A DNA stretch of 64,000 nucleotides from a virus. The DNA lies in the IMG/VR virus record IMGVR_UViG_3300017763_003471, positions 62,001-126,000 of that record. One strand, given 5' to 3'. The translations under genes and the position numbers were made by a program. Below the pieces are notes generated by a model. The model did no database searches. It saw only the letters and a list, made by a program, of their open reading frames with translations, and was not told the origin of the DNA. Below, piece after piece: positions 1 through 64,000 of the stretch; the stretch's first letter is position 1; each line of letters begins with the position of its first letter.

Positions 1-722
1 TTAGTTGTAACTGTAATTACTACTATCTGTCCTTCCCTATGTGTGTCGTTAATATTCATCATAAAGTTTTCAATAAATCTAAACATATGGTCAGTAAAGA
101 ATGGCTCACCACCTAGCAAACTAAAATTAACATGACCTTGACCTACAAGTTTCTTATCCCAATATCCGTTTAATATCTCTAGTGTCTTATCAAACATTGC
201 ATCATCTGTATCTGGAAATCTTTGACCTAATTCTTTCTGCCAACGAGTACTAGAACCTCCCCAACAATAAACACATGCCATATTACATTTGTTTGTTAGT
301 TCTATTTCAATGAATTTAAAGTTATCATGTTCCATCATATCTCTATGGAACTGTTTTGCTAAATTAGGGTGATTACCTGCTTTTTGATATTGTCTTTTTA
401 AACGATAATCAAAATTCTTATTATATTCAGTTCTTACACTACTGCCACCAGCATCTTCTGTTCGCCAACAACCTACGCAATCAGGACTACGTGTACCTCC
501 ACTTAAGTCGTACTTTCTTTTTTGAAGTATAGGGTGATTGAATAAGAAATCTTCTGTAAGTGTATTGTAATCAAACGTAAGTTCTTCCATTTGTTTGTTA
601 GTGTATTGAGTTTTACAACACCACTTAACAGTTCTTTGAGGTAAGGATATAATAATGTCGTTCCAGTTTTTGAAACACATCGTATTATATAAATTATGAA
701 GATTTGGATTTATTTCATTCAT
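1..722 (-). CDS. Radical SAM protein, 3' end outside window
   Basis: Open frame that starts at 722 and runs off the left edge; the start ATG overlaps the stop of the upstream gene (ATGA). About residue 140 it has CNMACVYC, the CxxxCxxC motif that binds the radical SAM 4Fe-4S cluster. Before it lie a CC pair and a CVGCW motif, the same layout as the second radical SAM protein at 46097-47449. This N-terminal architecture occurs in unassigned radical SAM proteins of marine phages. Substrate unknown. The C-terminal part, which might hold auxiliary cluster cysteines, is not in the window. Confidence 0.85.
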   Translation of the reverse strand, partial: MNEINPNLHNLYNTMCFKNWNDIIISLPQRTVKWCCKTQYTNKQMEELTFDYNTLTEDFLFNHPILQKRKYDLSGGTRSPDCVGCWRTEDAGGSSVRTEYNKNFDYRLKRQYQKAGNHPNLAKQFHRDMMEHDNFKFIEIELTNKCNMACVYCWGGSSTRWQKELGQRFPDTDDAMFDKTLEILNGYWDKKLVGQGHVNFSLLGGEPFFTDHMFRFIENFMMNINDTHREGQIVVITVTT

Positions 723-3700
723 TTTTTCTTTGTACGCAGTAGCTTCTTAGGTTTCCCATCTTTATCTACATCATTACCAAACTTTTTAGCTTGTTTAGTA
801 ATTTCGTTGGGACCTACGTCAACTGTGGTATTTATGCCAGGTATAACTCTACCTACGCCAGCCGCTTCTTTAACATCTTTTATACTGAATACTTTCTTAA
901 TTGCTTGTACTGTATTTGCAGTAGTTGTTGTGTGATGTTTAATTGCGATACCACCAGCTGATTGCCATGCATCGACATTCTTACCAAAATCATCAATTAA
1001 CAAGTTCGGACTACCGTCTTGTTTCTTTGCATATTTTGATTTATTATGGTCAATGATAACTTGCTCTGGTTTAAAGAAGTTTAAATGTTTTCTCACCCAC
1101 TCTCTTTTGCCAGGATCTACGTTAGGATCATTTGCTAGAGGGGAACTCAATATTTTGTATTTGCCTTTTACAGCCTTAATTGTTTGTAGCAAATCTTTGT
1201 AACCTGCTAATGTTGGCAAGTCTTCCCAGAAGTTTGGAGTACTAACAATCTTCTTTAATGCTTTGCCTATATCTTTCTTTGGTATATCTCTGTATGACTT
1301 AACGCCAACTAGTCTAGCCCATTCATTGAAGAAATCAACTAACACACCGTCCATATCAACATATACATCTGGTGTAGATGTCTCTGCTTCTGTTGTCGTT
1401 GTTGGCTTTGTACTTTTCTTATTCTTAAAACTATCGTACTTATTTTTTGCCCAATTATATGCCGCACCTGTTGATGTAACTCCACCTGCTATCTTAGGTG
1501 CAGGGTCATTTCTCAGAAACTTCGCTACATGAGGTGCCGCCATTCTGGCGCCATGTGCTATTGCTTGTCCAACAGGAACTATCCATTCATCTGTCTTATC
1601 TTTATCTAAACCTTTTTCTATTGCTCCCATGTAATCAGGTATCTTTGTCTTAACCCATGGGCCTCTGTGCATAAATCTTGCACTCATCATAACATTTACA
1701 CCACGTAATTCTTCTGGATCAAATATCATTACTTGATATTGTCTCTTTTCATTATCAACACCTACTACTTCTACATTCATTTCATCATACTTCTTACCTT
1801 TGTAAGTAATACCATGTCCTGTCATAAATCTAGCAACCGCTTCGAATAGTGCATTTTCTCTAACTGGAACTTTGCTTAGTAGTTGTTCTTTGCTTAGTTT
1901 ATAGTTAGATTTCATCCACTCATCTTTTAAATCAGCAATCATCTTACCAAGATTAGGACCAGCTACATAACCTCTTGCTAGTAAGTCTTTACCATTGATT
2001 GGGAAGTCTGGTTGTTCAAATCCGTGTACTGCATCATATACATCATTCTTACCATGCATGTTTGCCCATGCAAGTAAATGGTCTTGTGATGCACCATTGA
2101 TAATCATATCTTGTGCTTGTTTTGAATTTATGTTTTCACCTTTGTGCTTGATTAAGAAGTCAAACATTTCTCTATCGTAATTGCTCATCTTCCAATCTCT
2201 TGCAATACCACTACTGTCTAGCATTCTTGCAAGTGCAATAATAGGTCCTGTAGGCTCACCTAGTTTAGCTGGATTGATACCTTCAAGTCCAATCTTACTT
2301 GATACGCCTGTCTTGTTCATCCACTCAAGTGCTTCTTTGGCACTTGAACCCATTAACAATTTGCCCATTTCTTGCCAAATTCTTTCAACAGATAAACCTG
2401 TCATACCGTCTGCATTATCTTTGATTGCATTTAATGTAGTATCGTCCCACTTTGGACTATCTAACTTAGATTGAAATCTAAAGTATCTTAAGATACGCAA
2501 ATAATCTTCTTTAATTCTTTCTTCTGGATCCCCTACGAACCTACTTACTTTATCTTGTAAATCGTCCATACCACCATTGTAATCATGTACTGTACCGTCC
2601 ATGTCCATTGACATTGCGTTATATGTTAAATCTCTACGTTTAGCATCTTCTTCCCATGAACGTACAAATTCTACATCAGCATGTCTACCATCTGTATTTG
2701 TATCTGCACGTAAAGTTGTTATTTCAAAATCTTCTCCATCAATAACCGCAGTTATTGTACCATGTTCTATACCTGTAGGAATATGTCTTATGCCTTCTTT
2801 ATCAAGCATAGCAATCATTTCATCTGGTGTAGCATCTGTGGCAAAGTCAATATCTTTTGGCTCTTTACCTAATGCGATATCTCTTACTGCACCACCAACA
2901 ATTCTTACTTCGTGTTTATTCTTTTTAAATACTTTATCTAGTTTACGAATAGCAGGAGTAATAATAGATTTAACATTTAGTGCTTCTTCGTTTAAAGACT
3001 CTTTAACTGAGTTTTCAAACATTGCGTTACCAAACATATCAAGGTATTCTTTTTCAAGTTCACGATAGTTTATTTTGTTGTTTGTTTGCATTGCTAACAT
3101 TTGTGCATAATAGGCAAGTGAATGTCTTAACTTACCATTAGTTTCTTTATACTTTCTTGTAAGTATCTTATGCATCATCTGTGCCATATTCATATATGCT
3201 TTTTTATTAATTACATGACTCATCTTACGAGAAAGTAAACCGAAAGGTGTTTCTTCTTTTATGCCATGCTTTTTTCTAAATGCTTTTAAATCATCTTCTG
3301 CATCTTTACTTCTTTTCTTAGATGCCTCAGCATCTTTAACATTATCTGAATGCATCTTATCTACATCGATGCCTTTTCTTTTTAATTGCTTGTTAAAGTT
3401 TGCTCTGCCAAACGCCTCACCTACTACTGATTTTAATTCATCAGGTAATAATGCGATAGCTTGTTTTCTTAAATTCTGATTACCCTTTGTCATAACTCTT
3501 AGCAAATCTGCCTTTTCAGCATGATACACTTTAGCAAACTTAGGGTCATTTTTACCTATGTCTCTGCCATTGCTTATCAAGTCTGCATACTTAACTGTTT
3601 GTGCTTCTGCACTAACACCTGCTAGTTTATCTCTATCGATTGCTTTACGTGTTTTTCTATTACCGTCTTCTGGTTTACTTACATCAGTAAGTTCAACAAC

Positions 3701-4369
3701 TAGTTTAGCAATCTTAGGACCAAATTCTCTTGTTACATCTACTGGTGTAACACTTGTATCTTCAACTGTATCATGTAATAAAGCGGCCGCTTGTTGTTCT
3801 ACAGTACCGCCTGCTTGTTTTACTATGTTTCTAACTTCATCTAAATGGACATAATAAGGATCACCAGTGTACTTTCTCTGATGGTCTTTGTGTGCCTCTT
3901 GTGCAAACTTCTCTGCTTTTTGAATCACGTCCATTGACTCTTCCTCTTCTGTGTAGATATCTTTGAAGTATACACTAGGAAATTTTAAAGTCAAGGATAA
4001 AAGTTCATGCACATCAACATTTGCACGTAAAATACTTACGTTTCTATTTGAGTTTAAAGCGGCTAACCATCTATGATGACCATCTATAATCCAATCGTCA
4101 CTACTTGCTAGTAGAGGTTTTGGGTTCTGTCCATCATTTTCTCTATTCTTGTTTAATTGTCTTTCAACGCCTTGGTCTGAAAATTCTGATTGTACTGGTT
4201 TTAAATCTTTTGCATGTACTACTTGTGGTCTTAATGTGACACCATTCTTTTTAAGATAAGATTTATATGCATCATAATCTGTAGATTTCACTTGAGGCAT
4301 TTTGTCTCTAGTGATACCCATAGTATCTTCTGGTTTGGGCTTTTCTATTTTAAATTCGTGCAATCGCAT
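719..4369 (-). CDS. Four-domain fusion: ParB-like / HD ppGpp-hydrolase-like / CCA nucleotidyltransferase / HAD
   Basis: 1216 residues. Residues ~45-120 look like a ParB/sulfiredoxin-type domain (IIDGHHRWLAAL). Residues ~145-300 form an HD domain of the RelA/SpoT/MESH1 type (AALLHDTVEDT, later KYADLISNGRD), which in that family hydrolyses (p)ppGpp. Residues ~470-850 match the CCA-adding/poly(A) polymerase head (GGAVRD, DIDFA) and neck. Residues ~1000-1160 are a HAD phosphatase domain (VDMDGVLVDF, later LLIDDFG) of the nucleotidase kind. The start MRLHEFKIE resembles the N-termini of the next two genes and T4 capsid-targeting peptides, so packaging into the head is possible. Such a fusion is far longer than any one of these families. 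Domains are clear; the joint role is unknown. Confidence 0.85.
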   Translation of the reverse strand: MRLHEFKIEKPKPEDTMGITRDKMPQVKSTDYDAYKSYLKKNGVTLRPQVVHAKDLKPVQSEFSDQGVERQLNKNRENDGQNPKPLLASSDDWIIDGHHRWLAALNSNRNVSILRANVDVHELLSLTLKFPSVYFKDIYTEEEESMDVIQKAEKFAQEAHKDHQRKYTGDPYYVHLDEVRNIVKQAGGTVEQQAAALLHDTVEDTSVTPVDVTREFGPKIAKLVVELTDVSKPEDGNRKTRKAIDRDKLAGVSAEAQTVKYADLISNGRDIGKNDPKFAKVYHAEKADLLRVMTKGNQNLRKQAIALLPDELKSVVGEAFGRANFNKQLKRKGIDVDKMHSDNVKDAEASKKRSKDAEDDLKAFRKKHGIKEETPFGLLSRKMSHVINKKAYMNMAQMMHKILTRKYKETNGKLRHSLAYYAQMLAMQTNNKINYRELEKEYLDMFGNAMFENSVKESLNEEALNVKSIITPAIRKLDKVFKKNKHEVRIVGGAVRDIALGKEPKDIDFATDATPDEMIAMLDKEGIRHIPTGIEHGTITAVIDGEDFEITTLRADTNTDGRHADVEFVRSWEEDAKRRDLTYNAMSMDMDGTVHDYNGGMDDLQDKVSRFVGDPEERIKEDYLRILRYFRFQSKLDSPKWDDTTLNAIKDNADGMTGLSVERIWQEMGKLLMGSSAKEALEWMNKTGVSSKIGLEGINPAKLGEPTGPIIALARMLDSSGIARDWKMSNYDREMFDFLIKHKGENINSKQAQDMIINGASQDHLLAWANMHGKNDVYDAVHGFEQPDFPINGKDLLARGYVAGPNLGKMIADLKDEWMKSNYKLSKEQLLSKVPVRENALFEAVARFMTGHGITYKGKKYDEMNVEVVGVDNEKRQYQVMIFDPEELRGVNVMMSARFMHRGPWVKTKIPDYMGAIEKGLDKDKTDEWIVPVGQAIAHGARMAAPHVAKFLRNDPAPKIAGGVTSTGAAYNWAKNKYDSFKNKKSTKPTTTTEAETSTPDVYVDMDGVLVDFFNEWARLVGVKSYRDIPKKDIGKALKKIVSTPNFWEDLPTLAGYKDLLQTIKAVKGKYKILSSPLANDPNVDPGKREWVRKHLNFFKPEQVIIDHNKSKYAKKQDGSPNLLIDDFGKNVDAWQSAGGIAIKHHTTTTANTVQAIKKVFSIKDVKEAAGVGRVIPGINTTVDVGPNEITKQAKKFGNDVDKDGKPKKLLRTKKK

Positions 4370-4384
4370 TTAAAACAATCCTAA

Positions 4385-5893
4385 TTATGCAACATTTCTA
4401 TCTAAGCTGGCCATATTTGCGCCTGCATTTTTGCCAAAGTCAGGCTTTTTTAATTGCATTTGTTTTACAATTTTCATGAAACCTTCTTTAGTTCTTAGAT
4501 ATTGTTTAATCATTTCTTTTTGTTCTGGTCTTGCTATATCATGATACGCCATTGTAAATCTTTTTGCAAGTTCAGGTGTAACTTTAATGTCTCCACCATC
4601 TTTAAACTTAATTGGGAAAGGCATATTGTCATTACGTGCGGCTAAGTTATCTAATACTCTTAAAGGATCAGATTGTTTAACAGGCTTACCTTTTTCATAT
4701 TCTACGATTAAATAAAAATCATCTTCTGAAACTTCATCTTCTGACATACCATCACCTACTGCTGGTTGTTTCTTAGCAAGTTTCTTATTACCATAACCAC
4801 CTAAACTAGATAGAGGTTTATTGCTACTGATTTTGTATTCACCTAAGTCTGTCTGCATATCAACTAGAGTAGCGGCCATATCACCCATTGCTAGAGATAC
4901 TTTGTCGCCTCTTTTGTATAAGAAAAATTTAACGCCTGCTGGAATACCTTCTGCACTGATTTGTTGCATTGAAAATTTTGATAGATTATATTTCTCTGAC
5001 TTAGTACGTCTACCCATTTTAAATGGCTTATACTTCTCACCACGTTTAAATGCTGAGTCATACCAAAGATGTACAGTATCACCTGCTTTTAGTTCATTGA
5101 ACACTGCAAGTTTTTCTTCATCAGAAATTCTTCTCATTGGTTTAGGTGTTTCATCTTCTTTAACAGTACCTTCTTTATCTCCCACTTTTTTACCAGGAGC
5201 ATTATAAACTGTTCCACCTTTTTGTTTTTGCATACTTCTCATTTTTTCTTTTGAGCCTTTAGCAACATACTCACCATCAATAACAAGTCCGTACATTGTA
5301 GATTTTGGTATTGGCATTTCTTCTACTTTTGTTTCTTTTACATACCCTTTTGATTTTAATTGTTTCTCAAAACTTTCTAAGTCTTTTGCATTCTTAAAAG
5401 TACTCATGTCATAGAAACGAGAACCATCTTTATGTGTTTTCTCTCCATCATGAAAGTTTACAACATACTTTGCTTTGCCTACATTTGACATAGTATTATA
5501 TGTTTTAGACTCTACAGGAAATTCTTTATTAGATGTTTTAAAATTCTTTTTACGCATAACAGTTTTAGCAACTAAGTCTAATTCTTCGTTGTCTCTGTCC
5601 CACTTCAATACAAAAGGAATATTGATATCGCTTTCTAAGTCTTTCATTACTGCCTCAGCATCAGGGCCCATTTGTGCAATAGGTTTGCCCCAACGTCTGT
5701 ATTCTTTTCTAAACATGTTTACTAATTCTGACATTGTAATTGGATTACCATTACGGTCATCATTTGCTCTATCAATAAAATGCCTAGTAAATTCTACATC
5801 GATATTAAGACTAGCGAATAATTTGTCTAGTGCTTTCTCTAAAGCATTTAACTGAGCATTAGTTATCGGTTGTTCTACTTCATCTAATCTCAT
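4385..5893 (-). CDS. Unknown protein with MRL-type N-terminus, possible head-packaged protein
   Basis: 502 residues, no function recognised. It starts MRLDEVEQP, like its two neighbours. Residues ~35-120 form a compact section (HFIDRANDDRNG, then a predicted beta part IPFVLKWDRDNEELDLV) that could be a small enzyme fold. The rest is lysine-rich and charged, with a C-terminal KKPDFGKNAG segment. It overlaps the upstream gene by 4 bp (stop 5893/start region) and is 15 bp from the fusion gene downstream, so the three are probably one late operon read from the GATAAATA motif at 7038. High charge fits an internal head protein; this is inference. Confidence 0.7.
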   Translation of the reverse strand: MRLDEVEQPITNAQLNALEKALDKLFASLNIDVEFTRHFIDRANDDRNGNPITMSELVNMFRKEYRRWGKPIAQMGPDAEAVMKDLESDINIPFVLKWDRDNEELDLVAKTVMRKKNFKTSNKEFPVESKTYNTMSNVGKAKYVVNFHDGEKTHKDGSRFYDMSTFKNAKDLESFEKQLKSKGYVKETKVEEMPIPKSTMYGLVIDGEYVAKGSKEKMRSMQKQKGGTVYNAPGKKVGDKEGTVKEDETPKPMRRISDEEKLAVFNELKAGDTVHLWYDSAFKRGEKYKPFKMGRRTKSEKYNLSKFSMQQISAEGIPAGVKFFLYKRGDKVSLAMGDMAATLVDMQTDLGEYKISSNKPLSSLGGYGNKKLAKKQPAVGDGMSEDEVSEDDFYLIVEYEKGKPVKQSDPLRVLDNLAARNDNMPFPIKFKDGGDIKVTPELAKRFTMAYHDIARPEQKEMIKQYLRTKEGFMKIVKQMQLKKPDFGKNAGANMASLDRNVA

Positions 5894-7008
5894 TTTATTT
5901 TTCCTTGTGTGTTTTTCAAAACTTTTATTTCTTTTTGCAATACTTCTATCGCTTTTGTTAGTTTTGATAATTCTTGTTCGTGTTTGAAGTCGGTCTTATC
6001 ACCGTCTCTTTCGTTCTTTTCTACATCTGCTAGTAAGGCTGATAACACATTGTCTGCTTGTGGATATTTAGTTTTTAAATGAACCAATGCTCTTGCAGTT
6101 TTTGGGTCGAACCCTTTTAGTAAATCTGCATCATCTTCCTTTTCATCCATTTTAGATAGTTTGGCCGCTATAGCCATCTGTCTACGTTTTGCTTTGCTCT
6201 TACCCTTAAATTGGGGAGCATCACTTTTGTAGAAATCTTTTACTACATCACCCATTGGTGTTCTCTTAGTAATCTTTTCTTCAACATCGTGTGTAAGTTG
6301 GGCTTCCATTATCGCTTCGTATAATGATGGCTCTTCCCAATTTTCACTTGTAATACCGCTTTGTAATTTGTTTTGAAACAACTGCATTACGTCTTTTGGA
6401 ATATTAGGATTGCCATATAAATCTTGTAAAATCTGTTCTAATTGTGACTCGTCTGCTTTAGCAATCATGTCACGAATTTGTGTAGCACTATTGATTGCTT
6501 TTCCTCTAAGTGTAAACTTAAATGTAGGAACTGTAGTAATATATGAATGGTCACGTAATGGTTTTGCATTCTTCATACCTGGCCATTTCTGCATGTGAGC
6601 AGGTTGACCTTTCTTAGCACCTCTAGTTAATAGAGCCATACCAACGTCTGGAAAGTTAAATCTAGGGTCTTCTGCCATATCTTTCTCTGATACTGCATAA
6701 ACTATTACTGTTTTATCTGGGTCAAATCTATCTGTAATCTCTGTAGCAACATAAGGAACTTTACACTGAACGATAGAATTAGGGTCTACTCCAGCTAATT
6801 GCATCATCTTTTTCTTCTCTTGGAATGTAAAAGGTGACTTATGATTATCTGTTTTATCAGAAGATGCTATAAACACCTGTGCGCCTTTGTATTTTTGCTT
6901 TAGATACTTGAATACTTTCCCGTGCCCAATGTGAAATGGGTGAAATCTTCCTGGATAAATCACAACAAGATTAGTATTTTCGTTCTCAAATAAGTCGTAT
7001 AGTCTCAT
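5890..7008 (-). CDS. NadM/cytidylyltransferase-like nucleotidyltransferase with long C-terminal tail
   Basis: 372 residues. Residues 14-190 carry the cytidylyltransferase-like signature: GRFHPFHIGH (HxGH at 26-29), as in nicotinamide-nucleotide adenylyltransferases of the NadM type, which make NAD from NMN and ATP. The C-terminal ~140 residues are charged and include FKGKSKAKRRQMAIAAKL and a terminal coiled coil. The N-terminus MRLYDLFENEN resembles the T4 Alt start MELITELFDE and has an L-x-E site, so it may be a capsid-targeting leader cut by a prohead protease. First gene behind a strong terminator and a late promoter motif 30 bp upstream. Confidence 0.82.
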   Translation of the reverse strand: MRLYDLFENENTNLVVIYPGRFHPFHIGHGKVFKYLKQKYKGAQVFIASSDKTDNHKSPFTFQEKKKMMQLAGVDPNSIVQCKVPYVATEITDRFDPDKTVIVYAVSEKDMAEDPRFNFPDVGMALLTRGAKKGQPAHMQKWPGMKNAKPLRDHSYITTVPTFKFTLRGKAINSATQIRDMIAKADESQLEQILQDLYGNPNIPKDVMQLFQNKLQSGITSENWEEPSLYEAIMEAQLTHDVEEKITKRTPMGDVVKDFYKSDAPQFKGKSKAKRRQMAIAAKLSKMDEKEDDADLLKGFDPKTARALVHLKTKYPQADNVLSALLADVEKNERDGDKTDFKHEQELSKLTKAIEVLQKEIKVLKNTQGKIK

Positions 7009-7037
7009 GTTTTGTTCCTATAATTAACTGCTATGTG

Positions 7038-7045
7038 TATTTATC
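7038..7045 (-). promoter_or_regulatory. T4-like late promoter motif
   Basis: GATAAATA on the minus strand, 30 bp before the nucleotidyltransferase start at 7008 and just downstream of a rho-independent terminator. The position suits initiation of the three MRL-type genes as a late unit. Confidence 0.6.
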
Positions 7046-7053
7046 TTTAAATT

Positions 7054-7080
7054 AAAAAAAAGACCCACACGGAGTGGGCC
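7054..7080 (-). terminator. Rho-independent terminator
   Basis: On the minus strand a 7-bp stem (GGCCCAC / GTGGGTC, one G-U pair) with a 5-nt loop is followed by eight T. It ends the small-gene operon above (7113-7842 and further) before the late unit at 7008. Confidence 0.85.
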
Positions 7081-7112
7081 AAGTTGTGCTTGAAAGGAAT
7101 CAAAACAAGCTA

Positions 7113-7241
7113 TTAAAAGAATTCAGTAACTTTCAGAGTTGGATTAAAGAAATAGTATATATTCGCTGAAATCATAAGACCTGTAAGTAATAGGCCAAAG
7201 ATAGTACTTTTAGTAAATTTTATGTTATTTGGATGTTGCAT
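7113..7241 (-). CDS. Small single-pass membrane protein (42 aa)
   Basis: A strong ribosome site (AGGAGG, 6 bp before the ATG at 7241) supports this 42-residue protein. Residues ~13-32 form one hydrophobic segment (STIFGLLLTGLMISANIYYFF) flanked by a basic N-terminus, so it should sit in the inner membrane with the N-terminus inside. It starts 8 bp after the stop of the 65-aa gene upstream. No family recognised. Confidence 0.75.
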   Translation of the reverse strand: MQHPNNIKFTKSTIFGLLLTGLMISANIYYFFNPTLKVTEFF

Positions 7242-7249
7242 ATCGCCTC

Positions 7250-7447
7250 CTAGTCTAAATCACACTGCCAATAAGTGCCGTCAAACCAAGCACGTAGACC
7301 ACCTAACGGATAATCTTTATGCTCAAAGAATATAAAAGGACGACCCTTTGCATCTATTTTCTGTTCTATGATACTAGCCTCGTCCATTGGTATTAGACGT
7401 TCTTCACCAGTATCGCTATAATAAGCACTATTAAAAATTCTAATCAT
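7250..7447 (-). CDS. Small unknown protein (65 aa)
   Basis: Start chosen at 7447 (MIRIFNSAYYSD), where ATG overlaps the stop of the upstream gene as TAATG; a longer in-frame start at 7492 would lie inside that gene. The sequence predicts mixed alpha/beta with no motif. Part of the early small-gene operon behind the promoter at 7875-7902. Confidence 0.75.
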   Translation of the reverse strand: MIRIFNSAYYSDTGEERLIPMDEASIIEQKIDAKGRPFIFFEHKDYPLGGLRAWFDGTYWQCDLD

Positions 7448-7842
7448 TATGCGGCCTCGTTTATATATTTTTCTGACATAGCACGAATGCAAATTTTATA
7501 GTTCTCTTGTGTAGGCTTCATACCGTTTTGCTTACACAATTTCTTTGCTTGAGGAGTCATAAAACCTTTTGCCTCTAGCATGTCTAATGGTGACTTACCA
7601 GCTTTGTAACCTTCAGCAAATTCTTCAACTGTGAAGTTTTTAACTAGGAAGTTCTTAAAAGCACCTTGAAAAAATACGTACTTGAAACGAGCAATGAATA
7701 GTTCTACTGGCATTCCAATACGTGAAGGATGAATTTTATCTTTGCCATAAACTTCTTCATATGAAGGCTGACCTTCATATGTACCGTGATACATTAAGTA
7801 TCCACCGTGATAATGAAATTTTTCTTTGTCAAACTGTGTCAT
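7447..7842 (-). CDS. Unknown protein (131 aa)
   Basis: Soluble protein, no membrane segment. The N-terminal half is aromatic-rich (FHYHGGYLMYHGTY), and the C-terminal half contains GYKAGKSPLDMLEAKGFMT, suggestive of a small helical domain. It is the first gene after the sigma70-type promoter with the palindromic spacer at 7875-7902, so probably early expressed. Family unknown. Confidence 0.75.
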   Translation of the reverse strand: MTQFDKEKFHYHGGYLMYHGTYEGQPSYEEVYGKDKIHPSRIGMPVELFIARFKYVFFQGAFKNFLVKNFTVEEFAEGYKAGKSPLDMLEAKGFMTPQAKKLCKQNGMKPTQENYKICIRAMSEKYINEAA

Positions 7843-7874
7843 AATGATTCTCTCCTTCTCTTGATTACTTAACT

Positions 7875-7902
7875 AATATAGCACGATTCGTGATATTGTC
7901 AA
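7875..7902 (-). promoter_or_regulatory. Early sigma70-type promoter with palindromic spacer
   Basis: Minus strand: -35 TTGACA (7897-7902), 16-bp spacer, -10 TATATT (7875-7880). The spacer holds CACGAATCGTG, an 11-bp inverted repeat shared with other promoters in the window and containing a GANTC site. Confidence 0.8.
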
Positions 7903-7905
7903 GTT

Positions 7906-8088
7906 TTAGTCGAAAAAATTACCTTCTACCCACTTATATCCTGTCGTGCCTTCTTCGAACCAAGCACCGTCTTTTGAAACAGGATTAGACCAAAGCAATT
8001 CTTTATTTGCTTTCTCCATAACATCAAGACCTTTCTCTGCTTTTGCTTTGAAAGTCTTACCATATGCTTTAAACGTAAATGTAATCAT
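7906..8088 (-). CDS. Small unknown protein (60 aa)
   Basis: Starts at 8088 with GGAG 8 bp upstream. A beta-rich N-terminus (MITFTFKAYGKTFKA) is followed by a short helix and a tryptophan-rich end. Lies just upstream of the promoter at 7875-7902 and after the 156-aa gene, probably cotranscribed with it. No family recognised. Confidence 0.7.
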   Translation of the reverse strand: MITFTFKAYGKTFKAKAEKGLDVMEKANKELLWSNPVSKDGAWFEEGTTGYKWVEGNFFD

Positions 8089-8101
8089 TATATCTCCTAT
8101 A

Positions 8102-8572
8102 TTAAACTAGACTTGTACGGGTATCGCCTTCAATTTTAAGGACGCATTCGCCTGTACTAAGGTTATCAACATTACCAACAAACTTACCAATAAGATGTTC
8201 ATATTCTGTTCCTTCCTGGAATCCACCAACGATATAACCACGTTTCATATACCAATCGCCTTTGCTATTCTTACGAATAACATTATCAAGGTATAATGTT
8301 TCCCAACCTTTTGGGTCGTACTCTTTTTGTGATTTTACAAATTCTGACTCAAAGTTACCATCAACTTGATAACAATCAAAGAAGTTTTCTTCGTATGCAT
8401 TGTTTGAAGATGTAACTAAATCTATAACAGATGAAGCCTCATCATAACTGCTGGCTTCGACAACATAGGTGCTACCACCTTTGTTCTTCCAATAAGAACT
8501 CTCACCGTCCCAATCTGAATTATGAGCGGCATAGTTTTCACGGATAGCAGTTTCGATAACATATTTGTTCAT
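8102..8572 (-). CDS. Unknown acidic protein (156 aa)
   Basis: Start set at 8572 (MNKYVIETAIRENYAAHN) because AAGGAGA lies 7 bp upstream and the earlier in-frame ATGs would fall at the transcription start of the promoter at 8597-8624. Acidic and aromatic-rich; strongly acidic small early proteins are sometimes DNA mimics or host inhibitors, but no family evidence supports that here. Confidence 0.75.
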   Translation of the reverse strand: MNKYVIETAIRENYAAHNSDWDGESSYWKNKGGSTYVVEASSYDEASSVIDLVTSSNNAYEENFFDCYQVDGNFESEFVKSQKEYDPKGWETLYLDNVIRKNSKGDWYMKRGYIVGGFQEGTEYEHLIGKFVGNVDNLSTGECVLKIEGDTRTSLV

Positions 8573-8596
8573 AACTTTCTCCTTCATCATGTATAT

Positions 8597-8624
8597 AATA
8601 TAACACGATTCGGAGATATGTCAA
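8597..8624 (-). promoter_or_regulatory. Early sigma70-type promoter, palindrome half-site
   Basis: -35 TTGACA (8619-8624), 16-bp spacer, -10 TATATT (8597-8602). The spacer keeps CGAATCGTG, one complete half of the palindrome; the other half is degenerate. Confidence 0.78.
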
Positions 8625-8639
8625 GTTTTTAGGTATGAT

Positions 8640-9206
8640 TTATTTGTTCAAAATAGTGCTAAAAGGCTTGCTATTTTTCTCTCTTTTTATGTCTTTTACA
8701 GAACCCATGTTTATTAGTACTGTATCTCTGAAATGTTTGCGTTTATTTGCATATGAATGGTGACTAGATGTAGATGGAACAAATGACATTGCTCTATTTT
8801 CTTTCCATTCTACGTTTCCAACAATTCTTGCTTTTGGATCACTACTTTCGTGGAATACTGTACCTTGATTGAACTTACCAACATATAATACTGTTGATAA
8901 TCGTTTCCAAGGAGAATCATTATGATTCTTATATTCAGCATGTGGATACTGTCTATTTGCCCATATGATATAATCATTAGGTGTCATTTCTTTTGCTGAT
9001 GCATTTGGTACTTGTTCAAGTAAAGTATTACGTATCTTTTCTAACTCATTACCAAAATGTTTTCTTATTTCATCTGTTTCTGGTAGCCCAGATAAACCAC
9101 CTGGGTAAGTTTCCATGTTTGTCTTAATTCTATCGTATAACTCTTGAGGTAAAAAGTTATCTATAATTGCATGGGGGAACGGGTTCTCATAATACTTTAT
9201 ATACAT
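8640..9206 (-). CDS. 2OG-Fe(II) dioxygenase, prolyl-4-hydroxylase-like
   Basis: 188 residues. The double-stranded beta-helix signature is visible: HND at about residue 92-94 in YKNHNDSPWKRLSTVLYVG gives the first two iron ligands, HHSY near 150 the third, and an Arg nearby (HFRDTV) should bind 2-oxoglutarate. The N-terminus FPHAIIDNFLP is typical of phage oxygenases of this group. It hydroxylates an unknown substrate. The start overlaps the IscU stop (TAATG at 9206), so the two are translated together. Confidence 0.82.
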   Translation of the reverse strand: MYIKYYENPFPHAIIDNFLPQELYDRIKTNMETYPGGLSGLPETDEIRKHFGNELEKIRNTLLEQVPNASAKEMTPNDYIIWANRQYPHAEYKNHNDSPWKRLSTVLYVGKFNQGTVFHESSDPKARIVGNVEWKENRAMSFVPSTSSHHSYANKRKHFRDTVLINMGSVKDIKREKNSKPFSTILNK

Positions 9207-9586
9207 TATCTGTGGTACTTTCTTTTAAAATCTTCTATTGCGGATTTAATCGCATCTTCGGCTAAAACACTGCAATGTATTTTTACTGGAGGTAAAGATA
9301 ACTCATCTACTATGTCCATGTTTTTAATTTCTTGAGCCTCTTTCAATGTCTTACCCTTAACCATTTCAGTTACTAAACTTGAACTTGCTATTGCACTTCC
9401 GCAACCATAAGTTTTAAATTTAGCATCTTTTATAACTCCGTCTTCAACTTGTATCTGTAAACGCATTACGTCACCACATGCCGGCGCTCCTACCATCCCA
9501 GTTCCAACTTTATCTACACTGGGATCGAAACGACCTACATTACGTGGATTGTTATAATGGTCCATTACTTTTTTACTGTATGCCAT
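9206..9586 (-). CDS. iscU: IscU Fe-S cluster scaffold
   Basis: 126 residues, full length, colinear with bacterial IscU. All three cluster cysteines are present (C37 in PACGDV, C62 in TYGCGS, C105 in KIHCS), with D39 and the HscA-binding motif LPPVK at 98-102. It should assemble 2Fe-2S clusters using sulfur from a host IscS, since no cysteine desulfurase is seen. The other Fe-S genes lie 13 kb away at 22.7-24.6 kb. A TATAAATA late motif is 27 bp upstream. Confidence 0.96.
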   Translation of the reverse strand: MAYSKKVMDHYNNPRNVGRFDPSVDKVGTGMVGAPACGDVMRLQIQVEDGVIKDAKFKTYGCGSAIASSSLVTEMVKGKTLKEAQEIKNMDIVDELSLPPVKIHCSVLAEDAIKSAIEDFKRKYHR

Positions 9587-9612
9587 ATCTTTTATGTGTA
9601 GTGATAATATAG

Positions 9613-9620
9613 TATTTATA
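9613..9620 (-). promoter_or_regulatory. T4-like late promoter motif
   Basis: TATAAATA on the minus strand, 27 bp before the iscU start at 9586, immediately after the transporter gene and its hairpin. Confidence 0.6.
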
Positions 9621-9625
9621 TGGAA

Positions 9626-9651
9626 ATGCTCCCCTATTTCTAGGAGAGCAT
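9626..9651 (-). terminator. Terminator hairpin after the symporter gene
   Basis: Nine-bp stem ATGCTCTCC / GGGGAGCAT (one G-U) on the minus strand, right after the stop at 9659. The following T run is short, so termination may be partial. Confidence 0.6.
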
Positions 9652-9658
9652 CATTTCT

Positions 9659-11146
9659 TTATTTGATTGTTGGTCTAATATATGTTAGTGCAATAAAGAT
9701 TACACCAGATACAATTAAACCAGGAACGATTGGTTCAACAAAGTTATACACACCAATATCATATGTGATACCAGTGAACAACTTTGATTCTTTGAAGTGT
9801 ACGAATAGTACCCAACCGATACTTGTTACTGCACCACCAATAAAACTTGCAAGTGCATGACGACCATTAGATAGTCCTCTTGCCATTCCAATGACTAGTG
9901 GTAACATACTTGCACCAATGATACCAAAGTATAATGCAGTAGCACGTGCAATAATTGCCATTTGCCCATTGAATTGAATTGTCATCCAAAGTGCTAGTAA
10001 AATAACTGCAACCATCGAACCATATGCTACTTTAAGACTTGGTGTCTTTGTAGATATAATATCATTGGCTATTGTTGTTGATAACAAATGCATCAAACTA
10101 TTAAGAGTTGTAAACGCCGCCGCCAAAATAGTTAAGAATAAAGCACTAGAAACCCATGCTGGGAACCCTGTCTTAATCCAATAAGGAACAATACTAGCAG
10201 TTCCTCCAGCCGCTTGTGCAACTGTCATACCTTCTGTAGCAAACGTATATGAGTTGGCAGAGATTGCCGCTAACATAAACGTTATGATTGCTAGACCTGG
10301 GATAATAACACCCCAATTTGCAATAGTTTTAAAACTCTTTTCATCTTTAGCCATCATCCAACGTGTTTGTAGTTGAGGTAAAGTGATAAGTCCTACTGGA
10401 ATAGTGAATACTAGTAATGTAGTAATCATTAACCAGCCTCTAGACCAAAACTCTGGCCAGCTAGTAAATCCTGTAAAACTAAGTTTACGCAATCCATCAT
10501 CTTCTGGTACTAGTAACCATGCATCTGATAAGTTATCCCAAAAACCGGGAGCCTGCATATGCACGAATACTGTGATTGCTAATACGACAAGTGACCCTGC
10601 AATGACAATGACACCTTGTACCATATCATTTTTAAGTACAGAACTCATTCCACCGTATGCGATAGTTCCAAAAACTAGAATACTAAAACCAACTACTGCT
10701 AAAGTAAAGTCAATTCCTGTAAATGCAGTAATAAATTTACCGACACCTATAAGAACTGCAACACAATAGAATGGGATCAATCCCACAGTAATGAGTGCTA
10801 GTAATTTTGAAATCATTGGTGTGTTATAATGTTTACCAATCATTTCAATATACGTTTTGGCTTTAATTTTCTTGTTAGCTTTGTATACCTTTGGACCTAT
10901 ATAAACAGTCGCAAGATATATAAGACCCACAAATGGAATAATCATTGTGAGTGGAATAGAAAATCCAATCCAACCAGCTAGACCTCCAAAGCCTATGATA
11001 GCAGACGTTGAAATTAACGTTGCTCCATAAGAAAGCCCAAGGTTCATATTGCTATCTGATGTTGTCAGAAAGTAATTATCCCCTTTAGACTTGTAGGCTA
11101 CAAATCCTACGGCTACAATGAATAGTAGCATTAATGTTATGTTCAT
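9659..11146 (-). CDS. Sodium:solute symporter (SSS family)
   Basis: 495 residues with about 12-13 hydrophobic segments over the whole length, normal for the PutP/SglT family of inner-membrane sodium-coupled transporters. The region GATLISTSAIIGFGGLAGW matches the conserved first core helix, and AAAFTTLNSLMHLLSTTIANDI the later helix that helps form the sodium site. Substrate cannot be read from sequence; the family carries proline, sugars, carboxylates, urea and osmolytes. Start at 11146 follows AAGGAGGAC. A whole transporter is rare in a phage and suggests a metabolic role during infection. Confidence 0.92.
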   Translation of the reverse strand: MNITLMLLFIVAVGFVAYKSKGDNYFLTTSDSNMNLGLSYGATLISTSAIIGFGGLAGWIGFSIPLTMIIPFVGLIYLATVYIGPKVYKANKKIKAKTYIEMIGKHYNTPMISKLLALITVGLIPFYCVAVLIGVGKFITAFTGIDFTLAVVGFSILVFGTIAYGGMSSVLKNDMVQGVIVIAGSLVVLAITVFVHMQAPGFWDNLSDAWLLVPEDDGLRKLSFTGFTSWPEFWSRGWLMITTLLVFTIPVGLITLPQLQTRWMMAKDEKSFKTIANWGVIIPGLAIITFMLAAISANSYTFATEGMTVAQAAGGTASIVPYWIKTGFPAWVSSALFLTILAAAFTTLNSLMHLLSTTIANDIISTKTPSLKVAYGSMVAVILLALWMTIQFNGQMAIIARATALYFGIIGASMLPLVIGMARGLSNGRHALASFIGGAVTSIGWVLFVHFKESKLFTGITYDIGVYNFVEPIVPGLIVSGVIFIALTYIRPTIK

Positions 11147-11179
11147 AAATTGTCCTCCTTAGACATTTCTTATATTTTT

Positions 11180-11256
11180 TGGCGGGAGTGAAGGGACTCG
11201 AACCCTCGGCCTCTTGCGTGACAGGCAAGCGTTCTAACCAACTGAACTACACCCCC
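11180..11256 (-). tRNA. tRNA-Asp(GTC)
   Basis: Complete cloverleaf on the minus strand: acceptor GGGGGTG/CACTCCC, anticodon loop CTGTCAC in a CTTGC/GCAAG stem, T-loop TTCGAGT, discriminator G and encoded CCA. Confidence 0.95.
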
Positions 11257-11282
11257 AATAATCTAATGATTATTAAGAGTAA

Positions 11283-11312
11283 ATTATATCATACTTTAGT
11301 AGTAAAAGTCAA
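11283..11312 (-). promoter_or_regulatory. Sigma70-type promoter for tRNA-Asp and symporter
   Basis: -35 TTGACT (11307-11312), 18-bp spacer, -10 TATAAT (11283-11288). The -35 precedes the tRNA-Asp gene by about 50 bp. The spacer lacks the CACGA palindrome. Confidence 0.6.
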
Positions 11313-11315
11313 TAC

Positions 11316-11510
11316 TTATTTGACTTGAATTTCTACTTCTCTTGTTGTTTTTACGGGAATACAGTCTATTGTTGCATTTTTGTGAGTAACTAAGACTGAG
11401 GCCGTTGATAATTCTTCTACACAGGCATCTAATGTATCAAACGTGTCTATGTGATAATAGTCCATGTTTTGATTTCCTGCTAATTGTAACCATATGAGTA
11501 TCCATACCAT
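11316..11510 (-). CDS. Small protein with N-terminal hydrophobic segment (64 aa)
   Basis: AAGGAGAGG stands 6 bp before the ATG at 11510. The first ~12 residues (MVWILIWLQLAG) are hydrophobic and may be a short signal or anchor; the rest has two cysteines and a beta-strand C-terminus. It lies between tRNA-Asp and tRNA-Ala. No family recognised. Confidence 0.7.
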   Translation of the reverse strand: MVWILIWLQLAGNQNMDYYHIDTFDTLDACVEELSTASVLVTHKNATIDCIPVKTTREVEIQVK

Positions 11511-11530
11511 ATTCCTCTCCTTTTATGTTA

Positions 11531-11606
11531 TGGTGGAGCATGAGGGAGTCGAACCCACGACCTCCTGAATGCAAATCAGGCGCTCTCCCAACTGAGCTAA
11601 TGCCCC
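11531..11606 (-). tRNA. tRNA-Ala(TGC)
   Basis: Acceptor GGGGCAT/ATGCTCC, anticodon loop TTTGCAT between CCTGA and TCAGG, normal T arm, discriminator A with encoded CCA. Confidence 0.96.
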
Positions 11607-11613
11607 TTAGAAA

Positions 11614-11688
11614 TGGAGCGGGCGATGAGATTCGAACTCACGACAACCTCGTTGGCAACGAGGGACTCTACCACTGAGTTACGCCCGC
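11614..11688 (-). tRNA. tRNA-Gly(GCC)
   Basis: Acceptor GCGGGCG/CGCCCGC, anticodon loop TTGCCAA between CCTCG and CGAGG, discriminator T and encoded CCA. It lies 7 bp from tRNA-Ala and shares its promoter. Confidence 0.96.
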
Positions 11689-11719
11689 TTTTCTATTGAC
11701 TTCGTATTATTTATCATGT

Positions 11720-11748
11720 ATAATATCAGTATATAAATATATTGTCAA
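11720..11748 (-). promoter_or_regulatory. Sigma70-type promoter of the tRNA cluster
   Basis: -35 TTGACA (11743-11748), 17-bp spacer, -10 TATTAT (11720-11725), reading into tRNA-Gly. The plus-strand late motif at 11732-11739 lies inside this spacer, so the divergent promoters overlap. Confidence 0.65.
11732..11739 (+). promoter_or_regulatory. T4-like late promoter motif for the plus-strand cassette
   Basis: TATAAATA, 12 bp before the ATG at 11751. Transcription would start close to the start codon, giving a nearly leaderless message. Confidence 0.5.
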
Positions 11749-11750
11749 GC

Positions 11751-12290
11751 ATGATTATTACTAAGGAACTACATATAGTAACACCCGAACTTGAAAACTT
11801 TCTAAAAACATGTGAAGCAAAAGGCTTCAACAATAATAGCACATTGGAAGATATGAAGTTTGATTGGTGTTTAGAACAAGGTGGTATGTGGCATGCAACC
11901 TACGTTGATGAACGTATGGTTAGTGTCAGCGGAATACATCCATGGGCTAATGGGTGGAGAGCATTGTTTAGAGGTGTACAGACTGAAAGTAAAAAGATAG
12001 GGTTGAATAGACATCACATGCAAAGTTATTGCTTTCATAGTCAGCTACCATATCAAATAGATTATGCATCAAGTAAAGAAACAGATTTAGATAACCTATT
12101 CATTTATATCACTACAAATACTGAACATGATGCAAGTGGAAAGATGAATAGAATTGATAAAACATTTTATCATTTAGAAAAGATAGACCTAGTTAAGAAC
12201 TTAGGTGTAAGTGAAATTTTTAGTGTTAATCAAAACACATGGATATTAAACGTAGAAAAATATAATGAAATTAGAAGACAGTATAACTAA
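11751..12290 (+). CDS. GNAT-acetyltransferase-like protein
   Basis: 179 residues from the ATG at 11751 (a TTG at 11742 would add three residues). The middle, WHATYVDERMVSVSGIHPW, and the spacing of strands resemble the GNAT fold core, but the acetyl-CoA P-loop is not obvious, so the family call is tentative. First gene of the plus-strand cassette; its 3' end overlaps the adenylate-forming gene by 26 bp. No ribosome site is visible, consistent with a leaderless message from the late motif. Confidence 0.6.
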   Translation: MIITKELHIVTPELENFLKTCEAKGFNNNSTLEDMKFDWCLEQGGMWHATYVDERMVSVSGIHPWANGWRALFRGVQTESKKIGLNRHHMQSYCFHSQLPYQIDYASSKETDLDNLFIYITTNTEHDASGKMNRIDKTFYHLEKIDLVKNLGVSEIFSVNQNTWILNVEKYNEIRRQYN

Positions 12291-12975
12291 AAACGAATTT
12301 GATGATATGATTATGGAGGGCTGTATACTACAAAGTAGTGGTTCAACAGGTACTCCTAAGAATATCTTTCAGCCACCAGAAAAGTTAAGATATGCGAATG
12401 CTATTGCTAGAGAAGTGCAAGGCATAGATAAGGACAGTAAGATATTAACCGTATGTACATTAAAACATGCAGGTGGATTACTGGCACAAACATTACCAGG
12501 TTATGAAGTCAATGCAGAAATTGAAGTAGAAAAGTTTAATGCATTTTCTTGGGTAAGAAAGATAAAAGATTTTACGCACAGTCACTTAACACCTGATATG
12601 GCAAGAGCGATAATGAAGACAAAGAGTTTCGATAGTCTAAACTTAGAAGATAAAATCATTATGTGTGGCAGTGACAGAGTACAAAGTGGCATTATACAAA
12701 ACTTTATTGATAGAGGTGCAATCTTTATTGTTAATTGGGGTATGACAGAAGTTGGTCCAGTTGCAATCAATAGAACATTTGTGCCTGGTATAAAAGTACA
12801 GACAACAGAAACAATAATGGGTAGTGAAACTCATTGTGATACAAAGATTGTCGATGGTGAACTATATGTAAAAGGTGACATATGTGTTTATGACGATTGG
12901 TTTGCTACAGGCGACATAGTTGCAAAAGAAGATGGTCACTATTATTATATGGGAAGAAAGAGTGTTAGACGGTAG
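12265..12975 (+). CDS. Minimal adenylate-forming (AMP-binding) enzyme
   Basis: 236 residues, about half the usual size of the ANL superfamily. It has the P-loop SSGSTGTPK at 24-32, the GMTEVGP motif (aromatic/TE, adenine pocket) near residue 160, and ATGD near 215 (ribose Asp), ending at the hinge GRKSVRR. The N-terminal ~150 residues and the mobile C-terminal domain of normal enzymes are missing. It probably activates a carboxylate as acyl-AMP; a partner must do the second half-reaction. Overlaps both neighbours, so expression is coupled. Confidence 0.85.
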   Translation: MKLEDSITKNEFDDMIMEGCILQSSGSTGTPKNIFQPPEKLRYANAIAREVQGIDKDSKILTVCTLKHAGGLLAQTLPGYEVNAEIEVEKFNAFSWVRKIKDFTHSHLTPDMARAIMKTKSFDSLNLEDKIIMCGSDRVQSGIIQNFIDRGAIFIVNWGMTEVGPVAINRTFVPGIKVQTTETIMGSETHCDTKIVDGELYVKGDICVYDDWFATGDIVAKEDGHYYYMGRKSVRR

Positions 12976-13717
12976 TAGATTAATATTCATATCATTTGAA
13001 CAAGGAAACAAAGGACACAGAGTAGGTCGTGTAATATCTTGTCTACCTGATATACATTGGTATAGTCATAAAGATAATGGAATTAATCCTTGGAACATTC
13101 ATTTCAAACATACAGATATCAGACAAAGATATGCAAGTAAATATCACTATGATAGATTAGTACCAAAAGGTGCTTTACCTCCACTACATGATTACGTAAA
13201 AGATTTTATACCTGATGAAGAATATTATTACAATAGATTCTTCTATCCACGTTTTGAAAAGATGGGTGGTCGAGAATTAATGAAGAAGAATAGATTAGTT
13301 TTCTGTACACATGAACACCCGATTAAATTAAATAAAAGATTTCCTAAAGCAAAGATAATAAATCTAATAGGTGATGATTATACTATCGCCTCAAGATATA
13401 CAGAAACTACTGCACTATTCCCAGGTCATGTTAAAATGAAATGGGTAGGAGGAGAGAATACTGTATACGGTAAAAAACTGCAAACTATATCAAAAGAGTT
13501 AGGTTCTGATTTTACTGTAAGAGATATATGGGCGTGGGATAAATATAAAACAAAGTACATGGACAAATACGATGATGAATATTGGGAACATGTATACTCT
13601 CCTATTGCAGAAAGAAGTTGGGATAGAGAATCTTATAGCCATGATAACGTATTAACTATTTCGCCAAATAGATATAGTAAATGGCGAAGAATAAAGAGAT
13701 TTTTAGATGGTAGATGA
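12962..13717 (+). CDS. Sulfotransferase-like P-loop protein 1
   Basis: 251 residues from a GTG at 12962, which leaves a 14-bp overlap; an upstream ATG at 12920 would lie inside the previous gene. Strand-loop start LIFISFEQGNKGHRVGRVIS corresponds to the PAPS 5'-phosphosulfate loop, and THEHPIKLNKRFPKAKIINLIGDD to the 3'-phosphate-binding strand and helix. The glycine-rich loop is less canonical than in the two paralogues. Acceptor unknown. Confidence 0.6.
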   Translation: MLDGSRLIFISFEQGNKGHRVGRVISCLPDIHWYSHKDNGINPWNIHFKHTDIRQRYASKYHYDRLVPKGALPPLHDYVKDFIPDEEYYYNRFFYPRFEKMGGRELMKKNRLVFCTHEHPIKLNKRFPKAKIINLIGDDYTIASRYTETTALFPGHVKMKWVGGENTVYGKKLQTISKELGSDFTVRDIWAWDKYKTKYMDKYDDEYWEHVYSPIAERSWDRESYSHDNVLTISPNRYSKWRRIKRFLDGR

Positions 13718-14420
13718 AAGTAAATTGATATTTTTCACAGGTGCTCCTGGAAGTAAATGGAGTGCAGTCAGTAATGTATTGTCTATGACAAAAAAGATTA
13801 ACATCAATACTACTGATAGAAATGCAGATAGAGAATATACTCACCCAACTAAGTTTAATAAGGCACAACACTTAGGAAGTTATTTCGGTACAGGTATGGA
13901 ACTAGGTGAAGGCTGGCATGAGATTAATAAGTTTACAAAACAAGAAATCTTAAATGAAATAGACAAAGCCTGGAAAGAAGAAAAGCCAACTGAATATAGA
14001 ATTGTAAAATCACATATGATATCTAACAATTTAGATTTCATTGCAGAGACTTTTCCTAAAAGTAAAATAATGATTGTATTCAGACCAATTGAAAGTTGTT
14101 ACAGAGGTTGGTTCGGAGCAGGGGGCTTCGATATAACTTATCCAAAGTATCATAATCATTACAAAGATGAAGAAACTGCACGTGAATATATTAAAGAAGA
14201 AACTAAAGATGCTAGACAATGGATATTTAACAGAAACTTAACAGTACATACTGCAACAAGTAAACATTGGAAAGACTATTGGGATATAACTGATAGTGAG
14301 AATAGATTTATAAAAAGTATAGAAGGTTATTTCTTCGAAAAGAATGATCCTAGTAGGGACGTTACGTTAGACACTCATATTGCTTATTATAACTTTGATA
14401 GGATAGATGAAAGATTATAA
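13707..14420 (+). CDS. Sulfotransferase-like P-loop protein 2
   Basis: 237 residues. LIFFTGAPGSKWSAVSNVL gives the 5'-phosphosulfate loop near the N-terminus, and VKSHMISNNLDFIAETFPKSKIMIVFRP (residues ~95-125) the conserved strand with the Lys/His that in sulfotransferases contact substrate and the FRP segment before the 3'-phosphate site. Overlaps its upstream neighbour by 11 bp and its downstream one as TAATG. Paralogue of 15493-16194. Confidence 0.72.
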   Translation: MVDESKLIFFTGAPGSKWSAVSNVLSMTKKININTTDRNADREYTHPTKFNKAQHLGSYFGTGMELGEGWHEINKFTKQEILNEIDKAWKEEKPTEYRIVKSHMISNNLDFIAETFPKSKIMIVFRPIESCYRGWFGAGGFDITYPKYHNHYKDEETAREYIKEETKDARQWIFNRNLTVHTATSKHWKDYWDITDSENRFIKSIEGYFFEKNDPSRDVTLDTHIAYYNFDRIDERL

Positions 14421-15511
14421 TGACAAAACTAAAATATGCAATCGTTGTACTTAAAAATGGAAATGAACACCACGATAAGATTGCTCTAAATTACACACAA
14501 TTAAGTTTAGATTATCAAGAATGTAATAGATTACCAACAGAAAATCAAGTTGATTATTATGTAATGGACAGTTACACTTACTTACATGACTATGATATTG
14601 TTATGGTTGTTAATGCTGGAACTATATTCTTGTGGGGTGCATATGAACATCATTATAAAGAAATGATAGAAGCATCAAAGCATGAGTATATACATTTTAG
14701 TGATGATGTTTGGTTTCATAAACCATTGGGCGAAGGTACAACCCATGTAAAAGCAAAGTTTATTCACAAGTTAAACACAGATAGTGCAGAAGAATTTTAT
14801 AATAGCCATGATATCATTTTAACAAGTTTAATTGATGATAGTAATATTACATATCTAATGCACAATGAAATACCAAATTACGGAAATGTAACTAAGCCAG
14901 TTGATTGGGCAATAACAGTAAGTAGTGGATTTTTCATTAACTGTATATTAGACCATCATGGGTTTAATGAGAAGTCTGTAATACATCATGTCGATATCTC
15001 AAAGATAAGTCTTCATGTTCACAAGTATACTATTGAAAATTGGGATGGAAATGATTTTGAATCATGGATAGAACATCTTAACAATAAATTTCCTAGTATG
15101 TCACTTTGGAATAGAAAGAAATTTACTAGTGAAGATAGAAAATGGAAAGTCGTATGGGAAGATGTACAGAATCATTTTGGAGACAAATGGCAAGAACACT
15201 GGAACAAATACAAAAGTTTAAATCATAAGTGGCATAGAATGAATATAAAAGATATTAGTTCTATTGATACTAATGGACAAGGAATAATATGGTGGGACGG
15301 AGCATTAAAAAGAATACCAAGTAACTTACTAAAGACAAGTAAACAGAGTTATCAAAATGCAATAGACTTCTTATGGAGATTACCAGAAGATACAATATGC
15401 TATGGGAACGACCACTGCAATTTACAATTCGATGGTATAAGTTCTAAACTAGCACTTAAAAAAGTTCTATCACACAATAGTAGAGAAAAATTATGGACGG
15501 ACAAGATTTAA
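14420..15511 (+). CDS. Unknown cassette protein (363 aa), glycosyltransferase-like in part
   Basis: No firm family. The N-terminal ~110 residues (KYAIVVLKNGN, then YDIVMVVNAGTIFLWG) look like a Rossmann-type alpha/beta fold with an Asp/Asn pair where glycosyltransferases place DxD. The C-terminal part is rich in His and Trp. It sits between two sulfotransferase-like genes with overlapping ends, so it should act in the same pathway. Confidence 0.6.
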   Translation: MTKLKYAIVVLKNGNEHHDKIALNYTQLSLDYQECNRLPTENQVDYYVMDSYTYLHDYDIVMVVNAGTIFLWGAYEHHYKEMIEASKHEYIHFSDDVWFHKPLGEGTTHVKAKFIHKLNTDSAEEFYNSHDIILTSLIDDSNITYLMHNEIPNYGNVTKPVDWAITVSSGFFINCILDHHGFNEKSVIHHVDISKISLHVHKYTIENWDGNDFESWIEHLNNKFPSMSLWNRKKFTSEDRKWKVVWEDVQNHFGDKWQEHWNKYKSLNHKWHRMNIKDISSIDTNGQGIIWWDGALKRIPSNLLKTSKQSYQNAIDFLWRLPEDTICYGNDHCNLQFDGISSKLALKKVLSHNSREKLWTDKI

Positions 15512-16194
15512 TATTGGCAACGGGTGCTCCTGGAAGTAGATGGAGTGGCACCTTACGTGCTATTAGTACTAATCCAAATATTAATATTAGTGATGAAAGA
15601 AGCGAACTAGAATACGCCAGAGACTATGTTACACCTAATGGTAAAACAAAACAGTATGGTTGGCATCGAGGTGCTTATTGGGGTCCATATCATAATCAAG
15701 GTCAAAGATTTGATAATCTACAAGATATGACAAAAGATGAAATTATAAAAGAATTCAAAAAGCCATATAAAGATTTTAACTATGGTGTTAAGATAATAAA
15801 AAGTCATTGGTTTGCATATCATCTTCCTTTACTACAAGACTTATTTCCAAAATCAAAGATTATGGCTGTGTATATGCCATCTGATTTTTGTTTTGATTGG
15901 TGGAGAAACAAAGTAGGTGGTTGGGATATATCGTATCCACATTATGATTGGTACGAAAATGATGCACGTATGATTAAACAAATTAATATAGAAAATACAA
16001 ATATAGAAAACTTCTTTGATTTACAACAACTATCAATATATGAAGTGTTTGAAAAACTTGGTCTACCATCTGAATTTAGAAGTGAAGAAGAATTAATTTC
16101 ACAAGATTCTAAATTGAAAGATTTAACTAAGAACAAAGATTATAAAAAAGTTCTGGATAACACAGTACATCGTAGTTTTACTGGTATAAAATAA
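15493..16194 (+). CDS. Sulfotransferase-like P-loop protein 3
   Basis: 233 residues. LILATGAPGSRWSGTLRAI is nearly the same loop as in protein 2, and IIKSHWFAYHLPLLQDLFPKSKIMAVY repeats its second motif, followed by FDWWRNKVGGWDISYPHYDW where protein 2 has YRGWFGAGGFDITYPKY. The two are clearly paralogues. Stop and next start overlap (TAATG). Confidence 0.72.
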   Translation: MDGQDLILATGAPGSRWSGTLRAISTNPNINISDERSELEYARDYVTPNGKTKQYGWHRGAYWGPYHNQGQRFDNLQDMTKDEIIKEFKKPYKDFNYGVKIIKSHWFAYHLPLLQDLFPKSKIMAVYMPSDFCFDWWRNKVGGWDISYPHYDWYENDARMIKQINIENTNIENFFDLQQLSIYEVFEKLGLPSEFRSEEELISQDSKLKDLTKNKDYKKVLDNTVHRSFTGIK

Positions 16195-16781
16195 TGAAAG
16201 ACATACCTAACTCTGGAACATATGTAATGATGTTGAGTGGCGGACTTGATAGTGCGTTGCTCTCTTATCTAGTTCTAAAAGAGTTACCAAATACAAAGCT
16301 GGTCTTAAGTAGTGTATGTCATCAATCTTTAAATTACTATAATCTATTTAATGTAATAGCAATTACGAATTGGTTACATGCAAGATTTCCAAACAGAATT
16401 GAAGAACATTATATTGGATACTATAAAGACAGAAATGAAGCACGAAACAACAGAACCAAAACTAGAGATAGACTTATTAATAAACATCAAGCATCAGGTA
16501 TCTTAACTGGTATGACACTTAATCCCTCTGAATTAATGACAGAAGGACGTGATGAAAGTAGAGACAAAAAGCGAGAAATTAGAGTAATCTCATCACATGG
16601 GGTATATCATTATCGTCCGTTTATAAATAGTACTAAACAAACGGTAGCAGAATTATATAACGAACATAATTTACAAGACCTAGCAAACTTAACTATCAGT
16701 TGTGAAAGTGAAAGTCTGCCTAGACCATGTAAAGAATGTTGGTGGTGTAAAGAGAAGTATTGGGCTTTCGGTTACTATTAA
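16194..16781 (+). CDS. QueC-like PP-loop ATPase
   Basis: 195 residues. SGGLDS at 15-20 is the PP-loop (N-type ATP pyrophosphatase). The C-terminus has four cysteines, C170-x8-C179-x2-C182-x2-C185, the same spacing as the zinc site of 7-cyano-7-deazaguanine synthase QueC. QueC turns a carboxylate into an amide and then a nitrile via an acyl-AMP. No FolE, QueD or QueE is next to it, so it may instead amidate or nitrilate another acid made in this cassette. Family is clear, substrate is not. Confidence 0.85.
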   Translation: MKDIPNSGTYVMMLSGGLDSALLSYLVLKELPNTKLVLSSVCHQSLNYYNLFNVIAITNWLHARFPNRIEEHYIGYYKDRNEARNNRTKTRDRLINKHQASGILTGMTLNPSELMTEGRDESRDKKREIRVISSHGVYHYRPFINSTKQTVAELYNEHNLQDLANLTISCESESLPRPCKECWWCKEKYWAFGYY

Positions 16782-16796
16782 TGTAAAGGACACGAA

Positions 16797-17477
16797 ATGT
16801 CATTAGGACTAGAAGAATATAATAAGTTTCATCCAACTGTATTACAACCTCTTGATATGAAAATTGATGTAAATTTGTTTGAAGAACAAATGCATGAATA
16901 CAGATATGCATTTAGACGTTGGGGTACTAAACACACTGAATATCCAAGATATGGAGCTCCTCTCGTTAATTTAAACGGAGATATGTTCAACAATCCAGAA
17001 CCTATATGTTATCCATTAAATCAATGGAACGAAGGAAAGAAAGAAGAAGATAAAGTACGTGACCCGAAATGTACTTCACCTACTCCAATGTTATCAGAAT
17101 CATGCTTTGATCCTCTTGAACCAATTAAACCTTTTATGTATAGAAGTGCTATATTAAAGTGGCATACTACTGGACATTTTAAACCACATACAGATACTAA
17201 AATACCTAGTGATATTATTAGACTATGGGGAACCAATGATCCAGATAATATGATATTTCAATTTGATAAAGATAGAAAAACAGCCAGTCCAAGAGAAGTG
17301 GCAGAGGGTAATCTATCATATGATTTAGTAAGAGAAAAAGATATAGAAGCAGGTAGATTATATATAACAGATACACATGTAATACATGATGCAAGTTCTA
17401 TCGGTGATAACGTATATCAATTTTTTATTTCATTAAGCACTGATAGTATACCAACGTTGAAAGAGTTACTATTATGA
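16797..17477 (+). CDS. Aspartyl/asparaginyl-hydroxylase-like oxygenase
   Basis: 226 residues. HTDTK at about residue 126 supplies the HxD iron ligands and THVIHDAS near 200 the distal His, in the order of 2OG-Fe(II) oxygenases of the Asp/Asn hydroxylase type; ILKWHTTGHFKPHTD matches the strand before the ligands. Separated by 15 bp from the QueC-like gene, AAGGA precedes its ATG. Substrate unknown, possibly a small molecule or peptide made by the cassette. Confidence 0.7.
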   Translation: MSLGLEEYNKFHPTVLQPLDMKIDVNLFEEQMHEYRYAFRRWGTKHTEYPRYGAPLVNLNGDMFNNPEPICYPLNQWNEGKKEEDKVRDPKCTSPTPMLSESCFDPLEPIKPFMYRSAILKWHTTGHFKPHTDTKIPSDIIRLWGTNDPDNMIFQFDKDRKTASPREVAEGNLSYDLVREKDIEAGRLYITDTHVIHDASSIGDNVYQFFISLSTDSIPTLKELLL

Positions 17478-17893
17478 ACTACACCAAATTAGACTTACCA
17501 AAGGTACCAGATAATTTAATATTACCAATGTATGAAGTATTAAAACTTGAAAATATATTTGGTGGTAAAAGTAAGAATTATACAATACATGAATGTCAAT
17601 CTGAGTTAAGAGAATATCTACAACCCTTATTCCCCGATTGTACTAAGTTTAGATATCAAACATTAACAGAAGATATACCAGTGCATATCGATAGAGGCAG
17701 AGATTTTGCAATAAACTATATCATATCTCCAGGAGGAGATAATGTTGAGACATGCTGGTTTGAAGAAAAAACTTCACAAAATCCAATAGATACTGTCATT
17801 TTACCTAAAGAAGAATGGTATAAACTGTCAGTAAACACACATCATACAGTAAGAAATATTACAGATTGGCGTTTTGCTATCACTGTAGCATAA
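17474..17893 (+). CDS. Small 2OG-Fe(II)/cupin-like oxygenase
   Basis: 139 residues. HIDRGRDFAINYII gives an HxD pair near residue 73, and VNTHHTVRNITDWR the distal His and the Arg expected for 2-oxoglutarate. Short double-stranded beta-helix proteins of this kind occur in marine phages. Start overlaps the previous stop as ATGA. Last gene of the cassette. Confidence 0.65.
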   Translation: MNYTKLDLPKVPDNLILPMYEVLKLENIFGGKSKNYTIHECQSELREYLQPLFPDCTKFRYQTLTEDIPVHIDRGRDFAINYIISPGGDNVETCWFEEKTSQNPIDTVILPKEEWYKLSVNTHHTVRNITDWRFAITVA

Positions 17894-17897
17894 AATA

Positions 17898-17905
17898 GAT
17901 AAATA
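17898..17905 (+). promoter_or_regulatory. T4-like late promoter motif
   Basis: GATAAATA, 22 bp before the ATG at 17928, which has AGGGAG 8 bp upstream. Confidence 0.6.
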
Positions 17906-17927
17906 GTAGTATATTAGGGAGATAAAG

Positions 17928-18197
17928 ATGCCACATATACTAAGATTTAAAAATGAAGGTACTAACGAGAACGGTAACCAATGCTCAGATGAAGCACAGG
18001 TAATTTATGACCGTTATGTAGATGAAGGTAAAATACTAGAAAGAGATATTTTATCAAGTCTAGGCGGAGAGTACACTAAAATCTCTTTTGCAACAGAGGC
18101 AGACTGTGTTGCGTTTAGACAAGAAATGTCTGATATTAATGAAAGAGATACTAGTGGTGCTAATCGTTCAGGTGTTACCACATACGATGAAGATTAA
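17928..18197 (+). CDS. Unknown protein (89 aa)
   Basis: Acidic, no membrane segment, with a predicted alpha/beta core (KISFATEADCVAFRQEM). Good ribosome site and its own late motif suggest abundant late expression. No family recognised. Confidence 0.75.
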   Translation: MPHILRFKNEGTNENGNQCSDEAQVIYDRYVDEGKILERDILSSLGGEYTKISFATEADCVAFRQEMSDINERDTSGANRSGVTTYDED

Positions 18198-18209
18198 TAC
18201 AAGGAATTT

Positions 18210-18380
18210 ATGAGAGATACTAAATCACTTACAGGATACACTGCTAAAGTATTACGTGATACAAAAGAAAAATTACTTGCAAGATTTTTAAGAAAAGAAG
18301 TAGAGACCGGTGCAAATGGCACACAAGACTACGTTATAAAAAAAGGACGGAACAAGGGTTCAGTCGCTAAGAAAAAATAA
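18210..18380 (+). CDS. Small basic protein (56 aa)
   Basis: Starts at 18210 with AAGGAA upstream and ends at 18380, back-to-back with the convergent gene at 18381. Very basic, with a lysine/arginine-rich end (KKGRNKGSVAKKK), so it may bind nucleic acid. Cotranscribed with the 89-aa gene 12 bp upstream. Confidence 0.72.
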   Translation: MRDTKSLTGYTAKVLRDTKEKLLARFLRKEVETGANGTQDYVIKKGRNKGSVAKKK

Positions 18381-18671
18381 TCAAATTAGAGTTTTTAGAA
18401 AACCTATACCATCTATCATCAAATAAACGATATACATAAAAGTAAATCCAAATGATTTACGACTAAAAGCCGCCACCATTAATAATCCACTAGCTAGTAT
18501 GAAGAAAATGTAAGCCCAAAACATTGGAGGATTTGGGCTGTACCACATTAATATTATTGCGGCCATTAAGTTTAAGGTCATCCCACTAACCTCTGTAGTA
18601 AATCTTATCGGGTTAGTGTTGTAGTCTTCTTTGATCCATTGCAGGACCCGTTTACGTCCAATTCTCGCCAT
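18381..18671 (-). CDS. Membrane protein (96 aa), three hydrophobic segments
   Basis: After a basic N-terminus (MARIGRKRVLQWIKED) come hydrophobic segments at ~28-44, ~50-66 and ~74-92. Lies 9 bp after the DoxX-like gene and probably belongs with it. Function unknown. Confidence 0.75.
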   Translation of the reverse strand: MARIGRKRVLQWIKEDYNTNPIRFTTEVSGMTLNLMAAIILMWYSPNPPMFWAYIFFILASGLLMVAAFSRKSFGFTFMYIVYLMIDGIGFLKTLI

Positions 18672-18680
18672 ACATTCTAT

Positions 18681-19097
18681 TTAGCCTCTATTACCTCTTA
18701 GTGCAAAGAATAACCCACCTACCCATAGAAATACGTGAAAGTTATCATATAGAATTACGTCTAGTAGACTTTCAGGTTCGCCTACCCAGATAACACCTGT
18801 CATTATACAACAGATTGTAATACCTGAGAAACGTGTAATTAGGTCTCCTATCCAACGTATATAATCTGTGTTGAATGCTCCGCCTACGAGTAGACCTAGA
18901 CCTGCGCCTAGTTCCCCATAAGCAACAACCCACCAAACAATGTAGGGCAAGTCAAAAGACTCAGCCCCTTCCAATGTTACTGGAAACTTACTTAGACCTT
19001 GTTGAATAAACACAATGGCTAAGGGAATTCTGTATAGCCAATGAGACAAACAGAACTCCGGTAGTTTTTCACTTATGCGTTTAAGATAGTTCATCAA
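18681..19097 (-). CDS. DoxX-like membrane protein
   Basis: 138 residues, four predicted membrane helices. YRIPLAIVFIQQGLSKF and the following GELGAGLGLLVGG match the DoxX/SURF4-type pattern seen in proteins linked to quinol or thiosulfate oxidation. Its start lies inside the 3' end of the pseudoazurin gene, so the two are translated together. Role with the copper protein is inferred. Confidence 0.72.
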   Translation of the reverse strand: MMNYLKRISEKLPEFCLSHWLYRIPLAIVFIQQGLSKFPVTLEGAESFDLPYIVWWVVAYGELGAGLGLLVGGAFNTDYIRWIGDLITRFSGITICCIMTGVIWVGEPESLLDVILYDNFHVFLWVGGLFFALRGNRG

Positions 19098-19545
19098 GCA
19101 ATTCTTTTAGTTTCTTTTTGCTCTTGCCTCTGACCTTTGCTTTGCTGATATCATTTAGTGGGACTTCGCCACCTTCTGCTACCATTACAATAGCAATCAT
19201 ACCCATTGTTGCATGTGGTGTACACTGATATAGATATACGCCTGGTACGTCAAAAGTGATTGCAACTTCTTTGTTGTTTTTTGATTTCTTTGGAATATCC
19301 CAACCATCTGGTCCAGCAATGAATTGTACATTATGACCTTTTGATGTTGGTACCCAAGTAATTGTATCGCCTACGTCAATGTTTGCGATATCCTCACTGT
19401 AAACCATCTTAGCACCATCGTCACGTTTGTTCAACATTTCGATAGTCATATCATCTGCGAATGCAGGCACTACAAACAATGCTATAAACATAGCAAAATA
19501 TAATGCAGGATATATTAATCCGGTGGTAAGTGTATTAAGTTTCAT
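19081..19545 (-). CDS. Pseudoazurin-like blue copper protein
   Basis: 154 residues. A signal peptide ends near residue 30 (VVPAFA|DD), so it is periplasmic. The type 1 copper ligands are all present: H71 (GHNVQ), C108, H111 and M116 (CTPHATMGM), with pseudoazurin spacing. Pseudoazurins carry electrons from cytochromes to nitrite reductase or terminal oxidases. A basic tail (KSKKKLKELLDE) extends beyond the family. Clear family assignment. Confidence 0.93.
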   Translation of the reverse strand: MKLNTLTTGLIYPALYFAMFIALFVVPAFADDMTIEMLNKRDDGAKMVYSEDIANIDVGDTITWVPTSKGHNVQFIAGPDGWDIPKKSKNNKEVAITFDVPGVYLYQCTPHATMGMIAIVMVAEGGEVPLNDISKAKVRGKSKKKLKELLDELS

Positions 19546-19579
19546 TTAGTTTTTCCTTATATTAAGTTAAGTCTAAAGA

Positions 19580-19663
19580 TGGTGCCCATGGAGGGACTTG
19601 AACCCCCACTCCGTAAGAACAGGTACCTAAAACCTGCGTGTCTACCAATTTCACCACATGGGC
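19580..19663 (-). tRNA. tRNA-Leu(TAG)
   Basis: Type II tRNA with a long variable arm; acceptor GCCCATG/CATGGGC, anticodon loop TTTAGGT between CAGGT and ACCTG, discriminator A and encoded CCA. Confidence 0.95.
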
Positions 19664-19672
19664 TAAATTTTG

Positions 19673-19891
19673 TTATTCAGATTTAGTTGTGAAATATTTT
19701 TCAATCATTTCTAATCTGTCATAAGCGGCCGCTAGTTTATTAAGTTCTTCAATCACTGCCTCGGTAACATCTGAATGTTCACCAATACCTGCTGGCATAG
19801 TTTGATAGACTTGTATGTTTGCTAGATGAACCGCTATTTCACCTTCCGCTTGTTTACGTGCGGCTAGGATTATTGCTTCGCCTGGCTTCAT
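19673..19891 (-). CDS. Small helical protein (72 aa)
   Basis: Alpha-helical, alanine-rich, mildly acidic, without membrane segment (EAIILAARKQAEGEIAVHL; VIEELNKLAAAYDRLEMIEKY). AAAGGTAA lies upstream of the ATG at 19891. Sits between tRNA-Thr and tRNA-Leu. No family recognised. Confidence 0.72.
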   Translation of the reverse strand: MKPGEAIILAARKQAEGEIAVHLANIQVYQTMPAGIGEHSDVTEAVIEELNKLAAAYDRLEMIEKYFTTKSE

Positions 19892-19909
19892 TATTTACCT
19901 TTCTTGTTG

Positions 19910-19984
19910 TGGTGCTGATGAAAGGAATCGAACCTCCAACCTACTGATTACAAATCAGTTGCTCTACCGTTGAGCCACATCAGC
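19910..19984 (-). tRNA. tRNA-Thr(TGT)
   Basis: Acceptor GCTGATG/CATCAGC, anticodon loop TTTGTAA between ACTGA and TCAGT, discriminator A and encoded CCA. Confidence 0.96.
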
Positions 19985-20003
19985 ACATTATTAACTACGT
20001 GTA

Positions 20004-20011
20004 TATTTATC
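20004..20011 (-). promoter_or_regulatory. T4-like late promoter motif
   Basis: GATAAATA on the minus strand, 20 bp before tRNA-Thr and directly after a hairpin. It would transcribe tRNA-Thr through the pseudoazurin and DoxX genes. Confidence 0.5.
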
Positions 20012-20012
20012 T

Positions 20013-20036
20013 TAAGGGGCTAACCGTGACCCCTTA
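20013..20036 (-). terminator. Hairpin, possible terminator
   Basis: TAAGGGG/CCCCTTA, 7-bp stem with a 10-nt loop between the 89-aa gene (ends 20095) and tRNA-Thr. No clear T run follows. Confidence 0.45.
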
Positions 20037-20094
20037 CGTGTTTATTTCGTAACAACCCGCTCTTGTCTTATATGTTCATTACTGAACGTAGATT

Positions 20095-20364
20095 TCAAGA
20101 AACACTTTTTGGCATTAACTTTCTTCGCATTTCATCCATTTCTGCATTTCGATGTTGTTGCGTAGATTGTTTTTCTATTTCTTTTAAAGTAGGTGATTTG
20201 AATTTCTCTTGTACTGCTTCGATTCTATTTTTGATATCTGCTACTCTTTGTTCCATTGGATCAGGTGCAATTTTAGGTATACTATATGATTTTTCATGCA
20301 TCCAAACTGCACTAATAACCATAGCAACTAAAACTCCACAAAAGAATAGTATGACGTATAACAT
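20095..20364 (-). CDS. Membrane-anchored coiled-coil protein (89 aa)
   Basis: Residues 1-22 are a hydrophobic anchor (LYVILFFCGVLVAMVISAVW). The rest is a charged helix with heptad character (QRVADIKNRIEAVQEKF; MDEMRRKLM). The layout is spanin-like or scaffold-like, but the more convincing spanin pair is at 42.5-43.4 kb. Confidence 0.7.
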   Translation of the reverse strand: MLYVILFFCGVLVAMVISAVWMHEKSYSIPKIAPDPMEQRVADIKNRIEAVQEKFKSPTLKEIEKQSTQQHRNAEMDEMRRKLMPKSVS

Positions 20365-20372
20365 ACATATAT

Positions 20373-20528
20373 TTATTCTTCTATTTTAATTTTCCGATAA
20401 GATAGTTCGGAATAGACTTCCAGCCACTTCATTAAATCTTCGTGTGAAGGTGAACCTTTATGTCGTATTCTGTAAAATTCTTTTAGTAATTCTTTTACTG
20501 AAAGTTCTTTTAAGTTTAGTTGATACAT
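20373..20528 (-). CDS. Small unknown protein (51 aa)
   Basis: Start set at 20528 (MYQLNLKELSVKELL): upstream in-frame ATGs at 20558 and beyond fall at or before the transcription start of the promoter at 20567-20595, and GAGG/CAGG stands upstream of this ATG. Helical and charged. Confidence 0.6.
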   Translation of the reverse strand: MYQLNLKELSVKELLKEFYRIRHKGSPSHEDLMKWLEVYSELSYRKIKIEE

Positions 20529-20566
20529 ACCTGAACGCCTCGTAAAATGTTTTCTCATTGTTAATA

Positions 20567-20595
20567 ATAATAACACAGATTCGTTGCAGTGTCAA
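20567..20595 (-). promoter_or_regulatory. Sigma70-type promoter
   Basis: -35 TTGACA (20590-20595), 17-bp spacer, -10 TATTAT (20567-20572). The spacer keeps GAATCTGTG, a degenerate form of the shared palindrome. Confidence 0.65.
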
Positions 20596-20597
20596 TG

Positions 20598-21299
20598 CTA
20601 AAAATCAGTATGTTCATCTACTGAGTGGTCAATATTTGTCGCATCATCTGTATCGACAGGCATTTCTGGTAAGTCTGAATAAGGAACTACTGGCTGGGCC
20701 ATTGCAACTGATTCATCAGTTTCAAAATCTAATGCACTTACATTTGGAGGAGGGTTTTGTTTTTGTTCTTCATCAGGATCTTCTTCTGGAGGGAGACCTA
20801 ATCTAGGATTAATACCTTTTAAACTTCCACCACCTATTCTAAAATCATATGTAGCAAACTCACCACCTTTTGTCATACCTCTACCTTTCATTTCAGCTTC
20901 ATTTAAAATTTCAGATACTGGTGCCATTTGTTGCTTGATGCCTTCTTCTGTTTTATTTTTAGCATCTTGCATTTGTTTTTTATTATTTTTGGTATTTGGT
21001 ATAGTTACTGCACGTGGTTTGTCACTTCCTGGTTCAACTATCCATACATATATACTTTTACTGTCAGGTGATTCTAAGTGAGAAAGATAAACTGAGTCTG
21101 GCTTTATATTTGCATTGATAGGATAACCTAGTATTCTATCTACCGACATGTAGCTAATAACTACAGTTGCCAGTGTTAAAGGTATAACCAGTCCTAGTAG
21201 TAATGCGTTTCTGTGATTTTTTATTGCAAACCAAAGAATAACACATGCCAAAAAGAACATCGAAATGAATAATGGTGCTAACTCTACTGAATATAACAT
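20598..21299 (-). CDS. Membrane protein of the ExbB/ExbD-like operon (233 aa)
   Basis: Two N-terminal helices (~7-26 and ~31-54) are followed by a long periplasmic or cytoplasmic tail that is proline-, acid- and glutamine-rich with low complexity after residue ~170. Lies 24 bp after the ExbD-like gene. The tail could span the envelope to reach a target, as TonB does, but there is no TonB sequence motif. Function unknown. Confidence 0.7.
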   Translation of the reverse strand: MLYSVELAPLFISMFFLACVILWFAIKNHRNALLLGLVIPLTLATVVISYMSVDRILGYPINANIKPDSVYLSHLESPDSKSIYVWIVEPGSDKPRAVTIPNTKNNKKQMQDAKNKTEEGIKQQMAPVSEILNEAEMKGRGMTKGGEFATYDFRIGGGSLKGINPRLGLPPEEDPDEEQKQNPPPNVSALDFETDESVAMAQPVVPYSDLPEMPVDTDDATNIDHSVDEHTDF

Positions 21300-21323
21300 T
21301 TAACGTCTCCATGTATGAGCGGA

Positions 21324-21959
21324 TTAAAGTCCGCCGCTACTTGCCTTTCTCGTTATGATATTATTATCTAACGTATTGTATTTAACAAATTTCCCATCTT
21401 TGTCTAGCCAAAAGTTAACTAATGGTATTTGTTGACCTTTAAATTCGTAGTTTTTCTCACCAATGTATACTTCTCTATAAGGATTTATTTTAATAACTTT
21501 TACTTTAATTATCAAATCTTTCTTTTCAATATTCTTTTTTACTTCCCAAGGTCTCATTGCATATACGTGAGCGGCTACTTGATATCTTCCTTTTATAATA
21601 CCACGTAATGTGATTACTTCTCTATTGATATAAATTACTTTTCTATTACCGTATTCATCTACAGTCGTATCATTTGAATGTCCCAAATCATCTTTTTCAA
21701 GATTCATAAAACCATTTTCTTTCTTTATAAAAGAAACTGTATTGCCTGCAGGATCTTTAACCCATAAGTCAATATCATCCGTTACTACTGTAGGCCATTC
21801 AATTACAATCATGTACTCTGCTTTTTTAGGTACATCTGCTTTTTTAGTTATTGGATTGATTAATATAAAAGCGATTATGAATAAAAATACGAAACCTACT
21901 AATAGATTGAATAGTAAGTCTGTAAATCCTACTGTGCTTTTGTATTTGTTTTTGTTCAT
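21324..21959 (-). CDS. ExbD/MotB-like protein with DUF2135-like domain
   Basis: 211 residues. A single N-terminal helix (residues ~12-34, GFTDLLFNLLVGFVFLFIIAF) carries an Asp at 14, where ExbD/TolR/MotB proteins hold the proton-path Asp. The periplasmic part has DIDLWVKDPAGNTVSF and a later KGRYQVAAHVYA, resembling the YfaP/DUF2135 beta-sandwich. Start overlaps the stop of the ExbB-like gene (TGATG-type junction at 21959). Likely the stator partner of that protein. Confidence 0.75.
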   Translation of the reverse strand: MNKNKYKSTVGFTDLLFNLLVGFVFLFIIAFILINPITKKADVPKKAEYMIVIEWPTVVTDDIDLWVKDPAGNTVSFIKKENGFMNLEKDDLGHSNDTTVDEYGNRKVIYINREVITLRGIIKGRYQVAAHVYAMRPWEVKKNIEKKDLIIKVKVIKINPYREVYIGEKNYEFKGQQIPLVNFWLDKDGKFVKYNTLDNNIITRKASSGGL

Positions 21960-22411
21960 CAGTCACGACTCTCAAGGTTGACTAACTGTATCTTAGTAAA
22001 CTGACTGAATATAAGACCCGTAAGTGTCGTATACAATGCAGTACTCATACCCATAGCCATATCTGTTAGAGTTTCTTTTAGACTTGCAGTATCATCTACA
22101 TCTAATCCTTCAAAACTTGAACCTAACATCAGAATAAATCCTGCTACGGTACCTATCATACCTAACGCCAACATACTTTCTGATATGAACCAACCGACAC
22201 CTAATCCGGAATCGATGTTTTCACCTTCTTTATAATCCATCGTTAACTTACCGATATACAAACTTGTAAATATATACAAGCCTATGATACCAAAGCTAAT
22301 CTTAGTTACGTCCTTTTCATATAATTCATAAAACAATCCGAAATAATGAGATATTCCCATGATTGTTAGTGATATACAAAAGAACAACCACCACCTTAGA
22401 GTTTTCGACAT
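21959..22411 (-). CDS. MotA/TolQ/ExbB-like proton channel protein
   Basis: 150 residues with four hydrophobic segments. LGMIGTVAGFILML (residues ~82-95) and MAMGMSTALYTTLTGL (~115-130) are the two conserved helices of the MotA/TolQ/ExbB family, which form an ion channel driven by the proton motive force. It is shorter than E. coli ExbB, with a small cytoplasmic loop. Partner is the downstream gene. Confidence 0.85.
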   Translation of the reverse strand: MSKTLRWWLFFCISLTIMGISHYFGLFYELYEKDVTKISFGIIGLYIFTSLYIGKLTMDYKEGENIDSGLGVGWFISESMLALGMIGTVAGFILMLGSSFEGLDVDDTASLKETLTDMAMGMSTALYTTLTGLIFSQFTKIQLVNLESRD

Positions 22412-22420
22412 AATATCATC

Positions 22421-22660
22421 CTATTGATTTTTTAGCATATCCTCTACACACTTGACTGCATCACCAATAGTATTGATAGTTTCTGCGTATTCATCTGGAA
22501 TAGCAATTTTATAGAATTCTTCTACTTCAAATACAATTTCAACTGTATCGATACTATCAGCACCCAAATCTTTCTTTAGATTGGTATCATCATTCAAGTC
22601 AGAGACCTGCCGTTTCATTTTTCGTGCAGTTATTTCATACACTTTATCTTTTACTTCCAT
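22421..22660 (-). CDS. acpP: Acyl carrier protein
   Basis: 79 residues, normal ACP length. The motif GADSIDTVEIV holds Ser36, the 4'-phosphopantetheine attachment site; helices II and III are conserved and acidic. It needs a host phosphopantetheinyl transferase. Placement next to Fe-S genes recalls the ACP link to the Isc machinery in mitochondria, but bacterial fatty-acid or cassette chemistry is equally possible. Confidence 0.95.
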   Translation of the reverse strand: MEVKDKVYEITARKMKRQVSDLNDDTNLKKDLGADSIDTVEIVFEVEEFYKIAIPDEYAETINTIGDAVKCVEDMLKNQ

Positions 22661-22686
22661 TATTTTTTCTTTCGTCCTCTGGTTGA

Positions 22687-23010
22687 TTATACTGAGAAGC
22701 TAGAACCACATCCACATGTAGTTTGTGCTCCTGGGTTATCGATTACAAATCTGTCGCCTTGTAGGCTAGAGATATAATCTACTTTTGCATCTGCTAGATA
22801 CATGATTGACATACTATCTACTACTAACTTCACGCCATTAGTTTCATAGATACTATCATCATCTTTAAGGTCTTTTTCAAAACCAAAACCGTAACTGAAC
22901 CCATGGCAACCTCCTCCTTCTACGAACACTCTTAATGCCGTACCAGAAGATTCACCCTGTTCTTTTATAATTTCTTCTACTCTCGTAGCCGCTTTTTCTG
23001 TAAAAATCAT
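22687..23010 (-). CDS. A-type Fe-S carrier, ErpA-like
   Basis: 107 residues from the ATG at 23010, which overlaps the previous stop as ATGA (a GTG at 23019 would add three). The three cluster cysteines are C35 (GGGCHGFSYGF), C99 and C101 (CGCGSSFSV). It accepts clusters from IscU and passes them to target enzymes. Closest in sequence pattern to ErpA/IscA of proteobacteria. Confidence 0.95.
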   Translation of the reverse strand: MIFTEKAATRVEEIIKEQGESSGTALRVFVEGGGCHGFSYGFGFEKDLKDDDSIYETNGVKLVVDSMSIMYLADAKVDYISSLQGDRFVIDNPGAQTTCGCGSSFSV

Positions 23011-23729
23011 ACTCGCCACACCTTTATGTCTCTGGCTAATTTAGAATATGTTGAATATTTTAAATCAGTATCAGTAGACTGGATTGAATAGTTAACAGGC
23101 CCTCCTGTTAGATATTCGTTATTATCTTTACTTTGATACCATTGAAGGCTTTCATCTGGGTAACCAATTCCCAAACTATATGTCAAGTTGTTATCTTCTT
23201 TCTTAATGCCGAGAACTTCACCCCATACATCTTGACTGTGTTTTGGTTCTTCAATGTAACCAAAATTCTTACCATAACCAGTAACATAACCCATCATACT
23301 TGCACTAAAGGCTACTATGCCACTTGCTATACCAATCGATGTAAATGCATTGTCCCATCTACTTGAAGCATTTGGATCTCTTACACTTCCATCTTTTTCG
23401 TTATTACGAATTTCTTCTTCATTCATCTTTCTATTGAAAACAAACAAACAGTTTGCTCCCATTTGTGGGTTTCTTCCGACCCAATCTTTCATACCAGGCA
23501 ACATTGTAAATCCCCATGAATGTTCCTTGTAGAGATAATCTAATTTTGTTCTATCAGTAACTACATATAAATCAAAAAAACTTTCATCTTGTTTTGATGG
23601 TGCCGTAGTTGCTAGATAAATCCAATGATTTATGTGTTCTTCATCTACTTCTTTAGAAAGGTCCCAGTTCCTTTGGCATCTACGTGCTTGATTTATTGCG
23701 TGTTTTTCTATGTTTAATCTCTCATTCAT
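23007..23729 (-). CDS. Nitroreductase-like flavoprotein
   Basis: 240 residues from the ATG at 23729 (ATGA overlap with the IscA-like gene; the upstream in-frame Met lies inside it). An N-terminal RRCQRNWDLSKEV segment resembles the R-SxR..F start of nitroreductases, and SIGIASGIVAFSASMMGYVTGYGK matches the FMN-binding helix and following turn. These enzymes reduce diverse substrates with FMN and NAD(P)H. Cotranslation with two Fe-S carriers suggests a redox role in cluster delivery, which is inference. Confidence 0.7.
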   Translation of the reverse strand: MNERLNIEKHAINQARRCQRNWDLSKEVDEEHINHWIYLATTAPSKQDESFFDLYVVTDRTKLDYLYKEHSWGFTMLPGMKDWVGRNPQMGANCLFVFNRKMNEEEIRNNEKDGSVRDPNASSRWDNAFTSIGIASGIVAFSASMMGYVTGYGKNFGYIEEPKHSQDVWGEVLGIKKEDNNLTYSLGIGYPDESLQWYQSKDNNEYLTGGPVNYSIQSTDTDLKYSTYSKLARDIKVWRV

Positions 23730-24055
23730 ACCGTAAAACTCTCTCCACATCCACAACGTGCTTTTTCATTTGGATTACTTACAAGTTCAAAATGCGAACT
23801 CATACTCTTAGTATCAGTAACATAATCCAATGTTGCTCCGTCAATAGTGTGAAAATATTTATGTTCTACGAGAATGTCAAAGTCATCGTATTTAATAGCA
23901 AAGTCATCTTCTATATTGAATTTTTCGTCAAGTAGAACTTCATACATGAAACCAGTACACCCGGCTGTTTTTATACTTAATCTTGCTTTTTTACCTGGGT
24001 TCTGAGATAACCATTTTTTAATTCTTGTTGTGGAATTATCTGTTAAATACAACAT
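23726..24055 (-). CDS. A-type Fe-S carrier, IscA-like
   Basis: 109 residues with C33 (TAGCTGFMYEV), C101 and C103 (CGCGESFTV), the A-type triad. More divergent than the ErpA-like protein. GAGGAGGGG precedes its ATG, which lies 20 bp inside the HscB gene. Confidence 0.93.
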   Translation of the reverse strand: MLYLTDNSTTRIKKWLSQNPGKKARLSIKTAGCTGFMYEVLLDEKFNIEDDFAIKYDDFDILVEHKYFHTIDGATLDYVTDTKSMSSHFELVSNPNEKARCGCGESFTV

Positions 24056-24575
24056 AGGTTATCCCCTCCTCAATCTTTTCTTGTTTCGATTTTGCTTCTT
24101 GGTGAATTTCTGATATTTCGTAAAATCTATTCAATAATCCACTAGCAGTTTTGTAATTCTGATATGTATCAATGCTTTGTTCTATTTGGTCTTTAATAAA
24201 CTGAGTTTGGTCTTTTAATTCTTCAATAAAAGAGATAACATCTTCGCTTGTAGTTTGTTCCTCAAGTTGATGTTTTAGTTGATTAATGAAAACCATATCA
24301 TCAGGTCTAACACCGTCTCTGAAATCATTTTCATGACCTTTTAATTCAAGTAAATATCTTGCACGGGCAATAGGATCTGCCAAGGTTTCGAAAGCCCTGT
24401 TGGCAAATGCTAATCTGTCTTGTCCTGTAAATGATGTATCCTTCTTAAGGATTGTTAGAATCTTCTTATAATGTGTCGTAAGACTACGTACACTTATCCC
24501 TTGCTTTTCATCAATACCAAAGAACTTGTAGTAGTTCTTTTCTTCAAGACCATATATTCGTTTTATTCCAGACAT
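24036..24575 (-). CDS. hscB: HscB-like co-chaperone lacking the HPD motif
   Basis: 179 residues, normal HscB length. YKFFGIDEKQGIS, ANRAFETLADPIARARYLLELKG match the J-domain frame and the linker of HscB, and the C-terminal three-helix part that binds IscU is present. The HPD tripeptide that triggers HscA ATPase is replaced by LKKD around residue 43-46. It may bind IscU yet be unable to start the HscA cycle. Confidence 0.88.
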   Translation of the reverse strand: MSGIKRIYGLEEKNYYKFFGIDEKQGISVRSLTTHYKKILTILKKDTSFTGQDRLAFANRAFETLADPIARARYLLELKGHENDFRDGVRPDDMVFINQLKHQLEEQTTSEDVISFIEELKDQTQFIKDQIEQSIDTYQNYKTASGLLNRFYEISEIHQEAKSKQEKIEEGITYVVFNR

Positions 24576-24596
24576 TTTATATACCTATACTCTAAT

Positions 24597-24623
24597 AATA
24601 TATCATTTTTCAACTAAAGTCAA
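24597..24623 (-). promoter_or_regulatory. Sigma70-type promoter of the Fe-S block
   Basis: -35 TTGACT (24618-24623), 15-bp spacer, -10 TATATT (24597-24602), 22 bp before the hscB start. Short spacer and no palindrome, so weaker than the others. Confidence 0.5.
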
Positions 24624-24632
24624 GTCGAAAAA

Positions 24633-25088
24633 TCATAGACTTTTCAGCTTTTCCGTTAATTCATGATACGGTCGTAATCTGGGATCGGTTTTTTCCTCTT
24701 CGTCAAATCGTAGACCATATCTCCATCCTTCAGCAACACGACTAGAAACCCATCTATTGTGTCGTATTGAAGATAAATCTATTTCGGTCTCACCCTCTGG
24801 AATGTCAAATTTTTCACTAGTAGTAATTTCCATAGTAAAATCTTTATCAGTCCAGTTTTGTAATAATTTTAGCACCACTTCTGCTTCGGCTTCTGTTACC
24901 GCTCTATTCATACGAAAATCGTATACATGAAAATCGTCCATCATATGATAGACTACTGCGGTACCATCTTCTCTTGGCTCAAATATATTGGCAATAGCTT
25001 TCTTAAGAACAGTAATAACACCTTTAATATCGTGTTTGTTCCATTCTTCTTTCATCATTAATCTTATGTGATGTTTAAAGTTTGCCAT
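24633..25088 (-). CDS. RyR-domain protein
   Basis: 151 residues. Residues ~107-145 read HNRWVSSRVAEGWRYGLRFD and then KTDPRLRPYHEL, the pattern of the ryanodine-receptor repeat (RyR) domain, which in bacteria and phages is a small ligand-binding module linked to nucleotide signals. The first 100 residues form an unrecognised alpha/beta domain. The phage role is unknown. Confidence 0.82.
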   Translation of the reverse strand: MANFKHHIRLMMKEEWNKHDIKGVITVLKKAIANIFEPREDGTAVVYHMMDDFHVYDFRMNRAVTEAEAEVVLKLLQNWTDKDFTMEITTSEKFDIPEGETEIDLSSIRHNRWVSSRVAEGWRYGLRFDEEEKTDPRLRPYHELTEKLKSL

Positions 25089-25097
25089 TATCTTTTC

Positions 25098-25424
25098 CTA
25101 GTATTCCTTAGGGCCTTTTGCCTCTGCTTTTTCTTTTACTGTATCTCTGCTATCTGATGCTTTTACTGTCGTTGATCCACTACGTACTTCAACTTGTTCA
25201 AATTTACTTGAACTTGAATTAACGTATAAACCGAACCATGCCGCTCCAGCACCTACGATTACAGATACAAGACCTGCTTGTTGAGTATTTGGGTCTGGTA
25301 GTGCCATAAACCATTGCGTAACATCGTACAAAAGATAAATGTACATTGAAATAAATGCTCTAGGAAACAATCTCCATCTGCTAAAATACTCTGGCGCATG
25401 CCATATTACTCTTTCTATATTCAT
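25098..25424 (-). CDS. Two-helix membrane protein, holin candidate
   Basis: 108 residues from the ATG at 25424, with AGGCGAGGA upstream; the longer frame start at 25475 would overlap the late motif. Hydrophobic segments at ~24-42 and ~51-68 (SVIVGAGAAWFGLYV), then a charged tail. Short two-helix topology with a polar tail and late promoter fits a holin, but nothing proves it. Confidence 0.68.
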   Translation of the reverse strand: MNIERVIWHAPEYFSRWRLFPRAFISMYIYLLYDVTQWFMALPDPNTQQAGLVSVIVGAGAAWFGLYVNSSSSKFEQVEVRSGSTTVKASDSRDTVKEKAEAKGPKEY

Positions 25425-25465
25425 TATAATGTTCCTCGCCTTGTTGTTAATACTCTCATCATATG

Positions 25466-25473
25466 TATTTATC
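25466..25473 (-). promoter_or_regulatory. T4-like late promoter motif
   Basis: GATAAATA on the minus strand, 41 bp before the chosen start at 25424; this also argues against the longer start at 25475. Confidence 0.6.
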
Positions 25474-25492
25474 ATTTGAGGAAGGCGAAATG

Positions 25493-25756
25493 TTAGAGAT
25501 TGAACAGTGTAGCGATAATTATAATGATTATTACTGTGAGTAATTTAGTTAAAAACATCTTTCCGATGCCTTTTCCGGTATCTTTTGCTGGTTGTTTCCA
25601 TGTTTCCCAACGACCTAATTTAGCCCATTCTTCTTTGGACACCCATAGACCGCCTACATGTTTAAGCCATTGTTTAAAGGATTTGTCTTTATGACGTTTA
25701 CGTTCTTTATACCACTCTTGTAGTATTTCAAATATATCTTTACTATTCACCGACAA
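25493..25756 (-). CDS. C-terminally anchored membrane protein (87 aa)
   Basis: Basic, tryptophan-rich first 60 residues and a single C-terminal hydrophobic helix (FLTKLLTVIIIIIIATLF). Start lies 14 bp inside the upstream gene. Neighbour of the holin candidate; could be a lysis accessory. Confidence 0.68.
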   Translation of the reverse strand: MSVNSKDIFEILQEWYKERKRHKDKSFKQWLKHVGGLWVSKEEWAKLGRWETWKQPAKDTGKGIGKMFLTKLLTVIIIIIIATLFNL

Positions 25757-26339
25757 CGAACCACTCTATTCTTGAGATATCAAGACCTACTGTGGGTCTG
25801 GGTTCGCTATCTATATATTCACATAGTTTTAAGTAAGATTTATCTAAATTTTTAGCATCTCGCATCTCCGCCCAAGACCAAAAATCATCGATATTTAATT
25901 TAAAGTGTTCATAACTTTCTATATCTTTTAACCATTGTTTATATTCATGTCTTGTCGGCATAGATAGTGGTGCATGAAGATGTTCGTTTTTATCTTCTAT
26001 ACGCCATTGCAGATTTGCTAAATTTGGAATAACAACTATAGGTTTAACATTTGAAAAATCATCTAGTTCAAGTACTTCATGGGGAGTGGTAGTTTTAACT
26101 GCAATATCGTAAGTATCAATAATGCTTTTAACATATGAATTTAAAGGTCTTCTACTTTTCTTATTAATTAAAAAACTACCGTCTTTACCTATATGAAAAG
26201 GACCATCTAATTGTCTTGCAATTCCGAATTCTGTTGGTGTAAAGGCGTGAGGTAATTGATAGAAATTTTTGTGTAGATTTATAAAGTGACAAACTACACT
26301 CCCATAAGAACCAGGCCAAAAGACTACTGGATAAATCAT
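25743..26339 (-). CDS. Unknown protein, possibly P-loop sulfotransferase-like
   Basis: 198 residues from the ATG at 26339, overlapping the previous stop as TAATG. The start IYPVVFWPGSYGSVVCHF resembles the strand-loop of the sulfotransferase-like proteins at 12.9-16.2 kb (GxPGSxxS), but no second motif is convincing. It follows the tail-fibre genes, so it might modify or help assemble a fibre. Confidence 0.6.
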   Translation of the reverse strand: MIYPVVFWPGSYGSVVCHFINLHKNFYQLPHAFTPTEFGIARQLDGPFHIGKDGSFLINKKSRRPLNSYVKSIIDTYDIAVKTTTPHEVLELDDFSNVKPIVVIPNLANLQWRIEDKNEHLHAPLSMPTRHEYKQWLKDIESYEHFKLNIDDFWSWAEMRDAKNLDKSYLKLCEYIDSEPRPTVGLDISRIEWFVVGE

Positions 26340-27136
26340 TACGGAGTATCCGCTACTGAGCCCCAATCATCTGGTATATCAATATTAATCCAATTACTAC
26401 CGTTATAGCCTTCAAATCTACTAGTAGTTGAATTAAATCTAACCATACCTGATGTTGCTGATCCAGGCCTTTCTGCGGTTGTTCCTACTGGAAATTGCAA
26501 AGCGCCTGTAGCCGACGAACCAACTGTACCTGATGCATAAACATCATTCCAAGTTTTAGTACTTGAACCTAAATCATAAGTTGCATCAGCATCGGGAATA
26601 ATGTTTGAAATAATTTCTGCCGATAGTGCCACTGTATCTGTATCTGCATTACCGAATGTAAGATTACCAGATATAGTTGCATCACCTGTTACTGATAAAT
26701 CACCAGTCATAGAAACGTTACCATTGAAGGCCGCTGTATTAGATGTTGTATTAACTGTCCAAATATCACCAGTATATCCATCAAATGTTATTGGATTTTG
26801 TGCAATACTTCCCCAATCACTAGCAAGACCGCCAGCTACTTCGTGTACTTCCCAATTTGATGTTGATGAATTATATCTTAGAAAATTACCATCAGCTAGA
26901 CCTGTTAAATCTACGTCTGTTAAATCGTCTAAATTGTCTGCTATTGGATCCCAGGTAGCTGATCCTGTTCTGAATTTTACTGTTTTATCGTTAGTGTCTA
27001 TCCAGATATCATGTTCTGCGACTGGATATCCTAAAGTAGCGTGAGGATCGTTACCGCCCTGAAAGAGCGTGATGCCTGTTTTACCTATCTTAAAGTAAGG
27101 TACACTGGTACCTTTTGCGTTTAATACTACTGCCAT
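26339..27136 (-). CDS. Short tail-fibre-like protein
   Basis: 265 residues. Made of segments shared with the long fibre proteins next to it: LDDLTDVDLTGLADGNFLRYNSSTSNWE, VSMTGDLSVTGDATISGNLTFG and DADATYDLGSSTKTWNDVYASGTV. Such beta-rich repeats occur in T4-type fibre proteins. Has its own GATAAATA motif 70 bp upstream and a terminator in front. Confidence 0.82.
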   Translation of the reverse strand: MAVVLNAKGTSVPYFKIGKTGITLFQGGNDPHATLGYPVAEHDIWIDTNDKTVKFRTGSATWDPIADNLDDLTDVDLTGLADGNFLRYNSSTSNWEVHEVAGGLASDWGSIAQNPITFDGYTGDIWTVNTTSNTAAFNGNVSMTGDLSVTGDATISGNLTFGNADTDTVALSAEIISNIIPDADATYDLGSSTKTWNDVYASGTVGSSATGALQFPVGTTAERPGSATSGMVRFNSTTSRFEGYNGSNWINIDIPDDWGSVADTP

Positions 27137-27205
27137 TTTTCCCTCAACGTTCTGTTTTTAAAGTCAGCGATTTCTCACTGTCGTTAAGTTATATTGTTAC
27201 TTATC

Positions 27206-27213
27206 TATTTATC
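27206..27213 (-). promoter_or_regulatory. T4-like late promoter motif
   Basis: GATAAATA on the minus strand, between the terminator of the long fibre gene and the short fibre gene start at 27136. Confidence 0.58.
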
Positions 27214-27231
27214 AAAATATGCTGTAGAGGT

Positions 27232-27258
27232 AAAAAAAGAGAGCCGATTTCTCGGCTC
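27232..27258 (-). terminator. Rho-independent terminator of the fibre gene
   Basis: GAGCCGA/TCGGCTC stem (7 bp, extended by a C/G-rich flank) with a 4-nt loop, followed on the minus strand by seven T (27232-27238). Confidence 0.88.
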
Positions 27259-27288
27259 CCTCTATAAGTGTATTAAGTATTAAACAAA

Positions 27289-30200
27289 TTAGATTTGTTT
27301 GTACTCCGCTGTTACCACAACATTACCAGTTGATGGAGACGCCGCAGATCCACCGTTACCGATAGAAGCTGTCAGTGTTGCACCACCTGCCGTTGCTGTT
27401 TCATACCCTAGGTCTATAACGTAGATACCACCTTCTGATAGATCCACATCATTAACACCTACTAGTGAGTTTGTACCGTCTGAGACAGTTAACTCATCTG
27501 CGCCTACGAATGCTGTAGTCACTTTAGCAGTGATTCTAGAAACGTAGTATGCTTTGCCTGAAACGTTAGCTACAGTACCGATAGCAAACGATGAAGAACC
27601 GTTCGCCGCGAATGCCACTCTACGTACACCAAAGTCAACGGAACCAGCCGCCGCACCATCAACATAGTCTTTGGTTGCGAATGCTTTGTTTCCGCCACCT
27701 GACATGTCGTATGAACTTGGAGCTAATACAAGACCGTCACCTTTTGGTGCTAGTGTAATGTTAATGTCCGCTGTAGTACCTTCTGAATGAAGTTCTACAC
27801 CGCCAGTACCATTGTGGAATTCAAAGTTATCAACTGCACTTGCTGTAGCAGTAAATGTAGCGATAGCCTCGTCATCTGCACTTGTAATTTGAACGTTACC
27901 GTCAGCAGAGCCGCCGTTACCGCCTTTGATAACAACTGCGCCTGAATCACCAGAAGCAGAACCGTTACCACCTTTAAGTACCAAGTCACCTGCCGCACCA
28001 GCTGATGAATCACCACCTGATACAGTTAAGTCAGCATCAGCCTCACCCTGAATTAGGGCTTCACCTGATTGACCTACGATGTAAACGTCACCACCGTTCT
28101 GACCTTGTAGATACATATCTACTGAGCCTGAACCTGATGCGTTTTTGGCTGTAAGTGTTAACTTGCCTGCCGCGTTAGTTAAGTCTAGGAATTCAGCAGT
28201 TCCAGATGAGGCGTTAGCCGCATCAACAACTTTAACACCTGATGAGTTTCTTACTTGTTGCACATATTCCATTGCAAAAGCAGAACCGTCAGAAGTCATA
28301 ACCATGTTGTCTGAACTTGCAGAAGTTAAGCCTGTACCACCGTTAGCGATTGGCATAGTTCCTGTTACGTCTGCTGTTAAATCAACTTGAGCATAACCTA
28401 ACGCACCAGAACCATTTACTTTAAGTACTGTTGAGTTAGAGCCTTTAGCCATTTCAGATACACCTGCTGAACCACTCATAACCATTAATGAGTCTGCCGC
28501 ATAACCTGATGTATCAGTATGCGTACCACCCATATCTAATGGAAGTTCGTTAGTTAGTGTGATTTCTGAAACTGTTAAGTCGTTGACTGTTAAATCAGCC
28601 GCCGCAGTTCCTACTTTCATTTCGAAAGCATCTGTTGTTTCGTTCCAAAGAACAGTTGCGTTGTCAGAAGTACCACGATTTACTTCGATACCACCGTCTT
28701 GTGATGGAGCACCAGTTTCATTTGAGTTTAGAACAATAGTGTTGTCTTCGATGTTTACTGTTTCTGATAGAGTAGTAGTTACTGAACCTGAAACTGTTAA
28801 GTCACCGTTTACAACTGCATTGCCTGAAACTGTCAATGAAGCTAGAGTTGAAGCACCAGCATCAAGAGTGTTTGTACCTGCATCAATGTTAACACCGAAT
28901 GTAGCATCTGTATCATCTAATGTGATTTTAGTTGCTGTAGCATTATCATCAATACCTGTTGAAGCAAAGTCAGAGATAGTTCCACCGTCGATTGAGTCAC
29001 CAGAGATTTGGTCTGCCGCAAGAGTTAGAGTACCTGAAGATACGTCTAATGTTTTGCCTGCGCCAACTGTGATGTCAAAACCACCGATAGTATTACCTGT
29101 TGTACCAGCTAAGTTAGCCGCTGAGATTGAACCGCCGTGTACTTTGTCACCATTGATTGAGTCAGCATCTAATGTTAGAGTTTGACCACTCATGTCAACA
29201 TCTGTACCTGCGATTGAACCACCAGTAATAGTAGCATTGCCTGAGTTTAGGGCTGTTGCTGTTACTGTAGCCAATGAAGCTGTACCACCTGTTAGTGTTA
29301 CGTTATTTGATGTTAGCGTAGAGAAAGTACCAGCCGCCGAAGTAGCCGCACCGATAATTGTCCCATCAATAGCACCACCATCGAAATCAACAACTGATGA
29401 AGTCAAGTTTGCACCTGAAATTGCACCACCTGTGATTTGTGCGTTAGCAGAATTTAGCGTTGAAGCTGTTACTGCCGCTGGAGTTGTACCACCGATAATT
29501 GTACCATCAATAGCGCCACCGTTGATATCTGCACTGTCTGTTGCCATAGTTGTGAAAGTTGCCGCCGCTGATGCGTTTGCACCAATTGTTGCGCCGTCAA
29601 TAGCACCACCATTTAAGTCAACTGAGTCAGAAGTTAATGTTGAGAACGTACCAGCCGCTGATGTACCACCACCGATTGTTGTTCCGTCGATTGCACCGCC
29701 GTCGATATCTACTGTACCAGATGTCATTGTGTTGATTGTGATAGCATTAATTGTACCACCTTCAATTTTGTCACCTGAGATTTGGTCGTTTGCTAGAACT
29801 AGCGTACCAGCTGATAAATCTGCTGTGTCTGCCGCGCCTAGAGTTACGCCACCAGTTAGAACACCGTCTTTAATAGATGCACCATCGATTGCAACACCGT
29901 TACCTACGGAGTTTTCACTAATAGTGTCTACTGAAACTGAACCAGAGAATGTTGCATCTGATCCTGATACTGCGTCTGCGAAAGTGATGCCAGCGCCATT
30001 TGTCTTCTCGTTGATTGTATCAACTGAGATAGCGTCCATGACCTGTGAACCAATTAATAAGTCACCTAATGCAGTGCCTACTTTTAGTTCAAATCTATCA
30101 TCTGTTTCATTCCACTGGAATGTCGCATTGTCGGCTGTACCTCTGTCAATCTCAAGACCAGCTGTACCGGCTGTTACGCCTGCCGCTGTTTCACCGTTGT

Positions 30201-32070
30201 TTAAAACGATTGAGTTGTCAGTGATTTCAGTATTAGTTGTGTTGATAGATGTCAATGTACCGTTAACTGTCAAGTCACCTGTAACGATTGCGTCCCCTGC
30301 CATTGTTACGGCAGTATCTGTAACTGTTATCTGTGTTGAAGTTGCGTTATCATCGATACCTGTTGAAGCGAAGTCAGAAATTGTTCCGCCATCGATTTTG
30401 TCGCCTGAAATAGCATCGTTATCAAAAGTCAAAGTTTGACCAGTCATATCGATTGCCGTACCTGCGATTGTGCCGCCTGAAATTGCCGCACCTGCTGTAG
30501 TCATAGTTGAGAACGTACCAGCCGCTGATGTAGAAGCACCTATTACAGTGTTGTCTACTGTACCAGCATTGATATCGGCTGTTGTTGCTGTTAAGTCAGC
30601 GAATGTAGAAACACCCGTTGCCGCAACACCGGCATCTTTTAGCGTTACACCATCAATTACTACGCCGTTACCTACAGTTTTTTCACTGATTGTATCAACT
30701 ACTAGAGTATCAGTTGTTGTAGAACCTGCACCTGAGATGCCTGCACCAGCAACGTTAATACCTTGAGTTGTAACGATTAGTGAGTTGAAAGTAATGTCGC
30801 CATTAGTAGTGTATGCTTCGATTTCGTCAACATATAATTTACCAGTTACGTTAGCATCTGCAAAAGTGGCATTAGCCGCCGTTGTAGCACCAATAACTGT
30901 TGCATCAATGTTACCACCGTTAATATCAGCCGCATCAGTTGTCATTGTTGAGAATGTACCTGCCGCCGATGTAGTTGCACCGATGATTACGTTGTCTATT
31001 GCAGAACCAGCCGCACCGTCTACGTCTAGTGTACCGTCAACGTCTAGTGTTTTACCAGCACCAACAGTTATGTCATACTGAGAGATAGATACACCAGCAC
31101 CACCTTGTAGGTTAGCACCGTCGATTGTACCACCAGAGATAACATCACCTGATAATTGGTCGTTTGCTAGAGTTAAAGTTCCACCTGATAGGTCTACAGT
31201 ACCACCAGTGATTGCTACTGCGTTAGCATCTTGAGTTGAAATTGTTCCAAGACCCAAGTTTGTTCTTGCAGTACCTTTACCTGATGTTTGTGATGCATCT
31301 ACACCTAAGCCACCGTTGGCTAAGCCTAGAGCACCTGACACTGCATCTGATGATGTTAGGTTAACTGCGCCATAAGCCACGCCGCCTGAACCATCTGATA
31401 ATAGTGCTTGACCAGTTGTTGTTGTACCTTTGATTGTTAGTTCGTCTGAACCATCAACCATAATGTAAGTACCATCAACGTTTACGTTTAGAGTATTACC
31501 TGATTTTGATAAGGCGTCACCAGCAGTGATTTGACCTGTACCAGTAAATTTAGTAAACACAATGTTTGATGATCCAACTGTAATTGGTCCATCAGTAGTC
31601 ATTACGTAACCTTGGTCTGAGTTTACAGTACCTTCTTCAACAAAGAAGAATGCACCGACGAATTCGCCAGCCGCGTCCATGTCGGATGCTCTTGTAAGAC
31701 CACCTGAATCATATTCGTAGATACCGTTTTCGGTTTGAGTTGTTTGATCCTTTAGAAGGATTCTGTCACCAGCATTCAAGTTAACACCGTCCATTGACGA
31801 TGCTGGAGTGCCGATATTGACAGTACCAGTTGAAGCAACACGCACTGAGTCTTTTACATCAAGACCTTGTGCTACTGAATCAACATAGCTTTTGTTTGCC
31901 GCATGGTTGTCCGCTGTAGGAGTTGCTACGTTCATGTTGCCAAGTGTAGTACCGTCAGTTGTTACTTTGAACAGGGAATTACCTGAATCATAAACAACAC
32001 GACCGCCCGACTTACCGAACTGAACATCAGCACCAATACCACGGATACCAAAGTTTTTAATGTCAGCCAT
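27289..32070 (-). CDS. Giant repetitive tail-fibre protein (1593 aa)
   Basis: The N-terminus (GVRF-like GADVQFGKSGGRVVYD, then NHAANKSYVDSVAQGLDVKDSVRVA) is the module that joins marine T4-type fibre proteins to the tail. The body is built of repeats such as GTFSTMTTDAADINGG-IDGT-IG and DTISEKT-GNGV-IDG, each a few beta strands long and repeated many times, ending in a globular C-terminus (~1480-1593) that likely binds the host. Ala-Ala pairs are written almost only with GCGGC or GCCGC. Longest gene here. Confidence 0.9.
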   Translation of the reverse strand: MADIKNFGIRGIGADVQFGKSGGRVVYDSGNSLFKVTTDGTTLGNMNVATPTADNHAANKSYVDSVAQGLDVKDSVRVASTGTVNIGTPASSMDGVNLNAGDRILLKDQTTQTENGIYEYDSGGLTRASDMDAAGEFVGAFFFVEEGTVNSDQGYVMTTDGPITVGSSNIVFTKFTGTGQITAGDALSKSGNTLNVNVDGTYIMVDGSDELTIKGTTTTGQALLSDGSGGVAYGAVNLTSSDAVSGALGLANGGLGVDASQTSGKGTARTNLGLGTISTQDANAVAITGGTVDLSGGTLTLANDQLSGDVISGGTIDGANLQGGAGVSISQYDITVGAGKTLDVDGTLDVDGAAGSAIDNVIIGATTSAAGTFSTMTTDAADINGGNIDATVIGATTAANATFADANVTGKLYVDEIEAYTTNGDITFNSLIVTTQGINVAGAGISGAGSTTTDTLVVDTISEKTVGNGVVIDGVTLKDAGVAATGVSTFADLTATTADINAGTVDNTVIGASTSAAGTFSTMTTAGAAISGGTIAGTAIDMTGQTLTFDNDAISGDKIDGGTISDFASTGIDDNATSTQITVTDTAVTMAGDAIVTGDLTVNGTLTSINTTNTEITDNSIVLNNGETAAGVTAGTAGLEIDRGTADNATFQWNETDDRFELKVGTALGDLLIGSQVMDAISVDTINEKTNGAGITFADAVSGSDATFSGSVSVDTISENSVGNGVAIDGASIKDGVLTGGVTLGAADTADLSAGTLVLANDQISGDKIEGGTINAITINTMTSGTVDIDGGAIDGTTIGGGTSAAGTFSTLTSDSVDLNGGAIDGATIGANASAAATFTTMATDSADINGGAIDGTIIGGTTPAAVTASTLNSANAQITGGAISGANLTSSVVDFDGGAIDGTIIGAATSAAGTFSTLTSNNVTLTGGTASLATVTATALNSGNATITGGSIAGTDVDMSGQTLTLDADSINGDKVHGGSISAANLAGTTGNTIGGFDITVGAGKTLDVSSGTLTLAADQISGDSIDGGTISDFASTGIDDNATATKITLDDTDATFGVNIDAGTNTLDAGASTLASLTVSGNAVVNGDLTVSGSVTTTLSETVNIEDNTIVLNSNETGAPSQDGGIEVNRGTSDNATVLWNETTDAFEMKVGTAAADLTVNDLTVSEITLTNELPLDMGGTHTDTSGYAADSLMVMSGSAGVSEMAKGSNSTVLKVNGSGALGYAQVDLTADVTGTMPIANGGTGLTSASSDNMVMTSDGSAFAMEYVQQVRNSSGVKVVDAANASSGTAEFLDLTNAAGKLTLTAKNASGSGSVDMYLQGQNGGDVYIVGQSGEALIQGEADADLTVSGGDSSAGAAGDLVLKGGNGSASGDSGAVVIKGGNGGSADGNVQITSADDEAIATFTATASAVDNFEFHNGTGGVELHSEGTTADINITLAPKGDGLVLAPSSYDMSGGGNKAFATKDYVDGAAAGSVDFGVRRVAFAANGSSSFAIGTVANVSGKAYYVSRITAKVTTAFVGADELTVSDGTNSLVGVNDVDLSEGGIYVIDLGYETATAGGATLTASIGNGGSAASPSTGNVVVTAEYKQI

Positions 32071-32285
32071 TTTAGTTTCTCCTTAGAATTTAATAGCTAT
32101 TAAGGTTAAGACATATAATATTGAATATACAATACGCCCATCTATATTTTCTCAATTTTATTTGAAATGTAATTACCGGAAGAAACATCAGTAATGATAA
32201 GAGATTAAGAACATCAGGCATGAAGCCCGGTAAAACTCTTACTGATTGTATTTAGCTGTTAGATTAATTATGTTTTATACGTAGT
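32071..32285 (-). other. Leader region of the giant fibre gene, with an inverted repeat
   Basis: A 215-bp gap without a gene. It holds a late-like GCTAAATA variant (~32247-32254) about 180 bp before the fibre start, and an interrupted inverted repeat TCAGTAA..AAGAG / CTCTTACTGA (~32190-32245) that could fold in the message. Function not shown. Confidence 0.45.
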
Positions 32286-34331
32286 TTATACGTATGTTAC
32301 TGTGACTTTAACTTCACCAGCATTTGCATTTAGATGTTCTAGTGAACATTTAATCTCTAGTTCAGTTGTACCTTCATAATGAAAGTCTGGAGTTGTTGTA
32401 TATGATCCTTGACCTTCAACATCATTTTGGTCTTCTGTCATAAATCTACTAGGATCTGCTACAGTACCTATTTCTAATGACGGTACTAAATTATTAGGAC
32501 CACCCGCATAACCTGATAACGGTGTAACAACTTCTACAAGAACACTTACAACCCTAGAGTTATCTGATATACGACCTAGAGTTACAACTTCTGTAGTACC
32601 AAATGATGCACTTGGCATTGTATATGTGTGTGATAAAGAGTTTGCATCTGTAGAAGCACTATCTTGTGTAGCAACGATATTCCATTGTGTACCATCCCAT
32701 ACATGCATAGCCCATTCACCTTGTCCAGTATCAAGAATATAAACACTATCACCTGCTAATTTAACTGGAATAGCATCACGGGCCGCTATATTAGAAACAA
32801 CTGTAGTTCCTGCTTTACGAACACCTTGCTCAACATTAAGACCAACAGCATATGAACCTGTATGTCCACTTAAGATACCAAAATCATTAGTTGCTGAACC
32901 AACTGCATCTTGTAGAATAATTTCACCACCATCTGTTCTTTCTAATTGAAGAACAAAAACATTAGAACTACCTGCATAAGTTAGTCCTAACGATGCACAT
33001 GAATTCATACCAGCAAAGTTATTATTGTTTGCATCTGGTGATGTATTAACGATAGTTATAGCACTACCTTGTGCTTGACTTATAACTAAGTTACCTGCAT
33101 TTACTGATGCTGTAATATCAGTAATACCTGCCGCATTAATATCTGCGGCCATATCGTCTGCAATAGCAACTGCCATACCATATGCGGCTTGTCCTGCCGC
33201 TGTCGTACTAAAGTTTACTACTGAACCATTGATTGAAGCTGAGAACGGTGCAAACCCACCAATAAGACCGTATGCTGAACCATAAGTTGCAATATCTGAT
33301 GTTATTTCATTTGGTGCTGGACTTGCCGATGCTGTTACTTTATGGTCGGCTGTTTTTGCATTAATATCTGTGACTGCGTTTTGTACACTTACAACACCTA
33401 AACTACTTGTTATAAAAACAATATCTTCACCGTTAATATTCATGGTGTCGCCTGCTGTTGCTTGACCATTAATAACTGTTCCACGTGTAGTACTAGGAAC
33501 TTCATCTACTAATTTTAAGAAAATAGCAACACCCGTATCTGTTAAAGTTAAATCTCCTGAACCGTCGATTGCAGGATAAACAAAGTCACCTTTGTTTCCT
33601 GGTAAACCTGGAACGAAATCAATAACACCATTAGCTGGTCTTAATAAAAATCTATTTGGTCCCGGACCTGGGTGTGTTACTGTACCTACTAATCTTTCAA
33701 TATTATCTGGTGCCGCTAATTCAAATGCACCTGTTGTTGCATCCATACAAATAACATCACCTTCTTCAAAGCCATTAGCTGTTTGTTCAAGAACATAATT
33801 CATTTGAGGATTTAAATATTTGAAACGTGAATTTACGTTTGCATAGAAGTCACTTGAAACGATACCAGTTGGTAGTGGATCCAACATAGGATCACCTTCT
33901 TCATTAATTTGAAATACTACTGCACCACCTGGTACGTTAAATATACCTGTACCTGATGCACTTCTGAATGTATTGTATCTGAGTCTATCTTCTACTTGAC
34001 ATTTTACTGTGAATGCTGTTTTTTCAGAAATACTTACAATTTGTAATGCACGACCATCAGTCGCACCTGCGATAAAATCACCTACTACGATATCATAACC
34101 GTTAAACTGTCTTGCTGTTCTAGTTAAATGAGAACCATGCTGTATTGTTGTTACAGTCATATTAATTTCCCATCTATAGGCTTTAGCGTTTCCGCCACCG
34201 CCCCACCATGGGTCGCCTTTACCATCATCGTACTCCCAATTTGCTAAGGGAGTTGCTGTTAAGACGTTGCAGGGAAGAACTTTAGCCGGGACGTTTAGGT
34301 CGATTGCACTAGTCTTATAATTAATCGCCAT
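32286..34331 (-). CDS. Structural protein, fibre or baseplate associated (681 aa)
   Basis: The N-terminal 100 residues (WEINMTVTTIQHGSHLTRTARQFNGYDIVVGD) and the GDFVYPAIDGSG region look like a beta-rich virion protein; Ala/Gly/Asn-rich stretches follow, then a globular C-terminus with HYEGTTELEIKC. In the middle of the fibre block. No exact T4 counterpart can be named. Confidence 0.75.
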   Translation of the reverse strand: MAINYKTSAIDLNVPAKVLPCNVLTATPLANWEYDDGKGDPWWGGGGNAKAYRWEINMTVTTIQHGSHLTRTARQFNGYDIVVGDFIAGATDGRALQIVSISEKTAFTVKCQVEDRLRYNTFRSASGTGIFNVPGGAVVFQINEEGDPMLDPLPTGIVSSDFYANVNSRFKYLNPQMNYVLEQTANGFEEGDVICMDATTGAFELAAPDNIERLVGTVTHPGPGPNRFLLRPANGVIDFVPGLPGNKGDFVYPAIDGSGDLTLTDTGVAIFLKLVDEVPSTTRGTVINGQATAGDTMNINGEDIVFITSSLGVVSVQNAVTDINAKTADHKVTASASPAPNEITSDIATYGSAYGLIGGFAPFSASINGSVVNFSTTAAGQAAYGMAVAIADDMAADINAAGITDITASVNAGNLVISQAQGSAITIVNTSPDANNNNFAGMNSCASLGLTYAGSSNVFVLQLERTDGGEIILQDAVGSATNDFGILSGHTGSYAVGLNVEQGVRKAGTTVVSNIAARDAIPVKLAGDSVYILDTGQGEWAMHVWDGTQWNIVATQDSASTDANSLSHTYTMPSASFGTTEVVTLGRISDNSRVVSVLVEVVTPLSGYAGGPNNLVPSLEIGTVADPSRFMTEDQNDVEGQGSYTTTPDFHYEGTTELEIKCSLEHLNANAGEVKVTVTYV

Positions 34332-34348
34332 TCAAAGTATTCCTATTC

Positions 34349-37300
34349 TTACATCATTGTAAACATGATCCATGCATGAGTATCAGTACCAAATGAACGA
34401 GAAGCGCCTGTGTCTGCTTCTCTAAGTTTTAATGTTACTACTGATGAGCCTAGTGAACCGAACGCTGTCGGAGAACCAGCTACCCCACCACCTGCTACTG
34501 TACGAGTTGAAATATCTTTGTTCAGTGGCATGATAACATATTGGTTAGATGCTCTTGCATATCCATATATTAATATATTAGCTGGCGGATAACTATGACC
34601 TGAGAAAGTAATCTCTACGTCACCGCCTGTAGTTGATAAAATTGTTGCACTTACACCAGTTGAAGCATTTGAGATTGAACTCAAGCTACCATTAGTTGCA
34701 TAGTTTAACTTAAATCGTTCAGTAGAAGTTCCACCTCCACCTCCGCCACCGCCTGACGGCGCCGCTGGTGCATATGATGAGCTTCCGCTGTTCCATGTTA
34801 ATACATCACCATTGTTTGGTGTATCTGTAGAAACATCTGATAATTCTGTAATTGATTCACTTGTTAAATCTGCCGCACTTGCCGAAGCCGCTACAAATTT
34901 AGTACCATCCCATTCTAAGTATTGACCTGCTGAGATACCTGAAATGTTAACATCGTTTAAGTCTCCAACAGAAGAACTTGATAAGTTTGGTGTTCCACCT
35001 GCCGCCGCCGGTGCCCACTCTGATCCTGTCCAAGATAGAACTTGACCTGAACTTGGTGCTGTTGCAGAAACATTTTGTAAATCACCAATATTTGCATTCA
35101 AAGAGAATGTGTTAGTGTTTAATTGTAAACCTGTACCTGCTGTATAAGATGTACCACCTAGTAAGTTACCTGCATCTGTTAAGTCATCAACATCTGTAGG
35201 AATAGTTGGTTTATTCTTAATATTTGTGTAGTCCATTACATCTTGGCTGTTAAACATCAAGTTTGAACCTGTTGTATTAAGAGTGTTGTCACCAATGTAT
35301 AATGAGTTATCACTTAAGAATAAGTGTCTAATTTTGTTACTTGCACTACCAATATCATATGTAGCATTTGTATCTGGTAAGATATGAAAATCAAATTGAC
35401 CCATGTATGTTTCAACATCTGAGTCACCATATGATGATCCGCCACCTGATACAGTAGAGAAACTAAAGTTACCAGAACCGTCAGTTGTAAGAACTTGACC
35501 AGTAGTACCTGAAGGCATAGTTAAATCACTTAATGCACTTGGTATAGTAGGTGCACCTGTTAAAGATGAATATGCTCCATCGAATAACGAAGGTGTATTA
35601 GTTAAGTTATTATAGTCGCCATCGAATGTACTATACGTTGAAAGATCCGGTGGAGTAAATGTGAATTGTCCTGATGCACTATTATAAGCTAATGACCCAC
35701 CGCCATTTGCTGTACCATTTGAAACACTTAATGCATTCAATGTTACAATACTTGGTTTATTAGTCAAGTCATCGTAATCACCACTGAATGTGCTGTAGCT
35801 TGATAAATCTGCTGGAGCAAATGTAAATGCACCTGTAGAACTATTGTAAGCTAATCCACCACTACCTGATGCCGCGCCTGTTGAAACTGAAATTGCGTTT
35901 CTGGCATCTGCATCTGTATAAGTAGTACCTACATTTGTGTTCTCAATCGTAATTGGAGCACCTGGTGTCGGTGATGGTAGAATATTAATACCTGGACCAG
36001 CTTGTAGTAATACGTTTACTCTATTATCTACTAATGCATCTGTGTAATAAAGATTTGTTGCACCACCCGGTAAATCATCTGTAGATTTAGAATTGAAATT
36101 TGAATCAAATCTTGCTGTAGTATAGTAATAATTTGAAGAACCTTCTGCTACATCATCTGTTGTTGATATTGAAAATTCATTTTCTGGTTCAAATTGACTT
36201 GCTGATGAATTCCATTTTAGAACTTGACCGTTAGTAATACCTGATGTGTCTACATCCAGTAAGTCAGTCATCGCCGCATTTAATGTGAATAAACCTAAAG
36301 TATTATTGTATTGTAAACCAACGCCTGCACTTAAATCTGTTAGAGATATACCTGCACCACCTGTAGCAGTTGAGTCTGCCGCCGGTGACCATTCTGTACC
36401 TGTCCATTTTAAAACATGACCAGTAGTTGGTGTAGCTGTACTTACGTTTGATAAATCACCTAGTGATATATCTAAATTTTGAATTGTTGCACCATTGAAA
36501 TCTACTGTACCTGAGAATGATGAAGATCCGTTTGATGAGATATTACCACCGAACCCTGCTGAGCCACTTGTATTATCAAGTAGAACATTGCCGTTAGTAT
36601 CGTATATGTTACCTTCAAATGCTTGAGCCTGAACTGTTCCTGTCGATTGAATACCTGCAAACTGTACATTATCTGTAGTAGAAAGTGCTTGGTTAGATGT
36701 AGGTATATTTACTGTCTGATTTTCCCAATCACCTGATGTATTATTATATACTAAGAACTGACCATCTGTTGTGCCTGTTACTGTAACGTCACTTAAATCA
36801 TCAATAGTTTGAACATTTGATGAACCAGCTAAATTTGATAAGTCTACAGTGTTACCATTTGCTATAGTTAATATATTGGTTGAAGTATTAAATGATAAAG
36901 TTTGATTATCTGTATCTGTAAACATACCAGCAAAATCAACTGTATTTTGTCCTGAAATTGTTAACTGCGTTCCGCTTAATGCTAGAGTTTGTGAACCTCC
37001 ACCTAGTAAACTATTTGTGTCTGTCAAATCTGAAACATCTGCCGGTATATTGGCTTCATTAGCTAATGGTACCCAGTTACCTGCATGAGCAAAATATCCT
37101 TTGCCGGTTGCGTGAACATGAGCAAACATACCGTGGTATGTAGTTGCACTTGGTAAATCACCTAATGTAGCATAAACGTTAGCAAATAAAACTTTATTGC
37201 CACCCATATCTAAATCTGAACTTGTTACAGCCGAATTAGCAGGTTGTGGTTCCCATTGACTATTAATTTGTGACCAAGTTAATACTTCACCGTTTTGCGG

Positions 37301-38806
37301 GACATTAGCCATCATTCCGCCAACGCCACCTGCATCTACATCTGATAAATCAGCTAATTGTGATGCACCGCCACCGCCTGCTAGAGTTGATAAATCTACA
37401 GTATTACCATTAGCGATTGTTAATATGTTTGTGCCTGTATTAAAAGATAATGTTTGATTATCTGTGTCTGTAAACATACCTGCGAAATCAACTGTGTTAC
37501 CACTTGATATCGTAAGTTGTGTTCCAGCTAATGTTAAACTCTGTGGTGTGCCTGCTAGTAAACTACTTGTATCTGTTAAGTCTGATACGTCTGCTGGTAT
37601 TGTAGGCTTATTAGATAGATTATTATAATCAGTACTGATAAGTGAACCTATGTCAACTGAGTTACCAGAAGAAATTGCTATCTGTGTACCGTTTAATGCA
37701 AGTGTTTGTGGTGTAGAACTTCCTCCACCTCCTGCACCTTGTGGGTCAGCCGCTAACCATTGACTACCGTTATATGTTAAAACTTGTCCTGCATTACCTG
37801 TTACTGTAAGAGTATCAGCCGCTACCGCAGTACCTTGAAAAGTTTCAGCGTAAATGTCGTTAAATTTGAATGTTGCAGAACCAATATCAAATGTATTTGT
37901 TACTGTCGGAACAGTTGATTGGTCTAATCTTACGAATGGGTCATCATCATTATATGATGGTAATGTAATTGTGTTACCACCTGATATTGTAAGTGATTGA
38001 CCTAATAAAGAAAGAGTTTGTGGGACGCCTGCGCCTCCACCGCCTCCACCACCTGTTGGTTGTGAAGCAACCCATGTTGAACCATTCCATGTTAATACTT
38101 CGCCTTGTGCAGAACCTACAATAGTAAGATTGTCTGCTAGTAAGGCTGTACCTTGGAATGTTTCAGCGTAAATATCGTTAAATCTTTTTAATGAAGAACC
38201 TATATCAAAAGTATTATCAACAGTAGGAATACTATGAGCATCTAATCTGATATATTTTGAATCTGTTTCTGCTTTTGAATATACGTCTAAGTTTGTTCTT
38301 GCTGTTGTAGTGTCGGCTACATCGGATAAATTATTTGCAATCTCTAACATGCCATTGACATTTGCTGTTAAGTCAATAGTTAGAGTATCATTTGCTTCTG
38401 AGATAGAAAGGCCAGTTCCAACTGTAATACTCTTTGTTTCAAGTGTAGTTCCTGCTGTATTGTTGCCTTTTATAAGTCCTAGACCAGTACCTAAGTTTGT
38501 ACCGTCTGTTAATCCTGATTGTGAGGCTCCTGCTACATCAAGTACTAATGCAGTACCGTTGTCTGTAATAGTTAAATTCGTGCCGGCTATAATACTTTTT
38601 AATTCTAGGGCTGTGCCTGTAGCCTGTCCTAATCCAACTCCAGTACCTGTATTAAGTACAGTAGTTAAACCAGCGCCTCCAGTTGCACCCGTATTAGTTG
38701 CGTTTACAAACGCATTTTCACTAGCATCATAAACTAAAATTTGGCTATCCGACAAATTGCCAACTAGTTTAAATGTAGGACTAAATGGTTGTGCGTTAAT
38801 GCTCAT
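34349..38806 (-). CDS. Long repetitive tail-fibre protein (1485 aa)
   Basis: Composed of recurring modules: FDIGS-FKFNDIYAETFQGTA, PQTL-L-GTQLTISSGNTVDFAGMF, TDNQTLSFNT-TNILTIANGN, and LSDV--GQVL-WNGS-W-P. The same modules appear in the 1593-aa and 265-aa proteins, pointing to gene-internal shuffling. Poly-glycine linkers (e.g. around residue 255) separate blocks. Ends in a globular domain (~1370-1485). Confidence 0.88.
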   Translation of the reverse strand: MSINAQPFSPTFKLVGNLSDSQILVYDASENAFVNATNTGATGGAGLTTVLNTGTGVGLGQATGTALELKSIIAGTNLTITDNGTALVLDVAGASQSGLTDGTNLGTGLGLIKGNNTAGTTLETKSITVGTGLSISEANDTLTIDLTANVNGMLEIANNLSDVADTTTARTNLDVYSKAETDSKYIRLDAHSIPTVDNTFDIGSSLKRFNDIYAETFQGTALLADNLTIVGSAQGEVLTWNGSTWVASQPTGGGGGGGAGVPQTLSLLGQSLTISGGNTITLPSYNDDDPFVRLDQSTVPTVTNTFDIGSATFKFNDIYAETFQGTAVAADTLTVTGNAGQVLTYNGSQWLAADPQGAGGGGSSTPQTLALNGTQIAISSGNSVDIGSLISTDYNNLSNKPTIPADVSDLTDTSSLLAGTPQSLTLAGTQLTISSGNTVDFAGMFTDTDNQTLSFNTGTNILTIANGNTVDLSTLAGGGGASQLADLSDVDAGGVGGMMANVPQNGEVLTWSQINSQWEPQPANSAVTSSDLDMGGNKVLFANVYATLGDLPSATTYHGMFAHVHATGKGYFAHAGNWVPLANEANIPADVSDLTDTNSLLGGGSQTLALSGTQLTISGQNTVDFAGMFTDTDNQTLSFNTSTNILTIANGNTVDLSNLAGSSNVQTIDDLSDVTVTGTTDGQFLVYNNTSGDWENQTVNIPTSNQALSTTDNVQFAGIQSTGTVQAQAFEGNIYDTNGNVLLDNTSGSAGFGGNISSNGSSSFSGTVDFNGATIQNLDISLGDLSNVSTATPTTGHVLKWTGTEWSPAADSTATGGAGISLTDLSAGVGLQYNNTLGLFTLNAAMTDLLDVDTSGITNGQVLKWNSSASQFEPENEFSISTTDDVAEGSSNYYYTTARFDSNFNSKSTDDLPGGATNLYYTDALVDNRVNVLLQAGPGINILPSPTPGAPITIENTNVGTTYTDADARNAISVSTGAASGSGGLAYNSSTGAFTFAPADLSSYSTFSGDYDDLTNKPSIVTLNALSVSNGTANGGGSLAYNSASGQFTFTPPDLSTYSTFDGDYNNLTNTPSLFDGAYSSLTGAPTIPSALSDLTMPSGTTGQVLTTDGSGNFSFSTVSGGGSSYGDSDVETYMGQFDFHILPDTNATYDIGSASNKIRHLFLSDNSLYIGDNTLNTTGSNLMFNSQDVMDYTNIKNKPTIPTDVDDLTDAGNLLGGTSYTAGTGLQLNTNTFSLNANIGDLQNVSATAPSSGQVLSWTGSEWAPAAAGGTPNLSSSSVGDLNDVNISGISAGQYLEWDGTKFVAASASAADLTSESITELSDVSTDTPNNGDVLTWNSGSSSYAPAAPSGGGGGGGGTSTERFKLNYATNGSLSSISNASTGVSATILSTTGGDVEITFSGHSYPPANILIYGYARASNQYVIMPLNKDISTRTVAGGGVAGSPTAFGSLGSSVVTLKLREADTGASRSFGTDTHAWIMFTMM

Positions 38807-38818
38807 ATCTGTGTTCCT

Positions 38819-39190
38819 TTAGTAATTCAAAAAGATTTTCTCTATATAACCTGCTTGAGTAAAATCTGATATACCCAATGAAGTTCTATCTAAAGATGCT
38901 CTTAAATAAACTAAGTTAGCCACGAATGTGAAGCCTTCAACTCCTGTGAAATTTGTGTAGTCTTTATATGGTAATCCGCTAAAAAGTATGTCAAACCAAT
39001 CATCTTCTGTTGGATTAGTTGCCAATGTTCCTTGTATTTTAACTCTTCCCGATAATGCTTGTCCGTAAATAGCTACTGTATGTATCCCATCTGTATAACC
39101 GTAATAGCTATCACCAGGGACTGCATTTCCAGTAGTATCTAATTCAAGACTACCTGTTTGTGGTAAAAGTGTAACTGTTTTACGTGCCAT
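38819..39190 (-). CDS. Small virion protein (123 aa)
   Basis: All-beta protein; the segment GRVKIQGTLATNPTEDDWFDI resembles a module found in phage structural proteins that cap or connect fibres. It is first in the fibre transcription unit, behind a late motif that overlaps the previous stop codon. Exact role unknown. Confidence 0.72.
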   Translation of the reverse strand: MARKTVTLLPQTGSLELDTTGNAVPGDSYYGYTDGIHTVAIYGQALSGRVKIQGTLATNPTEDDWFDILFSGLPYKDYTNFTGVEGFTFVANLVYLRASLDRTSLGISDFTQAGYIEKIFLNY

Positions 39191-39245
39191 ATATTCTTCA
39201 ACCCTTCGTAATTAACCTGTATAGTTTGTTCAATAATAACTATAC

Positions 39246-39959
39246 TTATTTATCTAAATCACTTAATAGCACGGCTTTTGTTATGGTACCAATACACTCA
39301 CTTGCAACGAAAGTTAGCAAGTCTGCATCGATTTTATCTAGGCAATATATAGCATATAGCTGATATTGGTGATGAATATGTCTTTTCTTTTGATGTGTTC
39401 GTAAATAGACAGGGTCATATCGTTTCATATTAGAGTTGAGTCTATAATTTGTATTATGTGCGTACATTTTATATAAATCATGCCCTGTATGGTCAATGAA
39501 ATCTCTGTTAGGTTTGAATACTATCTTATATTTGTATGTTTTGAACCATAGATTATTTTTTAGTTCTACTCTACGGTCAAAACTATCCAATACTTCTTTG
39601 AGATTTTCAACTAGTGGTTCAGCGTAAGATTTGTGTAAATCTACATATCTATTTCTAGCTTCTTCGTAGTCTGATTTATACTTAAAATAAGCATGTGTAT
39701 GAGCACCATTATTGAATTTTATGTCTTTAAATTTTCTTAAGAAATTATAACAATTAACTCTAACAGATTTTTCTTCATCTGTTGATGGCATGTCAAACCA
39801 CCATTCATTGATTGCGTTTGGATTGCTTTCAAAATGTCTTTTGAAAAACAAACTGTCTTTGTCTGGAAATCCGTAGAGTCTTTTGTATGTTATTTTGTAC
39901 GGGTGTGTTCCATAAAATAATTTAGCTACTTTCTCAGTATACAAACTCAATCCTATCAT
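39246..39959 (-). CDS. Unknown protein (237 aa)
   Basis: Basic, Tyr-, His- and Asn-rich, no membrane segment; a His-rich part KKRHIHHQYQLYAIYCL near 195-212. Its start lies inside the last 26 bp of clpA, so translation is coupled to it. Co-occurrence suggests a link to the unfoldase, perhaps as adaptor or substrate. Confidence 0.65.
   Translation of the reverse strand: MIGLSLYTEKVAKLFYGTHPYKITYKRLYGFPDKDSLFFKRHFESNPNAINEWWFDMPSTDEEKSVRVNCYNFLRKFKDIKFNNGAHTHAYFKYKSDYEEARNRYVDLHKSYAEPLVENLKEVLDSFDRRVELKNNLWFKTYKYKIVFKPNRDFIDHTGHDLYKMYAHNTNYRLNSNMKRYDPVYLRTHQKKRHIHHQYQLYAIYCLDKIDADLLTFVASECIGTITKAVLLSDLDK
39247..39254 (-). promoter_or_regulatory. T4-like late promoter motif of the fibre operon
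   Basis: GATAAATA overlapping the stop codon of the 237-aa gene and 57 bp before the start at 39190. Confidence 0.6.
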
Positions 39960-42150
39960 CTACAATTTTGATAGTTACCAGTCCACCATCAACAAGTTTA
40001 CCAAATAATATTTCTTTTGATAACGGCTTTTTAATGTAATCGTTGACTACACGTTGTAAAGGTCTCGCTCCCATATCAGGTTGATATCCTTTATTTCTCA
40101 GCCATGTTTTTGCTTTTGCTGATAATTTAATAGTTACATTTTTATCTGATAACATTTCATTAATTTCTTTGATTGTTTTGGTAACAATCATGTCTATATG
40201 TTCACGTTCTAATGAAACAAATTCAACCATTGCGTCAAGTCTATTTCTAAACTCTGGTGTAAAGAATTTCTTAACTGCTTCGTATGAAGCACCTTCATTT
40301 GAATTCGTGAACCCTATAGCACTCTTAGATTGTTGTGCCGCTCCTAAGTTACTAGTCATTATAAGAATAACATTGCTAAAGTCTGCTGTTTTACCAGTTG
40401 AACTAGTCAAACGACCATCGTCCATAACTTGTAATAAGAGGTTCATTACACTTGGGTGGGCTTTCTCAACTTCGTCTAATAGAACAACACAATTAGGTGT
40501 TTCATCTACATCACTGATTAGTTGTCCAGCACCAGCCCCGCCGTCGGCGTGTCCTACGTACCCTGGAGGGGCACCGATAAGTTTAGATACAGAATGTTGT
40601 TCCATGTATTCTGACATATCGTACTTTCTAAGTTTAACATCAAGATTTTCTGCTAACTGTCTACACAATTCAGTTTTACCTGTTCCTGTTGGACCTACAA
40701 ACAAGAATGAACCAATAGGTTTATTTCTTGCTCTCATACCTGATTTAGATACGAGTATAGATTCAACTAATGAACCAACTGCTTTGTCTTGTCCAAATAG
40801 TTTTGTCTTAATATTTTCTTCTAGTTTTTCATAGTTTGCATTTTGTTTTGCATCTATCATTTCTAAAGGAATTCTTGTAATTTTTGAAATAGCTTGTTCT
40901 ATTTCTGCCTTATTAATTTTGCCCTTGTGCTTGTGTAACTTTGCTCTTGCACCTGCTACATCAAGGACATCAATCGCTCTATCAGGATTGAACTTACCAT
41001 GCATATATCTTTCTGCTAATTCAACTGCTAAGTCTATAGACTCGTTTGTGTATTCAACTTCGTGATATGCTTCGTAATATTGTTTCAAGCCTTTCAAAAT
41101 TAATTTTGTATTTTCTTTGTTTGGTTGTTCAATAACTAGTTTTTGAAAACGTCTTTGTAATGCTCTATCTTTTTCAAAGTTTTCTCTGTATTCTTCACTT
41201 GTTGTTGCACCAATACAATGTAATTTACCACTTGCTAACAGTGGTTTTAATAAGTTTGCAATATCTATGTTAGACCCACCTGCCGAACCTGCACCCATAA
41301 TCATATGAATTTCATCAATGAATAATATTACATTATCTTTACTTGACAGTTGGTCAAATACTGCTTTCGCTCTTTCTTCAAATTCACCACGATACTTTGT
41401 ACCTGCTACAAGCGATGTAACATCTAGTGAATAAACTGTTTTGTCTTTTAATATCTCTGGTACATGACCTTCGCCAATCATCAATGCAAGACCTTCTGCT
41501 ATTGCAGTTTTACCTACTCCAGGTTCACCTACAATAATAGCATTATTCTTTTTACGTCTTGCTAGTACCTCTGTTAATTCAATTAACTCATCTTCCCGTC
41601 CAATAACTGGATCAATTACTCCGTCTAATGCTTGTTGATTTAAATCTAAACAATAGTCTTCAAATCTTACTGGTGCTCCTTGACCCGGAGGACCTGCCAT
41701 GTCTCTACCTTGTTGCGTACCGTAATATTCTTTTCTTAGAATATCGATTGCTTTATCTCTTGTTACACCTGATTGTTTTAGAATGTAATAAGCAGTAGAA
41801 CCATTTTCACTCAATAGAGAAACAAATATATCTCTTACTTGAAGTTTAGAACGACCACTAAAGATTACCTGTGTTACTGCACGATTGAAAACACGGTCTA
41901 ATGATAGAGTTTTTCTAGGTACACTATTATCTTCACCTTTTGTAATATCATCACGTTCATTTAGATACTTTTCTAGTTCTTCTAAAATAAATCTAACGTC
42001 ACATTTCATTTTCGTAAGCATGTCGCTAACATCTTGTTCTTCTATAATTGAATATAAAAGATGTTCTAGTGTCACATATTCATGTGCTAAAGAATTTGCA
42101 TGTTGTACGGCACGTTCAATCGAAACATTTACTCTATCTGCTTTACTCAT
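39934..42150 (-). CDS. clpA: ClpA-type AAA+ unfoldase
   Basis: 738 residues, normal ClpA length. N-domain (residues 1-140), first AAA with GEPGVGKT at 208-215 and a Walker B LFIDEIH, second AAA with GPTGTGKT and VLLDEVEKAH, and sensor regions (TSNLGA). The loop SAIGFTNSNEG keeps the IGF/IGL tripeptide by which ClpA/ClpX dock to ClpP; no clpP is in the window, so it may capture host ClpP. Overlaps the J-domain gene by 8 bp. Confidence 0.95.
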   Translation of the reverse strand: MSKADRVNVSIERAVQHANSLAHEYVTLEHLLYSIIEEQDVSDMLTKMKCDVRFILEELEKYLNERDDITKGEDNSVPRKTLSLDRVFNRAVTQVIFSGRSKLQVRDIFVSLLSENGSTAYYILKQSGVTRDKAIDILRKEYYGTQQGRDMAGPPGQGAPVRFEDYCLDLNQQALDGVIDPVIGREDELIELTEVLARRKKNNAIIVGEPGVGKTAIAEGLALMIGEGHVPEILKDKTVYSLDVTSLVAGTKYRGEFEERAKAVFDQLSSKDNVILFIDEIHMIMGAGSAGGSNIDIANLLKPLLASGKLHCIGATTSEEYRENFEKDRALQRRFQKLVIEQPNKENTKLILKGLKQYYEAYHEVEYTNESIDLAVELAERYMHGKFNPDRAIDVLDVAGARAKLHKHKGKINKAEIEQAISKITRIPLEMIDAKQNANYEKLEENIKTKLFGQDKAVGSLVESILVSKSGMRARNKPIGSFLFVGPTGTGKTELCRQLAENLDVKLRKYDMSEYMEQHSVSKLIGAPPGYVGHADGGAGAGQLISDVDETPNCVVLLDEVEKAHPSVMNLLLQVMDDGRLTSSTGKTADFSNVILIMTSNLGAAQQSKSAIGFTNSNEGASYEAVKKFFTPEFRNRLDAMVEFVSLEREHIDMIVTKTIKEINEMLSDKNVTIKLSAKAKTWLRNKGYQPDMGARPLQRVVNDYIKKPLSKEILFGKLVDGGLVTIKIVDDRIEFVY

Positions 42151-42529
42151 TGTCTTCCTTGAATTTTATTTTAAGTGACAAGTCACCTAGTATTTTTTTA
42201 ACAACAATAGTATCATTAATTCTAGTCTCATAAGGAACCATTACATCGAAAGGAACATCCTGACACATGAATGTTTGTCTAGTGCCTAAGATTAAAGATA
42301 AGTCTTGCTTTGTTATAGGGACTGTTATGCTGAGTGTCCTTACAACACCATTATCGGGTTTTTTATCTTTTAACTGTATATAAGCAAGTCGTACCTTATC
42401 AAATGTTTCTCTGTCACCGTCACCAGTGTCAGGATGATGCTTCTTCATAAGCCTTTTGTAAGACTGTCTGATATCATCTGTTGTAGAATATTTATCGATT
42501 TTTAAAACTGAGTATGGATTGTCTGTCAT
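42143..42529 (-). CDS. J-domain protein
   Basis: 128 residues. Residues 4-55 are a J domain with an intact HPD (KKHHPDTGDGD), so it can stimulate a host DnaK. The C-terminal ~65 residues (RTLSITVPITKQDLSLILG) resemble a single DnaJ substrate-binding beta domain. Lies directly before clpA, suggesting delivery of clients to the unfoldase. Confidence 0.88.
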   Translation of the reverse strand: MTDNPYSVLKIDKYSTTDDIRQSYKRLMKKHHPDTGDGDRETFDKVRLAYIQLKDKKPDNGVVRTLSITVPITKQDLSLILGTRQTFMCQDVPFDVMVPYETRINDTIVVKKILGDLSLKIKFKEDNE

Positions 42530-42984
42530 TTGAGAAAATTAGAAAGAAAGCCATCTTCCTTATCGACTTCAATTTCTACTTCGCTTTGTGAATTGATTTC
42601 TTCAAGGGTCTTATCTGCTTCTTCGTAATATTCTCTATACGCAACTATGACTGATTGTTGTTGGTCTAATAATTCTAAAATGTCTGCTATGTTGAATGAT
42701 AACTTTTCATAGTCTTCTGCATCTAACCCAAAAATAACAATGGCTTTACCGTCTTTTTCTAACTTAGCGAATTCTTCTTCAACGTTTTCTCTTGTCATTA
42801 CAATAAAGTCAACGTTACGCATATTCAATGTTTTTGTTTCAGGCAAAATTAACTCAGGCCGCTCAACTGGTTTGGGCGTATATGTTACTGATTTTGGAAC
42901 TGACCCGCAACTAGTTAATAGGAACGTAGTTAGGGTTAGCAATATCAGGACATGTGGTATTTGCTTTACTTTTCTTAGTAACAT
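42526..42984 (-). CDS. Outer-membrane spanin (o-spanin) lipoprotein
   Basis: 152 residues. A signal peptide with lipobox LLTSC gives an acylated Cys near residue 26. The mature part is proline-rich first (PKPVERPELILP) then helical (ILELLDQQQSVIVAYREYY). Its 5' end overlaps the i-spanin gene by 74 bp, the classic embedded layout. In two-component spanins this subunit sits in the outer membrane. Confidence 0.72.
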   Translation of the reverse strand: MLLRKVKQIPHVLILLTLTTFLLTSCGSVPKSVTYTPKPVERPELILPETKTLNMRNVDFIVMTRENVEEEFAKLEKDGKAIVIFGLDAEDYEKLSFNIADILELLDQQQSVIVAYREYYEEADKTLEEINSQSEVEIEVDKEDGFLSNFLK

Positions 42985-43387
42985 TTATTTCTTCCTCGGT
43001 TAGTGGTGAACCACTTACTATTTCTAAACATCTTAACATATCTTTAGTACCTTTGTCAACTATTTTATCGATTAATCCTGGTTTTTGTTCAGCCAAGTAA
43101 GGTAAATCATGTTCTTTTAGTTTATTTTCTAAGCCTTTTACACGACCATTAGCCGCCGCAAATTGCTCAGTAACCTTAGTAAATTTTTCTTGTACTAACT
43201 CTAGGTCTTTCATTGTTTTCTCTAAAGCGGCTTGTGTCTCTTGTTGAGCCATTTCTGCTCTAGCGGCATTTTCGGCATATATTCTTATTTGATTCTGTGT
43301 ATATTCATAATACTTAAATAATCCAAATCCAACCGCGGCTAGAATACCTGCGATTATTAGATATTTTTTGATTCTATAAAAAAACAT
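42911..43387 (-). CDS. Inner-membrane spanin (i-spanin)
   Basis: 158 residues. N-terminal anchor at ~10-27 (LIIAGILAAVGFGLFKYYEY) followed by a periplasmic coiled coil (~35-95, EMAQQETQAALEKTMKDLE). Topology and partial overlap with a lipoprotein gene are typical of Rz/Rz1-type spanins, which fuse inner and outer membranes at lysis. Confidence 0.72.
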   Translation of the reverse strand: MFFYRIKKYLIIAGILAAVGFGLFKYYEYTQNQIRIYAENAARAEMAQQETQAALEKTMKDLELVQEKFTKVTEQFAAANGRVKGLENKLKEHDLPYLAEQKPGLIDKIVDKGTKDMLRCLEIVSGSPLTEEEINVTKKSKANTTCPDIANPNYVPIN

Positions 43388-43388
43388 A

Positions 43389-43604
43389 TTATTTGTACCT
43401 AAAAGTTATGCGACCCTTTGTTATATCATAAGGAGTCACTTCAATTTTAACTCTATCATGCAGAATAACCTTAATGTTATTCTTTCTCATTTTTCCAGAT
43501 AACATACCATCAATTATATGACCGTTATCTAATTTGACCTTGAAACATCCGGGAGTGATATCTACTACATCACCTTCAAATTCCATAGCGGGTTCTCTGG
43601 CCAT
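43389..43604 (-). CDS. infA: Translation initiation factor IF-1
   Basis: 71 residues, the length of bacterial IF-1, and colinear over its whole length: EFEGDVVDITPGCFKVKLDNGHII, LSGKMRKNNIKVILHDRV, TPYDITKGRITFRYK match the OB-fold core and its ribosome-binding ends. It would bind the A site of the 30S subunit. Its start overlaps the previous stop (TAATG). Confidence 0.95.
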   Translation of the reverse strand: MAREPAMEFEGDVVDITPGCFKVKLDNGHIIDGMLSGKMRKNNIKVILHDRVKIEVTPYDITKGRITFRYK

Positions 43605-44011
43605 TAATTCTTTTTTAGATACCCTTCAATTTCATCTGCTTTTATTGATACTGTTTTGCCACCATAAAATTCTAGTGACCAATCATCACAACTGCAAATA
43701 CGAGCAACATCATCTAATAGTTCTAAAGTAGTTTTCATTATGTTTTCATTCTTCATTTCAACAAATACTAAGTAGTGACCATCATCGTCTGCATTCGGAG
43801 ATACTTCGGTATCTAAAATATCAACAACACCTTTTTCCATAAATGTTGCTAGGTCTTGAGCAGGTTTATCATCTTTTACATAGAATGCTACAACAATAAC
43901 ATCTTCTTCGTTTCCTGTTTTAGGTTCGAACTCAGCTATTGAAATTCTATTTGATACTAGACCTTTCAAATCGTTATGTCCTACGCCTTCTATAATTTGC
44001 TCAAACTTCAT
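43604..44011 (-). CDS. Unknown phage protein (135 aa)
   Basis: Acidic, alpha/beta. Starts MKFEQIIEGVGHNDLKGLVSNRISIAEFEP; this N-terminal half also fits a capsid-targeting-like start (MKFEQIIEG), but the whole reads as a compact domain. Cotranslated with IF-1 downstream and the 169-aa gene upstream. Confidence 0.7.
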   Translation of the reverse strand: MKFEQIIEGVGHNDLKGLVSNRISIAEFEPKTGNEEDVIVVAFYVKDDKPAQDLATFMEKGVVDILDTEVSPNADDDGHYLVFVEMKNENIMKTTLELLDDVARICSCDDWSLEFYGGKTVSIKADEIEGYLKKN

Positions 44012-44013
44012 AA

Positions 44014-44523
44014 TTAAATATCCTGTTGCTGATTGGTAGCATCATCAAGTCCTTGTACTTCTGCATTACCTAATGCTTCTGTATCTACTTTGATGTCACC
44101 AACTGCCATTTCTTCGTCTGTAAACTCATCTACAAACTTACGTGGCATTAAAATATCAATTAACCAAACTGTGTCAGATTTCAGTTTTGGTTTACCATTG
44201 CCATCTAAATCTTCTGGCGATTTTGGAGTAATTGGTGTCTTTAGTACTGCTTGTTCATATTTGACTTCACAGCCTAATTTAGTTAATCTTAATCCTGCTC
44301 TTGGGTCAGGCATATCATCATATTGATACATTACTTTAACGTGTAACCAATAACGTGATAGCTTTGGTCCCATAGCGATTTCACCTTTAGACCAATTCTT
44401 ATAAGCATACATGCCAACTTCGTCCAATACTTTTTCAAATTCAAGTAGAACGTCTAACAATGTGCCATTTTTGTCGACATTTCTTATATTGTCAATAATA
44501 TCATTTGAGTTTACATCTGACAT
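44014..44523 (-). CDS. Unknown phage protein (169 aa)
   Basis: Start at 44523 (MSDVNSNDIIDN), with GGAG 7 bp upstream; in-frame Met codons further up lack a ribosome site. Core WSKGEIAMGPKLSRYWLHVKVMYQYDD is a strong conserved-looking beta region. Late motif 29 bp upstream, so it heads the operon that runs to clpA. Function unknown. Confidence 0.72.
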   Translation of the reverse strand: MSDVNSNDIIDNIRNVDKNGTLLDVLLEFEKVLDEVGMYAYKNWSKGEIAMGPKLSRYWLHVKVMYQYDDMPDPRAGLRLTKLGCEVKYEQAVLKTPITPKSPEDLDGNGKPKLKSDTVWLIDILMPRKFVDEFTDEEMAVGDIKVDTEALGNAEVQGLDDATNQQQDI

Positions 44524-44551
44524 GCTTTTCTCCATAATCTTCATACATATC

Positions 44552-44559
44552 TATTTATC
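44552..44559 (-). promoter_or_regulatory. T4-like late promoter motif
   Basis: GATAAATA on the minus strand, 29 bp before the start at 44523 and divergent from phoH. The rest of the 163-bp gap holds a plus-strand ribosome site (AAGGAGG) before phoH at 44687. Confidence 0.6.
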
Positions 44560-44686
44560 TTTTTTGTAACAAAGAAAATTTATTTTCTTATTTTAGCAGT
44601 ATTGCTAGTTATTTGCAACCTAAAAAAGATAAGTAATATTGAGTGTAATGCTCATTCTGAAAATCCCTCTTTAAGGAGGAAAACAC

Positions 44687-45427
44687 ATGGCACGAAAAAA
44701 ACGTGTTGAAAAACATAACAACAAAGCACAGAGCCGTAGCAACGATTACGGTGTAATCCCGCTACATAAAAAAACAATTCCAACTATTTTACCCAGAAAC
44801 GTATCACAAGAAGACTATCTATATCAGTTAGCTAATCCAGATAATAATATTGTATTTGCGATTGGTCCTGCTGGTACAGGTAAAACACTCCTGTGTACGC
44901 AAATGGGAATAAAAGCATTCATGGAAAGAGAGGTGAAAAAAATAGTTATAACTCGTCCTGCAGTATCAGTTGACGAGCAACATGGGTTCTTACCCGGTGA
45001 TTTAAACGAAAAGATGTCACCATGGACTAGGCCTATATTTGATATATTTGAGAAGCATTTTACGATGCAACAAATCGAAATGATGCTCACAGAAAATTTG
45101 ATTGAGATAGCCCCATTAGCATATATGCGTGGTCGTACATTTGAAAACTCGTGGATCATTGCAGACGAAATGCAAAACGCAACGAAATCTCAAATGAAGA
45201 TGTTACTAACCCGAATAGGTGTTAATACAAAGATGATAGTAACCGGCGACCTAAAGCAACATGACAGAGGATTTTCAGAAAACGGTCTTTCAGATTTTGT
45301 AGAACTTGTGAACAATTATGAAAAAGCAAAATTAAATCATATTAGTATTAGTAGATTTGATTTAATGGATGTGGAGAGGCATCCTGCAGTTACAGAAGTT
45401 CTAAAAATTTACGGAGAAGACGATTAA
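44687..45427 (+). CDS. phoH: PhoH-family ATPase
   Basis: 246 residues. GPAGTGKTLLC at 60-70 is the Walker A, SWIIADEMQNA the Walker B, TGDLKQHDRG the following motif; all are typical of PhoH, a P-loop ATPase widespread in marine phages, with an RNA-related role proposed. A lone plus-strand gene with a strong ribosome site and its own terminator. Confidence 0.95.
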   Translation: MARKKRVEKHNNKAQSRSNDYGVIPLHKKTIPTILPRNVSQEDYLYQLANPDNNIVFAIGPAGTGKTLLCTQMGIKAFMEREVKKIVITRPAVSVDEQHGFLPGDLNEKMSPWTRPIFDIFEKHFTMQQIEMMLTENLIEIAPLAYMRGRTFENSWIIADEMQNATKSQMKMLLTRIGVNTKMIVTGDLKQHDRGFSENGLSDFVELVNNYEKAKLNHISISRFDLMDVERHPAVTEVLKIYGEDD

Positions 45428-45433
45428 AAGTGG

Positions 45434-45453
45434 TGAGGGAGTTCGCTCCCTCA
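45434..45453 (+). terminator. Strong hairpin terminator after phoH
   Basis: Perfect 8-bp stem TGAGGGAG/CTCCCTCA with a TTCG tetraloop and a T-rich tail (TTATTTT), between convergent genes. On the minus strand it lies after the HAD gene stop and may also work there. Confidence 0.88.
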
Positions 45454-46029
45454 TTATTTTACAATAATATCTACAATCTCAGCCCAAGTATCAACAACTG
45501 GAATCATACCATCACTTGTCATTTCTGAATTGTGTTGGTGACTAATAAGAATTGGTTGTAATCCATATTTTAGTCCACAAAGTGCATTCTCAGTTTTATC
45601 TTCTATCCAGTAATAACCGGTATCAGTGTAAGGCTCAAGTCCTTCGTCTTTATCTGCACCAGTATCTAAACATACTAGTTTAGTAAACGCACCTTTTCCA
45701 AATACATTATCTAAATTCTGTTGTCTTAATGCTTTTGTGTTTTCATCTAAACTCAATGAAGTTACACAATGAAATTCGTATCCTGCTTCTACAAGTTTAG
45801 CAACACCACTTCTTGCATCACGTAGAACAGGCAGAGTAGCCATCCATGAACTATTATTAAATTCTTTAATCAGCTTTTTTACTTCTTTCTTTTTCATAGC
45901 AAATACATCTGCCATGTCGTAAACACCTACATTATGTGCATCATATCCTCTTGATTTCATCCACTCATAGAAAGAGTTTTCCCAATCGAGGAGGACTCCG
46001 TCACAGTCTGTCACAATAATTTTATTCAT
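45454..46029 (-). CDS. HAD phosphatase, 5'-nucleotidase-like
   Basis: 191 residues. VTDCDGVLLDW is the DxDGxxxD motif I of HAD nucleotidases; TSLSL is motif II and YWIEDKTENA motif IV. It resembles the C-terminal domain of the fusion at 719-4369. Likely dephosphorylates nucleotides or a related small phosphate. Sigma70-type promoter 33 bp upstream. Confidence 0.8.
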   Translation of the reverse strand: MNKIIVTDCDGVLLDWENSFYEWMKSRGYDAHNVGVYDMADVFAMKKKEVKKLIKEFNNSSWMATLPVLRDARSGVAKLVEAGYEFHCVTSLSLDENTKALRQQNLDNVFGKGAFTKLVCLDTGADKDEGLEPYTDTGYYWIEDKTENALCGLKYGLQPILISHQHNSEMTSDGMIPVVDTWAEIVDIIVK

Positions 46030-46061
46030 GTTTGATTACTTTTCTTTCTGATTACTTAAAC

Positions 46062-46090
46062 AGTATAGCACTGCTTATATGATTTGTCAA
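46062..46090 (-). promoter_or_regulatory. Sigma70-type promoter
   Basis: -35 TTGACA (46085-46090), 17-bp spacer, -10 TATACT (46062-46067). The spacer shows a weak remnant of the palindrome (AGCAGTGCTA-like instead of CACGA..TCGTG). Confidence 0.62.
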
Positions 46091-46096
46091 GTAAAA

Positions 46097-47449
46097 TCAC
46101 ACTTTTTCTCTAGTTACAAGGCGCCACATTTCAGGCAATGCAGTCTTAATGTCTTTGCCTCTTCGTTTGTCTAACAATACAGAATACTTATGAAAGTCAA
46201 GTATATCTTTTTTGCTTGGCTCTTGCTCTATTAATGATTTACCTTTACGTACAACTTCTTTTAACATACGTATTGCACTCATGTTCCAATGATTACCTTG
46301 TTCATAGTGCTTATCTTTTATATCATTCAACCATATCTCAATTCGTCTAAACAAATCTTTATCTCCTTCACCATTATTATGATGAGGAAAAAGTTTTGGT
46401 TGAAGATAACTAGGGTCTAATACATTATTAAGATAAATGTTTATACCAGTTCCCTTGTCGATTAATAATGCCTTTTGAATATTCTCTCCTCTTATTTCTA
46501 GGCATAAGTCAATCCACCACTGAAACATTTCTGGAATGTGATTGGCGTTATACACACTCAGAGTAGGTTCCCATTTTACTTGGATACCTTCATGCTCCAT
46601 TGACAGTTCCATCCACCTTCTGGCGGTTGCGTTTACAGTTTCCCAAGAACTTAAATGTCTCGTATAGTCATTTACTTCCTCGGTTCCGTCAATACTTAAT
46701 GAAATTCTTACTCTTTTAAATTGTGATAGTCTACTAATGATTTTATCTTTAGGTATCCAACTTGCATTTGTAAAAATTTGTAACTCTATATTTTTTGAAT
46801 AGCCTGTTTCAATAATAAAGTCTACGATGCTTAAAAACTTTGGGTGTAGCATTGGTTCACCACCAACAAACTTTATTCTATTAACATGTTCATAATCTGC
46901 TTTGTCATATTCTATTTCTAATTTTGTATCAGATTTAAATACACCCCTATCGAAACCTTTTTCTTGTTTTAACCATCTATCATCTTCTTCCCATTTCGTA
47001 CTCAACGATGAATTACATATATTACATGCCAAATTACAATAGTTACCTAAATTCATTTCAAGATATGTTAATTTAGTTGATTGTACGTATTTTAATACAT
47101 CTGCCCAATCTCCTTGACTATCATGTGTTAATCCTGCTTCAACTTTCTGGTCAAGCATTACTTCATTTGCTTGATTACGTAATGAGTATATACCCTTTTC
47201 TTCTTCCTCATAACATTTCCAACAACCAGGATCCTTTATACCAGCTAATGAGTTTTTTCTTAATGTCTCCCATTTATCTGAAAGTAAAGTTTCTTTAAAA
47301 GTTCTTACAGATTCATATGGGTGAGCAAAACTTTTTGTTTCTGAGCCAGGTTTAGTACTATACCTACAACAAGGAGTTGCTAGTCTACCATTCCAAAGTG
47401 CAATGTGATTGAAGAAATATTTGCAATAAGTTTTAGTTGAATCTGCCAT
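46097..47449 (-). CDS. Radical SAM protein (450 aa)
   Basis: CNLACNIC at ~138-145 is the cluster-binding CxxxCxxC. Then GGEPMLHP gives the SAM-binding GGE. N-terminal cysteines in TPCCRYS and DPGCWKCYEEEEKG precede the core, as in the partial gene at 1-722. Late in the sequence no clear SPASM cluster is seen, but a twitch-type domain is possible. Such proteins are frequent in marine phages without known substrate. Overlaps the Smr gene (TAATG). Confidence 0.88.
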   Translation of the reverse strand: MADSTKTYCKYFFNHIALWNGRLATPCCRYSTKPGSETKSFAHPYESVRTFKETLLSDKWETLRKNSLAGIKDPGCWKCYEEEEKGIYSLRNQANEVMLDQKVEAGLTHDSQGDWADVLKYVQSTKLTYLEMNLGNYCNLACNICNSSLSTKWEEDDRWLKQEKGFDRGVFKSDTKLEIEYDKADYEHVNRIKFVGGEPMLHPKFLSIVDFIIETGYSKNIELQIFTNASWIPKDKIISRLSQFKRVRISLSIDGTEEVNDYTRHLSSWETVNATARRWMELSMEHEGIQVKWEPTLSVYNANHIPEMFQWWIDLCLEIRGENIQKALLIDKGTGINIYLNNVLDPSYLQPKLFPHHNNGEGDKDLFRRIEIWLNDIKDKHYEQGNHWNMSAIRMLKEVVRKGKSLIEQEPSKKDILDFHKYSVLLDKRRGKDIKTALPEMWRLVTREKV

Positions 47450-47685
47450 TACTTTTTCTTCTTTAATATTACTCTGAATGCACCTGTGTTTCTATCTAAT
47501 CTTCTAGTTTCTCTCACGTAAGGATCCGCTTCACACCATTTTTCAAACTCTTTTGACATTTCTCCATGTCCGACAATAACGATGATTTGTTTATGACCAT
47601 ATAAATATGCCTCTTGTGTTGACTTACGAAAACGTTTCCAACCTTCATGAACAAAAAGTCCGTGTAAATCTACTTTATTATGCAT
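47449..47685 (-). CDS. Smr-domain protein
   Basis: 78 residues, almost a bare Smr domain: DLHGLFVHEGWKRF at 6-19 and IIVIVGHGEMSKEFEKW about 34-50. Smr domains cut nucleic acid, in recent work mainly RNA on collided ribosomes. Gene order places it between the radical SAM protein and the clamp-loader region. Confidence 0.85.
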   Translation of the reverse strand: MHNKVDLHGLFVHEGWKRFRKSTQEAYLYGHKQIIVIVGHGEMSKEFEKWCEADPYVRETRRLDRNTGAFRVILKKKK

Positions 47686-48118
47686 GAAGATTCTTATCCC
47701 ACATAAACTTGGCAGACATCATATTTAGTCTGCTACTATCTGGTGATAAGATAACATACGGTAATCTTTCGTTAACAAAGAATATCTTTTTACGATTTAA
47801 TTGAAAACTTTTTCCCTCTACTCTTATTTCTGCTGAACCTGATGTAACTAGAAAGAACAAACCTGTTGGATTTGTGTAATCTACATTCATCTTAGATTCA
47901 GTTTGAAAAGGTTCTGGGAAAGTATCTGCATTAATATCAGATATATCGGTCTTTAGTATTTGGTTGAGGTGGTCTACAATCGTCTTTGCTTCGCTTGTAT
48001 CACCTGAAACAACCATTTGATTAATTTTGAGAGCAATAGCATCTGATATGGTGCCCATAATTTGTGTTGTAGGCATCTTATGTTCTGCATTAAACTTATC
48101 TCTTATTATTTTACTCAT
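47678..48118 (-). CDS. Unknown protein with cupin-like C-terminal half
   Basis: 146 residues. C-terminal strands (GLFFLVTSGSAEIRVEGKSFQLNRKKIFFV) suggest a small beta-barrel of the cupin kind, without metal-binding His. The N-terminal half is helical. Overlaps neighbours on both sides by 4-8 bp. Confidence 0.62.
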   Translation of the reverse strand: MSKIIRDKFNAEHKMPTTQIMGTISDAIALKINQMVVSGDTSEAKTIVDHLNQILKTDISDINADTFPEPFQTESKMNVDYTNPTGLFFLVTSGSAEIRVEGKSFQLNRKKIFFVNERLPYVILSPDSSRLNMMSAKFMWDKNLHA

Positions 48119-48558
48119 TTTATATTAATCTGTTCTTTATAAAACTTGTTGTATTCTCTTTTTTTAAAATTTACTTGGTTAGTCATTAAATATGCACAAA
48201 GGTCTGTGACTTTTTCTTCAATCATATCAGGATGAATACAAATATAGTTGCCTTCTAGTTTAGTTAAAAACTTATATATTTCATCATTGATATCTTGTGT
48301 GTTATATCTCCAGTTTCTCCTGCTCCATATCTTCATTTCCTTAGGAGATTCTGCATTATACTTACCTTTGTTAGTACCATTCTGTAAACAATCATATGGC
48401 TTAGTTAAGCAAACTATATTGTAATCACCTGAGTTTAATTTGTCGAATTGAAAGAACCCGTCTTTGTCCCAATCAAATGTTTTGTATTCGTACGGTAACA
48501 TATTACCGATGAAGTCTTGAATGCCGTCTTCATAGTCATATATATGTATAATAGCCAT
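48115..48558 (-). CDS. Unknown protein (147 aa)
   Basis: Alpha/beta protein starting AIIHIYDYEDGIQDFIGNML, acidic in the first half and Lys/Tyr-rich at the end. No motif. Part of the clamp-loader operon. Confidence 0.68.
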   Translation of the reverse strand: MAIIHIYDYEDGIQDFIGNMLPYEYKTFDWDKDGFFQFDKLNSGDYNIVCLTKPYDCLQNGTNKGKYNAESPKEMKIWSRRNWRYNTQDINDEIYKFLTKLEGNYICIHPDMIEEKVTDLCAYLMTNQVNFKKREYNKFYKEQINIK

Positions 48559-48561
48559 GTA

Positions 48562-48900
48562 TTACTCTGTAGGTTGTTCCTCTGATGCTCCCTTATTAAT
48601 TAATCCACCCTCTTTGCACTCTTTTACAAACGCATTGAAGTGTTGTGGGTACTTAATCATAACATGTTGAACTATCTTATTATAGTCTTTTGTTTCAGCG
48701 GAGTTCTTTTCAATCTTAGCATCTGTAAGATTGATAATTGTTGTGGAATGATCCCAATAACGTTTACGTAATCTTGTAACGAAATAGCAATCTTCCATCA
48801 TTGTCCATTTTCCCTTTTTACCAAAATCTTTCATGGAGGTATTCTCTCCATCAGCGGGTCTAAACGTGTGGGCTAAAACTATATATGCTTTCTTTGCCAT
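48562..48900 (-). CDS. Unknown protein (112 aa) in the position of T4 regA
   Basis: Size and place after the clamp-loader genes recall T4 regA (translational repressor), but the sequence (AKKAYIVLAHTFRPADGENTS; FVTRLRKRYWDHSTTIINL) is not recognisably RegA. Basic patches could bind RNA. Start overlaps the previous stop. Confidence 0.65.
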   Translation of the reverse strand: MAKKAYIVLAHTFRPADGENTSMKDFGKKGKWTMMEDCYFVTRLRKRYWDHSTTIINLTDAKIEKNSAETKDYNKIVQHVMIKYPQHFNAFVKECKEGGLINKGASEEQPTE

Positions 48901-49304
48901 TATTCTATCGTAATCTTTAAGTCTTTATTAACTACTAACTTATTTTTATTAGTAATATTTATCATTGCTAGAAACCACTCATCATTGATAAGGCTACTGC
49001 TTGGATTTGAACATTCATTCATAACTTTTTGTAAAACACTTTCTTTATAACCTGATGGATTGGGATCTCCTAAGATTATGTAATTGTATTTGCCTTCTGA
49101 TATTTCTGTATCCCAATGTTTTATAGCACCGGGCAAATCATTAGTTGTATTCAATGCTATTCTTAACCCATCAACTGTATCATATAAAGACTTAAACGGA
49201 TTAACCGGCTGTTTGTCCTCACATAATGCAATGATTATTCTGTATAACATTAACTTATATTGAGATTGTATTCCTTCCGGAATAATTACCTTGGGTGTGT
49301 ACAT
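48900..49304 (-). CDS. Unknown protein (134 aa) in the position of clamp-loader gp62
   Basis: Directly downstream of the gp44-like gene with a TAATG-type overlap, where T4 has gp62. The sequence (KVIIPEGIQSQYKLMLYRIIIALCEDKQP) does not visibly match gp62, so the positional hint is only suggestive. Confidence 0.62.
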   Translation of the reverse strand: MYTPKVIIPEGIQSQYKLMLYRIIIALCEDKQPVNPFKSLYDTVDGLRIALNTTNDLPGAIKHWDTEISEGKYNYIILGDPNPSGYKESVLQKVMNECSNPSSSLINDEWFLAMINITNKNKLVVNKDLKITIE

Positions 49305-50236
49305 TACTTTGCTATGTATTGTAACTCTAATAATGTCGCACTTAGATTAATCTCAGGATCAGCAACTAGTGAATGATTTACTAAACCATCACGTATACAC
49401 ATCAATGCTTTACCTCTTTTCATTTCATCATCGCCAAACCAATCTAAATTCTCATATAGTTTACGATACACTCCTTCATATTCTTCTGCACGTGCTTTTG
49501 ATACAATCAATTTACGTGCCTCTGCTACTTTACCTAACTGAAACAATGCCACATATTCAAGTATCCAATCACTCTCACCACTTTCACCTTGACCAGGTTG
49601 TTGCAAAGCACCATCAACAATATTTTGTTGAACCATATTGATACATTTACGTAAATCAGGATATGCTGACCTAACATAAACGTCAAGTATTTCTAAATCT
49701 GGTTGAATGTTTTCTGTAATAAGAATTTCAGCAACACGGGCTGTGAACTCATTCGTATCTAGTTTTTCAATATGATAACCTTGACAACGTGAATGAATTG
49801 CTGGAATAACTTTGTTTGGATAATTACATGTTAGAATAAATCTACATGTTGAAGAATACGTCTCCATCATATTACGTAGAATTGCTTGTGCATTTTGAGA
49901 TAGATAATCTGCCTCATCTAGTAAGACATATTTAAAATCACCTGAAAAAGGAAGTGAACTAGCAAATCCATTAATCTTTGTACGCATTGTGTCTACGTTA
50001 TTTTCACTTGATGCATTGATGAACATTACATCACCATCATCAACTTGTAATTCTTTTAGAAGAACTTTTGCTAATGTAGTTTTACCTGTTCCTGCTGAAC
50101 CCGAAAATAATAGATGTGGTATAGCACCACTTTCTACCCAACTTTGTACTTGATGTTTCTGTTTATCGTCCCTAAAAACATACTGACCTATACTACTTGG
50201 TCTGTATTTTTCTACCCATAATTCTTTCAAGTTCAA
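49304..50236 (-). CDS. Clamp-loader ATPase subunit, gp44/RFC-like
   Basis: 310 residues. N-terminal LWVEKYRPSSIGQYV is the RFC box typical of clamp loaders; Walker A FSGSAGTGKTTLA at 44-56, Walker B LLDEADYLS, SRC motif (HSRCQGY) for the arginine finger. It loads the sliding clamp for phage DNA replication. Overlaps the small upstream gene by 44 bp. Confidence 0.94.
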   Translation of the reverse strand: MNLKELWVEKYRPSSIGQYVFRDDKQKHQVQSWVESGAIPHLLFSGSAGTGKTTLAKVLLKELQVDDGDVMFINASSENNVDTMRTKINGFASSLPFSGDFKYVLLDEADYLSQNAQAILRNMMETYSSTCRFILTCNYPNKVIPAIHSRCQGYHIEKLDTNEFTARVAEILITENIQPDLEILDVYVRSAYPDLRKCINMVQQNIVDGALQQPGQGESGESDWILEYVALFQLGKVAEARKLIVSKARAEEYEGVYRKLYENLDWFGDDEMKRGKALMCIRDGLVNHSLVADPEINLSATLLELQYIAK

Positions 50237-50381
50237 CTCCGTTTTCTTTTATAAAATCTTTTGCTTTACCATTTAAAGTTTCATCTTCTGTCAAAGGCGG
50301 TTGCCATACGATATCCTTTTGGAATTTCGCTTCTTTTAAAACTTCATTTATTTTAAGTCCTTTTGTAAACTTTGTCAACAC
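50193..50381 (-). CDS. Small unknown protein (62 aa)
   Basis: Basic helical protein whose last 44 bp overlap the start of the clamp-loader gene. Starts at 50381, directly after the 139-aa gene stop. May be a clamp-loader accessory by position only. Confidence 0.6.
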   Translation of the reverse strand: MLTKFTKGLKINEVLKEAKFQKDIVWQPPLTEDETLNGKAKDFIKENGVELERIMGRKIQTK

Positions 50382-50801
50382 CTATTCCTCTTTGTCCCAT
50401 GGCATTGGATTATTAAGTTGATGATAATATTCTTTCTTTAGTTGAATCATTGCACGAAATGGAACTCTATGTTCATGACATGCCCTACCTGCGGCTGATA
50501 TTCTTACGAATCTTTGTCCTTCTCTATTCTTAGGACCAATGAACATTTCAACACCCTTTGCTTTTCCAACCCATTCATTTTGCCAGTTTTCAATCATATC
50601 ATCAAACTCTGCTTTATCCCAATAATATGTCATAGCAAAGTTATCAGTAACACGTACTGTCATTTTCAAACGTTCTCTGTGTTTGAAATAATATATTTTG
50701 ATATCTTTTCCGAAAGGTTTGATATAATCGAATTGTTTTGAGAACTTATCCATTCTCTCAAAGAGAGCATCTAAGTTCTCAGACTCTTTGTTTTCACTCA
50801 T
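50382..50801 (-). CDS. Unknown protein (139 aa)
   Basis: Start at 50801 (MSENKESENLDALF), overlapping the previous stop as ATGA; the longer frame start at 50837 lies inside that gene. Contains a strand-rich core (KIYYFKHRERLKMTVRVTDNFAMTYYW) and RISAAGRACHEHRVPF. Acidic N-terminus. No family recognised. Confidence 0.7.
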   Translation of the reverse strand: MSENKESENLDALFERMDKFSKQFDYIKPFGKDIKIYYFKHRERLKMTVRVTDNFAMTYYWDKAEFDDMIENWQNEWVGKAKGVEMFIGPKNREGQRFVRISAAGRACHEHRVPFRAMIQLKKEYYHQLNNPMPWDKEE

Positions 50802-50995
50802 ACGAAATTTTCTATTCCACTGTCTTGACCTAACCACTCTTGCTCTCTGACTTCTTCAATTCTGTGATGTCGATATGCATTAGGTCTTGTTTCTCTAATT
50901 GTTTCTAAATGTGCATTTGCCTCTTCTAATGTTTCGAATCTAGCAACTACTACTTCATTTTCAACTCTCGGTGTGTAAATAATTTCAAAAGACAT
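50798..50995 (-). CDS. Small ferredoxin-like-fold protein (65 aa)
   Basis: Pattern strand-helix-strand (FEIIYTPRVENEVVVARFETLEEANAHLETI), as in small SPOR/ACT-like folds. No catalytic motif. ATGA overlap with the downstream gene. Confidence 0.65.
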   Translation of the reverse strand: MSFEIIYTPRVENEVVVARFETLEEANAHLETIRETRPNAYRHHRIEEVREQEWLGQDSGIENFV

Positions 50996-51003
50996 GTTGT
51001 TTC

Positions 51004-51216
51004 CTATTCGTCTATTTTTGCAAATTCTATTTGTGGTTTTCCTTTTTCGTCAATCGTATGACCTTTTACTTTGAGATATCCGTTATGATGAAGCATATCA
51101 ATCATACCTCCAGCACCTTGCTCTCGTCCTACGTCTTTACCTTTTAAATATCCCATATAAAATAACACTAAACCGAAAAAAACGGCAATGTATCCTGGGT
51201 TTATACCTAAATCCAT
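51004..51216 (-). CDS. Small membrane-anchored protein (70 aa)
   Basis: N-terminal hydrophobic segment (~8-24, YIAVFFGLVLFYMGYLKG), then a short cytoplasmic domain. AGGAGAAA precedes the ATG at 51216. Behind the promoter at 51244-51272. Confidence 0.7.
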   Translation of the reverse strand: MDLGINPGYIAVFFGLVLFYMGYLKGKDVGREQGAGGMIDMLHHNGYLKVKGHTIDEKGKPQIEFAKIDE

Positions 51217-51243
51217 AAGTTTCTCCTATGAGTTATATAGATA

Positions 51244-51272
51244 ATAATAACATTAAACAAACTCGGTGTCAA
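51244..51272 (-). promoter_or_regulatory. Sigma70-type promoter
   Basis: -35 TTGACA (51267-51272), 17-bp spacer, -10 TATTAT (51244-51249), starting the operon that contains the clamp loader. Confidence 0.65.
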
Positions 51273-51275
51273 GTG

Positions 51276-51704
51276 TTATTTCTTCAATTTTTGTATTTCT
51301 TGCGAATTAGCGGCTATCTTATCATCTTGTACTTTATCGATAAGTGACTTCATCTTTTGTGCTTTTTCCTCATCAGTGTCAACGTGTAAGTCTTTTTTGA
51401 TAACTTTTTCTAGTTTTAGTACTGGAATTCTTTCATTTGGAACATATCTCCACGTATATCCTCTCTCAGAATATACACCAAATACTGTCTGTCTTGCACC
51501 AATCTTTACAATCATTGCTAGTTCGCCATCAAGTAGAACCTCATCGCCTTCATTAAATGCTGGATCCATTTTGAATTTTAAGCCTTTTGCTAATCCTGTA
51601 GCAAAATCTTTAAACCAAATAGCAACAACCAAAGATATTAAGACACCAATCCAGGGTAAAAGAAAATCAGATAATTCCATGCTTAGTGAGTTAAGGTCAT
51701 TCAT
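51276..51704 (-). CDS. Mini MscS-like channel protein
   Basis: 142 residues. One hydrophobic helix (~14-31) then FNEGDEVLLDGELAMIVKIGARQTVFG and YVPNERIP, which match the beta domain of MscS mechanosensitive channels (FxxGDxV, G.V..I..R.T, PN). MscS normally has three or more helices and a C-terminal domain; here a charged coiled-coil tail follows. It might co-assemble with host MscS or act as a small channel. Confidence 0.75.
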   Translation of the reverse strand: MNDLNSLSMELSDFLLPWIGVLISLVVAIWFKDFATGLAKGLKFKMDPAFNEGDEVLLDGELAMIVKIGARQTVFGVYSERGYTWRYVPNERIPVLKLEKVIKKDLHVDTDEEKAQKMKSLIDKVQDDKIAANSQEIQKLKK

Positions 51705-51725
51705 TTGAGTCTCCCATTATAGTCG

Positions 51726-51733
51726 TATTTATA
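51726..51733 (-). promoter_or_regulatory. T4-like late promoter motif
   Basis: TATAAATA on the minus strand, 22 bp before the mini-MscS start. Confidence 0.6.
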
Positions 51734-51749
51734 CAAAATGGGTATTTGT

Positions 51750-51827
51750 TGGCAGAGGTGATAGGATTCGAACCTACTAATACTGGTTTTGGAGACCAGT
51801 GTGAAACTCCAACTTCACGGCACCCCC
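51750..51827 (-). tRNA. tRNA-Trp(CCA)
   Basis: Anticodon loop CTCCAAA between CTGGT and ACCAG reads Trp. T arm GTAGG-TTCGAAT-CCTAT, discriminator G, encoded CCA. The acceptor needs two G-U pairs and position 8 is C rather than T, so folding is weaker than in the other tRNAs. Confidence 0.85.
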
Positions 51828-51891
51828 TCGCAACAACTTTTTGACGGTGTCAATTTTTTGAATAGAATCACTGTCAAATTTACTTCATACA

Positions 51892-51920
51892 AATATAAAC
51901 GATTTAAGCCAAAAAGTCAA
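51892..51920 (-). promoter_or_regulatory. Sigma70-type promoter of tRNA-Trp
   Basis: -35 TTGACT (51915-51920), 17-bp spacer, -10 TATATT (51892-51897). Two more TTGACA boxes lie nearby (51848 and 51929 regions), so alternative -35 choices exist. Confidence 0.55.
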
Positions 51921-51949
51921 TACCTATTGTCAAATTTTTGAACCATTTA

Positions 51950-51957
51950 GATAAATA
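51950..51957 (+). promoter_or_regulatory. T4-like late promoter motif of the envelope operon
   Basis: GATAAATA on the plus strand, 105 bp before the first start at 52062. The intervening stretch holds no gene. Confidence 0.5.
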
Positions 51958-52061
51958 TTAACATTGAGTATAATTATTTTTAAAATTATATATATGGTTT
52001 TGTTACTGACTGTAAGGTTTGAAGAAATTCTATGATGCAGTCAGGCTTAGAGGAGACACTT

Positions 52062-52652
52062 ATGAGCCTAAAAAGGAAATATCTTTCCCACTCTACCGCT
52101 TTGACCTTTTTCATTGCGTTACTTTTGGGAATCATGTTAACTACATCTGCGATTGCGGCAGATCCTATCGTTACAGATTCTACTAGTAATAGTACAGTCA
52201 AGTCTGATACGGATACTGATACAACTGTAAAAAGCCCACCACCTAGTGCTATATCGCCTTCTATTAGTGGAAGTAATTCTGATTTATGTACTGTTGGTGT
52301 TAGTGGCGCAGTACAAACGCAGATTTTAGGAGTATCTACAGGTCAAACCTACAGGGATGCCAATTGTGAAAGACTTAAACTTTCCAAAACACTATACGAT
52401 ATGGGCATGAAGGTTGCGGCGGTATCAGTAATGTGTCAAGACCGAAGAGTTTTTGATGCTATGGCTATGGCAGGGACACCCTGTCCGTACAATGGTAAAA
52501 TTGGCGAAGAAGCATACGAATTGTGGAAAAAGAATCCACAAAAGATGCCTAAAAAGGTTGATGTAGATAATGAGAAAAAACTTGCTAAAGAAGGAATGGT
52601 CGAAGGGCTTACTATCGGCGGTATTCTTGCTGTTCTGGCTTTCGTTCTGTAG
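52062..52652 (+). CDS. Exported protein (196 aa)
   Basis: Start at 52062, where AGGAG lies 8 bp upstream; an in-frame ATG at 52032 lacks one. Signal peptide: basic start MSLKRKY, hydrophobic core, cleavage after SAIAA. The mature part is Ser/Thr/Asp-rich and then has four cysteines (C near 93, 111, 135, 148). The last residues TIGGILAVLAFVL are hydrophobic. Its 3' end overlaps the next gene by 83 bp. Confidence 0.78.
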   Translation: MSLKRKYLSHSTALTFFIALLLGIMLTTSAIAADPIVTDSTSNSTVKSDTDTDTTVKSPPPSAISPSISGSNSDLCTVGVSGAVQTQILGVSTGQTYRDANCERLKLSKTLYDMGMKVAAVSVMCQDRRVFDAMAMAGTPCPYNGKIGEEAYELWKKNPQKMPKKVDVDNEKKLAKEGMVEGLTIGGILAVLAFVL

Positions 52653-55395
52653 CACAGTATTCGCATCAGATACCACTGCACCAACTAACCCAACAACTAC
52701 TAGTCCAAATACCTTAGATTTAGATGATGGTACAATAGGCCAACCATTTGGTAATTGTCCTGCAGGCACTTCTGCCGCATATGTTTATGGATCTGGAAGT
52801 ACTATAAGGTGGGGAGAGTGCCAAAATACATTTGCTATTTCTTATGCAATCAATCAAGCACTACAAGGCACAGGCGTAAGCATAGATAAAGTTCACTATC
52901 AATGGAAGTATATTCACTGTTTCAATACACCTGGTAACTTTTGTAGTGCCAATATCAGCAATAGAGCAAACACTACAACAGGTGAAGTCACCGATGATAC
53001 ATATTGGGACGAATTAGTTGTAGTTGTAGAAGTCACAGATTCTAGTGGTAATGTAGTTGAAACAAAAACTTGGACAATGGATACATGGTATCAATGGAAT
53101 TCAAGTAATAGCCACAGTACTAATGAAGTCGCAGAAGGTACAACTGTCTGGCAGATACACGAAGACAATATAGAAATTTACAATCACATAGATAAAGTAG
53201 GAACAATACGTACACCAAATTCAGTAGGTGATGTTCGTTTTAGAATTAATGGTTACGATAAAGGTAATTGGGACGGGTACTACGGACCTATCGTAAAAGA
53301 TATAAAAACTTGGTTTACTTATAGAGCAAATCCTTGTAATGATACTGCACTATATGATCCAAGTTGTCCAGGATATGCTACTGCATATGCGGCCCAACAA
53401 TATGACCAAAATTGTGCCGCTGATGCTTTATACGATTCAGGTTGTCCTGGTTATGCTACTGCTTATTTTAATCAACAATGTAGTTTAGATGCAACACACG
53501 ATGCGGCTTGTCCGGGATATGCAGAAGCAATCTATACTCAACAATGTACTGCTAATCCTCTTTATGATAGTGGGTGTACGGGTTATGCCGCGGCCTACTT
53601 AGCACAACAATGTGGCTTAGATGCACACTACGATAGTTCATGTACAGGTTATAGTAGTGCAATTACAGAATTAACAAGCAATGGTACAAACGTTGCAGGA
53701 GCAGGCAGTGACTTTGTTGAAGTAACTAAAGCAAATGACCCAACACTTTATTGGATATTATATTATAACCAAGCAGAAATAAACGCAGGTGGCTGGAAAT
53801 GGGAATGTACAGGTACGAATTGTACTGATGATTATGGAACTATCAGTAGTGTTTCGGTTCAAGGTAGTGGAACTGGAACTCATATGTTCTTATATACAAA
53901 AAATGCAAGTGGAAATACTGTTCAACCAGACAATGGTAAGACTTATAGATTTTTTAAAACTTCATACATGACAACACAATGCGATTCAAATACACTATTC
54001 AATCAAATGTGTACAGGTTATGCAGAAGCATATGCAACATATATATTCAATCAGGCATGTACTGCCAATCCTTTATATGATTCAGAATGTACAGGTTATG
54101 ATGCGGCATATTTAACACTTCAATGTGAATCTAATCCATTATATGATAGTTCATGTACTGGATATGCGGCGGCTTTCTTAACATATCAATGTGAGCAAAA
54201 TCCATTGTATGATGAAAGTTGTACAGGATATGCTGATGCATATTTTAATCAGCAATGTGATTTAGATCCACTTTATAACTTTCAATGTACAGGATATCAA
54301 GATGCATACTTCAATCAACAATGTCAACAAAACCCACAATATGATGAAATGTGTCCAGGTTATGTTGCACCTGTAGTAGAAACAGATATAGATGATATTA
54401 TTGATGATGGTACAGGTACTGGTGATTCAGTTGTTGATAATATTATTGAGGCACCAGAAGTTACTATTCCTGGTAATATACCCGGAGTAGAAATTATTAC
54501 AGTACCAGAAATAGAAGTTGAAATACCAGATATTACACCAGTAGAACCAGAAGTAATAGAAGTTCCTGTTCCAGATGTTACAGAACAACTTGAATTAGAA
54601 ATTGAGATGGAACTAGAGATGGAAATTGAAGCAGAAATGGAAATCGATATAGAAATTCCAACACAAGATACATCTGATGATACAATGGAAGTAGAAGTAG
54701 AGACAGAAGAAAGTGAGTCAGAGTCAATAGAAGATATTGAAGTAGAAAGTGAAAATGAAAGTACAGAAAATGAAACTACAGAAGAAAGTACAGAAGAAGA
54801 ATCCACAGAAGAAGAAAATACAGAAGAAGAATCAACTGAGGATGAAGGTAGTGACGAAGAAAATGAATCTGAGGAAAATACTGATGAATCTGAGAATGAA
54901 GAAAGTGAGGAAGAGTCAGAAGAAGAAGTAGAAGAAAAAGAAGAAGAAGAAAAGGAAGAAAAGTCAGATAAAAAAGAAAAGAAAGAAGAAAAGAAAGATG
55001 ATAAGAAAGATGAAAAATCTTCCGATAAAGAAGAAACTACTTCAAATAAATCTACAAAAAAGAAAATGACTAAAGAAGAAAAAAGAAAAGCAAAATTAAA
55101 AAAGATGAAAGAAATCATCAAAAACAAATTGAAAGAGTTAGCAGATGTTATGGGCAAAGCCGTTTCATTAGAACAACAACAGGCATTACAAGCCCAAATA
55201 ACTGCACTTATAAATTATGTACCAGGTTTTAAAGCATATGGGGAGTATTATATACCAGGTGTAGAATTTTATCAATATGAAGAAATCTATAAAGATAAAA
55301 AGATACCTGAAAACCAAAGAGGCCTAAGAAACGGTCTCGCAAATGAGATATTGCATGAGAAAATGGTTGATATGCAATACGAGGGGATGGAATAA
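52570..55395 (+). CDS. Giant exported protein with Cys-rich repeats and acidic tail (941 aa)
   Basis: A signal peptide (MRKNLLKKEWSKGLL, hydrophobic core, cut after STVFA) sends it out of the cytoplasm. Residues ~30-250 form a beta domain; ~255-598 hold eleven ~22-residue repeats of the form C-x-x-NPLYDS-x-C-x-GYA-x-AY-x-x-QQ, split by a ~100-residue insert; ~690-830 is almost only Glu/Ser/Thr; ~830-870 is Lys-rich; the end (~880-941) is a conserved-looking globular piece with IPENQRGLRNGLANEIL. Regular Cys pairs suggest disulfides. Function unknown; adhesion or envelope coating is possible. Confidence 0.82.
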   Translation: MRKNLLKKEWSKGLLSAVFLLFWLSFCSTVFASDTTAPTNPTTTSPNTLDLDDGTIGQPFGNCPAGTSAAYVYGSGSTIRWGECQNTFAISYAINQALQGTGVSIDKVHYQWKYIHCFNTPGNFCSANISNRANTTTGEVTDDTYWDELVVVVEVTDSSGNVVETKTWTMDTWYQWNSSNSHSTNEVAEGTTVWQIHEDNIEIYNHIDKVGTIRTPNSVGDVRFRINGYDKGNWDGYYGPIVKDIKTWFTYRANPCNDTALYDPSCPGYATAYAAQQYDQNCAADALYDSGCPGYATAYFNQQCSLDATHDAACPGYAEAIYTQQCTANPLYDSGCTGYAAAYLAQQCGLDAHYDSSCTGYSSAITELTSNGTNVAGAGSDFVEVTKANDPTLYWILYYNQAEINAGGWKWECTGTNCTDDYGTISSVSVQGSGTGTHMFLYTKNASGNTVQPDNGKTYRFFKTSYMTTQCDSNTLFNQMCTGYAEAYATYIFNQACTANPLYDSECTGYDAAYLTLQCESNPLYDSSCTGYAAAFLTYQCEQNPLYDESCTGYADAYFNQQCDLDPLYNFQCTGYQDAYFNQQCQQNPQYDEMCPGYVAPVVETDIDDIIDDGTGTGDSVVDNIIEAPEVTIPGNIPGVEIITVPEIEVEIPDITPVEPEVIEVPVPDVTEQLELEIEMELEMEIEAEMEIDIEIPTQDTSDDTMEVEVETEESESESIEDIEVESENESTENETTEESTEEESTEEENTEEESTEDEGSDEENESEENTDESENEESEEESEEEVEEKEEEEKEEKSDKKEKKEEKKDDKKDEKSSDKEETTSNKSTKKKMTKEEKRKAKLKKMKEIIKNKLKELADVMGKAVSLEQQQALQAQITALINYVPGFKAYGEYYIPGVEFYQYEEIYKDKKIPENQRGLRNGLANEILHEKMVDMQYEGME
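53334..54363 (+). repeat. Eleven Cys-x-GYA protein-repeat units
   Basis: Five units, an insert (~53660-53960) and six more units inside the 941-aa gene. Each encodes the pattern C..NPLYDS.C.GYA.AY..QQ. Nucleotide copies have drifted while the residues stay, so this is protein-level conservation. Confidence 0.85.
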
Positions 55396-55724
55396 TGTTA
55401 AATTGTATAGTATTAGGTTTGGCACTTTCGGCACATATGGGATTAGAAGGAAAATACAATAATCTTCACCCATATGCAATGTGCGAAACCGAAAAGACTA
55501 TTGTAGGAACTTATTATAATAGTTTAGACCGATGGAGTCTTATTGGGGCATATAAATATAGTCTTGATGAGGATCTGTCATTAGACCTTGGCATTGCTAC
55601 TGGATACGACTATGATGTTGTACCAATGGCTAGATTAAGATATAAAAACTTATTCGTTATGCCAACAGTTGAAGATGAGGAGAGGGCTGGTGTCGTATTT
55701 GGCATACAGTTTGAATTAAAATAG
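55395..55724 (+). CDS. Small exported beta-barrel-like protein (109 aa)
   Basis: Start overlaps the giant gene stop (TAATG). Alternating hydrophobic strands (WSLIGAYKYSLDEDLSLDLGIATGYDY; VPMARLRYKNLFVMPTV; GVVFGIQFEL) resemble a small outer-membrane barrel such as PagP-like proteins. The first ~14 residues may serve as a signal. A phage protein of this type could change the outer membrane. Confidence 0.62.
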   Translation: MLNCIVLGLALSAHMGLEGKYNNLHPYAMCETEKTIVGTYYNSLDRWSLIGAYKYSLDEDLSLDLGIATGYDYDVVPMARLRYKNLFVMPTVEDEERAGVVFGIQFELK

Positions 55725-55733
55725 GAGCAACTT

Positions 55734-56243
55734 ATGAGTGACAAAACAACAGTAGAAGTAGGTGGAGTTAAATTCACTGGCGGAAAGTTATTTTTAGTTA
55801 TAACAATTCTGAGTACACTAGGTGGCGCCGCATGGGGAGGCTTTGAATTTTATAATGATTATAGAAATATGAAAGCCAAGATAATAAGTTATCAGGCACC
55901 TGACCTAAGCGGAATTAAAGCAGACCTACAAGTAGTTAACACAAAACTTGATGAAGCACTAGACTATTCTAAAGATATTAAAAACGGATTACGTGATGAT
56001 ATCGTTAGATTAGAACGTATTGTTGATTCAATAGAAGATGATGTTAACAAAGTAGAAGACAATGTACGTGAACAGATTGATTTAGCTGACCAACGTTTTG
56101 AAAACAAACGTGACCAGTTACTTACAGACTATGAACAGAAAGCAGATAGCTTACGTACTAGTACTGATTTAAAACTTAAAGAACTTGAAACTAGATTGAA
56201 TAAACGTCTACAAAGGGCGTTAGACAATCCACTTGCAAACTAA
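55734..56243 (+). CDS. Membrane-anchored coiled-coil protein (169 aa)
   Basis: One helix (~18-38, LFLVITILSTLGGAAWGGFEF) and a long coiled coil (~60-160, ADLQVVNTKLDEALDYSKDI ... RFENKRDQLLTDYEQKADSL). AGGAGCAA before the ATG. Last gene of the plus-strand envelope operon; could be an i-spanin-like or scaffold protein. Confidence 0.75.
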   Translation: MSDKTTVEVGGVKFTGGKLFLVITILSTLGGAAWGGFEFYNDYRNMKAKIISYQAPDLSGIKADLQVVNTKLDEALDYSKDIKNGLRDDIVRLERIVDSIEDDVNKVEDNVREQIDLADQRFENKRDQLLTDYEQKADSLRTSTDLKLKELETRLNKRLQRALDNPLAN

Positions 56244-56248
56244 TTATT

Positions 56249-56270
56249 AGTCGGGGTTTACGCCCCGACT
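56249..56270. terminator. Bidirectional terminator hairpin
   Basis: Perfect 8-bp stem AGTCGGGG/CCCCGACT with loop TTTACG between convergent genes ending at 56243 and 56272. T runs are weak on both sides. Confidence 0.7.
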
Positions 56271-56271
56271 C

Positions 56272-56592
56272 TTAACGTATACACGGCTTAATTGAACTCT
56301 TATAATACAGAACCGTTCTATCATTTGTAGATTCTACACGATGAATTTTAGATTCTCTTGGAAGACCAAAACACTTGTTTAAACTTTGGCCTGGAAAACG
56401 GTAACGAGGGTTCTTCTTCAAAAACTCCCATTGTTCTACATTTGCTTTTCTTATATTTTCATTTCTAGTGCTATCTATACAATAAGCAACATCCGAATAC
56501 TTTTCAAATTCTGCAAAACATTTTTCTACAATAAAATTCTTAGCATTAGCAGATGTTGATATTAGTAGAAATACAAATACATATTTTAACAT
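56272..56592 (-). CDS. Small exported protein (106 aa)
   Basis: Signal peptide MLKYVFVFLLISTSANA|KN. The mature part has four cysteines (near 25, 38, 74, 104) that could form disulfides and is basic. Start overlaps the previous stop (TAATG). Confidence 0.75.
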   Translation of the reverse strand: MLKYVFVFLLISTSANAKNFIVEKCFAEFEKYSDVAYCIDSTRNENIRKANVEQWEFLKKNPRYRFPGQSLNKCFGLPRESKIHRVESTNDRTVLYYKSSIKPCIR

Positions 56593-56807
56593 TACTTTTC
56601 TACCTTTATATTACTTGGATTATACTGTTCGCCATTGTATTTAGAACCAGTTGCATTAGGTCCAGTTTCAACGCCACTATTACAACCTACAACAACTACT
56701 GCACCAAATAAACCAAATGCAAGACATGTACGTTTTGTCCACAACATAAATGCTTCGAATGTACGTTCAGCTTCTTCTTGTGCGGCGGCTTTTACTTCAT
56801 CATTCAT
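56592..56807 (-). CDS. Small membrane protein with lipobox-like VVGC (71 aa)
   Basis: Start at 56807, ATGA overlap with the 50-aa gene. The stretch ERTFEAFMLWTKRTCLAFGLFGAVVVV resembles the single-helix aa3-type cytochrome oxidase subunit IV of alphaproteobacteria; VVGC at the end of the helix is a lipobox-like site. Either reading is tentative. Confidence 0.65.
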   Translation of the reverse strand: MNDEVKAAAQEEAERTFEAFMLWTKRTCLAFGLFGAVVVVGCNSGVETGPNATGSKYNGEQYNPSNIKVEK

Positions 56808-56956
56808 TCTGGCACCGTCCATGGATAACAAGGTACAATGCTTTGTTTACAATACTTGGCATTGTCTACTAACAACACTGGTACACCTACTATAAAAAAT
56901 AAAAGTATCAAAAATGCTGGTAGCAATCCTTTTGTTGTACAATAATTTTGACTCAT
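56804..56956 (-). CDS. Small membrane protein (50 aa)
   Basis: MSQNYCTTKGLLPAF then a strong hydrophobic helix (LLPAFLILLFFIVGVPVLLV) and a Cys/Pro tail. Coupled by ATGA overlaps to the genes on both sides (56953 and 56807). No family recognised. Confidence 0.72.
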   Translation of the reverse strand: MSQNYCTTKGLLPAFLILLFFIVGVPVLLVDNAKYCKQSIVPCYPWTVPE

Positions 56957-57105
56957 TTAATAACCTTTCTTAATTCAGATCCTTCAAAGTTTTCCATTGC
57001 AAGATACTTTTTCAGCACAGAATTTTCAGGATCTAATCTATAAACTTCCTTAGCCAGTTCTGCAATCATTTCATAATCTAGCTTTGTTTTAATATGTTTT
57101 CCCAT
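56953..57105 (-). CDS. Small soluble protein (50 aa)
   Basis: Start at 57105 (MGKHIKTKLDYEMIAELAKEV): the longer frame from 57153 would run into tRNA-Arg. Helical, mildly basic. ATGA overlap with the downstream gene. Confidence 0.68.
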   Translation of the reverse strand: MGKHIKTKLDYEMIAELAKEVYRLDPENSVLKKYLAMENFEGSELRKVIK

Positions 57106-57123
57106 TTTCTTCTTTCTTGTATT

Positions 57124-57200
57124 TGGCGCTTTCGGAAGGACTCGAACCCTCAACCTGCCGATTAGAAGTCGGCTGTTCTATCCAGTTGAACTACGAAAGC
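57124..57200 (-). tRNA. tRNA-Arg(TCT)
   Basis: Acceptor GCTTTCG/CGAAAGC, anticodon loop CTTCTAA between GCCGA and TCGGC, discriminator G and encoded CCA. Reads AGA, a codon frequent in AT-rich genes. Confidence 0.96.
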
Positions 57201-57214
57201 AATTATTGTGATAT

Positions 57215-57469
57215 TTAAGATGGTGTAGGATTATGAAAATCCTCTTCATTAAGAACTACATCTTTCATTGGAACGACCACTGTAAAACCTCCTGGGTCAC
57301 GTCCATTGTCTTTGATTTCGTAAAGTTTATTTACACTATCTTGTGTAATAATAGTTCCAGTACGAGTTAGTTCTTTGATAGCAACGATAGGCAAATCAGC
57401 CAAACTATACATGCCGCCGGGTCGACCAAATTCATCTACTGTAAATTCATATGTGTATGTGCATTCCAT
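57215..57469 (-). CDS. Unknown beta-rich protein (84 aa)
   Basis: Start at 57469 (MECTYTYEFTVDEFGR) with AAAGGAAA upstream. Beta strands and a final acidic stretch; no motif. Between tRNA-Glu and tRNA-Arg. Confidence 0.68.
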   Translation of the reverse strand: MECTYTYEFTVDEFGRPGGMYSLADLPIVAIKELTRTGTIITQDSVNKLYEIKDNGRDPGGFTVVVPMKDVVLNEEDFHNPTPS

Positions 57470-57492
57470 AATGTTTCCTTTCACATTTAAGA

Positions 57493-57568
<76 letters not shown>

Positions 57569-57572
57569 ATAT

Positions 57573-57657
57573 TGGTGCCTCCTCCCGGACTTGAACCGGG
57601 ACGCCTTGAGGCGAGAGATTTTAAGTCTCTTGTGTCTACCTATTCCACCAAGGAGGC
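57573..57657 (-). tRNA. tRNA-Leu(TAA)
   Basis: Type II tRNA with long variable arm; acceptor GCCTCCT/AGGAGGC, anticodon loop CTTAAAA between AGAGA and TCTCT, encoded CCA. It lies 4 bp from tRNA-Glu. Confidence 0.96.
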
Positions 57658-57662
57658 TAAAC

Positions 57663-57950
57663 TTAAACATTTTCCTCCTGTGGTTGTTCAGTTGAAATTG
57701 TATGCATTTTCATAATTAGAAAATTGATATCGTCTGGAGACAAACCTTGTCGAATAGAATTACCTTCATCAGTAATGCCTGGTAGTTCATTCAGTTCGCC
57801 ATTAATTAATGCACCAATCTCATACAAAGATTTCTGTGGCTCTTTGATAATACTCAATGAATACTTAGGTCCAAACTTTATACGTGTACGCATAATGCCA
57901 CCTAGTCCTTCAGTGAAATGTAAATCATCAAATGAAAATCGTTTACGCAT
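57663..57950 (-). CDS. Unknown protein (95 aa)
   Basis: Start at 57950 (MRKRFSFDDLHFTEGLGG), 8-bp overlap with the upstream 56-aa gene; the track-length alternative from 57983 would lie within that gene. Alpha/beta with an acidic glutamine-rich end. No family recognised. Confidence 0.68.
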   Translation of the reverse strand: MRKRFSFDDLHFTEGLGGIMRTRIKFGPKYSLSIIKEPQKSLYEIGALINGELNELPGITDEGNSIRQGLSPDDINFLIMKMHTISTEQPQEENV

Positions 57951-58113
57951 ATTTAGGAGCCATGTCATTTTCAAATTGAGCAACTATCATTTTCTTATCT
58001 TCAATCATTCGTTCAATGATTGCATAGCCACTACGTTTTTCATCACTCGCACCTTCTTTAATAAGAATAAGTGCGTTCTCTAAACTTTCAATGTCGTTCA
58101 ATAATTCAATCAT
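57943..58113 (-). CDS. Small helical protein (56 aa)
   Basis: Starts at 58113, overlapping the upstream stop as ATGA, and ends inside the next gene. Two helices, first with regular Leu (MIELLNDIESLENALILI), second charged. Context and overlaps support it as real. Confidence 0.75.
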   Translation of the reverse strand: MIELLNDIESLENALILIKEGASDEKRSGYAIIERMIEDKKMIVAQFENDMAPKYA

Positions 58114-58388
58114 GAGTAATCCTTCTCAATCCATTCTGTTGCATCACCTGTTTTCATTACACCATAGAAACGTGTATTGATACAGTTTGGTCCGGTATAC
58201 TTCCAACGTATATTCATACACATACCACCGGCACTTTCTTTTTCTCTAACTGCATAACCAATCGATTCTAAATCTCCAAAGCAGTATTGAGGTGACCCAC
58301 CTGCTTCGATTATATTTGGACACATATTCATATCAATCTCTGCTTTAAGATTTTCAATCTTTTGATTGCTATGAAATACAGTATACAT
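58110..58388 (-). CDS. Unknown protein with several cysteines (92 aa)
   Basis: Four to five cysteines (CPNI, YCFGD, GMCMN, GPNCIN) and no signal peptide, so a metal site is possible. Between two coupled small genes in the early operon. No family recognised. Confidence 0.68.
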   Translation of the reverse strand: MYTVFHSNQKIENLKAEIDMNMCPNIIEAGGSPQYCFGDLESIGYAVREKESAGGMCMNIRWKYTGPNCINTRFYGVMKTGDATEWIEKDYS

Positions 58389-58390
58389 TA

Positions 58391-58714
58391 TTATGAACCT
58401 ACTGTCAACTCAACAAAGTCGCCTTCGTAGTTATATTCAAGTTGTTCAACATAAACGCCCCAATACCCACAAGCATCCATAAGATGTTGTGAAGCCTTAA
58501 GAACAGAAGGAACATCCCATTCACCGTTAACAACTTTAATTTTATGACCTGATGCCCATTGCATCATAAAGAAATCATCAGTATTCAAACGATAGTCAGC
58601 CATATCAGTTCGCAATTCATATTCACCATCAGGGATACTCATTGCTTTTTTGGATTCACAATCGAATACCATACGATTTTCGTTAAGATTTGAATAGATT
58701 GTTTCGTTTGTCAT
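58391..58714 (-). CDS. Unknown protein (107 aa)
   Basis: Acidic alpha/beta protein, first gene behind the palindromic early promoter at 58746-58773, with GAGAGAAAGAGAA before the ATG. Probably an early host-interaction protein, but unidentified. Confidence 0.72.
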   Translation of the reverse strand: MTNETIYSNLNENRMVFDCESKKAMSIPDGEYELRTDMADYRLNTDDFFMMQWASGHKIKVVNGEWDVPSVLKASQHLMDACGYWGVYVEQLEYNYEGDFVELTVGS

Positions 58715-58745
58715 AGTGATTCTCTTTCTCTCTGATTACTTAATT

Positions 58746-58773
58746 AATATAGCACGATTCGTGATATTGTCAA
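58746..58773 (-). promoter_or_regulatory. Early sigma70-type promoter with palindromic spacer
   Basis: -35 TTGACA (58768-58773), 16-bp spacer with CACGAATCGTG, -10 TATATT (58746-58751). Identical to the promoter at 7875-7902 over the whole -35 to -10 stretch. Confidence 0.82.
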
Positions 58774-58776
58774 GTT

Positions 58777-58938
58777 TTATATAGCAAGTATTAACTTCAT
58801 TTCGTTAACAATATCTTTGTATGTTTGGATCTTTTTTTCAATCGCATACTTTTTCATTTTTACTGATGAAGTGTTACCAGCAAAAGTAGTTAGATATTTT
58901 TCTAACTTTTTGATTTCGTTTTCGTATTGTTCTATCAT
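58777..58938 (-). CDS. Small coiled-coil protein (53 aa)
   Basis: Start at 58938 with GAGAGAGAAAA upstream; ends 4 bp before the -35 of the next promoter. Charged helix with Leu/Ile spacing (YENEIKKLEKYL; IEKKIQTYKDIVNEMKLIL). Its own palindrome-type promoter lies at 58964-58991. Confidence 0.75.
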   Translation of the reverse strand: MIEQYENEIKKLEKYLTTFAGNTSSVKMKKYAIEKKIQTYKDIVNEMKLILAI

Positions 58939-58963
58939 TTTTCTCTCTCTTGATTATGTATTT

Positions 58964-58991
58964 AATATAACACGATTCGGGGATTTGTCAA
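58964..58991 (-). promoter_or_regulatory. Early sigma70-type promoter, palindrome half-site
   Basis: -35 TTGACA (58986-58991), 16-bp spacer, -10 TATATT (58964-58969); spacer keeps CGAATCGTG. The -35 overlaps the stop of the SGNH-like gene. Confidence 0.78.
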
Positions 58992-59860
58992 GTTTTTAAG
59001 AACGTTTTTGCGATAATATCTTGGTATTTTATTCCAGGGTGACACGTAGGATTACTAATGTTATTTACGTCCCTGCCCCAATCTTTTAGGTGTGATAAAT
59101 CTTTAAAATCAGATTGTTTTATCTTTAAGGCCATAAGCATTTTACTATCCCAATCATCTGAAAAGTTTTTATCTATGATATTGGATAATCGTTTTGTTTC
59201 TACATTATGATAATTACATAATTCTTTTATGTTATTATTAATTTCATTATAGTTATTGAGTGATAAAAACTCATCTTGTATTTGTCTATAATCTTTTTTA
59301 CCTACTCCATGAATTTTAGAAAGTTCATGTCCATCAGCTAAAAGTCTAGCATGAATCAAAATGTATTTGTCGTTAAATCTGTATTCAAATCTACCAGGCC
59401 ACCAACCTAACATATATATTTTACTAGGTTTATATGTCGCATTCTCTAACCATGCTTTCATTATTCTGTGTGCAGTAAAAGGACCCCCACCACCTACACC
59501 AAAATTCTTTACAGTAATTCCTGTTTCTTGTTCAATACGAGCAGGCCAAGAATATTCAGCAGGTACACCCATACCTTCAGTCCAACTACAACCAAAACAC
59601 CATATTTCATTTTCAGAATTTTCTAATTCATATTCTCTGTTTTTGTAATCTCTGAAACCGTAAGAGTTTTTAGTATAACCAAAATTTAAAAATCTGTCTA
59701 ATGTATATCCAAGTTGGTTTATACTAAATGAGTCAGACAGTGAATCATCATTTCTCATATGATCCACCATTACCTTTTCACTATCGTCAAAGTACTTTGT
59801 GTCGATATATGATTTAAGACCAGTAGATGTTAATTCTATGTTAATCGTCACGTTCGCCAT
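58988..59860 (-). CDS. SGNH/GDSL-hydrolase-like protein (290 aa)
   Basis: WCFGCSWTEGMGVP (residues ~85-98) resembles SGNH block I (GxSxTxG) with the catalytic Ser, and VKNFGVGGGGPFTAHR block II with its Gly. Late His/Asp block near the C-terminus (HLKDWGRDV, CHPGI) could complete the site. Such esterases or deacetylases act on glycans. Start at 59860 gives a 20-bp overlap with the ligase gene; a longer start is possible. Confidence 0.68.
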   Translation of the reverse strand: MANVTINIELTSTGLKSYIDTKYFDDSEKVMVDHMRNDDSLSDSFSINQLGYTLDRFLNFGYTKNSYGFRDYKNREYELENSENEIWCFGCSWTEGMGVPAEYSWPARIEQETGITVKNFGVGGGGPFTAHRIMKAWLENATYKPSKIYMLGWWPGRFEYRFNDKYILIHARLLADGHELSKIHGVGKKDYRQIQDEFLSLNNYNEINNNIKELCNYHNVETKRLSNIIDKNFSDDWDSKMLMALKIKQSDFKDLSHLKDWGRDVNNISNPTCHPGIKYQDIIAKTFLKT

Positions 59861-60980
59861 ATCCATAATCGATAACAACTGGAAATCTTGGAATACCATC
59901 ATTTGATAATTCAAAGTATCTACAAGTAGCCCAATTAGGAGTTTCAGCATTTAGAAGTTCTTTTAGTTTTGCTTGTGAACCTCTGATACCTGAACTAAAC
60001 TGAGTACCATTAGAAAGTTGAAGATTAAATCTTTTTGCATAACCTGACCAGTTACCATTTCCTTCTTCAACACTTACTACTTTAAATTCTTCTGTAATGA
60101 ATTCTTTTCTCTTTAAAAGATTTTTACTTCTCTTACATTCGTAAGCAGAATTTTGTCTTACCATTTGACCTTCATAACCTGCTTCTGTGTACTCACCATA
60201 CATCTTATCGATATCGGCAGTAGTATCAGTTTTAGCAGTTTCAACAATAACAATCTTACCAAGACCGTCAAGGTAATTACCTTCTACTGGTAAATGCTTT
60301 ACTAAGAAATACATTCTATCAATGAAAGGCATATCAGGATTATCGGCATCAAACATATCATAAATGTGATACTCAACTAATTCTGCACTCTCGGCTATTT
60401 CTTCTGGTCTACACTTTACTTTTCTAACAAGTGAAACAATCTTTTGAAAATCTGATTTAAGTTCGTGATTGTATAGTTCACCGTCAAGTGTAATATTAGG
60501 ATAATCTTTAACAAAGTTTTCTAATGCCTCTGCAATATGAGGACAACTATTAATAGGCTTACCACTTCTTGAATTCATACCATGTTTATTAACTAAACAT
60601 CTGATACCATCTAGTTTCGGTTGTGTGTAACCGCTAGTAACTGGCTTCTTTGTAAAATCATTAGCTAACATAGGTTTGAATAGTTCGTAACTATCAACAT
60701 CATCTATGTTTTCAAAATATTCTTTATCTGCTTTTTGGTCCCAACTAGATTGTGCTTCTGAGATAGCTTGGGTCTTAGCAGTTGTTCCGTTTGCTTTACC
60801 AACATTTTTAGCAATAGATAAATTCCATTCGCTAGTGACTTTCTGGCCATCAATTAATCCGGCAATAGTTCTAGTACCAGCAACATCATCAGAATCAAAA
60901 CCGTATTCTACAGTCCAAATTCTTAATTTGCCTTTTGTATCTCTCTTATATAGACTTGCTAAACTTGTGATATTTTGCAT
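59841..60980 (-). CDS. ATP-dependent DNA ligase with N-terminal WGR-like domain
   Basis: 379 residues. Residues ~1-92 (KLRIWTVEYGFDSDDVAGT ... KVTSEWNLSIAKNVGKAN) look like a WGR-type domain. The ligase core starts at ~100: PKLDGIRC with the AMP-accepting Lys122, GELYN (motif III), YEGQMVR (IV) and LLKRKEF (V), then an OB-fold (GNGNWSGYAKRFNLQL). It should seal nicks in phage DNA. Sigma70-type promoter 25 bp upstream and AGGAGAAA at the start. Confidence 0.92.
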   Translation of the reverse strand: MQNITSLASLYKRDTKGKLRIWTVEYGFDSDDVAGTRTIAGLIDGQKVTSEWNLSIAKNVGKANGTTAKTQAISEAQSSWDQKADKEYFENIDDVDSYELFKPMLANDFTKKPVTSGYTQPKLDGIRCLVNKHGMNSRSGKPINSCPHIAEALENFVKDYPNITLDGELYNHELKSDFQKIVSLVRKVKCRPEEIAESAELVEYHIYDMFDADNPDMPFIDRMYFLVKHLPVEGNYLDGLGKIVIVETAKTDTTADIDKMYGEYTEAGYEGQMVRQNSAYECKRSKNLLKRKEFITEEFKVVSVEEGNGNWSGYAKRFNLQLSNGTQFSSGIRGSQAKLKELLNAETPNWATCRYFELSNDGIPRFPVVIDYGYGERDD

Positions 60981-61004
60981 ACATTTTCTCCTGATTATGT
61001 ATAT

Positions 61005-61032
61005 ATAATAACACTAAATGCTATTTTGTCAA
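61005..61032 (-). promoter_or_regulatory. Sigma70-type promoter of the ligase gene
   Basis: -35 TTGACA (61027-61032), 16-bp spacer, -10 TATTAT (61005-61010), overlapping the 3' end of the HExxH gene. Spacer holds a GTGTT remnant of the palindrome. Confidence 0.68.
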
Positions 61033-61452
61033 GTTTTTTGCTTTTAATTTCTTGGATTTTTTAGCCGCGACCTGCTTTTCTTCCTTACGATAAGCAGTGA
61101 GCATAGTTTCTTGTAAGTCAAATGCTTCCACTTCCCATGCACGTTCTAAATATGGAGTATCTGAACACTCAAATAATGGGTGTTCTTTTCGTACATCTTG
61201 CTTAATATGAACAAATTCGTGGAAAACACTAGTTAGAATATCGTCTTCTTTAAGACCTCGTCTAATTCGCATGATATATTCACGATATTCGTCACCGCTA
61301 ACTACATCAGCATCACATTTGATATTCTTTTTGAGTTCGATATCTACTTCTATATGCTTGTGTCGAGGTAGAAGATAATCCTTGGCAAACCATAAGGCCT
61401 TTATTACCAATTCTTTCTCTGACTTTTTCCCGCCTTTTATAGAATAGTACAT
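61021..61452 (-). CDS. HExxH metalloprotease-like protein
   Basis: 143 residues. FHEFVHIKQDVRKEH contains the zinc motif HExxH (HEFVH), and YLERAWEVEAFDLQE offers the downstream Glu ligand. Basic tail KKSKKLKAKNLTK. It may be a small zincin peptidase of the SprT/ImmA kind, made early from the promoter at 61535-61562. Confidence 0.72.
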   Translation of the reverse strand: MYYSIKGGKKSEKELVIKALWFAKDYLLPRHKHIEVDIELKKNIKCDADVVSGDEYREYIMRIRRGLKEDDILTSVFHEFVHIKQDVRKEHPLFECSDTPYLERAWEVEAFDLQETMLTAYRKEEKQVAAKKSKKLKAKNLTK

Positions 61453-61468
61453 ATTTCTCTCTCATCAA

Positions 61469-61476
61469 TATTTATC
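61469..61476 (-). promoter_or_regulatory. T4-like late promoter motif
   Basis: GATAAATA on the minus strand, 17 bp before the HExxH gene start, downstream of an early promoter for the same gene. Confidence 0.45.
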
Positions 61477-61534
61477 GGATATTCTTAGGATTAAGTGCGT
61501 AGATTATTGTGATTTTTCTTCGCAGTATGTATAT

Positions 61535-61562
61535 ACTATAACACGATTCGTGAATCTGTCAA
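61535..61562 (-). promoter_or_regulatory. Early sigma70-type promoter with palindromic spacer
   Basis: -35 TTGACA (61557-61562), 16-bp spacer with CACGAATCGTG, -10 TATAGT (61535-61540). The -35 directly follows the GNAT gene stop. Confidence 0.8.
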
Positions 61563-61564
61563 GT

Positions 61565-62047
61565 TTATGTAGTGTATTCGAAATTCTGAGTATTGTCGTT
61601 GATACCAATTTGCTTTGCACCATTACTGATATGAAAGTGTGTAGCCATTGGTGTGAGAGGAGATAATGTAACCACTCTATTGATTCCTCTATCTTTAGCA
61701 TAAGAAATCATTTTGTTAACTATCTCTTTACCAGCACCTCTTTTTCTTGACCATACTGTATATGCAATAGCAACTTTTTCATCTTTTTTTAAATATGCAA
61801 GTTCACTCATCATATCTAATTCTCTTACACTTGTTGGAACGTCATTCGTATATGCAATACAAATAATTGCTTCAATATTATTCTCGTATTGTAATCCGTA
61901 AATTTTACGCCCATTTGTAATTCGCCAGCCCAAAGTTAACTCAGGCCTAACTGGATCTTCGGATACATCTATATCATCTAACTCTACTAATTCTGTTCCT
62001 TTGACCCATCTAAAATAATCATTGATTTTATCTTTTACAATTTTCAC
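61565..62047 (-). CDS. GNAT acetyltransferase
   Basis: 160 residues. VWSRKRGAGKEIVNKMISYAKDRGI (residues ~104-128) is motif A with the R/Q-x-x-G-x-G/A acetyl-CoA loop, and the strand order before it (YGLQYENNIEAIICIAY) fits the GNAT fold; FHISNGAK corresponds to the C-terminal element. Substrate unknown. Confidence 0.85.
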   Translation of the reverse strand: MKIVKDKINDYFRWVKGTELVELDDIDVSEDPVRPELTLGWRITNGRKIYGLQYENNIEAIICIAYTNDVPTSVRELDMMSELAYLKKDEKVAIAYTVWSRKRGAGKEIVNKMISYAKDRGINRVVTLSPLTPMATHFHISNGAKQIGINDNTQNFEYTT

Positions 62048-62058
62048 AATCTATCTCA

Positions 62059-62955
62059 TTAATCAAACAGACTACCAAAGGCATCTGCTTGGTTAGGGTT
62101 AATACGCAACTGCTTTGGATAACCAGTTCTTTCTTTTTTGATTATCTGCGTCCATTTGGCTTTGTCACTTGGTAAATTATACTTCTTTGCAATATAATCA
62201 TCACGCATCTTTTCATCGTCTTTGCGTGTTTCTGTATCGCTCCAAGTTGATCCAGCAGTCATTTCTTTTAACATAATGTTACGTAACATATATGTTCCTT
62301 TATTTGCCATCACACATGACATAATAAATTCATCGTCTTCACCACCTAGTATAGGTTTCGTACCCCATGGATGAACATTGAAGTATTCGTCCATCATTAA
62401 TCTTTCTTTATTGTTTCTAAGAAAGAAAAGTGTACCTTTCATATGAGTAAGTTTTCTATCGAATACAAACTCTGTATTCCAGTCTACATCTTTGTAATCG
62501 TTATCTACTCCATTAAACTTGTCATAAAACGCCCCATCACCCGGTCTTTGGTCGTTGTGCGGTGCGAATAACGTAATGTCTTTAAACTTTCCCGGACTTT
62601 TACGAAAGATATCACAAATGTTGATATGAGTGTGAGGGAAATTAGGGTGAAGATTAAGAATTGCATCGCTATCTGCAAAAATAGCCCACTCATCTCCGGT
62701 GTCATAGAAGTGATTGAATAATATATTTCTTGCACTTGCAGGAGGAGTAGGAACATCAAGCCTGTCAATATAATGAACCCTATCGTTATCCCAATACTCA
62801 ACTTCATCAAAGTCCATAGCGAGTATTCTAATTTCAATTTCTTTATCATAATTTAACCACCAATCTATTTGTTTATTATGATTATCACTTCTTTTCTGCC
62901 TTGTCTCTGTATTAGCACGATGTCCGTGATACGCAATTATGTAAATCGCTTTCAT
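62059..62955 (-). CDS. Glycosyltransferase-like protein (298 aa)
   Basis: AIYIIAYHGHRANTETRQ is the N-terminal strand of a GT-A-like fold and WAIFADSDAILNLHPNF holds a DxD-type pair near residue 97. GGEDDEFIMSCVM resembles the galactosyltransferase-type ED acid. The protein could glycosylate a phage or host glycan. Start overlaps the previous stop (TAATG). Confidence 0.7.
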   Translation of the reverse strand: MKAIYIIAYHGHRANTETRQKRSDNHNKQIDWWLNYDKEIEIRILAMDFDEVEYWDNDRVHYIDRLDVPTPPASARNILFNHFYDTGDEWAIFADSDAILNLHPNFPHTHINICDIFRKSPGKFKDITLFAPHNDQRPGDGAFYDKFNGVDNDYKDVDWNTEFVFDRKLTHMKGTLFFLRNNKERLMMDEYFNVHPWGTKPILGGEDDEFIMSCVMANKGTYMLRNIMLKEMTAGSTWSDTETRKDDEKMRDDYIAKKYNLPSDKAKWTQIIKKERTGYPKQLRINPNQADAFGSLFD

Positions 62956-64000
62956 TATTTTATACCTATTAACATAAATCTATTATACCTATCGCAATCC
63001 TTAGTTCCTAAGAATAGTACTTTAGACATAGTATACTTTTTCTCTAACTCTGTCAAGTCCTTAACTGTGTTTATGTGTTCGTCTATTTCATGAAAATCGT
63101 TTGTTTGTATTGCTACTGTAGTACCTGGCTTAATTTTATTAAACCATTCTTCTGTCATATGCTCTGCACTTGTATTAATAACTAAATCATGCTTATCATA
63201 ATCATAACTATTTGCATCTGCTACTAAACCTGTGTATGTATCATTATACTTGTTCAATGCTTTACTAAATTTTATTGCTTGTTCATCAACATCTATATTA
63301 GTTACTTTATGCATTACGTTTTTCTTAACTGACCAAAAACTTGATATACCTAACCAACCACCTACAAATACTGCATCTTTAAATCTAGTGTCTAGTTTTA
63401 TTAAATTTTCTATTAACCATATTTTACTTTCTACTTGATAATTAGAATGAGCATCAATGTAGTTACAATCTGGTGCTTCTTTTACTGCACCCATCAACAT
63501 ACCAAAATAAGGATCTTGTTCACTTCCAAAGTATTCAAACATGAAATGTACACATCTTTCTGGATTGAATCTGTTCTTCGATCCACTATAAAGATATTGT
63601 AAAAACATTTGTAAATTTTCTGACTTATATTTCTTATCCCATATAAGTTTTTCAACTGCATTATAAATATTTTGTTGATGGTCTTTATTAGAATCCATAA
63701 CTGCAAGTCGCATCAAATCTATATCATCTGCATCTGGATGATTTACCCATTCAGCATATCGTTGAATACCATTTAGCATATATCTACCATCAGGGTATGT
63801 TGTATCGAATTCAACTATAGGCTGTGGTTTCCAATTCTTTCTTTGTTTGAACCAAGTGTTCAACCATTTCCAATTATTAATTCTGTGTAACTTATCACCT
63901 TTACCTACATTTACAGTACCGTAGTTTTCTCCCATGATAGAACCTGATAAGATTTCTGCACGAAAACCTACATCTTCTAATGGGTTCTTCCACTCTGATA
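62955..64000 (-). CDS. SAM-dependent methyltransferase-like protein, 5' end outside window
   Basis: The frame is open to 64000; the first Met inside is at 63935, but the codons before it (SEWKNPLEDVGFRAEIL) read as coding, so the gene probably starts beyond the edge. AVFVGGWLGISSFW (Rossmann G-loop), VTNIDVDEQAI (acidic ribose site), ADANSYDYDKHDLVINTS (motif II-IV) mark a class I methyltransferase. Target unknown. Confidence 0.78.
   Translation of the reverse strand, partial: SEWKNPLEDVGFRAEILSGSIMGENYGTVNVGKGDKLHRINNWKWLNTWFKQRKNWKPQPIVEFDTTYPDGRYMLNGIQRYAEWVNHPDADDIDLMRLAVMDSNKDHQQNIYNAVEKLIWDKKYKSENLQMFLQYLYSGSKNRFNPERCVHFMFEYFGSEQDPYFGMLMGAVKEAPDCNYIDAHSNYQVESKIWLIENLIKLDTRFKDAVFVGGWLGISSFWSVKKNVMHKVTNIDVDEQAIKFSKALNKYNDTYTGLVADANSYDYDKHDLVINTSAEHMTEEWFNKIKPGTTVAIQTNDFHEIDEHINTVKDLTELEKKYTMSKVLFLGTKDCDRYNRFMLIGIK

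What the first reader, a model, noticed from the sequence alone, without database searches (positions are those of the whole stretch)
1..64000. Complete avoidance of GCWGC (GCAGC/GCTGC) across the window
Reading every line on both strands I found no GCAGC or GCTGC, even across line breaks. The tetramers GCAG and GCTG are very common (by eye well over a hundred together) but always followed by A, G or T. GCGGC and GCCGC, less expected in AT-rich DNA, occur dozens of times, above all at Ala-Ala pairs, where GCG GC or GCC GC replaces the otherwise preferred GCA and GCT. This holds in coding frames of all phases and on both strands, so it looks like selection against a DNA word, most simply escape from a restriction enzyme with GCWGC specificity (that of TseI/ApeKI; BbvI reads GCAGC).
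Basis: partly seen in the sequence, partly recalled or inferred. Interest (0 to 1): 0.88.

Follow-up and report, generated by a model that had tools for sequence, protein, structure and literature searches.

The report
Phage genome spares only GG-bearing restriction sites
A giant marine-type phage has removed about a dozen restriction-enzyme target words from its genome but keeps nearly every copy that touches a GG/CC pair, and it carries the genes for swapping guanine for a 7-deazaguanine base, so its DNA letters alone appear to reveal where its chemical armour sits.

Summary
A codon-preserving shuffle of the 138.6-kb record expects 127, and the 342.6-kb relative (99.96% identical) also has none. 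GCWGC is one of about a dozen purged words, and most of the others survive only where a GG (CC on the other strand) overlaps their edge. In the 342.6-kb genome GATC has 295 sites, all GGATC/GATCC; GCGC 91/91; CGCG 31/31; CTGCAG 16/16; CTGAAG 42/42; CGACG 31/31. Of ten dinucleotide classes only GG/CC acts as a protector.

The phage encodes FolE, QueE, QueD and a TGT-fold protein resembling the DNA-guanine transglycosylase DpdA. Best reading: DpdA replaces guanines in GG with a 7-deazaguanine, so only sites without GG had to be purged.

Support: distant DpdA-carrying phages show the same GG protector. A related 203-kb contig without detectable DpdA purges GG-flanked and GG-containing sites too. 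CAjan, whose published motifs include GA, shows GA as protector.

Open points: a sister clade shows the GG footprint, but its fragments lack DpdA. Edge GG does not spare GCWGC here. The base chemistry and the host are unknown.

The parts
1..64000 (.). Genome-wide footprint, not confined to the window: GCWGC absent; GATC, GCGC, CGCG, CTGCAG, CTGAAG, CGTCTC and CGACG present only when GG/CC overlaps an edge of the word
   Evidence: Window counts with/without GG-CC, both strands: GATC 118/0, GCGC 50/0, CGCG 16/0, CTGCAG 8/0, CTGAAG 6/0, CGTCTC 5/0, CGACG 8/0, CTCTTC 9/1
52444..52449 (-). The single CTCTTC in the window without overlapping GG/CC (read GAAGAG on +; a CC lies one base away)
16194..16781 (+). 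Possible QueC-like PP-loop ATPase (195 aa, C-terminal Cys cluster CKECWWC). It is the only candidate deazaguanine-pathway gene inside the window; assignment is weak
   Evidence: Pfam QueC 8e-6, just over the cut-off; NCBIfam TilS 3e-6 and QueC 5e-5, both below cut-off; no QueC at E<=1e-3 in the 342-kb relative. The core genes lie upstream of the window in the record: QueE 46686-47582, FolE 47584-48261, g060 glycosyltransferase-like 48354-49436, flavodoxin 49433-49864, APRT 49866-50432, g063 50416-50868, purine permease 51129-52421, DpdA-like 52443-53984, all on the minus strand; the window starts at record position 62001

Best explanation
The genome is the footprint of two linked defences against restriction. 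(1) A phage TGT-fold enzyme (DpdA-like) probably exchanges guanines lying in GG dinucleotides for a 7-deazaguanine derivative made by FolE, QueD and QueE. This blocks many Type II enzymes wherever GG (CC on the other strand) overlaps their site. (2) Sites that contain or touch no GG stay cleavable and have been removed by selection over time: GATC, GCGC, CGCG, CTGCAG, CTGAAG, CTCTTC, GWGCWC, CGACG without GG, and AAGCTT and TCTAGA, whose edges cannot form GG. GCWGC is one of these words. In this lineage GG at its edge does not spare it, whereas GCGGC/GCCGC, which hold GG inside, are enriched threefold. Shown by computation: the depletion, the GG rule, the genes, the TGT fold, and the contrast with a related contig in which no DpdA was detected. 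Inferred: that the modified base is G and not the paired C, that both Gs are modified, which 7-deazaguanine it is, and which host enzymes acted.
For: Unbiased scan over 4-6-mers: 15 words (138.6 kb) or 32 words (342.6 kb) confined to GG/CC contexts, none for the other nine dinucleotide classes. Codon-preserving shuffle: HGATCD 0 vs 201 while GGATC/GATCC 120 vs 142; HGCGCD 0 vs 30 while protected GCGC 35 vs 41. Of 33 purged 6-mers only 4 contain GG/CC, against 43% of all words tested. Full 342.6-kb genome: 295 GATC, 91 GCGC, 31 CGCG, 16 CTGCAG, 42 CTGAAG and 31 CGACG sites, none without GG/CC. Genes: FolE, QueE, QueD in the 342-kb genome, TGT-like protein with DSGG[YF]Q and other invariants in 40 homologues. 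Its AlphaFold2 model (pLDDT 83) best matches tRNA-guanine transglycosylases in the PDB (6ygv E 1.7e-6; 1j2b 1.4e-5) and, among viral models, an annotated phage tRNA-guanine transglycosylase (Motura) and a phage nt-1 protein. Of 103 distinct distant DpdA-carrying loci, the 4 passing threshold all give GG/CC (L178 GATC 20/0, L204 GATC 12/0, L333 GCWGC 18/0, L318 GCWGC 9/0). Related 203-kb contig without detectable DpdA/Que genes: no GG protection (CTGCAG 0 vs 40 expected, GTGCAC 0 vs 24, GTAC 9 vs 574) and GG-containing palindromes purged (CCGG 32 vs 230, GGCGCC 0 vs 23). Positive control: CAjan, whose DpdA modifies GA and GGC (PMC8306585), shows GA as protector of CCGG (108/27 sites, p 7e-19).
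Against: A sister clade (about 75% PolB identity, 413 kb pooled) shows the same GG/CC rule for GCGC (119 sites/0), CGCG (56/0) and GCAGC (89/0), yet DpdA, FolE and QueE are missing at the syntenic place and from its 99.9-kb and 66.9-kb contigs. These are fragments of genomes that may reach about 340 kb, so the genes may lie elsewhere, but no clade-2-like locus appeared among QueD relatives. The DpdA-like family shows no profile homology to CAjan/9g DpdA. More distant DpdA relatives (PA5oct, Phosso, Vibrio 2.275.O) and phage 9g show no footprint. QueC is uncertain. GG at the edge does not rescue GCWGC here. The footprint is strand-symmetric, so G of GG and C of CC cannot be told apart.
Confidence: 0.74

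Rival explanations
1. GG/CC carries a protective modification, but not from DpdA: another enzyme shared by the whole lineage (e.g. a cytosine modification in CC, or an unrecognised system) does it, and DpdA modifies something else.
For: Clade 2 shows the GG rule without DpdA/FolE/QueE in the contigs at hand. The footprint cannot tell G from C.
Against: Distant DpdA loci (40-46% identity) show the same rule. A related 203-kb contig without detectable DpdA lacks it. No C5-MTase catalytic motif turned up in the ORFs of the record or the 342-kb genome (motif scans only). The NPPY-motif protein g068 is absent from clade-2 locus L099, which has the footprint.
Confidence: 0.17
2. One reading: plain restriction avoidance of GCWGC (and, separately, of each other word), the GG contexts being coincidental or enzyme-specific.
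For: GCWGC itself is absent with or without GG at its edge. AAGCTT and TCTAGA are purged where no GG is possible. The related contig without detectable DpdA shows plain avoidance.
Against: Seven or more unrelated words share the same GG exception, copies in GG context are near expectation, and no other dinucleotide does this.
Confidence: 0.05
3. Codon, composition or assembly artefact.
For: The genome is AT-rich and codon choice at Ala-Ala pairs shifts to GCC/GCG.
Against: The codon-preserving shuffle expects 127 GCWGC and 201 HGATCD, observed 0 and 0. The pattern recurs in roughly 30-40 other clade-1 contigs from different samples. The Ala-Ala shift is a consequence, not a cause.
Confidence: 0.01
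4. A host or phage methyltransferase of GGATC (AlwI-like) type explains the GATC pattern alone.
For: It would protect GGATC/GATCC.
Against: It does not explain GGCGC, CCGCG/CGCGG, CTGCAGG, CTGAAGG or CGACGG.
Confidence: 0.02

Closest known systems
7-deazaguanine DNA modification in phages (DpdA with FolE/QueD/QueE/QueC; phages 9g, CAjan, nt-1; Hutinet et al. 2019, PMC6884629)
   Same: FolE, QueE, QueD and a TGT-fold protein; the proposed role is protection from many restriction enzymes; the viral fold search returns a phage nt-1 protein
   Different: GG specificity inferred here; a 513-aa family of DpdA-like proteins without detectable profile homology to CAjan/9g DpdA; island also holds a GT4-like protein (g060), a conserved HRH-motif protein (g063), a flavodoxin and a purine permease; QueC uncertain
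Escherichia phage CAjan dPreQ0 at GA and GGC (cited in PMC8306585)
   Same: Sequence-specific modification by DpdA; the same avoidance scan recovers GA as protector of CCGG
   Different: Motif here is GG with any flanking base; the footprint here is complete and covers about a dozen words, in CAjan it is partial and covers one word strongly
Restriction-site avoidance in virulent phages (reviewed in PMC12707154)
   Same: Short, mostly palindromic words purged
   Different: Purging depends on whether GG overlaps the site, so avoidance and modification are read together
Cytosine hypermodification (CmoX 5-carboxymethylcytosine at GC, PMC12783734)
   Same: A dinucleotide-directed phage DNA modification; AMP-binding ligases are also present in this genome
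   Different: No C5-MTase motif found by the motif scans; motif GC rather than GG

Membership tests
Phage 7-deazaguanine (DpdA) DNA modification | TGT-superfamily base-exchange enzyme (DpdA) | tested here: met
   DSGG[YF]Q and other invariants in 40 homologues; pLDDT-83 model best matches TGT and archaeosine TGT and phage TGT-like proteins. Activity untested.
Phage 7-deazaguanine (DpdA) DNA modification | Sequence homology to a characterised DpdA | tested here: inconclusive
   hhalign against CAjan/9g DpdA not significant; PADLOC DpdA model does not match ours and only weakly matches CAjan/9g; structural match to a phage nt-1 protein
Phage 7-deazaguanine (DpdA) DNA modification | Precursor pathway FolE, QueD, QueE | tested here: met
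   FolE, QueE, QueD in the 342-kb relative
Phage 7-deazaguanine (DpdA) DNA modification | QueC (needed for preQ0-type bases) | tested here: inconclusive
   Weak PP-loop protein in the window; none at E<=1e-3 in the 342-kb genome
Phage 7-deazaguanine (DpdA) DNA modification | 7-deazaguanine present in virion DNA | not testable with these tools
   Needs mass spectrometry or nanopore sequencing
Phage 7-deazaguanine (DpdA) DNA modification | Motif-dependent protection from restriction | tested here: met
   Indirect, from avoidance: GG/CC is the only protecting dinucleotide
Restriction-site avoidance | Depletion beyond coding and composition constraints | tested here: met
Restriction-site avoidance | Host restriction enzyme of matching specificity | not tested
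   Host unknown
C5-cytosine hypermodification (TET/CmoX type) | Phage C5-cytosine MTase | tested here: not met
   Motif scans only: no SPPC/PCQ-type enzyme in ORFs of the record or the 342-kb genome; the one PPC hit in the record is thymidylate synthase

The most novel reading that the evidence does not exclude
GG is a previously undescribed DpdA target, and the base at GG is further hypermodified: the island pairs the DpdA-like protein with a conserved glycosyltransferase-like protein (g060) and a conserved HRH-motif protein (g063), possibly giving a glycosylated 7-deazaguanine. Alternatively, the sister clade achieves the same GG protection with a different, unknown system.
Probability: 0.2. 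Interest if true: 0.92.

Novelty: new variant of a known kind. Interest (0 to 1): 0.85.

Why it matters
If right, the place of a phage DNA modification can be read from sequence alone, by asking which dinucleotide rescues otherwise purged restriction words. That would let DpdA motifs be predicted for uncultivated phages that cannot be tested by mass spectrometry, and would give a named GG-specific enzyme family to test. It also shows the modification to be partial armour: the phage still had to purge every unprotected site of about a dozen specificities, which points to many restriction systems met over its history.

Tried and rejected
(1) A single GCWGC enzyme: too narrow. (2) AlwI-like GGATC methylation: explains GATC only. 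(3) GGC-only protector in clade 2: rejected, since HCGCGG is followed by T, C or A and GGCGC is preceded by any base. (4) g068 (NPPY, PHROG 'DNA methyltransferase') as cause: absent from clade-2 locus L099, which still has the footprint. (5) First AlphaFold2 model (13 near-identical sequences, pLDDT 54) gave no usable fold match; a 40-sequence alignment fixed this. (6) PDB searches by sequence profile found no DpdA relative. (7) PA5oct, Phosso and Vibrio 2.275.O, which carry distant DpdA homologues, show no footprint in 50 kb each. (9) Attempts to find DpdA or QueD of clade 2 through DpdA, g063 and QueD scans did not. (10) Several relevant papers (NAR 2020 on CAjan, NAR 2023, MMBR 2024) are not held. 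The library searches found no report of GG specificity or of reading a motif from avoidance, which is not proof that none exists.

Full report
Observation. The window contains no GCAGC and no GCTGC. A shuffle that keeps every protein and each gene's codon usage expects 127 GCWGC in the 138.6-kb record from which the window comes and gives at least 110 in 200 trials; the record has 0, while GCGGC/GCCGC are 171 against 57 expected. A 342,607-bp contig, 99.96% identical over the shared part, also has 0, with 411 GCSGC.

GATC is depleted about fourfold in the window, and all 59 remaining sites are GGATC or GATCC. The same exception holds for GCGC (only GGCGC/GCGCC), CGCG (only CCGCG/CGCGG), CTGCAG, CTGAAG, CGTCTC, CGACG, GAGCAC and, with one site excepted in the record, CTCTTC. 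Scanning all 4-6-mers against all ten strand-symmetric dinucleotides, GG/CC is the only class that acts as a protector: 15 words in 138.6 kb and 32 in 342.6 kb, against none for the other nine. GG followed or preceded by any base works, but GG must overlap the edge of the word: CCGATC, where the CC lies outside, is purged (1 against 8.7). Sites protected by the first G of GG (CGCGG, CTGCAGG) and by the second G (GGATC, GGCGC) both survive, which suggests that both Gs matter. Protected copies are near their expected number (GGATC/GATCC 120 vs 142; protected GCGC 35 vs 41), while unprotected ones are gone (HGATCD 0 vs 201, HGCGCD 0 vs 30, DCGCGH 0 vs 23, DCTGAAGH 0 vs 45, DCGACGH 0 vs 37). AAGCTT (0 vs 31) and TCTAGA (3 vs 39), whose edges cannot form GG, are purged outright.

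GCWGC is one of these words, with a twist. In this lineage it is absent even when GG overlaps its edge (GCTGCC 0 vs 15.6, GCAGCC 0 vs 15.0), while GCSGC, with GG inside, is enriched. Either a GCNGC enzyme is blocked only by an internal GG, or a GCWGC enzyme ignores an edge GG. In the sister clade GCWGC does occur, always with GG/CC, and 100 of 136 counted copies have it on both sides.

Genes. The record is a fragment of a tailed-phage genome. Upstream of the window, next to DNA polymerase B, lies an island with QueE, FolE, a glycosyltransferase-like protein, a flavodoxin, an adenine phosphoribosyltransferase, a conserved HRH-motif protein, a purine permease and a 513-aa protein with the TGT signature DSGGYQ. 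QueD lies elsewhere in the 342-kb genome. A weak QueC-like gene is in the window. An AlphaFold2 model of the 513-aa protein (pLDDT 83) best matches tRNA-guanine transglycosylases and, among viral models, an annotated phage tRNA-guanine transglycosylase (Motura), a phage nt-1 protein and further phage queuine tRNA-ribosyltransferases. Phage nt-1 is reported to carry 7-deazaguanines in its DNA (PMC8306585). I therefore call it DpdA-like; its activity is not shown.

Tests of the link. (a) Clade-1 relatives from many samples, fetched by DpdA, PolB or QueD, show essentially no unprotected GATC, GCGC, CGCG or GCWGC. (b) Of 103 distinct distant DpdA-carrying loci, the four that pass the threshold all name GG/CC and none names another class. 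(c) A related 203-kb contig in which neither DpdA nor the pathway genes were found has heavy purging but no GG protection: CTGCAG 0 vs 40, GTGCAC 0 vs 24, GTAC 9 vs 574, and GG-containing words are purged as well (CCGG 32 vs 230, GGCGCC 0 vs 23). (d) In CAjan, whose DpdA is reported to modify GA and GGC, the same scan returns GA as protector of CCGG (108 of 135 sites, p 7e-19). phiKZ and P-SSM2 give nothing; KVP40 gives one weak hit (GTCGAC 5/0, p 8e-4) at the looser threshold.

What does not fit. A sister clade has the GG rule for GCGC, CGCG and GCWGC but lacks the island at the syntenic place and in all contigs at hand. These contigs cover at most about 100 kb, so DpdA may lie elsewhere, but another GG/CC modification cannot be excluded. 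In that clade GATC is almost fully purged, although the few copies left mostly touch GG (30 of 32). Distant DpdA carriers PA5oct, Phosso and Vibrio 2.275.O show no footprint, which could mean no restriction pressure or another motif. The footprint is symmetric between strands, so a modified C in CC would look the same.

Status of each step. Shown by computation: depletion, GG rule, gene content, TGT fold, contrast with the related contig lacking detectable DpdA. Inferred: G is the modified base, DpdA does it, the base is a 7-deazaguanine, both Gs are changed, and host Type II enzymes were the selecting agents. The names of enzymes cutting these words (MboI, HhaI, PstI, AcuI, EarI, BsmBI, TseI, HindIII, XbaI) are from general knowledge.

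Noticed in passing
Contigs of L072-L127 (clade 2), G017 (L255-L259) and G001 (L129-L132): Sister clade without AGCT (0 in 331 kb) and almost without GATC, with GCGC/CGCG/GCWGC only in GG/CC context, and without the DpdA island in the contigs held; source of its GG protection unknown.
   Followed up: partly
Record 28849-36681 (L003:8849-16681, minus strand), conserved in clade 2: Cluster of tryptophan-halogenase-like, beta-ketoacyl synthase, fatty-acid desaturase, AMP-binding ligase and MoxR/DUF2201-type proteins; unusual cargo for a phage.
   Followed up: no
Record 5279-24091 (L002/L003, plus strand): Run of several radical-SAM proteins with a NodU-like carbamoyltransferase, an Asp/Asn hydroxylase-like protein and a weak glycosyltransferase hit; purpose unknown.
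   Followed up: no
window 12265-17893 (+): Plus-strand cluster with an AMP-binding fragment, a weak sulfotransferase-like protein and the QueC-like PP-loop protein.
   Followed up: no
Record 50416-50868 (g063) and 48354-49436 (g060): Both travel with DpdA across the family; g063 (motif HRHIFHF, 63-76% identical in distant phages, no Pfam hit) and g060 (GT4-like, weak Glycos_transf_1) may be unrecognised parts of the modification system.
   Followed up: partly
G018 (L425-L435), 202,706 bp: Related contig without detectable DpdA and with extreme purging of GTAC (9 sites against 574 expected), and also of CTGCAG, GTGCAC, CAGCTG, CCGG and GGCGCC.
   Followed up: partly
342-kb relative G014: All 3 GAGCTC sites and 9 of 11 GTGCAC sites carry GG/CC on both sides, while for GATC one side suffices; protection may need both strands for some enzymes.
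   Followed up: no
window 11180-57657: Nine tRNA genes (Asp, Ala, Gly, two Leu, Thr, Trp, Arg, Glu) in the window.
   Followed up: no

Follow-up and report, generated by a model that had tools for sequence, protein, structure and literature searches.

A modular gene cassette of T4-like marine phages with candidate acyl-adenylating, GNAT, QueC-like and oxygenase enzymes

Background

Variable genomic islands with auxiliary genes are a feature of T4-like marine phages. In pelagimyophages and cyanomyophages the hypervariable island, or host recognition cluster, carries tail fibres, radical SAM cassettes and auxiliary genes, and an aspartyl/asparaginyl beta-hydroxylase is core to the pelagimyophages (PMC7029224). 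The available text of that report makes no mention of sulfotransferases and does not describe an operon of AMP-binding, GNAT and QueC-like genes. Sulfotransferase genes are also known from marine phages, where their function has been called unclear (PMC10580990). The metabolism of marine phages is mostly viewed as a matter of single genes that boost host pathways.

The ornithine-lipid pathway offers a general analogy of reaction types rather than of sequences. There an amino acid is first N-acylated and then undergoes hydroxylation of the Asp-hydroxylase type; OlsB is GNAT-like, and OlsC and OlsD are Asp-hydroxylase-like. Acyl-AMP ligase cores, sulfotransferase-like proteins and QueC-like proteins are not part of it. 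Short enzymes of the adenylate-forming (ANL) group include a MenE-type acyl-CoA ligase (NF005877, 362 aa) with an adenylation core and a P-loop near residue 45. QueC, Cap9 and QatC share a PP-loop and a zinc site (PMC13329287, PMC13279940), and the substrate motifs of QueC are YxQxHxxE, VPxRN and YPDC (PMC13329287).

Here we describe a gene cassette from a virus record of 138,591 bp, which is an incomplete contig. The window, the whole stretch of DNA analysed, comprises 64,000 nucleotides (62001-126000 of the record). An earlier note on the window, made without database searches, knew of no named pathway with this set of genes, and the literature searched agrees. The enzyme classes it proposed are correct, and its central observation is now stronger than first stated.

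Results and discussion

Nine tightly packed genes under purifying selection

Nine open frames, g1 to g9, occupy 11751-17893 on the plus strand. The earlier note had the span begin at 11742; its nine plus-strand frames stand, and the start of g1 was moved from the TTG at 11742 to the ATG at 11751, which is preferred because the relatives start there. That nearly every stop overlaps the next start is confirmed for seven of the eight junctions, with overlaps of 1 to 26 nt (g1/g2, 26 nt; g2/g3, 14; g3/g4, 11; g4/g5, 1; g5/g6, 19; g6/g7, 1; g8/g9, 4). The remaining junction, g7/g8, is a gap of 15 nt.

All nine genes are real and under strong purifying selection, with a dN/dS of 0.03-0.16 for every cassette gene when the window is compared with two relatives (L003 and L004). 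Synonymous divergence (dS) is 1.75 in g3 and 0.86 in g9 versus 0.07-0.68 in g4-g8, a disparity that indicates the exchange of blocks inside the cassette. Between L003 and L004 g3 and g9 are nearly identical, and g1 and g2 are not.

Recurrence and gene order

A scan of IMG/VR with the g2 sequence recovered 28 loci and a scan with a g2 alignment recovered 98, of which 80 were kept. Dropping identical g2 proteins left 62 distinct viral loci. The operon partners of g2 in these loci are g1 (49), g3 (37), DUF6356 (28), g8-like (15), g7 (12), g4/g6 (11), g9 (10) and g5 (9). Adjacency, defined as at most three genes from g2 on the same strand, was compared with random placement within the same loci. 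It holds for g1 in 50 of 53 loci (12.0 expected), for g3 in 39 of 45 (9.8 expected) and for DUF6356 in 27 of 30 (7.1 expected); g5 and g9 also exceed random placement. The adjacency of g7 and g8 to g2 is not above expectation (2 versus 3.6 and 5 versus 5.3, respectively).

Because these loci had been chosen by g2, a second scan was centred on g5. The order g4-family gene, g5, (g6), g7 was found in 15 of 16 contigs, mostly with short overlaps, and g6 stands between g5 and g7 only in the window lineage. Most of these contigs also carry g1, g2 and g3, and g7 is linked via g5 rather than via g2. The set thus consists of two linked modules, g1-(DUF6356)-g2-g3 and g4-g5-(g6)-g7, with the oxygenases g8 and g9 coming and going. 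In two relatives (L100 and L112) g3 and g1 are fused as one protein of 417 residues.

Shared gene order in other phage contigs, which the earlier note had named as a check on its proposal, is therefore present, and the homologues are not scattered. Co-occurrence and order in many contigs, together with the g3-g1 fusions, strongly support the view that the genes act together. The shuffling of modules and the exchange of g3 and g9 as blocks could also be read as independent cargo genes gathering in a hypervariable island. This reading, already unlikely, is further disfavoured by the strong adjacency and strand bias, the kept 4-5-7 order and the gene fusions, and we consider it very improbable. 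The operon itself is demonstrated, and we infer the class of its product.

The cassette has few relatives among described sequences. Searches with tblastn of 50,697 deposited phages (INPHARED) gave no match for g1, g2, g5, g7, g8 or a relative of g3, and only distant matches for g4. A relative of g2 had no tblastn match among plasmids. PHROGs, Pfam and NCBIfam searches with the window proteins gave few matches.

A putative minimal adenylation enzyme, an acyltransferase-like protein and DUF6356

The half-size AMP-binding enzyme of the earlier note is g2 (12265..12975, plus strand), and the designation is borne out by a match to PF00501 (1.1e-13, profile positions 167-378 of 384). It is a minimal ANL enzyme extending from the P-loop motif to the hinge, where the protein ends; the N-terminal part and the C-terminal domain, and so the A10 lysine, are absent. 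The A3 P-loop, the A5 Glu (NWGMTE), the A7 Asp (T-x-D) and the hinge Arg are kept in 21 of 21 aligned members. The best PDB matches are feruloyl-CoA and fatty-acyl-CoA synthetases (2.4e-11). In its adenylation core and its shortened N-terminus g2 resembles the short MenE-type ligase; unlike that enzyme and other ANL enzymes, g2 is without the whole C-terminal domain, and the similarity is far under curated cut-offs.

The truncation is not phage decay, because the phages have kept the core motifs and the same minimal enzyme is encoded in bacterial chromosomes. It occurs in bacterial contigs at 47-58% identity; 22 of 32 matches are labelled Pelagibacteraceae and the others are mostly gammaproteobacterial. 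It is rare within the Pelagibacteraceae (2 of 197 genomes, the query's own included). The SAR11 contigs have a short-chain dehydrogenase, then DUF6356, then g2. DUF6356, which is membrane-like, shares an operon with g2 in 28 of the 62 viral loci. Adenylation by g2 is putative, given the absent C-terminal domain and A10 lysine.

The marker family of the cassette is g1 (11751..12290, plus strand), a GNAT-fold acyltransferase-like protein with an atypical CoA loop. Its AlphaFold2 model (mean pLDDT 93.3) has 52 Foldseek matches in the PDB at E<=0.001, and the matches listed are GNAT enzymes (TM about 0.5-0.6, prob 1.00), with the N-acyl amino acid synthase FeeM among them. The profile also matches the GNAT structure 3t9y (E 0.0034). 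Model and fold search together uphold the GNAT-like label given to g1 earlier. The stretch that corresponds to the R/QxxGxG/A CoA pyrophosphate loop reads KKIGLNRHHM, which by eye is non-canonical.

Remote sulfotransferase-like proteins and the supply of PAPS

Three proteins had been called sulfotransferase-like, and family searches support this at the level of remote similarity. In g3 (12962..13717, plus strand, GTG start at 12962) the window copy itself matches neither Sulfotransfer_3 nor Sulfotransfer_4. Within its family 3 of 36 members match Sulfotransfer_3 (best 6.4e-5) and 3 of 36 match Sulfotransfer_4 (best 2.5e-4), and H117 is invariant in the family alignment. The window copy of g4 (13707..14420, plus strand) matches Sulfotransfer_3 at 9.7e-4, under the curated cut-off; in its family this match is found in 10 of 32 proteins, at best with 2.5e-5. 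A TGAPGS(K/R)WS loop and a KSH with the invariant H103 mark g4. The third protein, g6 (15493..16194, plus strand), is a paralogue of g4; the two profiles gather the same 81 proteins, and g6 was aligned together with the g4 family. In g4/g6 a KSH/KCH-type His is invariant and the loop reads PGS(K/R)WS in place of (K/R)SGTTW. We take the conserved His of g4/g6 and of g3 to be the likely catalytic His after Lys-Thr/Ser, and the altered loop to lie at the position of the 5'-phosphosulfate loop.

The use of PAPS by g3, g4 and g6 is putative and its supply is doubtful. Ten viral or SAR11 records were searched for ATP sulfurylase of types other than CysDN, and it was found in none. No convincing APS kinase was found in the phages or in the SAR11 genomes with g2, where the matches are short and weak; two gammaproteobacteria have a true APS kinase. 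The APS-kinase matches of two phage loci (L152 and L153) were rejected as a source of PAPS; they are a short P-loop kinase adjoining DHFR-like and thymidylate-synthase-like genes.

A QueC-like enzyme without the canonical substrate motifs

A PP-loop enzyme of QueC type with an intact zinc site had been predicted, and g7 (16194..16781, plus strand) agrees with this in both its match to PF06508 (8.2e-6) and its motifs. The ATP loop SGGLDS is intact in the window protein, and SGGxDS is found there and in 12 of 13 relatives. The zinc site C(x)8CxxCxxC is exact in the window protein, and the four cysteines are present in 14 of 14 members with variable first spacing. PF(x)4K is kept as in Cap9, a deazaguanylation enzyme that is also the best PDB match (3e-6).

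Radical SAM, GNAT and oxygenase enzymes are known in nucleobase modification too. This, together with the motifs kept in g7, would fit a cassette whose product is a modified nucleobase, destined for phage DNA, for tRNA or for conjugation to a protein, in which g7 would carry out the QueC-type step. Unlike QueC, Cap9 and QatC, however, g7 is without the canonical substrate motifs: YxQxHxxE, VPxRN and YPDC are missing in 14 of 14 members checked, so that a canonical QueC or preQ0 synthase is ruled out. No deazaguanine pathway neighbours were found; QueD was not found in the 138.6 kb of the incomplete contig, no transglycosylase was identified near the cassette, and g7 is missing from the operon at 50 of the 62 loci. 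We regard a nucleobase product as improbable. The earlier note had allowed for a small molecule, for a surface modification and for a nucleotide modification; of these, the nucleotide option is thus weakened in its 7-deazaguanine form.

Oxygenase-like proteins and a protein of no assigned family

Two iron oxygenases had been expected, and an invariant HxD...H in both g8 and g9 supports them. In g8 (16797..17477, plus strand) R116, H131, D133 and H197 are invariant. PF05118 is matched by 9 of 15 members (best 1.4e-10) and not by the window copy itself. The family profile matches beta-hydroxylase (6.1e-18) and L-proline cis-4-hydroxylase, which acts on free proline (3e-9), in the PDB. At the family level g8 is a predicted Fe(II)/2OG oxygenase of the Asp/Asn beta-hydroxylase type. 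The small oxygenase-like protein g9 (17474..17893, plus strand) had no family or PDB match; its HxD...H residues in the alignment are H71, D73 and H124. Several oxygenase subfamilies may be combined in the g8 profile, which is a broad one.

The one gene left without a function in the earlier note remains so. The conserved protein g5 (14420..15511, plus strand) has no family match and no convincing fold match (AF2 mean pLDDT 76). A methyltransferase or glycosyltransferase was not accepted for it, at TM <0.3 on this medium-confidence model.

Phage type, a late-promoter-like element and companion genes

The Gp23 major capsid gene is present in 7 of the 10 records with the cassette, which identifies the carriers as T4-like marine phages. 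A contig of 342,607 bp has the same cassette (g1, g2 and g5 100% identical) and a Gp23 capsid gene; Gp23 is absent from the 138.6 kb record itself (G000). The cassette belongs with the auxiliary-gene islands of these phages, as a variant.

A T4-type late-promoter-like element, TATAAATA, lies at 11732..11739 on the plus strand, an exact match 12 nt before the ATG of g1. Among 49 related viral operons, 15 have the core ATAAATA at most 70 bp upstream, versus 3.05 +/- 1.7 in shuffles. A sigma-70 promoter scan gave no excess (40 found, 40.2 expected). The element may act as a late promoter here, and the operon is probably expressed late.

The neighbours of g2 in the 62 loci include methyltransferase-like genes (22), the transporter genes TctC-like (18) and TctA (17), and three radical-SAM groups (17, 16 and 11); a full AMP-binding protein is a neighbour in 15. 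The labels methyltransferase-like and TctC-like were assigned by eye, and Pfam had no match for the examples tested. In five loci a tryptophan halogenase lies between g1 and DUF6356. One operon of L139 comprises g8, g1, DUF6356 and g2 together with a D-amino-acid/branched-chain-type aminotransferase, a methyltransferase, a radical SAM and an IMPDH/GMP-reductase-like gene. In L139 and L058 the gene run has a class IV aminotransferase, more oxygenase-like genes, a methyltransferase, a radical SAM and an IMPDH/GMP-reductase-like gene.

The TctA/TctC-like genes near 17-18 of the 62 loci, a 495 aa transporter-like gene upstream of the window cassette and the acyl-CoA-synthetase-like g2 could suggest an auxiliary nutrient pathway, in which an organic acid taken up and activated by the phage feeds host catabolism. 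The sulfotransferase-like, GNAT and hydroxylase genes, however, point to decoration rather than catabolism, and the transporter genes frequently lie on the opposite strand or in a different operon. There is little likelihood of such a role.

The main rival to a small-molecule pathway is surface modification by acylation, hydroxylation and sulfation. The target would be either the tail fibres of the phage itself or the O-antigen or envelope of the host, in the latter case keeping other phages out. The cassette adjoins tail-fibre-like genes in L139 and L058, and in L161, a single-cell virus record, two g4-family genes lie directly 3' of tail-like genes. The host-recognition clusters of pelagimyophages unite tail fibres, glycosyltransferases and radical-SAM cassettes (PMC7029224), and the late-promoter-like element and the membrane-like DUF6356 would also suit this explanation. 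In the window, however, the tail-fibre-like gene (34352-38806) is more than 16 kb from the cassette, in which neither a glycosyltransferase nor a polysaccharide gene was identified. A small molecule is the better fit for the companion genes of aminotransferase, IMPDH-like, halogenase and transporter type. Surface modification is a tenable but unlikely explanation. A PsbA-like gene is present on another contig from the same sample as L161.

A candidate biosynthetic pathway

The reading that we favour, with a rough probability of 0.4, is that the cassette is a biosynthetic operon of T4-like marine phages, built from modules and probably expressed late. Its product may be a derivative of an amine or amino acid, N-acylated and hydroxylated and possibly also sulfated. 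The gene-level facts alone are demonstrated; every chemical step is proposed from family membership. A carboxylic acid would be converted to an acyl-adenylate by g2, in which the domain that usually forms the CoA ester is missing, and g1 would transfer the acyl group to an amine. Hydroxylation would fall to g8 and g9, and g3, g4 and g6 may transfer a sulfuryl or similar group. A carboxylate may be adenylated by g7 and converted to an amide-type bond. The product could be a small molecule or a membrane aminolipid, and in relatives that have DUF6356 this protein may place part of the chemistry at the membrane.

Co-occurrence and gene order, the g3-g1 fusions, dN/dS, the conserved adenylation motifs, the GNAT fold of g1, the affinities of the g8 family, the DUF6356-g2 pair of SAR11 chromosomes, the enriched late-promoter-like element and the small-molecule companions in related operons (such as the aminotransferase, the halogenase and the TctA transporter genes) count for the biosynthetic reading. 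Against it stand the missing C-terminal domain of g2, the missing classical CoA loop of g1, the doubtful supply of PAPS, the unexplained g5 and the lack of enrichment of g7 and g8 near g2. The weakest points of the mechanism are the activity of g2 without its C-terminal domain and the source of PAPS. Because the companion genes vary, different phages may make different products.

A bolder form of the proposal, which we hold to be rather doubtful, is that T4-like marine phages possess a natural-product-type pathway of their own. A C-domain-less acyl-adenylating enzyme, a GNAT and DUF6356 would then make a new class of N-acyl, hydroxylated, sulfated amine or aminolipid late in infection. A conserved and reshuffled multi-enzyme operon without close deposited-phage relatives would imply that phages have independent assembly pathways. 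The operon also provides leads for two groups of genes: an enzyme family without an assigned role, the minimal adenylation core with DUF6356 that some SAR11 chromosomes have as well, and the sulfotransferase genes found in marine phages (PMC10580990).

A small gene 3' of the cassette (17928..18197, plus strand) occurs only in the closest relatives, namely the window lineage, L003 and L004, and lies outside the core.

Companion genes at related loci

The genes that accompany the minimal AMP-binding enzyme (g2) differ among the viral loci. At one locus (L095) a 342-residue protein, labelled AMP-binding-like by eye, is encoded at 6176-7201 and is followed by the GNAT-fold gene (g1), the gene for the membrane-like DUF6356 protein, and g2. 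This 342-residue protein might supply the N-terminal part that g2 lacks. Five loci (L083, L086, L087, L091 and L096) carry a gene resembling flavin-dependent tryptophan halogenases between g1 and DUF6356; that of L083 matches PF04820 (4.3e-58). TctA transporter genes are found on the phage DNA near the cassette at 17 of the 62 viral loci, for example L104:14168-15610 (PF01970, 2.1e-79).

Bacterial relatives were represented by SAR11 and gammaproteobacterial contigs (L043-L072). In a subset of SAR11 chromosomes the order is SDR, DUF6356 protein, and then a minimal AMP-binding protein without the C-terminal domain.

Relatives of the sulfotransferase-like g4 occur in two virus records from one single-cell sample, MH319720.1 and MH319725.1 (L160 and L161). 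One record has a PsbA-like gene and a single g4 relative; in the other, tail-like genes are directly followed by two.

Flanking genes in the window

Upstream of the cassette, a 1216-residue protein (719-4369) is an apparent fusion of three domains: separate parts of it match the families of metal-dependent phosphohydrolases, tRNA nucleotidyltransferases and 5'-3' deoxyribonucleotidases. Also upstream, at 9206-11146 and on the strand opposite to the cassette, lie genes for an IscU-like scaffold protein, which was identified by eye and has TATAAATA ahead of it, and for a transporter-like protein of 495 residues. Downstream, DoxX-like, plastocyanin-like copper protein, MotA/ExbB-like and nitroreductase-like genes follow one another (18681-23756).
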